From Macrocystis pyrifera (taxonomy: Eukaryota; Sar; Phaeophyceae; Laminariales; Laminariaceae), in the NCBI GenBank assembly GCA_031763025.1, contig JASSKH010000001.1, positions 23,561,840-23,625,839 of the forward strand: a stretch of 64,000 nucleotides of DNA, in the 5' to 3' direction. The first letter of the stretch is position 1. The number at the start of each line of letters is the position of its first letter. Below the pieces are notes generated by a model. It saw nothing but the letters and a program-made list of their open reading frames with translations. It had not been told where the DNA came from and did no database searches. The position numbers and the translations under genes are program-made. This document shows, piece after piece, positions 1-64,000 of the stretch.

Positions 1-1283
1 CATATCCGGACGAAGGGGGGAAGGAACCGCGGTCTCGTGAGGGAAGGCGTTCCACTAGCGGAGCGCGACCGGTAAGGAGGTCGACCGCGTTTCGTTTGTG
101 TGGAAGGGGGTGGGAGGCGTAAGCAAGCGAAAGGGACGAGACAACACCCCTTTCTCTCTTCCCTCCGGCTATTTTATATAGGGGTAAGGAAGGCGTACGC
201 ATGCAGGGGGGGGACGGGCCAGGGCAGCCCCCCCCCCCACCATTTCGGCTTCTTCAATTAGTATCAAGCACTTTTTTGTGGAAGTGGACAACCAAAGAGG
301 AAGGTTGTCGTAGGGGCAACCTGGTGTTTGGGGGTAACGGGTAGAAAAGATAAACCAGTGAAGGAATGAGACGGTTTCGGAGGGTTTCCCATATAATAAC
401 AAGGGATGTTTAGTACGGGGGTAAGAATGAAAATAATAGAAGTTCCGGATGATTGAGGAAGAAAGACCAAAGCAGTTCAGATACGAGCAAGCAGCGGTAG
501 AGCGGTGTGAAGCGGAGTCGTCGGTGCAGCGAGTATCCTGCATAGATAGCGGACGGGCAAGGCCCTGCACGAGCTGAATAGAACCGGGCAGGGGACGTCA
601 GGGAGTCGTCTAGTTGTTTTTTTCCCGCCCACCCTCCCGCAACAAATTTCCACCGCGGATGGGCAAACGGAGGGGAAGGAGACACAGTGGTCGATTCGTA
701 ATGGCTTAATCCCGATCGCACGGGCCGTTTGAAACGGAACCACTAGAAAGCACGCGTAAGTGGTGGTCGATTAAGTGGTGGCATAATCCCGATCGCACGG
801 GCCGTTAGAAACGGAATCATCACATTCAATAATCGTTTAGCAATCGTGGTGGGTTCCCGGTACGAACGGGCCGTCAGAAACGGAACCACCCGAAAGCACA
901 AGCACATAGTGGTCGATTGGTAGTGGCTTAATCCCGATCGCACGGGCCGTTTGAAACGGAATCACTACACTCATAATCGTTTGGCAGTCGAAGTGGGTCC
1001 CGCGCGGGGAGGCGTCTGGGGGAGGCGTTCCACTAGCGGAGCGCGGCCGGTAAGGAGGTCGACCGCGTTTCGTTTGTGTGGAAGGGGGTGGGAGGCGTAA
1101 GCAAGCGAAAGGGACGAGACAACCCCCTTTCTCTCTTCCCTCCGGCTATTTTATATAGGGGTAAGGAAGGCGTACGCATGCAGGGGGGGGGGCGGGCCAG
1201 GGCAGCCCCGCCCCCCCACCATTTCGGCTTCTTCAATTAATATCAAGCATTTTTTTTTCGTGGAAGTGGACAACCAAAAAGAA
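1..1283 (+). mobile_element. 3' terminus of a YR (DIRS/Ngaro-like) retrotransposon, copy 1, partial
   Basis: The first ~45 bases match the end of the recombinase-bearing element near 62520. They are followed by the same terminal order as at 62557-64000: block B1 (about 45-293), block A2 (about 294-617), a hairpin array (711-959) and block B2 (about 1020-1283). B1 and B2 are near-identical direct repeats starting GGAGGCGTT and ending in GTGGACAACCAAA. A2 matches the A1 block at 56457-56780. This B1-A2-B2 split-direct-repeat layout is known from PAT/Ngaro-type YR retrotransposons. The coding part of this copy lies to the left of the window. Several short ORFs on the minus strand here are shadows of the repeats. 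Orientation is the same as the copy at 56457. Confidence 0.85.
711..959 (+). repeat. Tandem twin-hairpin array, four units
   Basis: Four units begin at 711, 788, 856 and 933. Each holds two adjacent stem-loops: CCCG-loop-CGGG followed at once by CCGTT-loop-AACGG. The loop of the first stem varies (ATCGCA or GTACGAA) while the stem is kept. Units are separated by 40-50 bases of conserved spacer. The same array, longer, occupies 63222-63823. Confidence 0.8.
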
Positions 1284-1403
1284 AAAACAATGAAAAAAGT
1301 TCGCAGCGCTTGCTGCGGTGCTTTTCTTCCAGGCTTTCATCTGGAATCTGGACCCAAACCAACACATACATCCCTTTGATACACTACCTGTGTGTGTATT
1401 TAC

Positions 1404-1517
1404 ACGTAATATCGTATCTTGTATCACGCATGCGATATATCGCATGATATCCGTATCAGCGATATATCCTGCGATATTACAAGATACGATATATCGAGTT
1501 ATCCCGAGAATATTCTC
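1404..1517. repeat. Cluster of AT-rich palindromes
   Basis: Perfect 15-bp inverted arms (1409-1423 and 1478-1492) enclose 54 bases that contain the 18-bp perfect palindrome CATGCGATATATCGCATG at 1429-1446. A further perfect palindrome, CGAGAATATTCTCG, lies at about 1504-1517. Similar motifs (CAATATCGCATGG, TCTAGATACGATACC) resume just after the LINE at 2987-3025, so the LINE may have split the cluster. Function unknown. Confidence 0.7.
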
Positions 1518-1544
1518 GATATCGATATTGATATATCCCAGATA

Positions 1545-2945
1545 TATATTAACGACCTGATAGTAGCAGTCGAGGGAGCAAGGCAGGGAGTCACGGTAGG
1601 GGAAGATACGGTGTCGGGATTGATGTTTGCGGATGACTTCGTGGGGATATCAGAAACACCCGAAGGACTGCAGAAACAAACAGAGAAGGCGCTAGAATAC
1701 ACCAGGAAATGGAGGGTGACGGCGAACGTCAAGAAATGCGCAGTAGTTGTTTGCAACGAAGATAAGGTAAACCCGGTAAATTTCAGTTGGAAGTGGGGAG
1801 AAGATGAATTGCCGATCGTAGACCAGTATACATACCTTGGCGTAGAAATCTCAAAAGACTGCTCTTGGGAAACACATATAGCAAAAGTAATAGGAAAGGG
1901 TAAGGCACAAGTAGGCAAGATGGATGCGATCCTAACAGACCCGAACCTTGACACTAGGATTAAGACATGTATCTTGATGAATGTGATAATACCAAAGCTA
2001 GGATATGCAGGAGAAGTATGGGAAGGGAACGCGAAACTCGTAAAACAGTTGGAAACAGTACAAATGACAGCAGCTAAAATAATCCTAAGATGCTCAAGTA
2101 CGACTAGGAATACAGTATTAAGAGCAGAACTGGGAATGCGCCCACTGAAAACAGATAGAGACATGAGAAAGTTGAACTGGCAATATAAAGTAAGGAACAT
2201 GCCAAAAAAGAGGTTGCCAGCCATAGTTGATAGAGCTGTATGGGAGAAAGTAACAAAAGGGTGAGCTGGAATAAGGTGGGATGGCGTAATTGAGAAAGTA
2301 TGGAAGGACCTAGGGGGGGGAAACCAAGTAGAGATGATGTCCGCCGGGAAGTTTGGGAGGTACAAGGCAGAAGTAGAAGAAAGGATAGAAAGAAGGGAAA
2401 GGCTGGCGCTAAGAAACAAGGTGGAATCGGAAAAACACTTGGAGATATACGGGGGATTGAGGGAAGGAATAGGAATGAAAACGTATTTGCATGGCCCAAT
2501 TGACTTCGCGAAAACGCTGAAACTGCGCTTTCGTGTAGGGGACCTGGACCTGCCAGAAACAAGAAAGAAGTACACCAGTAGCCGGGAAGAGGAGGAAGTA
2601 GACGCACAGATGTGCCCGTGTGGCGAAGCAATAGAGAGTAGAACTCACATCGTAGGAGAATGTGAAATATACAAGGAGGAACGGGATGTGTTAGAAGAAG
2701 AGATGAGGAAAATAGACGAATGTGACATGGAGGAGTTTGATACAATGAATAGCAGCGAGAAAACGATCGATATCCTAGTAGATGGTGGCCACAGGAGGCC
2801 AAACAGGAAGGGGATAAGATTAGCAAAAAGTTTCTGTGTAATTTATGGAAACAACGTAATGAGCGCCCAATGGTTGGAGGTGTCTCTATTAGGAGTAGGA
2901 ACGGTGCTCCGTCTCGAAAGGGATGCGTGGTCAATGGTCAAATGA
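1545..2945 (+). pseudogene. LINE reverse transcriptase C-terminal half and tail
   Basis: The frame opens at the conserved YINDL block and carries the catalytic FADD box (DNA-dependent RT polymerase, as FADDFVGI). Next come the YLGVEI block and the thumb region typical of LINE RTs. A TGA at 2262-2264 interrupts the frame, and the run of G near 2311-2319 shifts it. The second part (2334-2945) ends with a CPCGEAIESRTHIVGEC zinc-knuckle-like motif (C-x-C...H-x4-C), as in LINE C-termini. The endonuclease and the RT N-terminus are missing. The long minus-strand frame over 1499-2575 is an antisense shadow. Not functional as written. Confidence 0.85.
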
Positions 2946-2984
2946 CTAAGGCAAGCAACAAATGAGTACCCCCCCCCCCCCCCC
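1545..2984 (+). mobile_element. 5'-truncated LINE (non-LTR retrotransposon), poly-C tail
   Basis: The element starts inside the reverse transcriptase domain, after the palindrome cluster. It runs through the RT C-terminus and a cysteine/histidine motif, then ends in a run of 16 C at 2969-2984 rather than poly-A. Two shorter relatives lie at 20641-20749 and 52972-53119; the first shares the 3' end GAGTAC/GAGTACG before the C-run. The 5' truncation point is typical of target-primed reverse transcription. No clear target-site duplication was found because both flanks are AT-rich and repetitive. Confidence 0.85.
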
Positions 2985-3250
2985 GGCAATATCGCATGGT
3001 CTATCGAGAATTCTAGATACGATACCGATCACTACTTGATACATATCTCCAATTGTTTCCGAACTTTGGCAATTCTAGGGAAAAAGCTCTCCGACATGTC
3101 AAACCCAGGTACGGCAAGTAAAAGTTAAAGTTATGATTGAAAATAAAAACGAAAAATGCACCAAAAAATCTTACGTGCTTGATTCAGGTTCTATACACAT
3201 ACGGTTCATTTAGTAAAGGAGCATACACACTGACATTCTCTTGAAAAAAC

Positions 3251-3364
3251 TATTCTTGGGGGCCATAGTAAATAGAACCTACGGTACACACAAAAACCTA
3301 TATATATTTTTCCCGTATTTTTACGAACAGTGTCTGGTCTTATTTACTATGGCCCCCCGTAATA
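3251..3364. mobile_element. MITE-1 copy (palindromic, ~110 bp)
   Basis: The terminal inverted repeats are built on GGGGNCCATAGTAAATAG and its complement CTATTTACTATGGCCCCC. The interior includes the family motif ACACAAAAACCTATATAT. The outer ends fit TA flanks. No coding capacity; a non-autonomous DNA element probably mobilised by a TA-targeting transposase. Confidence 0.75.
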
Positions 3365-3404
3365 GATATCTGCAAACAGCAGTCAGGGCGGTGCACCATC
3401 CAAC

Positions 3405-3514
3405 TATTACGGGGGAACACGGTAAATAGGACCAAATATTGTGAGTAAAAATAGATAAATATAAAGTGTTTTTATGTATACCATAGGTCCTACTTATTAT
3501 GGACCCCCGTGATA
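3405..3514. mobile_element. MITE-1 copy, opposite orientation
   Basis: A second member 40 bp downstream, starting TATTACGGGGG and ending GGACCCCCGTGATAATA. It carries the interior motif in reverse orientation (AGTGTTTTTATGTATACC). The two adjacent copies in opposite orientation form a larger composite palindrome. Confidence 0.75.
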
Positions 3515-5355
3515 ATAATTTATTTTTATTTTTATTTTTATCCTCCTTGGAGATCTGGGTAACAAAAACTTACGCCCAACACACTTTCTTATTCGTGTAC
3601 CGGTTCTAGTCCATCTGTAGATCACAGATTTTAACATGGCACTCCACCAGTGTACATGTCATGAACTTGCCGGACCTCTTTGGTCGACTCCTTTTAGGTT
3701 CGACCAAGAGATAGGGATAGCCACCCAGGACTCAACAGCCCATTTTGCTCTGATTGATGGCGGACCTTCATAGTGCTGTAGGACGTTGGTTGGCATACAC
3801 ATATATCTTCATGGTTCGCATGCTATTGTTTGTCAATTCGTACCACACTGCCCTCCACCTAATAGACCGCTTCGTGCGGGGGATGGCCTCGTCGCTATGG
3901 CCGCGACATGATGTCGGGTGTTGTGCAAAGACGTGTAGAAGATGTTAATAAATATTTATTACTCGTTGCTGTCGGGAAGGAGGGAAACAAAAGAGAGAGT
4001 GAACTGTGATGCGTCACTCTTGTTCCCCTCTCCCAAATCATGTATTCACCTCCGTATTTGTCAAAGTTCTACGATCAGTCCTTCTCAATCACTGGAAACT
4101 TCCTAGAGCCATCCTGTATTCCCAGGAAATCAATCCAGTCTCATACTACCTCAAGGAATATTGTTCGAACGATATCTCCCGTCAGAATATCCCATCCAAT
4201 AAATAATTAACCGTTCACTCGTACGTGCCATACGTATGACCCACTGATATTCGGCTCATCCGCATACTATTCGATCAACGTATCCTATAAATCAACCATA
4301 TGCTACAGAACATCGTGCGACCACAATATCTATTCAATGTATTGATCACTTAGTCTTTGAGCCCCCCCTGACCAAGGACATTGAAAGATTCAACCACTTG
4401 ATTACTTTGTCGATGAGCGCCCCTTAACAGTGGCATCATAATATTCAACCACTTGGATAAAAAATTTAACAAAAATAAAATGATAATCCCACTAGGTGAC
4501 CCAAACCACTCATCTCATGTCCGAACTCCTATAATATACCATGTCGATCAGCGCCTCTAATCAATGATATAGTCCACGTCGTTCTAAAATCACTCCAAAA
4601 AAAAAACAATACTCATCCATCAAAATCCCATGACTACTTCAAATCAAACACAAGTTTCTTCACCATACTGACTGGAACTCAAAAAATTAGTAACCGTTCA
4701 GCGCCGTAACTAGTAGCCGATTTGTCCACGATAATCAAACGGGAATCGCCGAATGAATTAGGGTTGATCACATTCGCACAGTGGCATAAATCCGTCATGG
4801 AGTACTCCAAAAAAACACAAAAAAAATACACCTCCAATTAACATACTCCGGATCCTCGATCATCAATGATCAATGCTGAAATCAATATAGAAATCTCAAA
4901 TTTCATCATCCAATACAAAATACTCCCCCCCCAAAAAAAAAAAAAAATGCTAGTCCCGATAATAAAATCGAACCGCCATTATTAGCCCCCCAAACCTCTG
5001 TCACCATGCTTCGAGTACTGTATATGGAAACCAAGCCCCAGCATAACCAAGTACCAGGTACCGAATACCAAGTTCCAGCAATCGACACTTGGCCTTCCCG
5101 GTTAAACGGTCATCAGCTGAGTAAAGTAGTGTCGAATACGTCTACCGCATAGTATATCAAGTATCACACATTTCCGAATTTCATAGTCCGAAATCCTATT
5201 CATCATGATATCATAAAAATAAAAAGGCCACAATCCAAAATACAGATTCCCAAATCTCATGTTTTAAACTACACACCAAAACACGCTGCCAGTGTCTCCC
5301 CAACAAACAAACAAAAAACTTCAATACCCCAAATGAACAAAAACAACATTGGTTG

Positions 5356-5600
5356 TCACCATGTATTCATGGCAATGCTACGGTGAAAATCAAAAGACTC
5401 ACGCGGTATTGCTTTGGTAAGAAAATCCACATGCTGAAAAGGTGACGACACGTGGATGATCGATATCTCTTTCCTCTCAACCAATTCCCTGAGAAAATGG
5501 TGTCGCACGTCGATGTGCTTGGAGTTGGAGTTGGTAATGGGGTTTTGTGCAAGTTGCACTGCGTTTTTCGTGTGATGGAAGAAGCAAGTGTGGCGATGAC
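5356..5600 (-). pseudogene. Ty1/Copia polyprotein remnant (RNase H C-terminus)
   Basis: Minus-strand translation shows the Copia RNase H end block: KNAVQLAQNPITNSNSKHID, then VRHHFLRELVERKEI, a Q-H-V-D-F-L-T-K motif and a final F-H-R-S box. In Copia the KHID...RHHF...ADxxTK series closes RNase H just before the 3' LTR. The upstream RT part (positions above 5600) is not recognisable in any frame, so this is a fragment. Confidence 0.8.
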
Positions 5601-6298
5601 TATACAGTGGTGCATGTAGATGATATATTTGCAGTAGGAGAGAAGGAGAGGTGTGACCTACATCCGTGGCATATATAGGGGATGTATATGGACACCCTAT
5701 TATATTAATATTAATAGTCGACACCGCAAACTAGATGGTGAAATTAGTATTAATTGTTCAGTTTGCGCATTGATTTCATCCCATGCATGTGTTTATCTCG
5801 CGTAATTTCGTATTTTCAGGTGGGAAGCGTATATAGCCGAATTTCGTTTTTTTTCATGTTTTTTCGGTACCTTGCTTTGCGTGACCACCGACTCCTGGAT
5901 ATGTATGAGGATTAATTTTTGTGTTATTAATAGTACAACAACAACACCAAGTGCTTGTTCCACGTACTGACGTAATGACTCAGGACTCTGTAATATCAGC
6001 GAACCCGACGCCTCTCAGGTAAAAACTCTTGCTCCTTCGAGAAAACCTACACAGCACACCCCTTCGGACCACGCATACACACTTATATACGACCCGTCTG
6101 CCGCGGCTCTGCATGATCATTGAGCGACCACAGCAGCCTCACCAACGAACTATCCAGGCACTGGAGTTTGCTACACCCGCCCGGCACCCACTAACACGCG
6201 CAGATTTGGGTCTGGAACCATCCGGACGCCAAGCAGTACACCATCAACAATTACTTCCAGGTCAGACTGTGGTATTTACAGACGATACTACTGCCTGC

Positions 6299-6520
6299 TG
6301 TGTGCGTTCTTTTTTGTCTACCCTTCGGCATCCAGCAAAACCTGTTTCCGTGCCGATTCTTCAATCCTAGAGAGATACAGGCTCTGTGGTCACAACACTA
6401 CAACACATATATACTACTACACTTGTTGAGCAGGAAGCAGAGTAGCGAACAATGCAATGCTATGCCATCGTGCTGATACGACAAGCACGGCACACACATT
6501 ATATGAAGGAGAGAAAATCA
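6299..6520 (+). repeat. Dispersed repeat R1, copy 1
   Basis: About 220 bp aligning by eye with 8216-8452. Shared landmarks are the GTGCCGATT...TTCAATCCTAGAG block, CAATGCAATG..ATGCCATC and GATACGACA.GCACG, followed by an A-rich end. Probably a short retroposon; no coding capacity. Confidence 0.65.
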
Positions 6521-6847
6521 AAAGCAACAAATGAAAGCAACATCACATACCGCTACCAGGTGTCGGAAATATACTGGTATATATGTAAGGGGAATATATG
6601 TAAGTACGAAAAAATTATATACTATTTATAATATTGCTATTAATATCAAGACTTTGTAAATGTACAGGCTACGTATTATATACGGTTGAGGGCATCTACT
6701 ACTACTGCTGCTGCTATTGGCCAGGTAGAAGCAGCATGCAGACGGCAACGACAGCAATAGCGGACACCGCAACGACTACGCCTATTGCTACTACAGTACG
6801 TACAGCAGTGCAGGTACTACTACTGCTATTGGAGAGGCGTTAATAGA

Positions 6848-6962
6848 AGCAACGTAGCTTTGTGACCACATAACTTGTATATCTCTAGGATTGAAGAATC
6901 GGCACGGACACTGGTTGTGCTGGGTGTCGACGGGCAGAAAGAACGGTTTAATGTGAAGAAAA
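6848..6962 (-). repeat. Dispersed repeat R1, inverted partial copy
   Basis: The reverse complement matches the first ~115 bp of the copy at 8216, including AACCAGYGTCCGTGCCGATT and the flanking GTCGAC. Only the 5' part is present. Confidence 0.65.
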
Positions 6963-7019
6963 CAACAACAGCATGCCCTCGGTACCATGGGCTATTATTA
7001 ATACTACTACAATATATTA

Positions 7020-7368
7020 TGGAGGGTGCCTCCGTTGGTAGTGTCGGCCTTGTCTTCGTCTTGGACGGGGTCGGCCGAGGCCTTGACGTGCGCGTTTTCT
7101 TTCGTGGTATGTGGCAAGGAGGTGCCTCCACAAGCCTCCGTCGCGTCTCGCAAGGAGAGAGCTTATATAATTTGTGAGAGTGCGGGTCCCTCTCCGAAGG
7201 ACCCTTTTCTCCCTGGCGCGTTCGGACTTTATGGCCTGAACGTCAACCATTATGAAGGTCCATCAGCAGTGATGGCGGATCTCATAGACCGGACGTCGGT
7301 TAACGTATCTTCATCATTGTTGGCATTTGTGATCGGAGATATACGGTATATACGCACCCTGTCCTCCA
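7020..7368 (-). repeat. 3' LTR of the Gypsy element
   Basis: 349 bp, colinear with 14556-14899. In minus orientation it is preceded by a purine-rich GGGGGGCGAT tract (from plus 7369-7380), a candidate polypurine tract. Confidence 0.75.
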
Positions 7369-7536
7369 CATCGCCCCCCAACTCCATGCGCTTCAAGTCC
7401 ATATTTGCCAAGGATGTACGTAACTTTGGGGCGGGCATTCAAGACGGAATGCTAGTGGTAGGTGGAGTATTGACAGGGGAACGTATCGTCTTCTTCTTCA
7501 CTGCTCACGGTCTGTGCCCAGATACCCCCTCCCTAC

Positions 7537-7870
7537 CTACCTGTCTACGACAGCACACTTCGTACGTTCCGACAAGTTCCGGCGCGCTAGTTCGAAGGCA
7601 ATTTGTAAATTGTCCCGTGTTTGTTGTGCTGATTCCTCGGCATCTGCTGTGCTTCCTTTGTCATACGGGATGTCGAGGATAACGTCTACGGGTAATCGTG
7701 GTGGTCTACCGAACATCAGTAACAAAGGTGTTTCCTGTACCGTAGTACTCAATGACGAATTGTTGGCTCATTGTATTAACGGTAGGAGTGATGCCCAGTT
7801 GTGGCGCTCAATCGAGCTGTGCATGCTGAGCATGGCGTGCATTGTTGAATGCACACGTTTTGAAACGTAA
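7537..7870 (-). pseudogene. Gypsy integrase C-terminal remnant
   Basis: Minus-strand reading gives HSTMHAMLS, a tryptophan block, then LLMFGRPPRLPVDVILDIP. In Ty3/Gypsy integrases this is the region after the catalytic core, where FGR-x-PRLPVD is a strong signature. It is followed by the DNLQIAFELARRNL helix. The catalytic DDE part upstream is missing or scrambled by the MITE at 7923-8036. Confidence 0.8.
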
Positions 7871-7922
7871 TTCCCTGCGGACGATATGGCGTTGTGCGGG
7901 TTTTCTTGCATCCGAGCAAAGT

Positions 7923-8036
7923 AGTAGTCCCTCCATAGCGCCGGTTGAGTAGCACCGCTTGCCCGCTATAGCGCCGGTCAAATTACTTGGCTCAGACGGA
8001 ACCCGCAATAGCGCCAAAACCGGCGCAATAGAGGGA
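7923..8036. mobile_element. MITE-2 copy, diverged
   Basis: Terminal inverted repeats TCCCTCCATAGCGCCGG and CCGGCGCAATAGAGGGA enclose further GCGCC-rich inverted motifs. Same family as 17610-17750. It lies within the Gypsy integrase region. No coding capacity. Confidence 0.6.
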
Positions 8037-8215
8037 TGGCCTCTACATCGCCGGTATTGGCACTACCGCCTTTCTCAGTAGCGACGGGTTCACATTTTTT
8101 CATACCTGGTTTGGCCGCATCTGATTACTGTACATTGTACTGTACTGTTAAATAAACCCTAAAATGCATGCTTCCCAACTATACGAAGAACGACCGAGAC
8201 ACTTGAAATGTGTGT

Positions 8216-8452
8216 ACGTGTGTGTGTTCTTCACATTCAACCGTTCGTTCTATCCGTCGACATCCAGCACAACCAGCGTCCGTGCCGATTATTCACTCCT
8301 AGAGGAGAAACAAGTTATGTGGCCACGAAGTTACGCTACAGAGATACTACGTTGCCACGTATGCAGTGAGCACAACGGTCAATGCAATGCGATGCCATCA
8401 TACTGGATACGACAGGCACGACATACACATTCTATAAAATAGAGAAACGACG
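8216..8452 (+). repeat. Dispersed repeat R1, copy 2
   Basis: Direct copy of 6299-6520, ending in CATACACATTCTATAAAATAG and an A-rich tail. It lies inside the Gypsy element, so it probably inserted after it. Confidence 0.65.
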
Positions 8453-8732
8453 AAAAAACAAAAAAAACACATTCTATGAAATAGAGAAAAGAAAGGAAAC
8501 AACGAAAAAAAAAACAAAACGAAAGAAGACAGATCGAAAGAGAAAAATAAAAAATACAGTAGAAGAAACCAACGGTCTTCCCCCCTCCGCAGGGGATGTG
8601 GCAGACACTTGAAAAGAACGAGCTGGAAAAAAGAAAAAACAATAAAAAAACACTACTCGTCGTCACCAGAGTAAGACTAAGAACCAAGGGAAGATAACAG
8701 GCAAATCAAAGCACAACGCATCCTCCAGGTAG

Positions 8733-9123
8733 CTGCAGCAGTTTGTGGTACGAGTAGCATAGCCAGGTTCTCCCTGCTAGTCCGCCTGGTACCTTGCTAC
8801 CCTGTTTGCCGTCTCCGTCCTGCGTTCGTCAACTATGCCCGGCCCTCGGGTCAGACAGTCCGAGACAAGCAAAGCAGGCTCGTCATCCACCCACCCCACA
8901 CGACTCCTTCGATAAGGCTTATCAATCGAAGAAAGGAAGAGAAAGAAATCACATGAAAATCACGGAGGATCAGCGCAAGAAAGAAAAAAAACAAACAGAA
9001 GCAAAGGAAGACCACGTTCGAACCTGCTGCACCAGTTGATGGTACGAGTAGTATAGGCATGTTCTACTTCCTAGTCGGCCTGGTGCCTTGCTACCCTGTC
9101 TGCCGTCTCCTTCCTGCTTTCGT
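8733..9123 (+). repeat. Direct repeat pair, ~100 bp each
   Basis: 8733-8829 and 9023-9123 share TGGTACGAGTAG.ATAG, then CTAGTC.GCCTGGT.CCTTGC and TACCCTGT.TGCCGTCTCC. Separation is about 290 bp. The sequence may belong to the 3' untranslated end of the nested LINE. Confidence 0.6.
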
Positions 9124-9199
9124 TCCCCGCAGTTTCCCTTCTGCTGCTCCTGTCCCCCCCCCTCTCCACATTCCCTTGGTCGGGTTATCTGCCACTCTT

Positions 9200-10640
9200 C
9201 CTGTTGCCCCCCCCTCCCCCCATTCCCTTGGACACCACCCACGGCAGATGCGCGGCGGTGCCTACTCAGCTCAGCCTCAGCCTCGTGACACCTCACCATG
9301 AACCTTTCGGCTGCTTCAAGGATCCCCCAGTACCATTTCCCCGCCTTTTTTGCTGCGGTGGACCACAGCGCGGTCTCAACTTGAAACACCAAGGGGGCAA
9401 GTTCCGTGGACTCTTCGGTGGCTCGGAACTCCCAAAGGTCTTCGACTATGCATCTGTGCCAAGTCTTAAACTGTCCGCCAAGTCTCGGGTTCTCCCCACC
9501 AGCCATCGTCCCGAACATTACCCGGCTGGGTAATCGCTCCTTGCTTTGCGATGCCACACCCCCCCCAAGAAGAGCCGCCGTTTAGGAATGGTCGTTTCGA
9601 TGATCTCGCAACGTATCATCTTGAGGGCGTTCGCGTACGAGATGGTGGTATGGTCAGAACGAAGTCGGCGCTAGACGCCAATGACTCGCAACAGGTCTTG
9701 GTGGTGAGCCGTTCGAAGCTTGGCAAAGTGTTCCTCCCTGAGGGTCCACGTCACACACCCGCACAGCAGGGTCTCACTCACCTCGGCCTTCAGCATTCGG
9801 ACTTTCAGGCTAAGGGGGGCGGTCGTCCTATCATACAACCCGGTCCGAACCGTTTGAGGCATGCTCGCATGAGACGGATTTGTCGGTCGATTTCGAGCAA
9901 GAGGTCAGCGTTTTCGTGGATAATGCCGCCTAGATATAAGAACTGGGCCGTCTGCTTATACCTCTGGCCTGCTGCTTCGATGACTAGCGGTGGTGCGAGG
10001 ATTGTCCGGTCTGGTGTTTGTAGAAGCATTGTCTCTGTCTTCTTTTCCGACACCGTGAGGCCTGCTGCTTCGAAGACAGTCACGATGACTGTCATCATTT
10101 TCGCGAGCCCTCCAGCCGACTTCGAGACAATTCCTGCGTCATCGGCGTACAACATAACCCATACAGCCCTTTGCACGCGCGCCAACGGCTCCTGGTCCTC
10201 CGTTCCAACTACTCCAGCATCGCTGAGTTGGACCACATCCCTTACGATGGCTTCGTCTTGGCTGAATTGTACTACTGTAGTACGACGTGTAACGCAGCAG
10301 CGAAGAATACGTTGAACAGTAACGGTGATAGCACACAGCCTTGCCGCAGCCCCTGCGTGACATCAAACCATTCCAAGTGCTCGCCGTCATCCTATGTACG
10401 CACGCGAGCCCGCATGCCATCGAGGAAATTACGAATAATTCTCAGCATCTTGGTTGGTACGCCAAAGCGTGTGAGTACCTCCCACAACAGCCCTCGGTCG
10501 ACAGAGTCGTACCCTTTCTGCAGATCGATGAAGCACGCGTACAGGGGGGTTTTCCTCTCTTTGTCGTCCGAGCTCTTGCATGCGGGTTTGCGCGATACGC
10601 TGATCGATCGTGTTGTGTTCCAGGTTGTAAAGGGAATTTA
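9200..10640 (-). pseudogene. Nested LINE reverse transcriptase fragment
   Basis: On the minus strand, scattered over three frames, RT blocks appear in order: ACFIDLQKGYDSVDRGLLWE (finger), an RQGC block, the catalytic MLYADDAGIVS box, YLGGIIHENADLLLEIDRQI, LKAEVSETLLCGCVTWTLR, and a C-terminal RLPSRVMFG...W..CIVEDL box. This is the order of LINE RTs of the kind with a GRP/DL C-terminal block. Frames change at the C-run near 10545, at a TACTACTGTA insertion at 10270-10279, and in the G-run opposite 9559-9566. It is a different LINE family from the one at 1545. The N-terminus and endonuclease are absent. Confidence 0.85.
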
Positions 10641-10864
10641 GCTTCCGCGATTGTACACCTAGCTGCCAATTGATAGTTCCTGTGGCGATAGCGAAAATAC
10701 CGACCGATACTTCGTGCACAAATGGAGCAGTTGTGAAAATTGATCAGCGGAAACGGTGGTGTTGTTGAATAAGTTTTGCAATGCGATGCGTAATTTTCTT
10801 TGCGAGCAGAGTCTGATTCGGCGCTACCATTTAGTATGGTACTGACATTCTGGGTCAAGACTGA

Positions 10865-11347
10865 TTATCCTGTCGACATACAACTTAAACATATTGTTCG
10901 TTTCAGGTGGACCTGTCTGCCGCACGGGTTTGCGATTTGAACCGTGGCGACTTTAGTTAGAGATGACCATTGGCATACCATGCGCGCTGCTACGATTCTG
11001 TGGAAAGCGTCGGATACGTCTGTTGATTGCGCGTCATCGCTTGCCATGATGATCGGTTCGGTCAACGCAGCCGTTGTTTCGTCTGGTGCGCTTGCTGCTT
11101 CTGCTTCGACCGCTATTTCGTGTTGCGGAGGTATACAGCATTTTTTACTCAGCAAAACAGGCACGGGGCTAATATCTCCAGCCAGTCGTACCACGGAGCA
11201 TTTTGTTGCGTCGGTGTCTCCTTGAGAGGGGCGAACATAGCGATCCGTTGCATTTATTTTTATCCGAGCCGTTTTGAAGGATAATTTTTCCCTGTGCCAA
11301 TCAAGCACAGCACCAAAGGCTCCCATGATGCTATTGTCGAGCACCAA
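10865..11347 (-). pseudogene. Gypsy protease-to-RT linker region
   Basis: The minus frame carries LVLDNSIMGAFGAVLDWHRE, corresponding to the retropepsin flap/C-terminal block (hydrophobic, G, FG, V-D-W). Further on is a PPQHE....V block and VATVQIANP, the segment that in Gypsy Pol links protease to RT. The catalytic D-T/S-G of the protease should lie just upstream (above 11347), but I could not place it. Frame intact for 160 codons. No Gypsy RT follows, because a LINE replaces it. Confidence 0.7.
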
Positions 11348-11349
11348 TT

Positions 11350-12620
11350 TATCTGGGCCTTAGGAAGGCAACACAACGTCCTCTACGGGCAAGGAATATG
11401 TCCCCTAGCGTGAGGTGGAAGCGGATATATCCTGTCATCTTAAGATGAGGTTCATCGGCGCTATTCAAATTGATCGCGCCGGGTGGGTTCTGACGATTTT
11501 CAGATTCGTCTAAAGTTGGGTGAGCGCGCGCGAATTTTTCAGCAATGCATGGAATATCGGAGTGTCGACCGCTATGTCATCCACAAGCCGCCGACTTATT
11601 CGGGCTGGAACGCGTACACGTTTTGACGAGGCATTCAGAGCAGAGGGGTATTTTGGGTACCCACTTAGGGCGTGTATTAACTCCCTTCAAAGAGCGTGGG
11701 AACGAGCGGAAAGGAACGAGGCTGCTCGTGGTCATTCGTTCCGTTCCCATGTAAAAAAACGTAACTGGGTCCATGCATAATCTTGGGCCTCGCCAGCCGA
11801 ATCAGTACGAACGGTATGTTTTGCACATGCCACGGCAAATTGGTGTCCAAATCCATCTTCGGTGGTGTCCATCTACATCGAATAATATTATATTTGTTCC
11901 CGCTCGGCCGGGCCATTCTGTCCTCCCAAACAAGAAAAAGGGGTCAACACTTCTTATTCCTCTTCCTGGATATACTGTTTTTCTCGGGCTGCACTGAATC
12001 TATTCGTGTCTCGCAACCAATCAGCACCAATTCATGCGGCAAACAATATTACATTCGGTTCGTTCCAATGCTCTCTGGGGGGGGTAAAAACACGCTCTTA
12101 AAGATTATGCATCGAAAGCAGCAAACGGACTCATTTCGACCCATGGTCGCACCTGTCGACCGTTCTTGTATAGTATGTTCGGACACCATGGACACATGCA
12201 AGGCTTGTGGCGCCACAGGGGGAAAAATGCAATGCATTCAGCTTCTCTCTTTCCTTAGCTACACACTTGCTTCTTCCTGTCGAAGAAATCAGCGCTTATG
12301 ACGCCTTGTACTTCCTTGAGTTCTGCCCTGGTTTCCTAACATTGTTTTTGATTTGGTGGTCTGCTGAGCTACCTGGGAATCTATGCCTAGTACTCCTAGG
12401 TCTTGCTCTAGCTTGTCTCGAATTATCTGCTTTCTCATGGTTGCTCATCGCCAGAAGTTGGGCAGCCGTCGTACGACTCCGTTTTTCCCTCATACCGAAC
12501 TGGGCTACTTGCATAGCTACAGCTACAGATCCGTCGGCATTGTCTGCTGACAGTTATACGATTCCCGCTGCAGAACGCTTGGGTTGACGACCACTACCAG
12601 GTGAGGGGGCACGGAATGGG
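11350..12620. other. Decayed gag-pol junction, no clear frame
   Basis: This should encode the gag end and protease N-terminus on the minus strand, judging by position. No frame longer than ~80 codons there shows a motif. The plus-strand frames at 11520-12587 look like shadows. Confidence 0.45.
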
Positions 12621-12625
12621 CCCCG

Positions 12626-14689
12626 TCATCCATCATACTTAACCACCTTTATCCCCCTCTTCTTGTTCGACTCCTTGTACCGGCAGTCGGAGCGTGAGTG
12701 CGAGGACGGCTGGTACCAGCCTATGTAATTGCACGGGTTGTCCACAGACCGGCGCCCTGGGGTGCTGGTCGAGGTCGAAGGCGCCTTGCGCTTTTGGCCG
12801 TTCGTGTCGCCCCCGCGACTGAGCGAGCTGTCGCGACGTGCCGATGTTTCGGCCCCGTCTCGGCCCGTCGTCCTGTCACCGCTGCTGTTGCCGTCGCGGC
12901 CTCGCGAGTGCTGCCGAGCTGACACTGCTTTCTTCAGAACTTCGACTTTGGACACAGTGTCTGCCAGGGTGGCCTGCAATTGGGGGTTTTGTTTCAGGCA
13001 GCCGTGTACAGCAGAGGTCGTGGACTGGTGTTCAGTCGTGTTGGCGTGTATTGCGTTTCTTTCGTGTTTTTTCGCGCGTGCTCGAGATGCTTGAAACGAT
13101 GATGCCGCGTCTTCGCGTATCATTTCGATGCGAAGGTGGGGGGGGGGGGGCAGGCCATTGTCGAACGATGCAATCATGGATTTGTGCCACGCGTGCTCAT
13201 ATGGATGTCGTGTGTGTTCGTCGGGGCTGCCCGTTGAGATTCAGCGAGCATGCACGCGTACGCTCGTGAAGCACGCAGGCTGAAAGTGTCAACTATCGCG
13301 ACTTCAACCTACTGTGGTGACGCAATTGTATGCGCTAGTATATAGTGAGATGTGGTTTGCCGGCGAAAACATGTTGGTGAATGCCGTCACCCATTCGCCC
13401 CAAGTAGTAGGAGATCGAATTTCTGTGTCTGCATTTTGTGACCTGAGGGTTGCAAGTTGTCCCTCTGTTCTCCACTCTAGTGTTTCTGAAAATAGGTGCT
13501 GTAGGCTACCTGCTGCAGTTTTCTGTTACCAAGAGAGGCGGGTGCCTGACTGCTCGTCGATCGATCACGTCTTCTGGCGATCCATCTATGGAGTGCAAGC
13601 GCGCTCGGGATCGGAACTCTTGCATAATCTCTGGTATGTCTTCACTGGGACCACCAGTGAGTTGGAGAGAGACTGGCACATCGGATGTTTTCATAAAAAA
13701 TTTCGACTCAGTCAGTCGTGGCGCAAACGGGTTACTAGTAGTAAAACCCGGGTTAGTCACGGTGCTTGTGCTATTCGTAATCGCAGGGGTCATAGTTGAG
13801 CTATTCGTAATAGCCTGGGTCGCAGAAGTTGAGCTATTAGTAGTAGCCTGGGTCGCAGCAATTGAGCTACTCGTAGTAGTCGGGTTGCTTCCGGGCAGAG
13901 CGGGGGATGCATTGTTAGCGGTGCTAGGGTTCGTCTCGAGTGATTCTGGGGACAGCAGTTCCAAAGTCATATCTGCGAGCAACGCACGGGGTTTCACCTG
14001 TATATAATCAGCTGCAGGTCCCCCAAACCGTCCCATCGCCACGTCGACAACCCATTTATGGGGCGAGGTTCCGGCCATGGCGTGCTCCTGGAGGTGATCC
14101 CACACCCATGCCCCGTCCAGCCCGGGCGTTTTTGGTGCCCGTTGTCTTCGGTGAAGTAGTCAGGGGCGTCTTGTCGACTTCTCCTTCCTCCTCTTCCTTC
14201 TCGACGCTGCGACCGTCATTTCCGGAGTCGTCGTCCTCGCCGTGTCCCGATGTCGATTGGCTATCAGAGAGTTCGCCTTCTTCCGCGATCGCGGCGAATT
14301 TGTTTGGCGACTTAGAATGGTCAGGGCGCGCGGCTGGGGTGCGGGTGGATGGGATTCCCCTCCCCTGCGTCGGAGCCGGGGTGATCGAGGTTGGTAGGGG
14401 GCGGGGTGCTGGGCAAGGAGCCGGTAGGCATTCCCTGGTCAGGAGATACAGCTTGACGGCCGGCCGAAGCTCCTGCTGCAGCGTATGATTTGCTGCTTTT
14501 CTTTTCTCCCATTCTGATTTCTTCGCTTAGAGTTCGATTATCGTCCACGCCAATATGGAGGGTGCCTCCGTTGGTGGTGTCGGACATGCCTTCGTCTTGG
14601 ATGGAGTTGGCCGAGGCCTTGACGTGCACGTTTTCGTTCGTGATATGTGGCAAGGAGGTGCCTCCACAAGCCTCCCTCGCGTCTCTCAA
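12626..14689 (-). pseudogene. Gypsy gag-like region, broken
   Basis: Two minus frames remain. 13506-14105 holds a Ser/Thr/Asn-rich repeat (units like ATQATTNSST, repeated about three times, seen as a 33-bp tandem near 13798-13885). 12626-13177 holds a coiled, charged segment and a degenerate zinc knuckle, CNYIGWYQPSSHSRSDC, in which the second cysteine of CCHC is replaced. 14321-14689 reads into the 5' LTR. Gag binds and packages element RNA; here it is not intact. Confidence 0.6.
14540..14552 (-). other. Candidate tRNA primer-binding site
   Basis: Three bases after the 5' LTR end (minus orientation) comes TGGCGTGGACGATAATCGAA. It begins with the TGG complementary to tRNA CCA. The TTCGA that would match a T-loop sits three bases too close to the CCA end, so the donor tRNA is uncertain. 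Confidence 0.4.
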
Positions 14690-14899
14690 GGAGAGAACTT
14701 ACAGATATTTGTGGGAGTGCGGGTCCTTCTCCGAAGGACCCTTTTCCCCCTGGCGCGTTCGGACTTCATGGCCCGAATGTCAACCGTTGTAAAGGTCTAT
14801 CAGAGATGGCGGATCTCATAGACCGGACGTTGGTTGGCGTATCGTCATGGTTGGCACTGGTGATCGGAGATTGACGGTTTCTACGTACCCTGTCCTCCA
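14556..14899 (-). repeat. 5' LTR of the Gypsy element
   Basis: 344 bp, colinear with 7020-7368. Ends TG...CA on the minus strand. Just outside it a 10-bp inverted repeat (ACGAACTACA at 14899 and TGTAGTTCGT near 14952) sits in host sequence. Confidence 0.75.
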
Positions 14900-15731
14900 C
14901 GAACTACAACTATTATATACTATACCATTAACTATATCACGTTAAACCCAGTGTAGTTCGTAGTTGTGTCTGGGGCTAGGTCGACCACATAGGTGGGTTT
15001 GGGTTCAGCAAGCGCATTGTTCGGTGTGTTAGCACGTTGTCTACGTCGAAGCTACTGGCTGGAGTAAAACACAAATGCTGCTTGCCTTGGTTCGGTTCGG
15101 GTTGGCTTTGGTTGTGACTCTTGTTGCTGCAATCGCGCCCAAAAAAAGCTGAAACGTGAAATAGAATTTTTAGTCGAGGCATTCAAGTTTACTTACTTCG
15201 TGTTGTGTGCGAGACTATTACGGACATTTTTTGGTCTGGCGTTGCCCCTCTCATGTAGAAGATGTTCTGTCAATAATTGCACAAGACCAACTACTAATAG
15301 GGCACCTCAAACACCGATGCACACATACGTAGCCACAGGTTTTACCGGATACCTGGCACATGCAAGCTTCGTATTTCCGACACGTGCTTGCTTCCAGGTT
15401 TCTGCGTGTATCCCGTTGACCACGGCCAAAATCCCGGGACCACGAAATCCGCAAACTTGGTTTATTGTTCAGACCCCCTCGTGTGGTTGCCCATTATTTA
15501 GTCAAAAATGTAGCCATATGCCAGGTACCGGTTGTGTTTCGATCATTGGTTGAGGTGTAAGTTGCAGGCTCCCCGAGGGGACACGTTGCTTGACGCATCG
15601 CCGCCAACAGTTCTGCGCATCTACCCGCTGGCGTTGGATTACGACATGCTCTGACCCCCCCCTGTTATTTCTCCCCCACCTCTGCAGGCTTACAGCTGCA
15701 ATTTGCGGCGGAGGTACAATAAGTTCGTAAA
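14900..15731. other. Upstream region of the transporter gene
   Basis: No coding sequence recognised. It should hold the promoter and 5' UTR of the gene starting at 15732. No TATA box or other element stood out. Confidence 0.4.
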
Positions 15732-18700
15732 ATGACTCCTACGGTGGCCTCCGCGCAGACGGGAGTCACTCCCCCGACCGGAACCGAACAGACGAAGATG
15801 AAGCCTCCCTTTCCGGTCGGACCAATGACGGCGATTGCAATGTGTCTTGTGGTCCATGCTTACGCCCTCTGCAGCCTGTTTCCCTACGTGGGTTACATGG
15901 TGCGGTTTCTCGGAGCCACCGAGGACAAGGACGAGGCCGGTAAGTTTTGCTCGCGTTCACTCGTGATCGATCGTGCGATTTCTGGATGCCGAAATCGCTG
16001 TTGGGGGTGGCAGTGGCGGCGGTGTTGCTGTTGTTGTGTCGGTAATGGTGATGTTGGTGGTGGTATTGCTGTTGTCGCTGTTGTTATTGCACGGTTCTTA
16101 CATAATATTATGTTATTAGCCATCCAACGTCCGTGGACAGGACGAGATAGACTCCAGTGATTTTAATGGCGGGGAGAGGGGGTCTGTCCAAGAGAGGAGA
16201 AGGGAAAGAAAAATACCGAGTCGTCACAGATTGATATAAGCATGTTTCGCAGCAATGCACCCAGAAGCAACCGACGTATGGTTGATCGAAAGGTTGGTAG
16301 AGACAACCATCAAGACGATAAAGCGAGAGCGCTATTCGAAAAATTAAGCCTAAGGGCGATAAAAAGGAAAAAAGAAAAAAAAAAAAAAAAGAAGAGCAAA
16401 GCAACGGGAAACGAGCAAGGAAAGCAGGGAGAATAAGGGTAAGAGAACTACCGAAGCCGACAGTGATGAATCCGCCTTGACAATTCGTACAACTGATACG
16501 ACTCCTACAATCCAAACAACCAATACGTACGAATCTTGGAATTATAGTACCGCTCCTACAATTCATACGACTGCGTAATATATACCTGGTACGAAATGCT
16601 CTTACAATTCATGCAAGTCATATATACGACTCTTGACAAATCATACAGCTCATACAACTCATACAACATACAGCGCATACACCAGAAGCTCTACTCGTAC
16701 CCTGCTGTGTCCCCCTAACGTGTTTAGACTACTGATGTGTGTCGAGGTGCACTCTCGTGTGTGTCGGCTACCAGGTGGGTGCTTGCGGAGTATCTTTCGT
16801 AAAAATCACGTGCAGGTCCGTGCGAGGGTTGTCGTTCGAAATACTGTACAGACCTGGGCCCAACCCTAACCCTAACCCCAACGCCCAGGGAGAATACTTG
16901 GAATGAAGATGTATTAAGGAGTTACTGTGAAGTGCTGCCAACGATTTTACCAAAGATGCACCAAGTCGTAAATATTAGTGGCCGCCACTTGGTACGTCTT
17001 TATGTGCGTGCTGCCAGAGCTCACCGCGCACATCGTTCTGTCTTGCATACGAACAAGGCTCCTGACGAGTGCCATACACGGCAGGAGTATACGAGCAGCA
17101 CCTGCTGTACATTTTCTGAAGCTTCATATCATCTTGGTGCATCACTCAACAGCCGACTTTGAGAACAACTGAAATTCAACCCGGGTACACAAGCCAATAA
17201 GGACTACTGTACGTAAACCTCGCCGTTAATTTGCTGTACCTGAAATGCTACACGTACACATCGGATCCAAAATACAGTCCAGGAAAACCACGAAAAAAAA
17301 CGAAAAAAAGGAGAGGCAGGTGAGTACGGGTGACATTTACAGGGAAACATAATAAATTCGGCGGTTATGATGCTGATGTTAGTGTAGAACGCGCCCATTC
17401 CCAAAATAAGAAACCCAACCCTCATGTTCCTGTTATTATTAGAATAGGTGTCCTTTAGTAACTGTATATTGGACAGTTTGAGAGTACTGGTTGATTCAAT
17501 GGTTGAGGATTCTCCGTTCGTGAGAAACTTTCGCGCTCATTTGTTTTGCAGCCCCGGTAAACGCCGTATCACGCAGTCTCCCCCTTCTTTTTACTATACA
17601 GCAGAAGTGGTCCCTCTATGCTGCCGGTACGTGCCAGCAGGCCAATACACCGGCATTATTCGGCACACTGCCACACCGCCTAATCTTAATTCCGTGTGTG
17701 CCGAGCCATTTCACCGGCAATATATCGGGCATCGGCATTATAGAGGGACCCCTACTGTATTGACTGTTGTGTGCTCACGCACCAACCCGACCATGTCATG
17801 CAGGTTACTACGCGGGTTACCTGTCGTCGGCCTTCATGATCGGGCGCTTCTTGGGTTCGTATTGCTGGGGTCGCATGGCGGACCGCTACGGCCGATTGCC
17901 GGTCATGTACCTGGGGCTGGGCTCCTCGGGGTTGCTGTTGATCGCTTTCGGCTTGTCAACCTCGTATTTCTGGGCTGTTGTTATCCGGTGAGGGGCATGT
18001 TTTTGTGCAAATATGAGTATGTGCAGGCCAACGAAAAGTGAAAAACCTAATATGAACATCAGGCTCGCGTCTCGGCAGGGCTGCTTGCCACTGATTGAAG
18101 GAAACGGTTGAAATACACTGTGTACGAGACGAATAGAATCAACCCCACCAACCGTAAGCCTATCAGTTCAACCTTCACCCCGGGCCAATCAGACCAAATC
18201 TCGAATACGTGGTACAGTAAGCTCTTACTGCGTTTTGGGGGACGCGAAGAAGTTTGGATCAAGAAAGCTTGTGCAGCGGCGAGCGCTGCAACAATGGTTA
18301 CCTGGTACCTGGTATGCAATAGCCCATTGTCAAGGTTGTCCAAGGATGGTGCCATAGTCACAAGGTTATAAGGCTGGCCTAGACTAGGAGTTCTTGTTGG
18401 TGAGCCGATACTATATCATCAAGCAATATGACCTGGTCTGTGTCTATGCTGTTCGTTCGCCTAAGTTTTGTTAGCCCCTGTGAAGGTATTTCCTACTGAG
18501 CTATAGGGGTAAAAGACCGATCAATTACCCAGTCCAGGGTAATCCTTGTAACACTCTCCCCCCCTCTGAACGGTGGAATCTTTGGGGTGTCGGTACCGAA
18601 CCAGGGAGATGTGCTTTGAGGGACACACGCGCAAGCGTTTCTATAAAAGAAACGTTCGAAGTTAGATTCGGACCCATGTCCTCGACGGCGTCAAGTGTGA

Positions 18701-21700
18701 AGGTGTTACCGACTGAGCTATGGAGGTAAAAGATCGATCGAATACTCAGCCCAGGGTAATCCTTATAACATCCTCAAGTTAACGCCCATTTATTGTTAGC
18801 CCCCTTGTCAACGCATGCTGCTACTGCTGTAGGGGTGCATCTGGTAGATGTCATGAGGTTTGCTCGCTTTTGAGGAGCTCTATAAGTATACCTCACCCAC
18901 AGACCGAATTTCAGGGGAAAATAACATACGTACTCTCAAATAACCCCGGTGCCGGAGAACAACCCCGTGGGCTCGTAGATATATATGATACCTGATATCG
19001 GACAAAATCATATGTATATCCTACATGAGACCGAACAAAAACCCGTAGTACGCGTGATTATTATTGTTATTACTTGTGTTATGCTTGCCTTCCGACAATA
19101 TAGCGTAGATGTCGTTCCTATATAAACCGAATATCCTTGCGCAAATCAGTAGTATCCCTCATACGCTTCTCTGCCAGCCGCTTCCCCAATTTCCATTTCC
19201 CACATCATTTTATTTTAGCTACCGGTATAGTATATCCTATTCCTCATCAACGTTTCATCCCCAGGTCATTGGTCGCATTCCCCCGGCTTCTTCCTCCCTT
19301 CCCCTACGCGCGATCGAAGTATTCCACGAAGCTTGCAAGGATGGCTTTCGACGAAATCCCCGATCTCGCACCTGTTTTTCTCATTTTTAGAACTATGACA
19401 AGCGCTCAGAGACGGCTCCACGTGGTAGTCTGAGTGACCCGATGACTTTGGATGGTGGAAAACGGCTTCTTCAGAACAAACGCCCGTTTGATCAGGTCAA
19501 CTTCTCGGAGATTTTGACCCATCCAGATATGACTTTACTACTATACCTTTCTAAATTGTCGGAGTCATTGAGGATACCTGATGGTATTTTTTTTATAAAA
19601 AAGCGTTTGGGATTTTGGCGACTTGTTGAATAAATTGTAAAAGCGGTCCAATTATTTTACCTCGTGGTATTCAGCTGAAGAGACAGAATAAAACCGCTAC
19701 CGGTACACGTTATATTGCATACGTCATACAAATATTTGTAAATACAAACGTACACGGGACGTATACCCAGCATAAGCCTATACAAAACCCGTAGTGAGCG
19801 CGATCGAAGTATCACTAGTATCCCACACAGCTTGCAACGGCGAGTTTCTACGACATCCTCGATCTCACACCTGTCGTTTTTTTAAGTTATTTTTAATAAA
19901 AAAACGCAAATAATACCGGGTTCGATGCATGCTACCTGGTACGACAGAAGTGCACCTATTTATTTCTGAGGCTCTTTTCTCACTTCAGGAGGTCTTGAGC
20001 CCACACAAAAACCTTACCTTGAGACAAAAGCGAAACTGCAACCCGATGGACTGTAGGTACCACGAACGCATAAAAAATGGTATTCCATCGATATAGGGCG
20101 ACGGAAGTTTTTCGTTGAGGATCAGAAATATTTGGCCGAACGATTCCACGCGTCAGATTCCAAACGCGGTGGGCAGTTAATTCCTCAGCCGAGGAGCCCC
20201 GTTAGTCGAAAATGCTTGGGCCCGTCCCATGCCCCCCTAGGTTATACATGGAAAGGTGATGAGCGCGCACAGTAATAAACGCTGCACCGCTGCTCGTGAT
20301 ACGTTTCCATTTGTCATCCCCGAACACATACAACTAATTTAGGGGCAAGGGTGGATGAAATTATAGAATTATTTTATCCCTTTTAGAACCGCGGTCCCGT
20401 TGATGGGAGAAACGCTTGTAGTTAGAGTGGTTTGTCCCCAAAAGGAGACTGCAGTACTAAAAGGGGTGACGACCTGAGCTTGTGGGGATCAATAGGTTTG
20501 ACAAAAAGAGGGACACGCTAAAGCCCCCAATCGAACCTGCGAGCACTCATTTTCCATAGAGGTAGGAGTGAAAGGAATTATTACTAATTACTTAAGTACG
20601 TGAACTATTAATAGTGTGGATTATAAACTGCTTCAACAACAGAGGGAAACTATGTGGAGGTGTGTTTATCAGGAGTAAGAGCGTCTCGCAAGGGACGCAG
20701 CGTCAATGGCTGAATGACTTAGGCAAGCAACAAAGGAGTACGCCCCCCCGACAGAAAGAGTGATGCATGTGTAGAGGCTCTGTCTCTGTGAAGAAAGATG
20801 ACAGAGGTGGCACCGCAGTGTCCGTGAAGACTGCTTATAAAGACGAAGGGCAGAGATGGTTTGAAAAGGCACTTATGTGGCTGTTATGGAAAGACGGTCG
20901 ATCGGAGAAATCAAGAAAGGACGAGAGGAGGGGTGAATGAGTGAGCGTGGCCGACAATTGGTCATCTCGGGACAATGCCCATGCTACGGGCATGGGCAGG
21001 TGCACTCTACCGTAGCCCGTACAATTCCCTGCAATGTTCTCTACAGCGCTGTAGAAACGTTCTGTCAATGTTCCCAGCTTCGCTACTGATGGAGATGCAT
21101 TATTTCACAATATTCCGTACTACGAGTAAAATAAACTTGTAATCTATCTTTATATTGCATTTCCTCAAATATCCGAACTAGGATACTCGTATGCTCGTGT
21201 CCGTGCACAGTGACACAGATCAAGAAGATACCTGGTACGTATGGATCTCGACCTCGATATCCTACAGAAATACCCACGCTCTTCACCATATCGTCCACGG
21301 CCCAGTCGTTCATCCGAAATCTTGCTCTTCGCTGACGCTGCCTCGCCGCCGTCCGACATAGCCGGCGGCACATGCATGTGACAGCAAGGAAGCACAGCAG
21401 AGCACGGTGGTGGTGACTCGATCGACAATTCTGCGCAATCCATCACAATTCAAGAATACCACCGTATTGTACGCGGGGAGAGAGAGGGGGCTGCTTTGAC
21501 CCTGAGTATCGACGAAAGAAGAGCAAGCATCTGAGTGTTCGAGCTACCAAGGGATGAGCGAAAACAGTAGATGGACTACTCAATGCTCAATACAGAGGTT
21601 TTATAACCCAACAACATGAACAAACAATAAAAACAATCAGAGCGACTTGTTTTGCAATCAGAGGGCAAAAACATATTCCTTGTGGAGTGCATAGTTTTCA

Positions 21701-24700
21701 GTTTGGTTGGGCTTCCCTTTCGATTTTCTTTTGTCGGGGAGCGTTTCTGAGTGATCAACGTTTAAGCTCATGCTACCCATTGTCGGATGGAAAACGCAAC
21801 AATCAAAGGAAATGAGTATGTATTCATATACTGTAATACAAGTGGTATTGCCAAGACATCTAGGTAAAGCTCCTCAGTTGAGTCGAGGAGCTCCTTTAAT
21901 CACAAAAGCTTGTCCCTCCCAAAACATCCCGCCTAGCTGGTTGGCACGGCCCTTGGCCCAGACGAAATGACGCTCTGCTAGACAGGGGGAACGACAGCCA
22001 GTTTCGATTCATTCGTCAATTCGTCGCCTCAACGTGGCACGAAGTTTCAAACTCGATCGTTTTGCGTGCGAGCAGGGTTCTCACCGGAGCATTGAACGGT
22101 GTAGTAGCGAACGCCAAGACGATGATCTCCGAGGTGTGCGGGAAAGAACACGAGGTGGTCGGCATGAGCTTCGTCACAGGTGATGCCGTGTGTGACCACA
22201 GAGCTACACGCTGCATGTATGTGTGATGATTCTAAAGGATTAGGATCACAAATATCCATATTTGTGGAGGATCATACGAACAACGCCTCCACATATATAT
22301 CAGAGTGGATTCCACTTAATCCATAGGTACACACAGCACAGGTCATTCGCATATTATACCACCGTGTACTGCATAAAAAATCGGACAACTAGCACTGATA
22401 AAGGAAGGTTTTACTGTAGAGTCATGAGGAAGTAAGAATTTTGGAAGATCTTTTATAGGATGTCACCCAATTCAAAAGTACTAAAACTTGCCCTATACTT
22501 TAGGCGGTCGCGTGAATTCGCAACTCGCTTAATTTTGACCGCGCAAACGCTTCATCCGCCCGGCCAACGCGCCTATCTCTCGCCGTCAAGGTTGCTGGTC
22601 TGTTGGACTTATCGTCGGGTCTGGCCTCGGTGGCATGCTGGCGGAACCGGTTCATCATTATCCCACTGTATTTTCGGAGTCAGGGCTTTTCGGAAGGTGA
22701 TACGATAGTCACGCGAACAATAGTGATAATGCGTGCATGGTAGGGTAGCGAGCTGGCCACACTTCAGTCTCACAATAACACCAACAATACCGTTCGAGCC
22801 AACGGCAACAGCAGCCAACAGTAGTAGTGTTGTTTTTCTTCTCCCGCACAACAGGGCTGCGAATCAATATTTTGTTTTGTTTCTCTGCTTACACCTCATT
22901 GCTGTCTGCCGACTGTCCGAACTGTGTATGTCCTACTGCACAGCAGAACTGTGTTATATTTCAACTGGCCTACTCAGAACTATCCAAATAATTGGTGCCT
23001 CTCCCGTCTCCCCGCTGTCTGCCTGCCCACTGTCCCAACGAAACCAGGTTCCCGTACTTACTTCCGAATATCCTTGGGGCGATCCTGGCCTTGCTGTGTT
23101 TTCCTCTGGTGTTCTTCTTCCTCGAAGAGACCTTGGACGTCCAGAAGGGTGGCGGCAGGTATTTATTATCGCTTTGGGCGCAAATCGAAGGACCGCTTAC
23201 TAGTAGTGTTAATAAAATGTATAAACGGACCTAATATTTCGGCCCAGATTGGTATCTACCTATTTGTTTACAAGGGCTTACTATCGTAGAAGGGATACCA
23301 TACTTCTACTGCACAACTCTCACAGTCAGTGCTGACTGAACCTACTATGAATTGCTTCGTCAGCGCTGACTGAGTAGGAAATCACAAGTGCTGGTTAGGC
23401 CGGATAACCTTCTATCACGGGGAACCATAGTAAATAGGACCTACGGTACACACAAAAAGCTATATATTTCCCTATTTTTAGTAACAACATTTAGTCCTAT
23501 TTACTATGGGCCTGTAAAAATAGCGAAATATATAGTCTTTGAATGTATCGTAGGTCCTATTTAATATGTTCCCCCGTAATAGCCCACCACATAATCAGTA
23601 TCCTGTAGGGTAAAGGGATCTAGCCTACTATTCGTAGCCGAATTCAGTCTTTGAGTAGGCCCGCGCAAGTGTTGGTTAGGCGGGATAACCTGCTATAGTA
23701 GTCTACCATACTCAGTAGCCTGTTGGTGAAATGAATAGCCTACGAGCCCACTATCTATAGCCTGCTCAGACTGGTGCTACCGCAGGGAGGTCGCATTTAT
23801 GTCCTACAGTTTCAGGTGATGAGAGTCACTCGGCCGAGTGACCACCTTATTTCTTGGCGGTCTCAATTCTTAAAGCTTTTCTGGCATTCACGGTATGTAC
23901 CGCCATGGGATTGTTTGTTTATCTGCGACAACAAAAAGCATACTCGTCGATTTTTGAGTGAGGTGCAGAGCCACTTGCCCGAGTGGCGTTAACGCGGTAG
24001 TGAAAATATTGGCATCATCATACCCCCCCCCCCCCCCCCATATCTACCGTAGCAGTAGTCCTCAGTCGGCACTGACTGAGTAGACATTCACAAGTTGGTT
24101 AGACGAGATACCCTTTCATGCTCGGAAGCATATATATATATGTATATATATACATTCGACGGGGTGCACCAAGATATCGTAACATACTATTTTTGTAGGT
24201 AGAGAGTAGAACACGTATGTCACACTTGTCACTACATATTGCCTCATACGCACCTGATATGGTAACACCAGGGTTTCGGAAAATTCCGTTGGGTGCAGTA
24301 CACGATGGACAACGTTTTGCAGACATATTGCCTCATACCTGGTATGCGCGTAAAGTGAACCACCAGGGTTTCGGGGTGAGCCTGTTGGTGCTACTGTAGG
24401 TGCCGGTGTAACAAGATGTGGCGTATTGTCTGTAGATCACGGCCTCACAGGGCCTAGTGTCCGTCTCTTGTATGGAAGCAGGCGCGGCTTCGAGCCCATC
24501 CCGATTCCGAAGGCGGAGTTGCACAACCAGGCGGCGGTGGCGGGCGAGGGAAAGGGTGTCCGAACGACCTGCCTCGAAATCGGCTACGACCCCCAGCTCG
24601 CGAACGGCGGCGTCGGCGGCAGAAACGTGGCGTCGGAATGTGGAGAAAAACGTGAATATCAAACAGTCGGAAGCGGCAGCGGACGCAACGGTAGCCGAAG

Positions 24701-27700
24701 CGTCCAGGTGGGAGCTGAGGAGCGGCTACCTCTCGTTTGGCAACCCTCGGAGCGGTCTAGCGGAGAGCGTGCGCTGGAGGGGGGGGAGTTGGGCAGTGTC
24801 TACAACGGCGCCCCTGAAGATGCGCGTCTGGGGGGAGGAGTGGGTGGAGGTGGAGAGGGGAACCGGGTCGACGCGGGCGGCGGTGGTGGCGTGAGTCGGG
24901 GAGAGGGGAGGAGGATTGCCTTCTTGAGGGAGGTTCTTCTGCCCCTAAAAATTCTCAAACAGGAGCGGGTTCGCACTGTCATGTTCACGTACGTCTCGTT
25001 TTCGGTGAGAAGGGGGCACCGTTTTGCCGCCCCCGCTGCAGTAATTGTGGTATTTTTTAATATTCAACGGTAGGAGTAATGTGTATGGAGTAGGGTCATA
25101 CCACTGCTGTGTCTTAACACTACTCTGCGAGTTAAAGCTGCCTTGCAGACATTTTTCGGAGGGGCTTCATGTCAGCGGCACCATGTCTATGTGCGTCCCA
25201 CTGATCAACCAAGCGTTTCCTTTGTGCCTGGGCGATGCACCAGCGAACCATGCTGTACGGACAGGAGGGTGTTCAGTGTTTCGCACGTTGCTCGCCAAAA
25301 CATATAGCAAAGGTTAGAACGGAAAAACCAAAGGGTACGCCAACCCCTACTGAACAATGCCCTTCCTTGACTCTACTACTGTAGCGACCATCACAAAAAA
25401 AATGTATTTTTGGCAGTCGCTCACTTGAGGAGCCCCCGTCAAAGTGAGAAAGTGTTGGGCCCAACACCTACCCCCCTCCTACTCATTGAAACTGTCATCC
25501 ATGTGCAAGTCCGCCTCACAAGCGGTGCATAGTGGGATGTAGTCCACCCATTACGCGACTCCGGTAGTTTCGTCTGATTATCCAACCCCGTCACTCAGAT
25601 CAGTCAGATCGTGATGAGGAACAACAGAACGATACGCCCGTTTACTCAACAGATACATTCTACGATAGAGGCAGCACTTTTCCGCCAAACTGTTTTCTGA
25701 GTGTCGGTGCTCCTTAACCCGAAGCCATCGGAATGCCAATCTTATTTCGAAAAATGGCTTTTCTGTATATACTTTGGGCCATGGGATTATTCATCGGGAT
25801 GCAATTTGATTTTTGCCGAAGTCAGTTTTCGAGTGAGTTATATAGCTCCTAAAGTGAGGGGCCTCAGAAATAAAATGGTGTCCCTCTACTGCTGTAGCAT
25901 GCATCGGGCGCCCACGGGCCAAACGGCACCGTGCAACCGCGCCTTTTTGTTCGTCTCGGGACCTTTTTCGATCGTTGCGCGCGTCGCTTTGGAATCGCTC
26001 AGGCCATCTCGTATGGGTGCCAGGAAGTGTATCCACTGTGGGCGCTCAGCACGCTGGCGAGCGGAGGCTTGGATTGGACGACGAAACAGATTGGACAGGT
26101 GACGAAATAAACGAACGTTCCCCTATAGCAGGTACCCCTTACGTATCCATTTGCATGTATGCTATATTATTTCCAAGTCGGGCGCTTTCTAGATCTTTCG
26201 ACGGTTGACTCATGGCTTGAGTTGCTTCTCATCGAACTTGACGAAAGCATGAGGGTGCCCTCTGCGCGTTATCGGCAGCGGGGCCATGGCTTAGATCATA
26301 CCATTCAGGACGGAAGGTAAGGGCCCTTTGATATTCGTACTAATGCGTGCACGATCCTTTTATTTTCGTTCTAAGTGGTGAAGGACAGCTGTGGGACACC
26401 GATGGAAGGCTCCAAGAAAGCAAGCGCGTAAAATTCTCGGAATTTTCTGTAGGGTAAGTTTTCTTTCCGTGTCGCTCGTCGACGTTGTTTTTTTCCCGCG
26501 TCTGATGTGGGTAAATGTACACCGCTCTGGGCGTAAATGTAAGGACCGTTTAGACATTAAAATAGATACCAATAGTTCCTTATATTCGAGCTCAGAGTGG
26601 CATCAGCTATTACAGGGGTCCATAGTTAATAGGACCTATGGTACACATAAAAACCTATATATTTGCCTATTTTTACTAACAATATTTGGTCCTATTTACT
26701 ATGGTCCCCTGTAATATGCGAAAGCCCCAATACGCAATCCCAGCTGGTTAGGTATCTAACTACCAGTAATACCAGGGAAGTTGTAAAACATATACAACGG
26801 ATCGAGTGATATTGGGTGCTTTTGTTTATGTGGAGGAACTCCATTCCAGAGAAATGTTTGGGCTGAATAGTGCAACTTCGGTACCTGCAATAGGGCGGAT
26901 CCGAAAGAGATTGGGGTAGATTCTCAGCTGAGTTAAGCTCCGTCAATGGGAAAATGTTGGGGCTCAAAACGAGCGACTCATACCTACTTTAGCGCGGCTT
27001 GGTAAGAGACAGAAAACAACACTTCGGTCTGGTCGCCGCCTCTGGTTTCCCACAAAAGGTGACAACGCACCCTGACCTCCGGACCGCTCCACACATTCTT
27101 TGATCTCGCGTCGGGTTGCTTCACACGTTCAGTCCATTTCTACCTGGTCGGTGAAAACCCGACGCGCTCCGTCCCGGCATTGTAGGGATGCGAAGGTCTA
27201 TGGTCATACGACTACGGCCATGCATGATATTGAGTATCCCCCCCCCCCCCTCCTCATACGACTACGGCCATGCATGAGATCGAGTACATCTCTCCTATCA
27301 AGTACCCCCCCCCCCCCCCCCCCATTCCCCCTATACGTTTGCGCCCGTCCGTTCTCTCCTGCCGTACGCCTTTTCCATGGCGCGTGTGAAATTTCGACAC
27401 TGACTCGCTCCCCTTTCGGTTTTGCGCCCTCCCATCCGCTTTTTCGCGCTTCAGATCCTTTCGATGTGTGGCGGAGGCATGGTGATCGTCGAGCTCTGCG
27501 TGTATCCGTTCGTCGTCAAACGAATCGGCCCGACGAGGTCGCAGCGCTGGGCCTGCTGTATCGTGACCCCGGTCGTCCTTTCGTACCCCCTCCTCTCCGT
27601 GCTGCACGACGACAGGGGGGTGCTTCTGGCTTCCTCGCTAGCCCTGCTGTTCTTAACCAACGTGTCCATGACCGTGGTGAGCGTCACGCTCCCCCCTCCC

Positions 27701-28467
27701 GCTCCCCGTCTCTATTCCTCTCACATCTCCTGCGAGCACATGGCGGACACCGGCGATATAGATAGCAGCGAGTGCAGCAGGCGTCGTAGTCCTCTGTCTA
27801 TCCCCATCCGTTCGTTTTAAGCCCGGACGTTTTTCAAGATCGAGTGTTCCGCACAATTTTCCGCTTGCCTGGCATTAGCGTAACCTGTTATTCTAGCTCT
27901 ACTAGATGGAGCTGTTGCTGCTTCGGCTCAATTGCGGCACGTCGCAGCACCTGCGTCCAGACACAACGCACCCCAAATGCTGCACCCCCTCTCCCTCCCC
28001 CTCCCTCCACCCTACCCCACTCCTTTATTTCACCCACAACTACGGCCATGCATGACGTGAGGAGATCCCCCCCCCTCTCTACCCCCCCCGCGCAACAACA
28101 GGTATTTACTAATGTGTCTCTGGCGACCAACAACGCGGTACACCCCTCCCAACGCGGCACCGTCAACGGGCTGCAGATGATGCTGGGTTCGCTCGCGAAA
28201 GCGGCGGGCGCAGTCGTCTCCTCCACCGTGTTCGCTTGGTCCATCAGCTCCCCCCACCTTTTCCCGTTCGACAACCACTGCATCTTCCTCCTGTTCGCCC
28301 TCGGCATGGTCGTCGTCACGGCCACCAGCTGGAACATCGACATCTCCCCCATCAAGTGCGCGCCGGCGGGGGGCGGCGGCGGCGGCGACGGGTCTGTTGC
28401 TGCGCCCGTGTTGAAAGGGGGCGAGGTTGTCCCCCAAAGAAGCGGAGGAGCGGGGTCTGGTACCTGA
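15732..28467 (+). CDS. Major facilitator superfamily transporter, ZIFL-like, nine exons
   Basis: Exons: 15732-15939, 17804-17987, 22076-22179, 22591-22696, 23048-23158, 24482-25004, 26003-26098, 27455-27676, 28102-28467. All introns are GT-AG, phases match at every junction, and the sum is 1920 bases (639 residues plus TGA). Residues 33-56 form TM1. The MFS loop 2-3 signature WGRMADRYGR lies at 91-100. Exon 3 reads RVLTGALNGVVANAKTMISE, exon 4 WSVGLIVGSGLGGMLAEP, and exon 5 ends a helix in FFFLEETLD, all in the order of plant ZIFL/TetA-like carriers. Exon 7 carries QEVYPLWALST, exon 8 FVVKRIG, and exon 9 the last helices. Exon 6 adds a ~175-residue Gly/charged cytoplasmic loop, and exon 9 a Gly-rich tail, so the protein exceeds the ~480 residues usual for ZIFL. 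A proton-coupled transporter of metal chelates or organic ions is expected; the substrate is unknown. The introns (351-4088 bp) are full of repeats. Confidence 0.92.
17610..17750. mobile_element. MITE-2 copy in intron 1
   Basis: The inverted ends GGTCCCTCTAT..TGCCGG and CGGCATTATAGAGGGACC extend outward as TACAGCAGAAGTGG on the left and CCTACTGTA on the right. The full termini may therefore be TA-CAG(C/T)AG. Inside are further GCCGG/CCGGC repeats. Non-coding. Confidence 0.7.
18299..18314. other. Double TACCTGGTA micro-insertion
   Basis: The sequence reads TACCTGGTACCTGGTA, that is TA-CCTGG-TA-CCTGG-TA, as expected if the same TA was used twice. Lies in intron 2. Confidence 0.5.
18483..18780 (-). 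mobile_element. tRNA-derived SINE-like dimer in intron 2
   Basis: On the minus strand TAGCTCAGTCGG (perfect Pol III A box) reads from about 18725 and GGGTCCGAATC (B-box-like) at 18665-18675. A second head with TAGCTCAGTAGG lies near 18500-18511. Both are preceded by the same ~45-bp segment (GTTATAAGGATTACCCTGGG). The acceptor stem does not pair, so this is not a functional tRNA gene. Confidence 0.65.
19310..19885 (+). repeat. Direct repeat pair in intron 2
   Basis: 19310-19390 and 19799-19885 align by eye: CGATCGAAGTAT, then AGCTTGCAA.G, then CGA.ATCC.CGATCTC.CACCTGT and a T-rich end. Function unknown. Confidence 0.5.
20641..20749 (+). mobile_element. LINE 3'-end fragment, poly-C tail
   Basis: Matches the last ~110 bp of the LINE at 1545-2984 (GGAGGTGT...AGGAGTA, CGTCAATGG, GACTTAGGCAAGCAACAAA.GAGTAC) and ends in seven C. 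Severely 5'-truncated. Lies in intron 2 in the same orientation as the host gene. Confidence 0.75.
23411..23582. mobile_element. MITE-1 composite in intron 5
   Basis: A MITE-1 unit (GGGGAACCATAGTAAATAGG to CCTATTTACTATGGGCC) is joined to a second inverted half ending CCTATTTAATATGTTCCCCC. It looks like one MITE inserted in, or recombined with, another. Confidence 0.7.
24023..24039. repeat. Poly-C run (17 C)
   Basis: A run of 17 C after CATCATCATA in intron 5. Possibly the tail of a decayed poly-C retroposon. Confidence 0.6.
26608..26716. mobile_element. MITE-1 copy in intron 7, best preserved
   Basis: Near-perfect terminal repeats TATTACAGGGGTCCATAG and CTATGGTCCCCTGTAATA, 109 bp in all, with TA at both edges. 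It can serve as the family reference. Confidence 0.8.
27205..27323 (+). repeat. Two poly-C-tailed short repeats in intron 7
   Basis: CATACGACTACGGCCATGCA occurs at 27205 and again at 27255. Each copy is followed within 15-30 bp by GAGTAT or AAGTA and a C-run (13 C ending 27250, 19 C ending 27323). A third copy (ACAACTACGGCCATGCATGA) is in intron 8 at 28035-28070, again followed by C-runs. Confidence 0.65.
28035..28070 (+). repeat. Third copy of the poly-C-tailed short repeat, intron 8
   Basis: ACTACGGCCATGCATGA followed by GGAGATCCCC and further C-runs, just upstream of the exon 9 acceptor at 28101. Confidence 0.6.
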
Positions 28468-31400
28468 ATAGACCCTACTTGTAGCTCTGCAGCGGCATGG
28501 ATATCACCCACTCACTGGTGTACTAGATGCTGTAGTATTCAAAAGCTTTTTTGTTTTGCTGAGGCTCCGCACTCTTTGAAGAAACCCTGTTCTACACTTC
28601 TCGCCAAGTAATCCACTTTCTGACTGGTACTGGTGCTGTACGGTAGAGGGGCGGGTCGCTTTTTAAGTCTTGTCGGTCAATTGTCATCTGATCAGAGCGA
28701 CTCGGCCGGATTACTACCCTACTGCCGTTTTTTTCAGATATTTAGTTTTTTCCAAGTTTTGTTCAAGTTTTCGCGATATGCACATCGCCATGGTATGGAT
28801 TGCTTGTTGCTCTACGTACATATATACGACGATACGTTCGGTTTTACAATTATTTGTCTAGGGTGTACAATGTGGTTCAGTAAACATGTGTACTGTGTTG
28901 TTGTATTTCTTTTCTTGAGGTATTCTTCCACTCGAGGGTTATTGGAGCCTGCCATGCGATCATAGCATAGATGTTTGGCAAAGTGCCAAAGAATAACTGC
29001 GATGTAACCACTCGGTTCTCGTGCGCCGTATCTTCGCGGGACATCGAGTCTGAGATCGCTGCGAAAAGGAAGGGAAATATTGAAGTCGCTGGACATTTTC
29101 GACATATGAAATGCTACAAAGTTACAAATCGGGCGGGAAGTTTCGAACATCTTGGCTGATGTTCCGAATCTCGAGTACATCCGTAATGGGCAACTATCAT
29201 GCTGCACGCGCCAGGCGGATCTACTTCTCCTCGAACCGCAAATAAATCCTCAAGTGTATCGGACTCAGCGGAAACTCACTTCCACTTCCTTCGGACACAC
29301 CAGGGAGGTAAGCGGTAGAGCCAGGATCGTGCACGCGCGGGGCACCTGCAATAGGTACGTTGGGGCATCGGTGCCCCAAGAGAATTTAGATAAGACGTCG
29401 TTCAATCTTCAGGCGGGGGTCGAGACTAACGAGGATCGACGGGTGTTCCTCGGCAATGTCGGCGCCTAAGTTTTCGCGGAGACGATCATGAGCACTGTGA
29501 GTGGGCAGTCTGCGAGATACAATGCAGCCGTCACGAGAAGCCATTATCCACATTGCGCCGACACCGTTTCAAGCGGTCTAGGACAGGATAGACCCGTTTA
29601 AAGTAAACCTCGTGGTATGCACGGCGTCGGTGCCGCGACCTTTCGTTTACAAGGGGGTCCGAGTCACCCCACGGTAGGGGTTGCACTGTTTGGGCCAAAG
29701 GTTTCTGACCGATCGAGTTCCCTAAGTGAGGAACCAGCAGTTAGGATGAAAATTTTACTCTTACATTCGTTTTAGGATAATCGCATGCAAGTGCCGGTCG
29801 GGTGGCGCGAAGAAGTTTCTTCTAAGTATTATATCGGGTGAGATATTGAGCTACTAATGCGAGGAGCTCAGGAACGTCTGGTGCACCCCTACCGTGGGAT
29901 GGCTCGTCCCACATCCTATAGCTCCCAGTGTCTGGGGAAATGGTATTCGACTTTCAGTTGGGTAAGACGCTTCGGTCCTCTATAGCGAGGCAGTGGTAGT
30001 GTTTGCAGACCGGGACTGCCCAGCGATTTGCGCTTTTCGGACGGTAATGACGTACGTCTCTGCCGCACAACGGATTGGGGGGGGGCTTAACCTCCGGGCA
30101 CCTAGTCCCCACTGTTACGGCAGAAGGGAGTCGGGACCGTCTCTCTCTCTCTGTCTCTCTCCAGCCCGTATGACGGCGAACCTACATATGTGGATGGCAG
30201 AGCTGCCAAACCACTTCACGATTACTCCTTTCGAGTGGGAGGACGCTAGCGAGCTACCATTGTCTCCAGAGTCGAAAAGGATTTTGCGGCGTGTGCAGGA
30301 AAGGACTGAATCAATGTTACAGAAGTTTGGGTGAGACAGCTCTGCCCCTGAGCAGTGGCTAACTACAAACACAGAAGAGGCGTAACGAAGTATGGGCGGG
30401 ACCACAGGCCGGTGCAGGAGGAATCATCCAATCCAATACTTATATTACATGATCCACGGTAGAGAGACAGAATACAACAGTAAAATGGCGATTCAATCGA
30501 TGGGCCCAAAACTTGGCACAAATAATGGAACCGTCGATGATATCGAAATGTCTCGAAATTTGTATCGCAACGAGATCACTTCTTCTTTTCGCTCCCGGAA
30601 CCTCGGGAGTGGAGTTGGTCGCAACACTTCTTGAGAGCATCCCATCCACCCGGCAGTAGGAGTAGTCTTCTTATGCTTGTATACCTAGATCATTTACAGG
30701 TACTAACTCCGCGCAGAATACGTGATATGTTTGTCTACTCAGCACGGGGGGAAATACCAGACCAGACCTCCTGTCCGCCTCATCCAATCAATTACTTACA
30801 TTAAATCATCCACGGTAGAGGCAGAATACAACAGTAGATGCCCGTTTCTTGAGTCGGCGATCTATCTTAAACACCTTTCACGCCCACTTCAGCCGCCCGG
30901 GATTATACATGGCTACTCTACTGGCTCCTCATTCGTGTATTCTCTCTGCACCCTCACGAAAGCGCGTACTCATCGGTCAGCCAGACCAGTCGCGGCGTGT
31001 TGTGAATCGCGTCCGCTAATACGCGACCTACCACGGGGAGAAGCTGCCTCGGCGACACTACGCATGCCTGACCCCCTCCATTCCATGCCACCGACGGTGC
31101 TTGCGAGCCGTCTACCGGCAGCCACCAAGACTACTGCAACAGCCGTCATCGCGGTCAAGGCCGTCTTTATGGTTGTTGCAGCCGGGACCACGGCTGCCGC
31201 GACGGTGGTATCGATCCCCCCCACCCCGGCGGCTGCGCCTGCTTCTTTCGCGAAAAAAGGCTGCAATGGTACGGTACAGTCACCCCCGGACGAACGCATT
31301 CCATCAAAAAGGACGGTCCACCAAGGTATTTCAGCAAGACCACACTGTCGCAGTTGCGCCCATCAAACCTACCACACAACAAAATAATTCGGCTATCGTC

Positions 31401-32055
31401 TCTATCGGAACAATATTAACACTGCCATGATCAATGGGCAAGGGCAATATTTATACATTATATATTTTCATTCTCACTGGCCTCGATAGATCGATGGCTA
31501 GTTACGTTTGTTGGGGGGTTCCACAAGCACAGGAAAACGCGTTCCCATTTTGGGAGTGTATTCTCAAAGGTTCCTTCCATGGTTACAGCAAGGAGCCTTC
31601 TGCTTCCTGCAGCCCAACCTGTGCCTACCCCGTGAATCCTCGACGCACCACTCGTCAGGACAGTAGCTACTCTTCAACGTACTAAATCCTAGCGCCGCCG
31701 TGCCGCAACAACTGACCCTGGCATTGTACGTATCCATAGACGTCACTGATATATCTACATATTTCAAGTTTATGTATATCGTTTACGAGGATATTGAACG
31801 TGGATTACGTTCGACCGACGTTTCATTCAACTTGCACTGGTAGCTGTATCGTTTTTTGTTACCAAGGCAAGCCTTGTCCGACGTTTCAAGCGTTTCAGTT
31901 TGGTGGTGCGATGTGTCTCTCGCGAACTACAGGAAAACAGAATATATGATAGGTATGCAATGTACTGTTGTTCGATAGGTCGACGGTCGCGCGTCTTACT
32001 TGAAATAAAGCGTTACAGCAGTGCTAGAGTACCTTGCATTAAATCACTTTCATTT
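28468..32055. other. 3' flank of the transporter gene, no recognised gene
   Basis: Frames at 29993-30334, 30722-31387 (plus) and 30970-31299 (minus, Ala-rich) have no motif I can name. A ~60-bp direct repeat (CATCCAAT.CAATACTTA/TTACTTACATTA, then CCACGGTAGAG.CAGAATACAACAGTA) lies at 30425-30485 and 30780-30838. A repeat around the motif CATCGCCATGG.ATGGATTG (28790) resembles segments at 23905 and 25778. Confidence 0.4.
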
Positions 32056-32445
32056 TCCTGCTCAACGCGAAGTAGAAGGTTCTACCCTCAGCGACTTTCT
32101 GGACACGCCGTGAGCACAAGCCAGATGTCCCGGCCCTTCACCCCGCCCTGCACAATACGTCCGTTCGTTTTTGTCGCGCATAGACTTCTTCAGCATGGCC
32201 ACTGCTCCACTTTTCGTCGATAAACATCGAAGTTGCCACGATAGCAGTACATACCGCCTCACGCTTTCGGCGATTGAACAAACACACTCAGAATAAATGT
32301 CACGTGCATACATACCCATACTAGCCGAGACTCGAACCCCAGCCACAACCGCCACAGCAAGGATATTGGTCTATCGCATTTCGATGCACTCACTGATATG
32401 ATAGGCCAAGCCTGAGTCAGTTCATAGAAGCCCCTCCAGGGCATA
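32056..32445 (-). mobile_element. tRNA-derived SINE, complete-looking
   Basis: The minus strand holds GGTTCGAGTCTC (B box, 32328-32339), preceded by a tRNA-like head. It is followed by a body (CGCCGAAAGCGTGAG..., ATGCGCGACAAAAACGAACG) that aligns with the segment inside both MULE copies at 38711-38985 and 45576-45852. About 390 bp. It lies just left of the MULE pair. Confidence 0.65.
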
Positions 32446-32574
32446 CATAATATATATATTATCGCTTAGAATACACAAGACAAGGAAGAAAGGGGGAGAA
32501 CATGAAGTACACACACAACAAGAAGAAGTAGAACAAGAAAAAGAAGGGAGAAAGCGGCGGACAAGATACGGCCC

Positions 32575-32583
32575 AACCCGCTG
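32575..32583. repeat. Target-site duplication, left (AACCCGCTG)
   Basis: Nine bases, AACCCGCTG, directly before the MULE A terminal repeat. The same nine bases recur at 40288-40296 and 47228-47236. Nine bp is the usual Mutator/MULE duplication length. Confidence 0.9.
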
Positions 32584-33068
32584 GGGACCTGGTATAAGTA
32601 CCCCATGGGGTACGTGGATAAAAAGTACCCCAAAGAGGTACTTTTAAAAGTGCACGTACCCCAAACAAACCATAGGGTTTCTACAGTGTACTCGTAGTGC
32701 ATTTCGTTTGTGCCGGCAAGATCCCCCACGCCACGCCGGGCCATCGCCTATCGACACGTCTGGTCCGTTCCCGTCCCAGCTTCCACTCGCCAGCACCGCA
32801 GAGCAAGCCAAACGGAAAACACCCCAAGCCAAGGAAACAGCAGCTAGAAGCACACGCACAGCTCTCCATCGTCGGGCACTGCAGGCAATTAGAGCGGTAA
32901 AGAGAGAGGCTTCAGAGCTTCGAGCCAGCAAGCCTGGTAGGGAAGTCTTCTGCTGTAGCAAGCGCCAACCTACCCCAACAGCAATAGAAGGTTAGCAGTC
33001 CTCGTCTAAGTGCTGGTGTTGTTGTAATACCTCGTCGAGACAGCTTGTTCCGGGTTATCTCCTCGCCA

Positions 33069-33578
33069 AACAGAGCAGATACAACCAACCTGTTGTGGCG
33101 GGCTGACCGGTTTATTTTTTGTAATTTGAATTTGAAATATTTCAAGGGCTTGACTTCTTACGTACGTACGAAACTCACATTCTCTCATCCTTCCGAGAAT
33201 ACTCTGCTTCGCGGGCGGCCAGAGAAGATACAACCAACTTGTTTGTTACCGTTTTTTTTTTGTTAATTTGCATTTTGAAATATGTACAAGGACTCCGCTT
33301 CGCGGGCGGCCAACGCCGCGCGCTGCGCTCGCGAAGGGACACGTCAAACGGAATTGCGAAGGAAGTACACACTTGCGCGAATCTGGCGACTTAAAAATGA
33401 CAATATCTCCATGCAACATTGTGCAGCTGCTGTTGTTGGGTCTCGCACCTGCAGCAGTAGGCATGCGAACATACTTGTGCGAATTTGGCGATTACAAAAT
33501 GACAATAGCTCCATCATGCAACATTGTGCATCTGCTGTTGTTGGGTCTCGCACCTGCAGCAGTAGGCGCGCGCACACA
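33069..33578 (+). repeat. Subterminal imperfect tandem repeats of MULE A
   Basis: Two duplications. One of ~150-bp period starts AGATACAACCAACYTGTT (33069, 33220) and ends in CTTCGCGGGCGGCC. One of 102-bp period starts at 33372 and 33474, with CTGCTGTTGTTGGGTCTCGC in both units. MULE B has the same at about 40780-41290. Confidence 0.75.
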
Positions 33579-33785
33579 AGGAACGTTGATTCCCATGGCA
33601 TCGGCCTGACAGCGTTCATGTGTTTTTTTCACAACCAACCCTCCTGAGATATCCGAGGTGGAAGTTGTATTCCGGGTAGATGATGTAGGGGTCTGATCAG
33701 GTGTATCTCGACACGTGATATTTGACACGAATGGTGTTTTGCGTTGTCATGAATCCTTACGCACTTGACGTGTTGATTCGAGGTA

Positions 33786-36700
33786 GTGTCGGCATTCACG
33801 ATTCATAGCAACAATACCACGAACGGTGTTTTTCGTCGGTCGTCAAGAACGTCCGGTGCTTCGTCTGAACGGCAGGAGCAAGACGAGGACAGCATCATGG
33901 CTGGACTTAAGAACAGTTCAACTCGGAAGAAAAACAGCAAGCGAAGGCATCAACGCAGGGACAGCAAGACAAAGCTTAGCGAGACGGGCAAGGTAAGAAG
34001 AAGGCCGTCGATTTTCTCGTAGTAACTCGCAGAAAGGTAGAGAATGGCGCCAAGCATCGGCACACCGGGCGTTGCGATGTAAACCTCGGTTAAAGGCCTC
34101 CTGCACGTATGCAACATGTATCCCAATTATGTCCCTCGCGTCCGTTCCATCTCTGTGCGTGTGTTTGTACCGGTTTGGATTAGTGTGGGTGTACCTTCAA
34201 AGTGAAGGTCAACTGCAACAACAACAAGCCACCGACGATGGGGAAGGTAAGCCCAGTTTCCTGCTCCTTCCTGCCTTGTTTTGCCCGGATGGTCAGTACA
34301 ATTTGCTACGCTTCTTATTCATGAACTCCCCGGAAGGGACAATGCGGTGATAGTGTTATTTTGCACACGTTACCTATCGCCCGGCACAGGTCTGCCTTGA
34401 GCACGTCGATGAGTGTTCGGCAAGGGTGGAGCTGATCAGGAACAAGGATATGGTTCCTCCTGACCGCATTGAGGAAGAATGCCTTGAAGATATTCGACAT
34501 TGGACGAAGACAGGGATAACCTATTTCGACATGTTCAGGTTGATCGCAAGTCACTTCGCGCCTCTTGAACTAGGAGAGACGGGCCGTCAGAAGGCGAGTG
34601 AAACAGCACAGGTTTAAGTATGCTGAGGGGTGGAGGATGCACGTTGACACCGGCCGTAGAAATTGATGTGCTCAAGCTGTGCAGGCGTACTTGCCTCATA
34701 AGCATTACGTAGGCAAACACACAAAACAGGCGGGATGCTACAAAGTGTGTGGTACGACTCGCCTGTATGCATCACCCCTTGTCGTCATACCACCTCATCT
34801 GTCTGTCGGGCAGGGCATGTTGGCGGGGCTACCGGGGCCACTAATAATGACCTTGCCAATGTCGTACATCATTTTAAAGCTTGAGCGTGCAAACGCTCAT
34901 AGAAAGGGTCGTTGACTGCGCATGTTCTCTAGAACACTGTGTTCTCCTGGAGAACAAGGTACCGCCATTCATCCCTTCGTCGCGTGTTAGCCTCCCACGT
35001 ATACCGCACATATTCGCATGCTTGCAAACGTCCGCTCAGCATACTTTGCTCCCTCTATTACCATGACGCTTACTCGTAGTGCTTGCGATCCTCCCTCCAA
35101 TGTTCCAGGTTCGGAACATGGCAAAGAAAGTGGGACGCAAAATGTGGTCGACGCCCACCGACGCAATGGATCTAGTGACGTCGTTGAAGGGCACGCCTGG
35201 TTGCTACGTCAAGTGGGACTTGGACGGTTCAGGTCGACTGAACAAGATTTTCTGGTCTACCGCCGATCAGCAACTCCTTGTGCAGCAATACGGCCACCTT
35301 GTTATTCAGGATAACACCTGCCTGACGAACAAGTGAGTCTCGTTCGTGGAAACCACAACGCTGTTCGATTGCCCATGGTGCGCCAGACTTTGACAACCGC
35401 TTTGCATATATGTCTTAACAGTTTCGCAGTTGTGGTATCGCCGAAACGGTCCGTCGTGTTTCCAACGTGTTCCTGCGTTCTTCGTGTGTGCAGGTATGAC
35501 CTGAAACTGATGTTGTTCATCGGTGTTGATTCCGAGAACAAGTCTGTAGTTCTGGCCCAAGGTTTCTTCTCGGACGAGCAGACGACCTCGTTCGCGTACG
35601 CCTTAAAGCATTTTGTCGCCATTTGTGGTGGGCACCCTGAGGTGAGTTGACGGCCAGTCTCTAAACTGTGTTATTCAACGGTCATTTACCACGAACGATT
35701 TATTGAGCGCGACGATAGCTAAAGGGGTGTGCATTCACGTATTGTCGACTGAAGGGTTGGCCGCTTACTTCGTGAAGCGTGAGGTGCTCTGCGTTTTTCG
35801 GGTGCTTGCCATGGCCGCAGTGAAAGTTGGTGATGAGTTGCTCTGCTTGCCTCCACTTCTCGTCGATCGAACATGTTATGCCACTGCCTATTTGGTGCTC
35901 GCGTGTCACGCCCGTACGGGCAGAACCTTAACGTGTTGTGTTAATTGTGTATTCCCTCCCACCGTGAAGGTTATTATTACGGACGCCGACGCTGCCATGA
36001 CAAGCGCGGTTGCGGAGCATCTTCCAAACACAGTGCACTTGCATTGCCTTTGGCACTTGATGAAAAATGTCAAGAAGAAGTGCCAAGGCGCGCTCGGGCA
36101 AAGCACTTCACACCTACAGGGCTTGATATATGCTTGCGCATATGCTACGTCGGAGAATGTAAGTGGCACGGTCCAGACTGCAAGGACCGGCGACCACGGT
36201 TCGCTGCGGTTTTGCGCCGCGTTTGTTGCGTTGTTTTGTTTTTATGGAGTGTCCAATACCTGGTGCATATAGCCTTACCAGCGTTTTCCGTGGGTTCTTG
36301 TCGCCGTGTCGCTCGTCCACGGGTTGCAGGCCTTTGACGGGGTGTGGGCGAAAGTAATGGAAATGGTCAAGGACTCGACGTGTCAAGCGTACCTCAGCGG
36401 CTACCTATTCGGGTGAGTCCGTCGGTCAGACGGGCACGAGCATGGTTTTCGGTTTCTGCTCAGAGACAAAAGCATATTGCCTTGCTAGACAGAACGATAA
36501 AATTATCTCATGGTTCAATCGTTGTATTTACAGGCAACGGAAGCACTGGGCCCGCTGCTACCACCCGACCGCTATGACCCTGAACATGACAGCATCATCG
36601 AGGGTGGAGGGAATCTTCGGTGTGCTAAAAACACGCCACGTCATCAACAGGAAATCCACCCTGAACTGGGTGAAGGAGGAGCTGGCCAGACGAACAAGGG

Positions 36701-38438
36701 CCATTGCTGTGGAATCCCTCGCGTGAGTTTGAATCAAGGGTATAGTGCGGCGAGGGTGGGCGACGCCAATGTTTCATGTCTAACCCTCCACATCATCCAT
36801 CACATGCTTTCTATTCCACGATCTGGTGTCTTCTCGTTTTAGGGCGATCCAGAAATATACGGCCAGTTAGTTGGCTTGAGTTCAGTCGCTCATGTTGCTT
36901 TTCTTTCGTGGTACACGTAATCAATGGTGAAAAAAAAGACGGCAGGAAACATCGATTGAGGAGAGAAGTCTATTATCCTTGACGAACAGTAAATTGGTCC
37001 TCAAGATGTTGGGTAGATTGCGGTAGATTGCTGACCTTGATACTAGGCCCAGTTACGGGGGGTATACGTCGAGATGTCAAGTCTTACACCATGTTTGGGT
37101 GCTGCATGCTCACCTGAAAGACCCTCGACTGCCCTGTCCACATTGACCGAAACGACCGCAAAGACGTGCCGCCAAGGTCCCCGCCGTCAGCATCAAGGAA
37201 CTGGAGGACAAAGTGCTCAAGTCTTTCGAGCCTATGCTGCAGGAACTCGAAAGAGTCAAGGTCAGCCACTACGCACATAAGGTGAGAGGAGACAACGGTA
37301 ATACGTGCCGGTATTCCGTCCTTGACAGTTGTGGTGCATATAATCTCCTTCAGTATATTCTCATGCTGAAATATGTTTATAGCCGAGAGCAGATTGCACC
37401 TCTCTCCCCTGGGCCCAGTGTGAAATGTGGTGATGTAGCACTATTATTACCTGCTGGACCACTCAGTCGGCGCTGACTACGTACTGACTGAGTAATCCAG
37501 AAGGTAGTGCTCTATATCTAACCACTGTCGATCGGTCCAACAGTTTGAGTAACCATCAATGCTCGGTTTCATCTACCCTTGTGCAGAAAATGCTGGAAGA
37601 ACTACGGACAAGCACCCTCTATGATACAGACGTGCTGGCAGAGGGCAATGGTGCCAACGACTTCCTGAGGAAGTTGGCAGAGCACAGCAGTGACCACCAC
37701 GATGTATGTCGGGAGGTGCCGGAGGAAGGGTTCGATGAGGACTATGATCCATTGGGCCCCAAATTTGGGGCGACAACTTTGCCCGCGTTTCATCAACTGG
37801 TTGAGCACGTGCAGCTAACTGCTGTCGTAAAAGTGGTGTTCCGGTACCAAGACGAAAGCGCGCACATCGTTGTTGTCGGGCCTGACGGTTTTCAGCTATG
37901 CACTTGCTTGCAGGTGCTGCGTTGTGGCTTGCCATGCAGGCACGTATTAGTCGCACTCTTCACGCGGCTGCAACGCGCCCTAGAACTCAATGGCGATTGT
38001 ATCCACCCTCGTTGGCGATATTCTGGTGACGAGTGGAGTATCCACAGGGCCGACCTTAGCGTGTTCGACGGGCATGAACGAGGGACGTACGATGGTGGCT
38101 TCACTGACGATTTTGGGGGGATATACATGCAGGATGACAACCATGTCAAGCGCAGCGCCCTAGGTGCGGTCATCAAAGGGAAGCTGAGCGCCAACATGAT
38201 GGAGACATGCGTTGCCGCGGTCAGGAGTGTTATCGACCACTTCGACCAAAACCGCCCGAATTACTACAATGCAGGGATGGAAGTAGCGGCGAGGTTCGCG
38301 CGGGATGCGCAAGCTTTTGTGCGGGGCCCTCTCCTCTCTCGCGACCCAGACAACATCTCGGGCATACTCAATCCGCCCGATTCGTCGGTTAGAAGTAAGA
38401 AGGAGAGTCGGTATCTAGACTGCACGGAGCTACACTAG
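33786..38438 (+). CDS. MULE A transposase, DDE core plus SWIM zinc finger, multi-exon
   Basis: Exons supported by GT-AG sites and continuous frame: up to 33992; 34390-34611; 35109-35332; 35494-35641; 35970-36158 (end uncertain); 36330-36412; 36534-36722; then weaker exons (about 37180-37281) and a last exon from about 37587 to the stop at 38438. Catalytic blocks in order: first Asp in IQDNTCLTNKYDLKLMLFIG, second Asp in IITDADAAM, the C-x-W-H block HCLWHLMK, and Glu in SRVEGIFGVLK. The C-terminal SWIM finger is CTCLQVLRCGLPCRHVL (CxC...CxH). This is the MULE/FAR1-type layout. The protein should cut at the terminal repeats and insert with 9-bp duplications. The last exon ends early at TAG compared with MULE B, where TCG continues for nine more residues. 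Start codon (33786 or 33897) uncertain. Confidence 0.8.
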
Positions 38439-38710
38439 TCCAGGAAGAGACCCAAAGCCACGTAGGTGGCCAGCCAAGAGCGTAGGATTCGACACGAGTC
38501 GACACAGGAAGGAGGTGCCGAACCTTTTTCGCGATAGAAATACAACATGTGCATGGTAGCGCGCACGGGGGGGGGGGGGGGGGGCGTATCGGGGGGGAGA
38601 GAAAAGCCTGCTATATGACCCCGGATCTCAGTCAGGACTAAGAGGGGGCGAGAAAAGAAATGAGATGGAAACATGAAAAGAAAAAAATAGTTCATGTTGG
38701 GCGCAGCGTA

Positions 38711-38985
38711 TGTCATTTAGGGTCATGGTGTCCCCTAAGGTCTACCTGGTAGTAGGTAAACCGCGTAACGACCAAGGACGATTTCACAGGTTCGAGCCCC
38801 GCCACTGCATGCTCGTCTATACTCGTCGGGACTTCTTCTTGTGCATAGAGTTGACTTGCGGAAAGCGCGAGAGCGTGAGTCAGCGACATTCGATGGAAAT
38901 CGACCACCAGTCGGGAATGCTGAACCCTCTACGCGATAAAAATGAAGGCACGTACCGGGGGGGAGTACAGACGGCTTGTCCTGAA
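38711..38985 (+). mobile_element. SINE-like tRNA-related segment inside MULE A
   Basis: Carries the B box GGTTCGAGCCC at 38789-38799 after a tRNA-like D-arm segment, then the body shared with 32056-32445. Either a SINE inserted in the MULE before duplication or the source of the family. A TACCTGGTA motif overlaps the presumed A box (38743-38751). Confidence 0.6.
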
Positions 38986-40287
38986 GCAGCAAAGTAAAAA
39001 TGAGGTTAACAAAGACAAATTTCCCCGCAAAAACGCCAGGTGAATAAAGCGCGAGGCTCGTAGAAGATGCTGGTAGGCAGACATGGTGTTCCATGGATGA
39101 ATTGAAGAATCCCCTGGTACGCAACAGCGTTTCCTTGGAGATATGTTTATATTTCCAAAGCGTGACCACTCGCTCGCGCTACGTACTACGTCGTCGGGGG
39201 GCATTACGTTGCCTACCACCCTCTCGCCGCAAAACGACCATATTAATACATCAGAACGCGTATACTATCTACATCGAGTACGAAGCAAGCAGCTATTTGT
39301 ATGGTGCTGATATATACACCAATGTCGATATTTAAGGTACGTCGAAAAGTGGAAATTGAGTGGCACATATTCGGAGGGCAACCTGAATAACATATCGGAG
39401 GTAAAACTCCTTGCGCATGAACTTACGGTTTCACTATCCGACAATGTATTAATTATATGTGCAGTGTACGTTGTGAAGCCTTACTGCTGCTTGCTAATAC
39501 TCGTGTTGTTTATAGTTGTACTACAAAATTAAACAATGCAGGATGTACAGATACACGGTATATACTTCCTGAAGGTGTTGAGCAGTAGGCGGCAGAGGTC
39601 CAGCACAGGCCTGATGCTCGCGCTGCTCATTTGATGCACGTGCGGTGGGTGGTCGTTCGTGCACCATGGCGTCTGCTCTTCTTTCTAAAATACGACAAAA
39701 TTAGGTATATTATCATCAAAACAGCAGTTTGTATTATAGTCTATCACCCGAATCATGAGGCCAGGACAGGAGGAACCTATTATCCTTGATAGCTCTTCTG
39801 CACGCATTTCCTAAAAACAAAGTGGTGAGGACAACCAGCAGCAGCAGTAGTAACATACCCAGGTAAAGGTTGTTTGTTCGCCGGGAGTGGACGGAGAGCG
39901 ATGGGTTACAGATAGATACATACACAATAACAATGTACTATTAATAGACCATGATCTGTCGGATACCAGTACGAGTGGGAGTATCATACTCTATAACGGA
40001 CGACGTCGACGTACTATTGCGGGGCAGCGGTAGTATAAGATACCAAATGACACGATAGTACTGCTGCGGCTGTATGTGACCTTATGTAGTGGTGCCGCGG
40101 CCTGCTGTACAGCAGTAGCGCACCGGATCAGATCAAAGCTTGGGAGACGTCGACATTGGATGTATGTATATGTGTTATAGTTACTGTAGTAGTAGGTCTT
40201 CCTTTGGGGTACGTGCACTTTTAAAAGTACCTCTTTGGTGGGGTACTTTTTATCCACGTACCCCATGGGGTACTTATACCAGGTCCC

Positions 40288-40296
40288 AACCCGCTG
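40288..40296. repeat. Shared middle target-site duplication (AACCCGCTG)
   Basis: The nine bases between the right end of MULE A and the left end of MULE B, identical to both outer copies. Confidence 0.9.
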
Positions 40297-41859
40297 GGGA
40301 CCTGGTATAAGTACCCCATGGGGTACGTGGATAAAAAGTACCCCAAAGAGGTACTTTTAAAAGTGCACGTACCCCAAACAAACCATAGGGTTTCTACAGT
40401 GTACTCGTAGTGCATTTCGTTTGTGCCGGCAAGATCCCCCACGCCACGCCGGGCCATCGCCTATCGACACGTCTGGTCCGTTCCCGTCCCAGCTTCCACT
40501 CGCCAGCACCGCAGAGCAAGCCAAACGGAAAACACCCCAAGCCAAGGAAACAGCAGCTAGAAGCACACGCACAGCTCTCCATCGGCGGGCACTGCAGGCA
40601 ATTAGAGCGGTAAAGAGAGAGGCTTCAGAGCTTCGAGCCAGCAAGCCTGGTAGGGAAGTCTTCTGCTGTAGCAAGCGCCAACCTACCCCAACGGCAATAG
40701 AAGGTTAGCAGTCCTCGTCTAAGTGCTGATGTTGTTGTAATACCTCGTCGAGACAGCTTGTTCCGGGTTATCTCCTCGCCAAACAGAGCAGATACAACCA
40801 ACCTGTTGTGGCGGGCTGACCGGTTTATTTTTTGTAATTTGAATTTGAAATATTTCAAGGGCTTGACTTCTTACGTACGTACAAAACTCACATTCTCTCA
40901 TCCTTCCGAGAATACTCTGCTTCGCGGGCGGCCAGAGAAGATACAACCAACTTGTTTGTTACCGTTTTTTTTGTTAATTTGCATTTTGAAATATGTACAA
41001 GGACTCCGCTTCGCGGGCGGCCAACGCCGCGCGCTGCGCTCGCGAAGGGACACGTCAAACGGAATTGCGAAGGAAGTACACACTTGCGCGAATCTGGCGA
41101 CTTAAAAATGACAATATCTCCATGCAACATTGTGCAGCTGCTGTTGTTGGGTCTCGCACCTGCAGCAGTAGGCATGCGAACATACTTGTGCGAATTTGGC
41201 GACTACAAAATGACAATAGCTCCATCATGCAACATTGTGCATCTGCTGTTGTTGGGTCTCGCACCTGCAGCAGTAGGCGCGCGCACACAAGGAACGTTGA
41301 TTCCCATGGCATCGGCCTGACAGCGTTCATGTGTTTTTTTCACAACCAACCCTCCTGAGATATCCGAGGTGGAAGTTGTATTCCGGGTAGATGATGTAGG
41401 GGTCTGATCAGGTGTATCTCGACACGTGATATTTGACACGAATGGTGTTTTGCGTTGTCATGAATCCTTACGCACTTGACGTGTTGATTCGAGGTAGTGT
41501 CGGCATTCACGATTCATAGCAACAATACCACGAACGGTGTTTTTCGTCGGTCGTCAAGAACGTCCGGTGCTTCGTCTGAACGGCAGGAGCAAGACGAGGA
41601 CAGCATCATGGCTGGACTTAAGAACAGTTCAACTCGGAAGAACAACAGCAAGCGAAGGCATCAACGCAGGGACAGCAAGACAAGCTTAGCGAGACGGGCA
41701 AGGTAAGAAGAAGGCCGTCGATTTTCTCGTAGTAACTCGCAGAAAGGTAGAGAATAGCGCCAAGCATCGGCACACCGGGCGTTGCGATGTAAACCTCGGT
41801 TAAAGGTTGGTTGCCGCTCCGTACTACCGTTGGGGCCTGCATCCGCCGGGGCAATTGTT

Positions 41860-42180
41860 GGAGCCATCGGCATAGTGAACATGCCGCATTTTTCGCCCAA
41901 TGCGGACCTCCCTTTAATATTTGTACCGTCCTTCCCACGCCCTCCATTACTGTGGCAAGGTGATGTACCACTCGACCGTGGCGAAAAAACGGAGGAGCTG
42001 GAAGGCATTCTCAACAAACTCATCTATCCGCTAAACACTCGAGGTGGAGCCTCCAACCAGACCGCTACCTCCAAGCGTCAGCTCTCTAACTTCTGCACGG
42101 AGGAATGCACCGTACTGAAAGTGTTTGGCTGCCCCGTGGGCGAGCTTCCGATCGTGCCGGACCGTGTGGAGGAAGAGGCA
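41860..42180 (+). pseudogene. MULE B accessory exon, unrecognised
   Basis: A frame including GEKTEELEGILNKLIYPLNT, a ...NFCTEECTVLKVFGCP segment and RVEEEAG before a possible donor GCAG|GT near 42179. I do not recognise the family. It lies upstream of the OTU exon and is absent from MULE A. The preceding exon (to 41702) has lost one A against MULE A, which shifts its frame. Confidence 0.45.
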
Positions 42181-42542
42181 GGTCGCGCCTTTTTTTGGGG
42201 GGTTGTGGCCCAGTTGTTTTGTGCTTGTACGCTCTCCTGATATACTAGACTGACTATGCGGCCGGCCAACGAGTTGGTGCTTGACCGAAGAGTCCCGTTT
42301 CGCGTTTCGCATCTGTAGGTTTTAGGTTGCCGGTGCGTCGCAACGCGTTTGGCCAAGTAAATTTTAGATCAGAGGATTTTTCAACCCCCATCGTCCTATT
42401 GAAACCATGGCGGATCAGCGAATACACAGCATAAAGCACGTACCAGGAAAGTCGTTGTTGCCGACGTTCACTAATTCGTATCCGTAACGAATGCGCACCC
42501 GTACGGCCTGTTGGTCCCCGTGTTTCCGGTGTCATTCCCCAG

Positions 42543-42911
42543 GCCCGACAGTTGTTTGACGGTAGCGCCACACGGGTGCTGCCTTTGGAGTTGCGTCAGG
42601 TGTGTCGCGCCTTCTACGTAGAAGGCGATGGAAACTGCTTGTGGCGTTCTATTTCTCACGGCCTATGGGGCACCGATTACTTCTGGCCCCATGTGAAGCT
42701 CGTGGTGCTTGCGAAGGCCGCGAAGAACGCCGAGCAACTGGTGGGAGAGAATCGTCACCTGCACCACTCCTGCCTATACTACAGTAACGCTGTTCTCGCG
42801 AAGTACCGAGTAGCCAACGACTGTAAGCAGGACGACTACGAAATGATGCTACTGTCCGAGATTCTTCCCATGTGCCCGGACGGGGCGTGGGGTAGCCCTA
42901 TCGAGTTGTAG
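42543..42911 (+). pseudogene. OTU-like cysteine protease exon in MULE B, truncated
   Basis: After an AG acceptor (CCCCAG at 42542) the frame reads ARQLFDGSATRVLPLEL, then VEGDGNCLWRSISHGLWGT. The D-G-N-C is the catalytic Asp/Cys block of OTU deubiquitinases. It continues through an LVVLAKAAKNAEQL helix, a YEMMLLSEI helix and the WGSPIEL block that in OTU domains precedes the final strand and the catalytic His. The frame then stops at TAG, exactly where sequence homologous to MULE A (35951) resumes, so the His part was lost in a deletion. In intact elements an OTU protease could process the element or host proteins; that is inference. Confidence 0.75.
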
Positions 42912-42924
42912 TGTATTCCCTCCC

Positions 42925-45329
42925 ACCGTGAAGGTTATTATTTCGGACGCCGACGCTGCCATGACAAGCGCGGTTGCGGAGCATCTTCCAAACACAGTGC
43001 ACTTGCATTGCCTTTGGCACTTGATGAAAAATGTCAAGAAGAAGTGCCAAGGCGCGCTCGGGCAAAGCACTTCACACCTACAGGGCGTTAGTTGCGCTTG
43101 TTTTTTTTTAATGGAGTGCCCAATACCTGGTGCATATAACCTTACCAGCGTTTTCCGTGGATTTTTGTCGCCGTGTCGCTCGTCCACGGGTTGCAGGCCT
43201 TTGACGGGGTGTGGCCGAAAGTAATGGAAATGGTCAAGGACTCGGCGTGTCAAGCGTACCTCAGCGGCTACCTATTCGGGTGAGTCCGACGGTCAGACGG
43301 GTACGAGCATGGTTTTCGGTTTCTGCTCAGAGACAAGCATAATGCCTTGCTAGACAGAACGATAAAATTATCTCATGGTTCAATCGTTGTATTTACAGGC
43401 AACGGAAGCACTGGGCCCGCTGCTACCACCCGACCGCTATGACCCTGAGCATGACGGCATCATCGACGGTGGAGGGAATCTTCGGTGTGCTAGAAACACG
43501 CCACGTCATCAACAGGAAATCCACCCTGAACTGGGTGAAGGAGGAGCTGGCCAGACGAACAAGGGCCTTTGCTGTGGAATCCCTCGCGTGAGTTTGAATC
43601 AAGGGTAATGCGGCGAGGGTGGGCGGCGCCAATGTTTCATGTCTAACCCTCCACATCATCCATCACATGCTTTCTATTCCACGATCTGGTGTCTTCTCGT
43701 TTTAGGGCGATCCGGAAATATACGGCCAGTTAGTTGGCTTGAGTTCAGTCGCTCATGTTGCTTTTCTTTCGTGGTACACGTAATCAATGGTGAAAAAAAA
43801 AGACGGCAGGAAACATCGATTGAGGAGAGAAGTCTATTATCCTTGACGAACAGTAAATTGGTCCTCAAGATGTTGGGTAGATTGCGGTAGATTGCTGACC
43901 TTGATACTAGGCCCAGTTACGGGGGGTATACGTCGAGATGTCAAGTCTTACACCATATTTGGGTGCTGCATGCTCACCTGAAAGACCCTCGACTGCCCTG
44001 TCCACATTGACCGAAACGACCGCAAAGACGTGCCGCCAAGGTCCCCGCCGTCAGCATCAAGGAACTGGAGGACAAAGTGCTCAAGTCTTTCGAGCCTATG
44101 CTGCAGGAACTCGAAAGAGTCAAGGTCAGCCACTACGCACATAAGGTGAGAGGAGACAACGGTAGTACGTGCCGGTAGTCCGTCCTTGACAGTTGTGGTG
44201 CATATAATCTCCTTCAGTATATTCTCATGCTGAAATATGTTTATAGCCGTGAGCAGATTGCACCTCTCTCCCCTGGACCCAGTGTGAAATGTGGTTATGT
44301 AGCACTATTATTACCTGCTGGACCACTCAGTCGGCGCTGACTACGTACTGACTGAGTGATCCAGAAGGTAGTGCTCTATATCTAACCACTGTCGATCGGT
44401 CCAACAGTTTGAGTAACCATCAATGCTCGGTTTCATCTACCCTTGTGCAGAAAATGCTGGAAGAACTACGGACAAGCACCCTCTATGATACAGACGTGCT
44501 GGCAGAGGGCAATGGTGCCAACGACTTCCTGAGGAAGTTGGCAGAGCACAGCAGTGACCACCACGATGTATGTCGGGAGGTGCCGGAGGAAGGGTTCGAT
44601 GAGGACTATGATCCATTGGGCCCCAAATTTGGGGCGACATCTTTGCCCGCGTTTCATCAACTGGTTGAGCACGTGCAGCTAACTGCTGTCGTAAAAGTGG
44701 TGTTCCGGTACCAAGACGAAAGCGCGCACATCGTTGTTGTCGGGCCTGACGGTTTTCAGCTATGCACTTGCTTGCAGGTGCTGCGTTGTGGCTTGCCATG
44801 CAGGCACGTATTAGTCGCACTCTTCACGCGGCTGCAACGCGCCCTAGAGTTCAATGGCGATTGTATCCACCCTCGTTGGCGATATTCTGGTGACGAGTGG
44901 AGTATCCACAGGGCCGACCTTAGCGTGTTCGACGGGCATGAACGAGGGACGTACGATGGTGGCTTCACTGACGATTTTGGGGGGATATACATGCAGGATG
45001 ACAACCATGTCAAGCGCAGCGCCCTAGGTGAGGTCATCAAAGGGAAGCTGAGCGCCAACATGATGGAGACATGCGTTGCCGCGGTCAGGAGTGTTATCGA
45101 CCACTTCGACCAAAACCGCCCGAATTACTACAATGCAGGGATGGAAGTAGCGGCGAGGTTCGCGCGGGATGCGCAAGCTTTTGTGCGGGGCCCTCTCCTC
45201 TCTCGCGACCCAGACAACATCTCGGGCATACTCAATCCGCCCGATTCGTCGGTTAGAAGTAGGAAGGAGAGTCGGTATCTAGACTGCACGGAGCTACACT
45301 CGTCCAGGAAGAGACCCAAAGCCACGTAG
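42925..45329 (+). pseudogene. MULE B transposase remnant (second Asp to SWIM)
   Basis: Retains VIISDADAAM, HCLWHLMK, the AFDGVWPKVMEM exon, an E-bearing exon (frame shifted relative to MULE A by small changes near 43450) and a complete SWIM exon from about 44451 to the stop at 45329. The first catalytic Asp is missing, so it cannot encode an active transposase. The last exon is longer than in MULE A (…SSRKRPKAT). Confidence 0.8.
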
Positions 45330-45575
45330 GTGGCCAGCCAAGAGCGTAGGATTCGACACGAGTCGACACAGGAAGGAGGTGCTGAACCTTTTTCGCGATA
45401 GAAATACAACATGTGCACGGTAGCGCGCACGGGGGGGGGGGGGGGGGGGCGTATCAAGGGTGAGAGAAAAGCCTGCTATATGACCCCGGATCTTAGTTAG
45501 GACTAAGAGGGGGCGAGAAAAGAAATGAGATGGGAACATGAAGAGAAAAAAATAGTTCATGTTGGGCGCAGCGTA

Positions 45576-45852
45576 TGTCATTTAGGGTCATGGTGTCCCC
45601 TAAGGTCTACCTGGTAGTAGGTAAACCGCGTAACGACCAAGGACGATTTCACAGGTTCGAGCCCCGCCAACTGCATGCTCGTCTATACTCGTCGGGACTT
45701 CTTCTTGTGCATAGAGTTGACTTGCGGAAAGCGCGAGAGCGTGAGTCAGCGACATTCGATGGAAATCGACCACCAGTCGGGAATGCTGAACCCTCTACGC
45801 GATAAAAATGAAGGCACGTACCGGGGGGGAGTACAGACGGCTTGTCCTGAAG
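45576..45852 (+). mobile_element. SINE-like segment inside MULE B
   Basis: Near-identical to 38711-38985, with a one-base insertion after GCCCCGCC. Present in both copies, so it predates the duplication. Confidence 0.6.
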
Positions 45853-47227
45853 CAGCAAAGTAAAAATGAGGTTAACAAAGACAAATTTCCCCGCAAAAAC
45901 GCGAGGTGAATAAAGCGCGAGGCATAGAAGATGCTGGTAGGCAGACATGGTGTTCCATGGATGAATTGAAGAATCCCCTGGTACGCAACAGCGTTTCCTT
46001 GGAGATATGTTTATATTTCCAAAGCGTGACCACTCGCTCGCGCTACGTACTACGTCGTCGGGGGGCATTACGTTGCCTACCACCCTCTCGCCGCAAAACG
46101 ACCATATTAATACATCAGAACGCGTATACTATCTACATCGAGTACGAAGCAAGCAGCTATTTGTATGGTGCTGATATATACACCAATGTCGATATTTAAG
46201 GTACGTCGAAAAGTGGAAATTGAGTGGCACATATTCGGAGGGCAACCTGAACAACATATCGGAGGTAAAACTCCTTGCGCATGAACTTACGGTTTCACTA
46301 TCCGACAATGTATTAATTATATGTGCAGTGTACGTTGTGAAGCCTTACTGCTGCTTGCTAATACTCGTGTTGTTTATAGTTGTACTACAAAATTAAACAA
46401 TGCAGGATGTACAGATACACGGTATATACTTCCTGAAGGTGTTGAGCAGTAGGCGGCAGAGGTCCAGCATCAGGCCTGATGCTCGCGCTGCTCATTTGAT
46501 GCACGTGCGGTGGGTGGTCGTTCGTGCACCATGGCGTCTGCTCTTCTTTCTAAAATACGACAAAATTAGGTATATTATCATCAAAACAGCAGTTTGTATT
46601 ATAATATTTATATTAATAGTGTCAATCGCTAACAATTCACGAAAAAACAGCAACCAAATCAATACATTCAATGCTTATTTATTTATGTCTATCACCCGAA
46701 TCATGAGGCCAGGACAGGAGGAACCTATTATCCTTGATAGCTCTTCTGCACGCATTTCCTCAAAATAAAATGGTGAGGACAACCAGCAGCAGCAGTAGTA
46801 ACATACCCAGGTAAAGGTTGTTCGCCGGGAGTGGACGGAGAGCGATGGGTTACAGATAGAAACATACACAATAACAATGTACTATTAATAGACCATGATC
46901 TGTCGGATACCAGTACGAGTGGGAGTATCATACTCTAACGGACGACGTCGACGTACTATTGCGGGGCAGCGGTAGTATAAGATACCAAATGACACGATAG
47001 TACTGCTGCGGCTGTATGTGACCTTATGTAGTGGTGCCGCGGCCTGCTGTACAGCAGTAGCGCACCGGATCAGATCAAAGCTTGGGAGACGTCGACATTG
47101 GATGTATGTATATGTGTTATAGTTACAGTAGTAGGTCTTCCTTTGGGGTACGTGCACTTTGAAAAGTACCTCTTTGGTGGGGTACTTTTTATCCACGTAC
47201 CCCATGGGGTACTTATACCAGGTCCCC

Positions 47228-47236
47228 AACCCGCTG
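47228..47236. repeat. Target-site duplication, right (AACCCGCTG)
   Basis: Follows the MULE B right terminus after one extra C. Identical to 32575-32583 and 40288-40296. Confidence 0.88.
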
Positions 47237-47379
47237 ACCGTTCCACACAGAAACATGCATATTTCCTGTGTGGAACTCCCAAACACCGTTACACATGAAT
47301 CCATACGAGTACACCAATGGGAATGACTTTTTTTTTTTTTTTTTTCATCACTTTTACTTTCCAGCCCACTCGTAGGAGG

Positions 47380-47600
47380 TTTTACCCTCGACGATCTTCT
47401 GTACAAGCCGTGGTCACAGGTGTCATCCCTTCTCCCCCCCGGTACGTGCCTTTAGTTTTTATCGCGCATAGGGTTCAGCATTCCCACTGCTCGTCGAATT
47501 TCATCGAATGTACAGCTAACTCACGCTCTCGCGCTTTCCGCTAATCAATTTTATGCAAGAAAAAGTCCCTACGAGCATGCACTCGGTGAGACTAGGATTG
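47380..47600 (-). mobile_element. 5'-truncated SINE copy
   Basis: The reverse complement aligns with the body of the SINE in MULE A: ACGAGCATGC at 47571-47580, GCGCGAGAGCGTGAG, GGTACGTGCC and a final CTTGT. No B box follows, so the tRNA-like head is missing. Confidence 0.6.
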
Positions 47601-47928
47601 GGGCACTCAAGATTTTTGGTAAGGAATGCTTTCAGCGAGGTACGTGTAAAAAAAACACGCCTCTGGGATTTTGGGAAATCCCTGAGGGCTGCACACATAT
47701 CGCACCGGCGACAGCGCAGCAGGCCACCGCAGCGCCCACAAAGCGTCAGGAACCATCTAGCACCATGTCGGCGACGTCATCAACGAAGAATTCGTGGATA
47801 TCGTTCAAGGTGATCGAAGAAAATCGAAAAATGATACGTCGGCCGCAAGGCCATGAAGCAACTTCGTTTGGACGCCAGGCCACCGCACTCGTCCATTTGA
47901 CGTTCCCGTTCGCCGTTTCTTCTTGGAT
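47586..47928 (+). CDS. Possible coding segment with Cys/His cluster
   Basis: One frame reads KECFQRGTCKKN, then GFWEIPEGCTHIAP and an Ala/Gln/Thr/Ser-rich tail. The C-x5-C...C-x-H arrangement loosely resembles CCCH-type RNA-binding fingers, but spacing is irregular. A donor (AAG|GTGATC at 47809/47810) would splice in phase with an acidic exon at 48866-48945. Two other frames are open here. Speculative. Confidence 0.2.
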
Positions 47929-48865
47929 ATGACAGCCAGCCTACTGCCGGATGTTCTCCAACCATTGTTTCGGCGAACGACTGTAACCAAGACGTAGACG
48001 TTGTCCTCAAAATTAGGCATGATGTTCAAAATCGTAACTTACCGCATGTTCAACTATAACAGCAGTACAAACTCACCAGCACCGAGCAAAACTCGTGCGA
48101 GTTCGGACGAGTACCAGATATGTACGTACTGATGAGATGTAGGCCATCATCCTTATGTCTCTACGGAAGAAATCAAACCACAGCAGCAGCTGAAGGGCAC
48201 TTCGAGGTTGTGGTGGCGCGTTAATGTACATGCTTTTTCGCGCGATGTCGCAACTGCGTGTCGTTAACCGTATGTGGGACCACGACTCGACCGACTAATT
48301 GTACGTGGATATCACAGATATCCTACATACCGGGCTGGATATAACCTTGGGCGCGAGACGACGGAGTGACCAATGACTGTGTGTAGATGGAATGAGTCCA
48401 CACGGGGGGAAGGCCAAAAAAGGAGGTCGGCTCATCGTTCTAGTGACGTGCGTTTGGAGACGGTGAGTGTCGTGTATCGATAGGTCGAGTGCAACTTTTC
48501 ACACCTCGGACTGATCATGATCTATCGACAGCAGTAGTTCATCTAGTTCCTCATCTGCCGTCGTGATAGGTTTAGCAGGATCTGCATTGCACAGATCCAA
48601 CCCAGGAAACATGTGCTACTCCCCTCGTACAGATGTTATAGCTCGGGCCCAGCTATATGAGGTAGATATTACAAGATTGGAATAGATCTGCCTTGAAAGA
48701 ACTATAGTAGATCATCAACTGGGAATCGATGATCTGTCCAGGGTGCGCAAGGTTTGGTTTATGGTGGAGTTAAGACCCATTGATCCGCGCCTGCAGATGA
48801 CGTTGCAAGCCGTTTTGTCAAATTAAGATAAACTCCTTCAATGTCGTTCCCACTGTGATCACAGG

Positions 48866-49186
48866 ACGCTGCAGAAACCGACGAAGGGAAGTGCATGGTT
48901 CAACAGGACGGCGGGGACGACGGGGTCAGCGAGGACGACGTCAGAGGTTAGTCGTGATACGCAATCTGTGATCCGGTACTCGTTTGACCATCGAAGGACT
49001 GCGCGCGACGTCGTAGGTTACAAAGTATTATCCTTACGGGGGGCATGCCAACCGCAACCTCTACGATTGGCTAACGTACGTCGAAATGCCTCTATATTCT
49101 CATTAGCGGAGAAGCAACCCCTTCGCTACCTCTTGATGTTTATCCTTGCAGATACTACAATTATCCACGACGATGAGGAAGGATGA
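48866..49186 (+). CDS. Possible acidic exons (two)
   Basis: 48866-48945 lies between CACAG and GTTAGT and reads DAAETDEGKCMVQQDGGDDG then an acidic end. It joins in phase to 49151-49186 (acceptor TTGCAG), reading TTIIHDDEEG and stop. Splice signals and phase are consistent, but there is no family match. Confidence 0.3.
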   Translation, partial: TLQKPTKGSAWFNRTAGTTGSARTTSEVSRDTQSVIRYSFDHRRTARDVVGYKVLSLRGACQPQPLRLANVRRNASIFSLAEKQPLRYLLMFILADTTIIHDDEEG

Positions 49187-49550
49187 GAGGGAGAAGAGTA
49201 CGTGCAGCTCTTGCCGAACTGCAGGGCGCCCCTTCGGATGGTTGGGAATCGGAGACGGAGACCAAAGCGTCGGAAGCCGGTCCGGATGATCGAGAGGGGA
49301 AGGCGCATACGAAGGTACCGTGATACGATAGTGGACGCCTCAGGGAGCGTGATTTTCTTTCGAGCTTGTGATATTCCGAGCGTGAAAAGGCGGCCCGGGG
49401 CATTTACCATGCGGTCGGGGCGTAGTTTGGAAGCACTACGCGTAGTGGTATGCTGCAATATGCCAGCGGGTCGGGTATAGTGGCAGCACATCCAGCGGAC
49501 AAAACACAAATACCAAAAAAAATAGCACGGCCGCCACCCATATTCACGAA

Positions 49551-49856
49551 GCCACTCACCCCTTCACCAATCCACTCACCCGCCCACCCACCGATTAACC
49601 CATCGACCCATTCACCCACCAACTCATCCGCCCACCAAATCATCCACCCACCCGCCATGCACTACGGCAGTACAGCATTAGGTGCAGCAGTAGATGAGTG
49701 CCCAGTTCGTACGTAGCAGCACCATGGTCCAGTGGTAGAAGCACAAGTGGAGTAAACGAAACAGTAAAAACACGGCAACTACCCAAAGCCACGAACCCAC
49801 TCGCCCACATACTAACCAACCCACCCACCCACACGCACGCACCAACTCACCCACCA
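49551..49856 (+). repeat. CACC-rich minisatellite, two blocks
   Basis: 49551-49660 and 49795-49856 are built of degenerate CCACCCA/ACTCA units. Each block ends near CCATG.ACTAC..CAGTA. Confidence 0.7.
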
Positions 49857-50160
49857 TGTACTACATCAGTACGTACGACAGTAGACATGCTGGTTCATAT
49901 CGCGCTTGTTCCTGTATTGTACTGTGAGTTCCGTTTATTTTTCCATACTCCGCCATGCCGGGGAGAGCGACCCCCCCCCCGGGATGGCGCCTTCCTACGC
50001 CCCCCGTTCGCCAATTCCTTCGGCGGGGACACGGAGGGCTGCCGAGTGGAGTGACCGTGGAACGGCCGCGGTGCCGCGAGCGACCGGGGGACGCACGATA
50101 GAGCCGTTGTCCCGCGTTCAAGACTGAAACCGGCATAGCTGTGACGATCCGAAACGACGT

Positions 50161-50190
<30 letters not shown>
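50161..50190 (+). repeat. (TAC)n microsatellite
   Basis: Ten or so TAC units. They create poly-Val in the minus-strand frame covering 49861-50502, which is otherwise unsupported. Confidence 0.9.
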
Positions 50191-50192
<2 letters not shown>

Positions 50193-50759
50193 GCAGCAGT
50201 AGTGATGACCACTCAAACTCGTCCGTTACCATAGTTTTGGTAATGCGTGAAGCATGTATCAACATGTATCCGGGCATGTAAACTTTTCTCTGCATATCAC
50301 CCCTCTTTTCTTTCATCGGAAACGGCTCCATTTCCCTTCCTGCTACGACATCCCCACTTGACCCCGTGGCGTTTACCCCAATAATTTGAAGGGGCAGGGG
50401 GTGGGTAGGGGGCGTCTGCTGTGTCGCCGGGGCTTTTTTCACCAAGAAGAACCCGTTGTTTTTCTCTATATTGGTGTCGTTTTCGCTGCAAAGGCGCCCC
50501 ATTGTTTTACTCCTGGCGTGGCGTTGACTATCATTATTACGGTAGACGACGTGATTACGTCTTTTTTGTGAATACTTAGACTACGGCTTGTGACGACCGC
50601 ACAGAAATATGTTTGTTTGCTGACACTTTGCGCTCCGGTTGAGATAGCTTTTTACAGCCACGACAACTCGTTCACAGAAAGTCGGGGTATTCAACTGCGC
50701 TGTTAATGTCGTATTTTCTCTTTTTTGTACCAGGTGTATATTATCCTATTGTGATACAG

Positions 50760-51146
50760 GGCCATGCCCAACTGGCGGAAGCAATTATCGACAGGCTCCC
50801 CGCGGAAAGTAGGTCATTGCACGAGTGACCGAAAGAGTTAAGGCAAAATGTCAGGGGCGCAAGAGCTTTCTGGCGCCGGTAGCTACGAACCTTGGTCTGG
50901 CCATGGTACAGAGGTTCGTCCTGTCAAATTTTGACTGCTGCTCACATTCCGGGGTACATTTTGAAGTGTGGCGTTAAACCGCCACCCTCTATTAAGAAGT
51001 CGGGTCTGCAATTGTTGTTGCGCCAAATGGCACCGGGTATTGGCCGGGTTACCGATTCGGAGGCTGATGAAGGCACGACCAATGCCGCGGCGGTGGAAAT
51101 TGCGGCCGGCACTGGAGAAGTCGTTGTCGACGAAAAAACGGACTAG
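50760..51146 (+). CDS. Possible terminal exons of an unidentified gene
   Basis: 50760-50808 lies between ATACAG and GTAGGT and can read GHAQLAEAIIDRLPAE. 50965-51146 reads KCGVKPPPSIKKSG, then an Ala/Glu-rich end (VEIAAGTGEVVVDEKTD) and stop. Composition looks coding, but the acceptor of the second piece is not clear and no family was recognised. Confidence 0.25.
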
Positions 51147-52389
51147 CTGCCTTCGATCTGGTTAATATTTGTCGTCGTGTACAGCAGTAGGTGGTGATGG
51201 GCACGAATATTTTTGTTGACGCCACTATCGCTCATAACGGCGAGGTAGTTTTTGTGATGGTCGGTGCAGTCGTGTTTTCAACCCCCCTGATTTTGTCGCT
51301 GTTGCCTTGCCTGTAAAATGTCGGGTGCCCCTCCCCCTCCCCCGAACCCTCGCAGTAATATGTGGCGCTTGTTATTTGAGGGTAATTTTGACCGTGTTGT
51401 TTATTCGAAGGTTAAATTGTGGTGCTGACTTTTCGTTTCGTCGTGCATAATAGATAGCGGGTCTTGCCTGGAAATCAGATCGAATGCCGTGGTCGCCAAT
51501 ACATTTGGCTGGAGGAGGATCGAGGGAAAGAGTGGAGAAATTTGGGGGGGCAGTACCAAAGATACGACATTCAACAGGCCTCTCCTTCAATTCCACTGCC
51601 GCCCCCCCCCCCCCCCCCCCCCCCCCCTCGTAAGCTTCTGTATGCCCATCTGGTGGGCATGAGGTAGAGTGGATTCATATTAGTGATTGATATATGTTAC
51701 TCTGTTGCTCCGTTTGTGTTTACTGCACGAACGAGTCGATAGCACATTCATTGTATGGGATGACTGCTCTGGCATTCTGTGACATGGCTCGGCTTCCGTA
51801 CAATTGCCGAGACAGTACCGTGCGAAAATTGTGACGCTTTGTGTGGACTCAATTGTGATGCAGAAAAAATATTTAACGAAAGTACGCGCTCCTTAATTTG
51901 ATTCTGTATTCTGTATTTTCGACCGTAGTCAGGACGGTGTTTAGCGTAGTAGGCAGGAAACAAACGATTCGGCACCACATTAACCTGATGTACCGCTCTT
52001 GATGTTACTTTTGACACACGTAAGGTTGGGGGGAAAAAACGAACGTGCATTAATACTTGTGTTTTTCTCGAGACTACCAGACACATCGTTTTTCGGCGTC
52101 ACATGACAGGATAATGTATATGTAAAACAGAACGACTGTTACCTCCGCGACGAAATATCGCACGAGGAACCCACCAAGGAACTATGTGTGTCAATCCAGC
52201 CAAGTGCAACAGTGTGGTCACAACCGCAACCCCCACGCATGTATAGTGAGACCGCGTTCATAACTAAGACAAACCTTGCGACTCGCCGTGATGCTTTAAA
52301 TATTTATCTACTTCAACCGAAGCATGGAAAACTATGACGCTACGTTCAGCCAAGCGTACAAATAGTCCCTCGTAGTTTTTTTTTTTTTT

Positions 52390-53280
52390 CTCCCCCCCAC
52401 CCTCCTCCTCACTGATGAAAAACAAAATAGCCCGCGAAAATACACCACCCTGCAAAACGAAAACACACCAACTGATCCAAGCAGTTCAACTGCATAATTT
52501 GATACAATGCTGATACATCAGACAAGCGTACAAACCAACACTGTTCGTGTATTTATGTATAATTTCACCTGCTTCCCCTCAGTAACCCGACCCCGCCATA
52601 AAATCCCATGCCAACAAACACAACTACAAGGTGTCGGAAGCCGAAAGCGCATCAACCGAGACAACCATTTCATGTGAAAATAGTTGGTTTCATTGGTTTT
52701 GTACCGTACGCAAGTTGATGCAAACCTCGTGCGCGTAAGACAAAATCAGATACACCCCTCCTCCCCCCGATAAAACACTCAGGACAAAAACTAACAAGAC
52801 TTGCAAGCCAATACACATCCACCGAGCCAAGCAGTGTACCTTCATCATTGCAGGCAATGACGCAACGTCAACCAAGCATTCAGGGTAATACGTAGAGGTC
52901 ATGCTTTTATATCCGCCACGCCTAACCCCCCCCCTCCAACGCTAACCCAGTAACCCTCCCCCCCATCCACAGGCGGCCAAATAGGAAGGGAATAAGACTA
53001 GCAAAAAGTTTTTATGTAATACCTGGTGTATGGAAACAACGTAATGAACGCCCAATTGTTGGAGGTGTCTCTATTAGGAGTAGGAACGGTGCTTCGTCGC
53101 CCCCCCCCCCCCCCCCCCATCCACATAGTAAACCTCAGAACAGCAAACACAATGAAAGCCGAGATTGCGCCAACCGAGTCAAGTAGTTCGTGTTGAGTAC
53201 TTACTTAGATTGTTTTTGCTTGCATCATATTCGAAACAATGCAAAACCACGTGCGTGCAAGCCAATAAAACACATGAATC
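52390..53280. repeat. C-rich divergent tandem repeat, ~170 bp unit
   Basis: The motif CCAACCGAGCCAAGCAGTTC, with variations, occurs near 52465, 52650, 52818 and 53170. Each copy is preceded by a GCAAGCC/GAAAGCC segment and a CCTCC/CCCCC run. Spacing is about 185, 168 and 352; the last fits two units or one unit plus the inserted LINE fragment. Confidence 0.55.
52972..53119 (+). mobile_element. LINE fragment within a duplicated C-run
   Basis: Matches 2790-2898 of the first LINE (GGCCAAATAGGAAGGG, GCAAAAAGTTT, GGAAACAACGTAATGA, GGAGTAGGAACGGTGCT) and ends abruptly after CGTCG in 18-19 C. CCCCCCATCCACA occurs on both sides (52959-52971 and 53113-53125), a likely target duplication. It holds an ACCTGGTG insertion relative to the other LINE. 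Confidence 0.8.
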
Positions 53281-53289
53281 ATGCCAAGC

Positions 53290-53418
53290 TCAAAACATAA
53301 GCCATGAGATCTTGCTTTTCTTGGTAGACGGGCTGTCCATATTTGACTTAGAAACACTCTCGGCGTCGCCAGAGGGCTTCTTGCGCGTTAGAGTTCCATT
53401 GAACTCGGGTGCCTCCAT
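53290..53418 (-). CDS. Short minus-strand ORF, possible first exon
   Basis: ATG at 53418 reads MEAPEFNGTLTRKKPSGD, then a Ser/Lys-rich stretch (SPSTKKSKIS), 42 codons to TGA. The charged, unstructured start looks like a protein N-terminus, but no GT donor follows, only a weak GC (AAA|GCAAGA). The overlapping plus frame (53165-53623) is Gly/Arg low complexity. Confidence 0.2.
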   Translation of the reverse strand: MEAPEFNGTLTRKKPSGDAESVSKSNMDSPSTKKSKISWLMF

Positions 53419-53419
53419 G

Positions 53420-56400
53420 ACCCTCTGGAAACGTTACAGCGAAGCCAAAAGGGGAGGGAGGGAAAGGGGAAGGGAAGGGTGTGCAGGCAAGGGGGGGGAG
53501 GGGTGGGGTAGGTGGGCATCAGGGACCGTCGCAGAGGTAGTTTGGTCCATGTACGGGAGCGTGTCACCTGTATATATTTCCCCCCCCCGGATTACTGAGA
53601 TGGCAATACTAATGCAGCGATAGTTTATCAATTTACCGGATGCGAGATATCGGGTTACAGAAAACCACGGCCGTGTTGCTAGCATACTATTAATACAATA
53701 TGTATTGGTCCATGAAAAAAACTTCATGCAGTAGAGGTGTACCTCTTTGACCGGTTACCCGGGTACTCGCGACTAATACCCGTCTCCCAAACAATTTTCA
53801 CGGATACGAGTAGCACTTGGCACGAAGCGTTTCATTTGCCTCCCCGGGTACTCGTGTACTCGCTGTTGGAGATGCTGTCGTCCGTCTTCTATAACGAGAA
53901 TACGTAATCGAGCTGTGACACGCAGCGTAGTCGTTGGTTATTCGGCTACTCAGACTTGCTCGGGGGGGGAAACGAATACGTCAGCTGTGAGTACGACTGA
54001 AGTAGTGATTGATACCAACTTTGAAAAATGCGCGATACGTCAGACGCGCACAATTGATGTTCGACAACCCTTTGGGCTTTTGGGGCCCCGTGGCATCGAC
54101 ACTACCGCCCCCTCACAAGAAACTTGACCTAAAAAAAGCGAGAAATAAGAAACTCGATACCTGGTATGCTATATACCGAAGTTTGTTTGTGCAAGGCACA
54201 TGCTTCTCAATGAATAATGTATCAATGGTTTTGAACCAATTTATCCGTTTCATATCAGAGGGCCGGTACTGCCGTATACTACGGCTGTATTAATAGTACA
54301 AATCAAAATTACGAGTTTTCATTGAGACCTTTCCAAGCGTCTAAGCTAGAGTTTGCAAACCTGCCAAGATACAATCTGTCTCCCACCCTGTTATCCTCAC
54401 AGAGTATCACCAGTCTAAACAGGTGTCGCACACCTACCCCAGCGACCCGGGCTGGTTGACGTTGTCGATATACCTGGTATCACTTTGTATAATCGTCATT
54501 TTTTTCTGTCGATATCTTTACCCTCTCAAGTCCCTTTCATGTCATACTGCTGTACTCGCTCAAATTATCTGTGTGCACATCATGTAACTCCAAGTGAGGT
54601 AATAACCACCTTTAACTAACAGGGAATCTGCTCAGCCTGGAAAAGAGGGTGCGTTCGATTCAGTACGTTATAGATCTCGGCTTGGTTTCTTATTACTGCT
54701 TGTGGCCGTCATGTGCTTTTCAAAAAATATAAGTCGGATAGATCACGACCTCCTGCAGTAGTAGATGACTTAGGTCGTACCGCTATGATATGTTGGGGAA
54801 GATCTGTCCAGTACAGATCCCAAACAGGAAACGTTTCGTACTCGTAGATCAAGCAGGCAGGTTACACGGCTCTCACCCGCCAACATGAGCTGGGTACTAC
54901 AGATCAGGCTTATATCTGCCCTGAAAGATTTACCCTCTGGTAGATCCTTGGTGTGCAAATCGATGACCGGATGATCGGCCCGGTGTTTTTTCCAAGTATG
55001 TCGTCAAAAACGCGGCGGGTTCAGCTCTTACAGGGACAATACTCTGTAGAGACAAACGAAGTCCTCTATCTCTCGTACTCGTACTACATCTTGCTATTAC
55101 AGGGGTCCATAGTTAACGGGACCAAATTTGTTAGTAAAAATAGGCAAATATATAGGTTTTTATGTACACCATCATACGTCCTGTTAACTATGGACCCCCG
55201 TAATACCTCAGAAATAAAATATGCGAACTACTGCTGCTGTTGTTGTCACCTGCGGCGTCCACGCCAGTCGAACAGCACTACTGCTGCTGTAATACTAGTC
55301 CAACGGGACCCACCTTCTACGGGCCCCTCTGTCGTAGCCGTCGCCCTCAGAGCGGAAGCTTTCACTGATGAAGCTGCTCCCCTCTCTGTCTCTGCAGCGT
55401 CGTCCCAAAAACCCTGGCCAGGGCGTCCTGTGACATCTCCAAAAACTGGCCGCCTTCAGGTACCGGTTCGATCTTGTCGTCTACGAGAATTCGGTTCAGC
55501 CGTCAAGCAGCTGCTGCTACATACCCCTGGTACGTACCTGGTATAGCAATAGACCCTGTGATCTATGAAGTATACCTGGTACACGAATACGTACTGCTGT
55601 ACGGTACGGGGACATACAGGCAGTATACGTGGCAATAACAGACACAGGCGTCGATCAGTGATGAAATGCGAATTTTGAATGTTGTGGGTTGTGGGTTGTG
55701 GGCCGCATCTCGTCGGGATATCGCAATTTGGAACAAAACGTTCAAGCAGATATCAAGTTTGCATCGTGTGGAGGATCGTTTCTCAAACGGAAACTTGCGC
55801 CAATTAACAAGACGTCCTGGCTATGAGCACGCGAAGCAAATGGCGAACGGGATCGGGTACAGCACTCGTGGATAGGATAGTAACAGCAACGACTCCGATA
55901 GATCGGGCATTCTTCACCCCGAAAAATGGTATGCAAAATGCTCTCGATTTTTCGCGTCCAAACCTTTCAGGGCCTGATCTGCTGGGCACAGCAGAAGGAG
56001 GCAGCAGAGCACCCATTGAGCAACCATTGGCGCCTGTAGCGGTCCGGCTTCGTCTCCAGTCCCCGAATGAAGTGTGCACTCTGGGTGCTCAGTTATAGTA
56101 TCCCCGGTCAGAAACGCCTACACACAATGAACGCCATTTTTACACGTACCTCGCTACAGGGGGATGGGCTTAAACGCCCCCTGTGAGTCCCCCCAATCCT
56201 AGTCATTCCCATTGGTTCTGACCAATAGCCTTATTTCTGACCTTCCAGAGAAAAGTGATTGGCTCCTTCAAAATTCAAATTAGGACTCTGGAGAAACGGG
56301 AAATTGTTCCTGAAAGCTCGCAAAAAAACTATGGGGAGCATTTCGAGAAGTCTATCGGTGTTTTGGGCTTTCTCGCCGAGTAAAACGCGCATATTCGGCC

Positions 56401-56456
56401 TAAAACCCCAGTTCTGAGAGCTTAGAATAATTTCCCATAATACAGTAGTTGGTCCT
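53420..56456. other. No recognised gene; one MITE
   Basis: Frames at 54953-55546 and 55823-56098 have no recognisable motif. Four TACCTGGTA motifs lie at 54158-55581. A small hairpin CAGGGGG...CCCCCTG is at about 56157-56184. Confidence 0.4.
55095..55205. mobile_element. MITE-1 copy
   Basis: TATTACAGGGGTCCATAG to CTATGGACCCCCGTAATA, with the interior motif reversed relative to 26608. Well preserved. Confidence 0.8.
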
Positions 56457-56780
56457 AAGAGGAAGGTTGTCGGAGGGGCAACCTGGTGTTTGGGGGTAAC
56501 GGGTAGAAAAGATAAACCAGTGAAGGAATGAGACGGTTTCGGAGGGTTTCCCATATAATAACAAGGGATGTTTAGTACGGGGGTATGAATGAAAATAATA
56601 GAAGTTCCGGATGATTGAGGGAGAAAGACCAAAGCAGTTCAGATACGAGCACGCAGCGGTAGAGCGGTGTGAAGCGGGGTCGTCGGTGCAGCGAGTATCC
56701 TGCATAGATAGCGGACGGGCAAGGCCCTGCACGAGCTGAATAGAACCGGGCAGGGGACGTCAAGGAGTCGTCTAGTTGTT
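56457..56780 (+). repeat. A1 terminal block of YR element
   Basis: About 325 bp, starting AAGAGGAAGGTTGTCG and ending AGTCGTCTAGTTGTTT. Matches 62797-63123 and 294-617. Confidence 0.85.
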
Positions 56781-56861
56781 TCTTTTACAGGGCAAGGGAC
56801 GTCAAGGAGTCGTCAAGTGGTCAGCAGTCGTTGAGCCTGTGCGTTGGGAGGGTCGACGGGC

Positions 56862-58850
56862 AGGATGGGGGAACCTCTTACCGCGATACAGCAGCAGGAC
56901 GAGGAGCACGACAATCTTGTGGGAGGCCCAGGGCCAAGGCGGGGGTCGACCCTAGGGAACGGGGCGGCCGGTACCGCGGAGGACGATCAATCTTCAGCAG
57001 GGGGTCGGGCAACAACGACGACGATAGAGTGCGAGCAAATACCCTGAGTGGCCTGGGTACGAGTAGGAACGTACACGTTGAGGGCAGCCAGACACTACAC
57101 CAAGGAGCTCATATGCGGTCGGGTAGGGGGGGGGGGGTAGGGGGGTTACGCGTCGCAGGGGCAAGGGGCGTGGGAACGGCTCGTATGGGAACCGCGAGCA
57201 GTCCAACTCCATTCAACATGCCCCATCGCAGCACAACGACCAATTTTTCCCCGGAAATGAGTTTTAGGGCCCCCCATGGCCGGGTGGAGGAAGTTCGTAT
57301 CGGCAGGAGGCGGGGGGGAGGCGGGCTAGCCATCAGCTCACGACCTTTAACGGGCCCTCACAGGCACCCTGAGGCCCGGGAGGTCCGCAGCAGCAGCAGC
57401 AGCAGGGGTGGGCACTGCAGCAGTCGCATAGCCGGGGCACACCACAGCAGCTGCAGCAAGAGTGGGCACCACAGCAAGAAGGGTGGGCATACAGGGGGGG
57501 GGGGGGGGACCACAGCAGCAGCAGCAGCAAGGGTGGGCATCAGAACAATGCGGCAGGGAAAACGCGGGGGGGGAGGGAGGGGGGTGGGGTAGGTTGGGGG
57601 GGGGGAGTACCGAACCCGCGACAACAGCAACAGCGGCCAAGCATGCAGCTACAGCAGCAGCAGCAGCAGTCAGACCTGGGGGGGTTCGGGGATGTAAGCG
57701 AGTGGGAGATAGACGTGTCGGGGTCGCGACAGCAGCAGATGGGGGTACCCGAAGGACAGTGGGGGTAGGCAGGGGAGGAGACAAGTCCGTGGGAGAGGGG
57801 AGCACGGAGGTTGCACCGGCAATCACAGCACGAAGCAGCTCCCGGGTGGGGGGACGGCATCAGTTCACTACTCAGCACCAGGCCGCAGTGGGGGAGGGAG
57901 GAGCATCGAATTTCTCGCCCGGGTTGCAAGGTTAGGGGGGGAGGGAGGGATGGGGGTGGGGAGGCGGGGAGCGGGGAAGCAAGCCATCAGTAGCGGAGAC
58001 GATGTGGTGCAAGAGCAACCGCACAACAGTGGTCTGGTCATCACTGCGCGGGGATGGGAAACCCCCACCCTTTGATTCGGCGGATGTTTTGGGCACGATT
58101 ATAAGGACTTTCATCGTCAAGGGGGAAGGGGCACAACATGTAGCAGCGCTGAGCAACATTGATGTGCGGAATTTCGCGCAGAGGGACCATTTTGGCTTCG
58201 GGGGAGGGAGCGCGCAGGTGTCGCTGGACCACAGGGTGGAGGCAGTGTTTCTTTTGTTGACGCACCTCATGCAGTACGTGGTGGACGGAAACAAAGCCTT
58301 TGGCCAAGCGTCGCTGCGTAGGACGAATAAGCTGGTGGAGCGTTTCCGGGTGGTCGCGCAAGGGGTGAGGACGTTGAGCGCAATGCTTTAACAAAGACCT
58401 CCAGGAGTGGCCGGAGGAGGTGGCCCGGCAAGCACATATGTTGAAACAGGAAATCAGCACGTTTCCAGGGCCGAGCGATGTTTACCCGTTGCCCCTACCG
58501 CCGTTCTCGCGGACACATGCGTGGGTCACGGCAGCGCCCATCCACCTGGGGGATGTAGGACACACCGAGGAGCACGCCGCGGGGGGGTACAAGAGAGAGG
58601 ACGGGGGGGGGGGGGGGGGGGGGGGGGGGGAGCAGGTGGGGGGACAAGCGGAAGCGGGGCCGCAGGGGGGTGGGGTGGGGGGGGGGGGGGGAACGAGCAA
58701 GGAGTGGGACGGGGAGCAGTGGGGGTGGGGCAGGGGGGGGGGGGGCGGAGGGGACGGGGGGGGGGGGGGCAGGCGGAGGGGGAGGGGGAGGGGGGGGGGG
58801 GGAGGGGGGGAAGGAGCGTACGACTGACCCTGCCGAGATTATGAGGAACT
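56862..58850 (+). pseudogene. YR element gag-like region
   Basis: Pieces in several frames. 57381-57480 reads Q-rich repeats (PQQQQQQGWALQQ, EWAPQQEGWAY). 58002-58391 gives a 129-residue folded-looking segment (FIVKGEGAQHVAALSNIDV, then HLMQYVV...LRRTNKLVERFR). A frameshift then leads into QAHMLKQEISTFPGPSDVYP and a Gly-rich stretch. Position before RT suggests gag/ORF1. 58600-58810 is an almost pure G tract that generates meaningless frames on both strands. Confidence 0.55.
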
Positions 58851-59192
58851 CGGTGCGTGCCTCCACGAGCCTAAGAAGGGGCTGCCGTGCAGGTACAGGT
58901 ACGAAGGTAGCTACAAAACCCCGAAGGGTGCGTATCTGCCGAGAGACGGAGGCGGTTTGGGGAAGCGTAAGAGGGAGGGGGACGAGGGAGGGTGGGGGGG
59001 AGGAGGACGGGGGACGGAGAAGGAAGGGAGGGGAACGACGGGCCGGCGAAGAAATGAGGACACGGGCTCCGCGGCACAGCGGAGCCAACCAAGCGAGCAA
59101 TCGTCACGAGCTCTGGGGCGACGGCGACGAGGGCGACGGCGGGGGGTTCGGGTTGGGCGCTTGGCCAAAAGGGGGGCCCGACTCCGGGATCG

Positions 59193-60500
59193 GTGGTTTT
59201 GTCAGAAACAGGTGCGATATCCGGCCGGCGCGTTGAAGATCAGAAGCGTTGGGAGGTTGCACCGGGGTTGTTGGGGAAGGTGTCGGGGAAATCGGTGAAG
59301 GCGGCAAGCTTAGTGCGAGTTTTAGCTACGACGGCTGGGGCAGTTTTGTCGCGAGTAACCGAGGCGGGGGAAGGGGGGGTAGGGAGGGTTGAGCAATGGT
59401 TGGGGGGTTCGTTGATAGCACCCCACATGGATCCAGAGCGCGTACAAGCGTTCTTCGGGGACAAGCACCAATTCCCGGAAATCGACAATTTGAGGCACAT
59501 AGCGCGCGTGGGGGTACCAGTAGACGTTGGGCCAGGGGGGGGCCTTACACAGGAACTAGCATATGGAAACCATTCAAGCGCGCAGAAATTTAGCGACGCA
59601 GTGTGGGAAAAAGCGGTTGCGGACGTGGCGGGGGGCAGGGCAATTGTTTTCCCAAAGAAGCAAGCAGAGAAGGTTCCGGGACTGCGGGTGTCCCCAGTTG
59701 GGGTAGTAGAAGAGCGCGAAAAGATAAGGATAATCTACGACATGACATTCGAGCACGAAAAATGGGCGCGGGTCGGTGAACTCGACGACGGATTGGGATG
59801 AGATTCCGGCATGTGCGCTGGCGGGGGTGATGCCTGAGGTTTTACAAAGGGTACTGGGGTTGAGGGTTAAGTTCGGGGATCGAGCGCGAATTCTTATTAA
59901 AAAAATGGACGTCAAAAATGCGTTCAGACAGATCCCAGTAGACCCTGACGGTGCAGCGGCTTTGGGGTACGTACTGGAGGAGTACCTTTTCGTCGATTTG
60001 CGCTTGCAGTTTGGGTGGAGGGGTAGTCCGGGGTGGTGGGGCGTGATATCAGCTGCGATGCAGCATGCGCAACACAACACCACGGCAGCATCCGCGTCGT
60101 TCTCGAGGGCGGGAGACCGCGCGGTAGAGCACGTGACGGTTGCGCAGGCAACGGGGCGTCCAGTAGTACAGTGGCCGGCAGAGTGCGTAGTGCTGCCAGC
60201 GAACGGGGGAGGGCCGGACGACCCAGCCTTTGTGGGTTTTTTTTATGGATGATGCCATCTCAGTAGAGGTTCAGTGGGACCCGGAAGGGGCGCGGTGTTT
60301 GGACTTGTCTCGATCGCTAGCGGGAATCCACGAGCAGGCTATGGGCGAGAGGTCAGAAGGGGAGGAGCCGTTACTTTCGGGGAAAAAAGGTGACAGGCTG
60401 GGCAACGCAACAAGAGGTGTTGGGGTACGATGTTGACACAGAGAGCATGACTATTGCCCTCCCGAAACGGAAGGTGGACGAATTACGCGCGCGATTGGCA
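59193..60500 (+). pseudogene. YR element reverse transcriptase
   Basis: Blocks in order: VFPKKQAEKVPGLRVSPVG, RIIYDMTF, (frameshift near 59775) VNSTTDW, KKMDVKNAFRQIPVDP with the first catalytic Asp, LQFGWRGSPGWWGVIS, and the active-site box FFMDDAISV. MDD lies just after a T8 run at 60237-60244 that shifts the frame. These blocks are typical of the DIRS clade of RTs. Confidence 0.85.
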
Positions 60501-60519
60501 CAGTAGCCAGCAGGGCGGT

Positions 60520-61420
60520 AGACGGCAACGGTGAGGGAGGTGCTAGTGTTAGCAGGGAAGTTGCACCACGCATCCTTTGTAATCCGGCCCGGACGGTACT
60601 TCGTCCGTCGGCTTCTGCAGTTATCTAATCTGCATCTTGATGGGGTGGAGCGGACCGGGGGGGGGGGGTGCGTGGGGTAGGTTCAGAAGGCAGAAGGAAG
60701 CGAGACGAATTTTACGGTTGTCGCGGGAGTTCATGGCAGACATGGGATGGTGGAGATGGTTTTTGGAGACGGGGGGAGGGTACGGGGGGAGAGAGCATAA
60801 CAGCACCGTCTTTCAGCTTCGTGAAGCAACGACCGAGTAGAAACTGGTTTTCGGACGCTTCATTGACAGCGATAGGGGGTTGTGCATGGAAACGGGGGTG
60901 TACTGGAGATTCGCCCTGCCAGAAGAGGTGCAGAAACGTATGATAAGGGGGGGGCAGGCGGTAGCTGATTTAATTTCCATTAACCTGTTGGAGGGCGTTC
61001 GTAATGGTAGACATGCGGGGGGAGAGACCGGGTAGGAAGGGGGAGGCAGTTTTGATGAGGGCAGATAACGAAGCAGTCGTAACCTGGGTAAAGAGGTGTC
61101 GTGGGGGGGGTAAGAAACAAGCGAGAGTAGGGGCATTGATGAGCATGATGGGGGCGTTGGAAGCAAGGGGAAGGTGGTGTTTTCATGCAAGGCACGTACG
61201 GGGGGTCGATAACAGGTTGGCAGATGGTCTGACTAGGTGGCGAGAGGAACCGATTCCCGAGAAACTGAACGCAGAATGTCCCGAAATCGCTTGGCAGGTG
61301 CAGGAACTGGGATCGGGGGAGCAGCTAATGTGTTCGGAGATATTGCGAGAGAGTACGCATTTGGAAGAGTTGCAGCTTCGTCTCGAAAAACTTACGAGGC
61401 GAATTGGAGGATGCGGGTGA
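60520..61420 (+). pseudogene. YR element RT connection and RNase H
   Basis: LVLAGKLHHASFVIRPGR is the connection block seen in DIRS/Ngaro polymerases, and WWRWFLETG follows. RNase H motifs are FSDASLTAIGG (first Asp), MRADNEAVVTWV (Asp) and ARHVRGVDNRLADGLTRW (Asp). Three or more frame changes at G-runs (60660, 60890, 60950) break it. Confidence 0.8.
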
Positions 61421-62345
61421 GCTGGAGATGGTTGGTCGGGAAGGGGTGTTGGCTGCAGAAAGACACGGGGGATAATGGAGTTAGTGGGGGAGCTGGTCGA
61501 ATTCATGGGGTACTGCTGCGCAGAAAAAGGGAACAAGGAGTCGACGGTAGTAGGCAAGTTGGTGGCGATTAACTTCTACCATGAGCAGTTCGTGGGGCTT
61601 TCGGTGCCCATGAGTAACCCATTGATCAGATCGGTGAGGCAAGGTATCAAGAGGGCACACGTAGAGACGGGTAGTCAGCAGAGGGTAAAAAGACCATTGA
61701 CTGGGGGATGCTGAGGGGGATGCAAAGAAGCACTGCATCATGGGGGGAAGGGGGGAGGGTGTTATGGATAGGTCTGGCACTGTCCTACTTTTTTATGTTA
61801 CGAGCGTCAGAATTGTTTGCCAAGGAGAGAGGGTTGTATCATAAGGTATACTGCTTAAGAAGGGGGGATGTTGCGTTTTTCAGAGATAACGATCAACCGG
61901 TGGAGGGTAGCATTCGGGAAGCAAATAAGGTAGAGGTGAGGTTCACGGGATCGAAGGGAGATCAAGGAAGAAAAGGAGCGATACTGGTCAGGACAAGATC
62001 AGGCCGGGGTGGAGGAGAGGAAGGGGGGGCAGTGGGGCTATTGGTGGAGCTTTTCGAAATGTACACTGACGGGAAGTTGACAGGGGAAGCCCCTTTGATG
62101 TCATATCGAGGAACGGACGGTTGGAGGGTCTGGTCCATGGGGAAGGCAACCCAGTGCTTGAGGAAAGGTCTCGCCAGTGTAGGGAGGAGATGGAAAGAGA
62201 GAGGAGCGGGGGCAAGTCTGATTCCGGAAGAATTCGCGTTGCATTCGGGAAGAAAAGGGGGGGGGGCAACCAGACTGGGCCAGAGGCAGTGATTAAGAAA
62301 GAAGGGAGGTGGTCGTCGGACTCGTTTATGGTGTACGTTAGGGCT
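61320..62345 (+). pseudogene. YR element tyrosine recombinase
   Basis: N-terminal SAM-like part: REYAFGRVAASSRKTYEANW and, after a shift, ELVEFMGYCCAEKGNKESTV. Catalytic part: Arg in SYFFMLRASELFA (61801-61803), His and Arg in LHSGRKGGGATRL (62242-62253), and after a 1-2 base shift near 62285 GRWSSDSFMVYVRAN with the nucleophile Tyr at 62333-62335. R...H-x-x-R...Y is the tyrosine recombinase signature. All catalytic residues are present, but the frame is broken at least twice. Confidence 0.88.
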
Positions 62346-62556
62346 AACATGGAAGACCCGGTATGGGTATCAGAGGTGTTGGAGCATGGGGGGGGGGGAG
62401 TTCGAGAGACAGCCAGGACAAGGGACGAGATGGGGTTGAATACTATAGGTGCTACTCCGCCCGGTATAGTAAGGACCGCTTGGGAGGCTGCAAAGTACCC
62501 AAACAGTCCTTACACACATCCGGACGAAGGGGGGAAGGAACCGCGGTCTCGTGAGG

Positions 62557-62797
62557 GGAGGCGTTCGACCGGTAAGGAGGTCGACCGCGTTTCGTTTGTG
62601 TGGAAGGGGGTGGGAGGCGTAAGCAAGCGAAAGGGACGAGGCAACCCCCCTTTCTCTCTTCCCTCCGGCTATTTTATATAGGGGTAAGGAAGGCGTACGC
62701 ATGCAGGGGGGGGACGGGCCAGGGCAGCCCCGCCCCCCCCCACCATTTTGGTTTCTTCAATTAATATCAAGCATTTTTTCGTGCAAGTGGACAACCA
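62557..62797 (+). repeat. B1 terminal block of YR element
   Basis: Direct repeat of B2 (63880 on) and of 45-293 and 1020-1283. It ends GTGGACAACCAAA, where A2 begins. It lacks the CACTAGCGGAGCG segment present in the other B blocks. Confidence 0.85.
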
Positions 62798-63123
62798 AAG
62801 AGGAAGGTTGTCGTAGGGGTAACCTGGTGTTTGGGGGTAACGGGTAGAAAAGATAAACCAGTGAAGGAATGAGACGGTTTCGGAGGGTTTCCCATATAAT
62901 AACAAGGGATGTTTAGTACGGGGGTAAGAATGAAAATAATAGAAGTTCCGGATGATTGAGGAAGAAAAACCAAAGCAGTTCAGATACGAGCAAGCAGCGG
63001 TAGAGCGGTGTGAAGCGGGGGGGTCGTCGGTGCAGCGAGTATCCTGCATAGATAGCGGACGGGCAAGGCCCTGCTCGAGCTGAATAGAACCGGGGAGGGG
63101 ACGTCAGGGAGTCGTCTAGTTGT
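62797..63123 (+). repeat. A2 block of YR element
   Basis: Matches A1 at 56457-56780 with few differences and is contiguous with B1, as in circular-junction-like split direct repeats. Confidence 0.85.
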
Positions 63124-63221
63124 TTTTTTCCCGCCCACCCTCCCGCAACAAATTTCCACGGCGGATGGGCAAACGGAGGGGAAGGAGACACAGTGGTCGA
63201 TTACTGTAGTAATGGCTTAAT

Positions 63222-63823
63222 CCCGATCGCACGGGCCGTTTGAAACGGAATCATTACATATTAATCGTTTGGTTTTCGTGGTGGCTCCCGATCGCACGGG
63301 CCGTTAGAAACGGAACCACTAGAAAGCACGCGTAAGTGGTGGTCGATTAAGTGGTGGCATAATCCCGATCGCACGGGCCGTTAGAAACGGAATCATCACA
63401 TTCAATAATCGTTTAGCAATCGTGGTGGGCTCCCGGTACGAACGGGCCGTTAGAAACGGAACCACCCGAAAGCACAAGCACATAGTGGTCGATTAGTGGT
63501 GGCTTAATCCCGATCGCACGGGCCGTTTGAAACGGAATCATTACATATTAATCGTTTAGTTTTCGTGGTGGGCTCCCGATTGCACGGGCCGTTAGAAACG
63601 GAACCACTAGAAAGCACGCGTAAGTGGTGGTCGATTAAGTGGTGGCATAATCCCGATCGCACGGGCCGTTAGAAACGGAATCATCACATTCAATAATCGT
63701 TTAGCAATCGTGGTGAGTTCCCGGTACGAACGGGCCGTTAGAAACGGAACCACCCGAAAGCACAAGCACATAGTGGTCGATTGGTAGTGGCTTAATCCCG
63801 ATCGCACGGGCCGTTTGAAACGG
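63222..63823 (+). repeat. Twin-hairpin array, nine units in a 288-bp higher-order repeat
   Basis: Units start at 63222, 63287, 63364, 63432, 63509, 63574, 63652, 63720 and 63797. The distance from any unit to the fourth next is 287-288, so four unit types form a higher-order repeat. Each unit is CCCG-loop-CGGG plus CCGTT-loop-AACGG, as at 711-959, which has only one set of four. Confidence 0.85.
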
Positions 63824-63879
63824 AATCACTACACTCATAATCGTTTGGCAGTCGAAGTGAGTCCCGCGCGGGGAGGCGT

Positions 63880-64000
63880 CTGGGGGAGGCGTTCCACAAG
63901 CGGAGTGCGACCGGTAAGGAGGTCGACCGCGTTTCGTTTGTGTGGAAGGGGGGTGAGAGGCGTAAGCAAGCGAAAGGGACGAGGCAACCCCCCTTTCTCT
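63880..64000 (+). repeat. B2 block of YR element, cut by window end
   Basis: Starts GGAGGCGTTCCACAAGCGG and matches 1020-1140 and 62557-62665. Confidence 0.85.

Follow-up and report, generated by a model that had tools for sequence, protein, structure and literature searches.

Why should a single nine-letter word, TACC(A/T)GGTA, recur throughout a 64-kb window of the Macrocystis pyrifera genome (the window being the whole stretch of 64,000 nucleotides analysed)? It is present 13 times, 12 times as TACCTGGTA and once, at 5052, as TACCAGGTA, against about 0.56 occurrences expected for both words together under a second-order model. The original prediction had reported this excess, and every one of its 13 coordinates proved exact on recount. 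Independent events in the window number fewer than 13, since two sites (38743 and 45608) lie one in each copy of a duplicated segment (36219-39738 and 43085-46603, 98.4% identical) and two others form a tandem double (18299 and 18306). No Rfam family and no tRNA was detected in the window. Its features are as follows, word sites being given as footprints according to the reading argued below:

5052..5060, minus strand: probable footprint TA-CCAGG-TA (exact word match)
16583..16591, plus strand: probable footprint TA-CCTGG-TA (exact word match)
18299..18314, plus strand: probable double footprint TA-CCTGG-TA-CCTGG-TA, sites 18299 and 18306 (word match)
19933..19941, plus strand: probable footprint TA-CCTGG-TA (exact word match)
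21229..21237, plus strand: probable footprint TA-CCTGG-TA (exact word match)
23189..23252, no strand given: diverged partial MITE2, weak match (nhmmer E 0.007; reversed-sequence control 0)
23412..23582, no strand given: MITE1 copy, a high-copy host repeat (inverted-repeat arms, MITE1 ends)
24336..24344, plus strand: probable footprint TA-CCTGG-TA (word match; paralogue at 24237 too diverged for proof of 7 bp)
26522..26600, no strand given: resident MITE2, 79 bp, CCGCTCTG...CAGAGTGG (nhmmer and alignment)
38743..38751, plus strand: probable footprint, one event with 45608 through segment duplication (word match, alignment)
45608..45616, plus strand: probable footprint, one event with 38743 through segment duplication (word match, alignment)
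53020..53028, plus strand: probable decayed footprint TACCTGGTG in a repeat copy (copy 2781-2900 without the 7 bases)
54158..54166, plus strand: probable footprint TA-CCTGG-TA (exact word match)
54471..54479, plus strand: probable footprint TA-CCTGG-TA (exact word match)
55535..55543, plus strand: probable footprint TA-CCTGG-TA (exact word match)
55573..55581, plus strand: probable footprint TA-CCTGG-TA (exact word match)

Within the window, the doubling of the word claimed at 18299 was confirmed, and the site at 53020 does carry 7 bases more than 2781-2900, which the aligner splits 6+1; the repeat concerned had been called a LINE, a class that was not assigned independently. At 24336 the word is present, but the claim that its paralogue 'lacks exactly CTGGTAT' is weak because several further gaps open in the alignment with this neighbouring duplicate. 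The resident MITE2 at 26522..26600 has CA on either side, perhaps a decayed TA.

The excess extends well beyond this locus. A wider genome sample of 200 kb (20 stretches of 10 kb from 10 contigs) contains 59 matches against 1.5 expected, an excess of about 40-fold, and none of the reversed word; 4 of the 20 stretches are without the 9-mer. Once low-complexity words are left out, TACC(A/T)GGTA is the top 9-mer of this sample. The centre base is T in 26 cases and A in 33; the 12:1 T:A skew of the window is absent from the other 200 kb. Beyond TA...TA the flanks show only weak symmetric preferences and no common flank, so that the word does not belong to a larger repeat; membership in such a repeat is what the original prediction had named as fatal to its own reading.

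The genome harbours an inverted-repeat element of 78-80 bp, MITE2, that mostly reads CCACTCTG...CAGAGTGG and is almost one hairpin (z -5.6 to -7.6 for the three copies folded; arms of 29 nt, 83% complementary, in copy L098). A strict pattern finds 822 TA-flanked MITE2 ends against 0 in the control, and six opposite-end pairs among the matches listed have TA at both ends. The copies have diverged (mean column identity 76% over nine rows, one of them mis-registered), and current activity is therefore only putative.

At one TA inside MITE1, used as a test site, three states can be compared. The empty state (CATAGTNAATAGGACC) is present about 75,300 times genome-wide by extrapolation. The scarred state, TA-CCWGG-TA (CATAGTNAATACCWGG), has 388 matches genome-wide against 1 in the backward control, a number that overstates independent events because several scarred MITE1 copies are clonal. 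In the occupied state, read in seven copies (L112, L123, L124, L126, L127, L128 and L130), a complete MITE2 of 78-80 bp has TA on both sides, a duplication of the target TA relative to the empty site; the pattern search for occupied sites gave 9 matches, 7 at the MITE1 TA and 2 elsewhere (backward control 1). MITE2 thus has a TA at either end, one and the same TA occurs in all three states, and the scars consist of a few bases taken from both element ends and enclosed by two TAs. The 7-bp difference is exact, MITE1 resuming directly past the TA in 38 of the 40 windows read. Among 68 local matches to CATAG..GGACC, the spacer is 6 nt in 53 and 13 nt in two, both with TACCWGG added; the remaining 13 correspond to the opposite arm (8) or are unrelated (5). 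The fill rate at the MITE1 TA (388/~75,300, about 0.5%) equals that over all TAs (72/14,584, 0.49%). A word with a function, for instance one bound by a protein and maintained or propagated by selection, could also be short, palindromic and enriched. Two findings make this explanation extremely improbable: in one repeat the word is a precise 7-bp insertion accompanied by a duplicated TA, its rate per TA matching the genome average, and it comes with the ladder of imperfect products described below.

Inserts at the MITE1 TA form a series. CCWGG accounts for 77 of the first 100 of 304 five-nucleotide (N5) inserts. Inserts of 1-12 nt number 578, and their first 100 comprise 43 CCWGG, 18 other joins of a prefix of CCA with a suffix of TGG, 7 near variants and 32 others, mostly local slippage. 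Minor joins include CG, CCGG, CCAG and CCATGG. A search for CCA followed by a base other than G gave 49 matches (backward control 3); among the 20 windows read, 10 are TACCACC with the length of empty sites, and the others comprise CCATGG (3), CCACG (1), CCACGG (1), the full element L098 (1) and 4 more. CCWGG and the other CCA/TGG joins make up an end-joining ladder of element-end fragments. Slippage products at this TA, AATA and GTAAA duplications, are of another kind, which weighs against replication slippage or microsatellite growth with a TACCTGG unit as the source of the word. The doubled sites (18299 in the window, and L004) would suit such growth, but singles dominate, the empty MITE1 TA offers no template, and the two centres are opposite within the pair in one of the five full doubles, so that we give slippage almost no credence.

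The three states at one TA, the end-joining ladder and a target preference common to scars and insertions support the reading of TACC(A/T)GGTA as the excision footprint of MITE2, a very mobile non-autonomous DNA transposon of Tc1/mariner type inserting at TA (probability about 0.9). The Tc1/mariner footprint proposed in the original prediction is thereby retained, whereas its CC(T/A)GG element ends are not: the element has CCA...TGG termini, and CC(A/T)GG arises when these are joined, as CCA+GG or CC+TGG. A mariner-type transposase would cut a few bases inside each MITE2 end, so that both flanks would keep TA followed by a single-stranded ...CCA. The host would then join them with their terminal As opposed; once GG had been filled in on both strands and the A-A mismatch settled as A or as T, the product would be TA-CC(A/T)GG-TA, rarer joins yielding CCGG, CCAG, CG or CCATGG. 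Read in the orientation of MITE1, the CCWGG centres among the first 100 N5 inserts show a T:A ratio of 55:22, which counts against this explanation. Each scar offers new TAs, and re-insertion followed by re-excision would therefore give doubled scars; the double at 18299 would have arisen when an element entered a TA of an earlier footprint and was excised in its turn. Two MITE2 copies (L119 and L120) directly adjoin a footprint. A 5-nt overhang CCAGG would likewise yield CCWGG, yet mismatches the MITE2 ends.

The common target preference appears when 90 distinct MITE2 insertions are compared with 131 footprint flanks. Frequencies (MITE2/footprint) are 0.47/0.47 for T at +1, 0.52/0.42 for T at +6, and 0.47/0.46 for A and 0.37/0.37 for T at +7; position +8 differs (A 0.40 in footprints, T 0.38 in MITE2) and counts against a common preference. 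MITE2 flanks depart from random TAs with p = 2.5e-14 over 11 positions and 6.6e-14 on +5..+8, where control TA words (eight entries, six distinct words) give p 0.02 to 0.83. Mean scores on +5..+8 are 0.47 for MITE2, -0.80 to -0.26 for the controls and -0.62 for the background. MITE2 insertions and scars have one target preference, and control TA words do not share it.

The scars might instead derive from another Tc1/mariner family with ends CCAGG...CCTGG, whose 5-nt overhang has a central A-A mismatch, MITE2 sharing only the target preference. Simple annealing would then produce CCWGG, comparable to the Sleeping Beauty product C(A/T)GTA (PMC3878927, Table 1), and 11 of 20 non-T cases read TACCAGGACC with centre A (1 T), which could reflect GG microhomology of a CCAGG end. 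Against this, the search for TA-flanked elements with CCWGG ends suggested in the original prediction found none in the searchable sequence (288 kb, 497 candidate pairs), and none is present among the 20 read of 28 cases of CCWGG followed by a base other than T at the MITE1 TA. Moreover, CCATGG joins fit CCA/TGG ends, and MITE2, which has such ends, occupies the same MITE1 TA. We thus consider a second family very unlikely.

Searches with the Pfam profiles DDE_3, Transposase_1 and DDE_1 found no transposase with MITE2 ends. DDE_3 (PF13358) gave 0 matches, and so did Transposase_1 (PF01359), which is uninformative as control genomes likewise gave 0. DDE_1 (PF03184) gave 39 matches, many with open frames, and no common ends in the three loci read; one ORF has MNGC at a catalytic position where D is usual. 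These pogo-like proteins were rejected as the source: L089 and L090 match at 72% identity across some 960 bases around the coding part alone, and their ends are unshared.

The footprints of MITE2 are of a known kind, Tc1/mariner and Stowaway-like; their scale is unusual. Sleeping Beauty ends in CAG, and MITE2 in CCA. According to Table 1 of PMC3878927, the Sleeping Beauty and Frog Prince footprint C(A/T)GTA is, like that of MITE2, palindromic with an A/T centre beside the duplicated TA; CC(A/T)GG-TA is two bases longer. According to PMC1925063 and PMC4561436, Stowaway MITEs and Osmar plant mariner-like elements share with MITE2 the TA duplication and a hairpin of about 80 bp, and their footprints consist of 1-4 bp of element-end sequence enclosed by duplicated TAs, NHEJ being the joining pathway. 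With 78-80 bp (below 500 bp), TA duplication and secondary structure, MITE2 resembles Stowaway, whereas its ends (CCACTCTG / CCGCTCTG) depart from the 10-bp TIR consensus CTCCCTCCRT (PMC1925063). Stowaway belongs to land plants; MITE2 resides in a brown alga, with one dominant join and scars that seem to outnumber elements about 10:1. Ectocarpus has abundant Tc1/mariner-type MITEs, for instance TcMar-N1_Ec32 of 217 bp (PMC12477816), which differs from MITE2 in length; 'footprint' and 'excision' each appear 0 times in the main text of that paper. Titles and abstracts among the matches listed, for the bare word 20 of 217 papers, do not describe the scars, subscription papers, preprints and supplements lying outside the scope of the search.

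Roughly, the scars seem to number 140,000, about 10 per resident MITE2, with a wide error. It is quite likely that one small transposon family gave rise, as its scar, to the commonest dispersed nine-letter word of a large eukaryotic genome, about 140,000 excisions (some 10 per resident copy) having been sealed through one dominant mismatch-tolerant join. If so, the genome could be read as a natural record of transposition and end-joining repair. Cut-and-paste elements are usually counted by surviving copies; at one defined site in this brown alga the excisions are countable as well, which yields a ratio of jumps to survivors together with a natural end-joining spectrum. Because a scar lengthens the sequence by 7 bp, it would put a reading frame out of phase; given their genome-wide spread, the scars may therefore be a large mutation source unreported by repeat annotation. 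In such a genome, transposon scars should be excluded before an over-represented short word is called a regulatory motif.

Other short words were also considered. A MADS-box-like reading of CTATTAATAG, based on the MADS-box consensus, was discarded, as enrichment is essentially limited to the TTAA core (17/25). TACAGTA, TACGAGTA, TACAGCAGTA and TACCCGGGTA are unsupported as further footprints at the MITE1 TA, where the first 100 inserts include CAG once and CGAG and CAGCAG 0 times; TACAGTA and TACGAGTA (both orientations) have no flank preference (p 0.05 to 0.83). The rejection of TACAGTA is tentative, TACAG indels of 5 bp being present at four local sites.

The word TACC(A/T)GGTA is present at all 13 of the sites in the window proposed by the original prediction, against about 0.56 expected under a second-order model; these sites include one pair from a duplicated segment and one tandem double. 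In a sample of 20 stretches of 10 kb, drawn from 10 contigs of the assembly that contains the window (223 sequences, 537,376,219 bases), we counted 59 words versus 1.5 expected, and none of the reversed word. The 264 kb comprising these stretches and the window contain 72 words for 14,584 TAs (0.49%), which extrapolates to roughly 140,000 words in the whole genome, a rough figure because the counts per 10 kb are overdispersed (variance 5.7, mean 2.95). Forms with one mismatch also exceed expectation (107 versus 49), as would be expected of imperfect or decaying scars. On the + strand, 12 of the 13 window sites are T-centred, perhaps by chance; the other 200 kb contain 26 T- and 33 A-centred words. 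The possibility that the motif is part of a larger conserved repeat was checked, and the word belongs to no longer repeat: beyond both TAs there are only weak, mirror-symmetric preferences, i.e., T or C adjoining the TA, T at +6, A at +8, and A or T at +7 in 86% of cases versus 52% in the background.

As a test site for insertion, we chose a TA within MITE1, a very common repeat (~110 bp in many copies) with ends TTACGGGGG. Among 68 local matches to the MITE1 spacer CATAG..GGACC, the spacer measures 6 nt in 53 and 13 nt in two, both of which carry exactly an additional TACCWGG (W, A or T) at one TA; the remaining 13 correspond to the opposite arm (8) or are unrelated (5). The scarred form CATAGTNAATACCWGG has 388 matches genome-wide (backward control, 1). 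MITE1 continues directly past the duplicated TA in 38 of the 40 scarred copies examined, the exceptions being L057, which resembles a decayed double, and L064, which departs after TAG. Some of these 40 copies are clonal, including one group starting with ATTACGGGTGAC; many scarred copies have differing backgrounds, with both A and T centres. Empty sites number 37 in 264 kb, or ~75,300 genome-wide, and the 388 scarred copies therefore indicate a fill rate of ~0.5% at this TA, equal to the rate of the word over all TAs.

Inserts of five nucleotides at the MITE1 TA gave 304 matches (backward control, 0). Among the first 100 listed, 77 are CCWGG (T centre in 55, A centre in 22); local duplications account for 13 and other sequences for 10, six of which differ from CCWGG by one base. 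Inserts of 1–12 nt gave 578 matches (control, 0).

Inserts of 1–12 nt at the MITE1 TA (first 100 of 578 matches listed)
CCWGG: 43
Other joins of a CCA prefix with a TGG suffix: 18 (CCGG 4, CG 4, CCAG 3, CCATGG 2, C 2, CC 1, CGG 1, TGG 1), of which the shortest may be fortuitous
Near variants: 7 (CCCTGG 2, CCTTGG, CCAGGG, CGGG, CCAGC, CAG)
Others, mostly slippage: 32 (AA 9, A 6, GTAAA 5, GTTAA 2)

This spectrum is what would be left by end-joining once an element with CCA...TGG ends has been excised. CCWGG with a next base that is not T has 28 matches at this TA, and no element lies inside the 20 examined (TACCAGGACC in 11, TACCTGGACC in one, other variants in eight). TACCAGGACC is a shortened product without the second TA; its 11 copies (L069–L079), three of which appear clonal (L077–L079), have an A centre and L080 is one further copy with T, a strong A bias, whereas full scars more often have T.

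An element with such ends is resident in the genome. CCA with a next base that is not G has 49 matches at the MITE1 TA (backward control, 3); among the 20 examined, ten read TACCACC and one (L098) contains a complete 79-bp inverted-repeat element, MITE2, which starts with CCACTCTG and misses the right TA. The strict pattern of its ends retrieved 822 TA-flanked ends (control, 0), and the 100 listed include six opposite-end pairs, each 74 apart, hence a 79-bp element between two TAs. At the MITE1 TA, GGTCCTACCACTCTG has nine matches (control, 1), seven of which are complete elements of 78–80 bp between TA and TAGGACC (L112, L123, L124, L126, L127, L128 and L130); the other two are located away from that TA. 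One and the same MITE1 TA thus occurs empty, occupied and scarred. In L119 and L120, MITE2 adjoins a footprint, an arrangement that is the step required for doubled scars such as that at 18299. A profile search of the 264 kb detected seven copies, including three weak ones (E-values 0.001–0.007), against none in the reversed control, which extrapolates to ~14,000 in the genome (Poisson 95% range, about 6,000–29,000) and therefore to about ten scars per resident copy.

The link between MITE2 and the scars was tested independently on flanking sequences, with a weight matrix built on 131 footprint flanks and applied to 90 distinct MITE2 flanks (91 distinct in 100 rows, minus one tandem near-repeat). 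MITE2 flanks greatly outscore random TAs (p = 2.5e-14; 6.6e-14 for +5..+8 alone). Control TA words (six distinct words, two taken on both strands, i.e., eight entries scored at +5..+8 only) lack the footprint preference, with means near background: the lowest p is 0.02 (TACGTA), followed by 0.05 (TACTCGTA) and 0.18 to 0.83 for the others. Position +8 differs between the two sets (footprints, A 0.40; MITE2, T 0.38).

Mariner-type transposases are described as cutting within the element, so that end bases stay on the flanks, and the breaks as being joined mainly by NHEJ (PMC4561436). Footprints reported for related systems are end fragments of 1–4 bp between two TAs for Stowaway (PMC1925063), C(A/T)GTA for Sleeping Beauty (PMC3878927) and, according to a text on a fish element, usually 2–4 bp for Tc1/mariner (PMC7913693). 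With CCA ends on both sides, a presumed single A–A contact followed by fill-in would produce CC(A/T)GG. The scars alone would also allow a 5-nt overhang at excision, but such an overhang mismatches the ends of the resident MITE2. The original prediction of a TA excision scar is therefore supported, whereas the CC(T/A)GG element ends that it proposed give way to CCA...TGG. MITE2 behaves like a Stowaway/mariner MITE, although its terminal sequence differs and it is not a Stowaway by its ends; it is placed in its superfamily on the grounds of structure and footprint rather than by a transposase. Protein-family searches of the assembly, with examination of DDE_1 loci, did not find a transposase for MITE2. 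L089, L090 and L091 (C202, C197) encode Pogo-type DDE_1 proteins in open reading frames of ~340 aa; two of these loci are 72% identical in the coding part only, and the proteins are possibly host genes and not mobile elements.

Other words are enriched. CTATTAATAG (~68-fold in the genome-wide sample; window 20605, 39938, 46882 and others) doubles as the site of MITE1 itself, CTAT-TA[CGGGGG...CCCCCG]TA-ATAG. Outside this word no duplication is evident; it either is a very specific insertion target or was left behind by precise excision. In the sample plus the window, the TA-bounded words TACAGCAGTA (48x), TACGAGTA (5.5x), TACAGTA (2.8x) and TACCCGGGTA (36x, partly from a tandem array at L024:3296–3439) are also in excess; these are hardly seen among the first 100 inserts listed at the MITE1 TA. 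The window further contains a duplicated region (32572–47236), possibly a large transposon, in which an ORF (44352–45326) has a weak, below cut-off match to a SWIM zinc finger.

Further features of the window
36219–39738 and 43085–46603: large duplicated segment, 98.4% identical
32572–34096 and 40285–41806: large duplicated segment, 99.3% identical
40203–40378: near-perfect palindrome of 176 bp composed of nested smaller palindromes, e.g., TACCCCATGGGGTA
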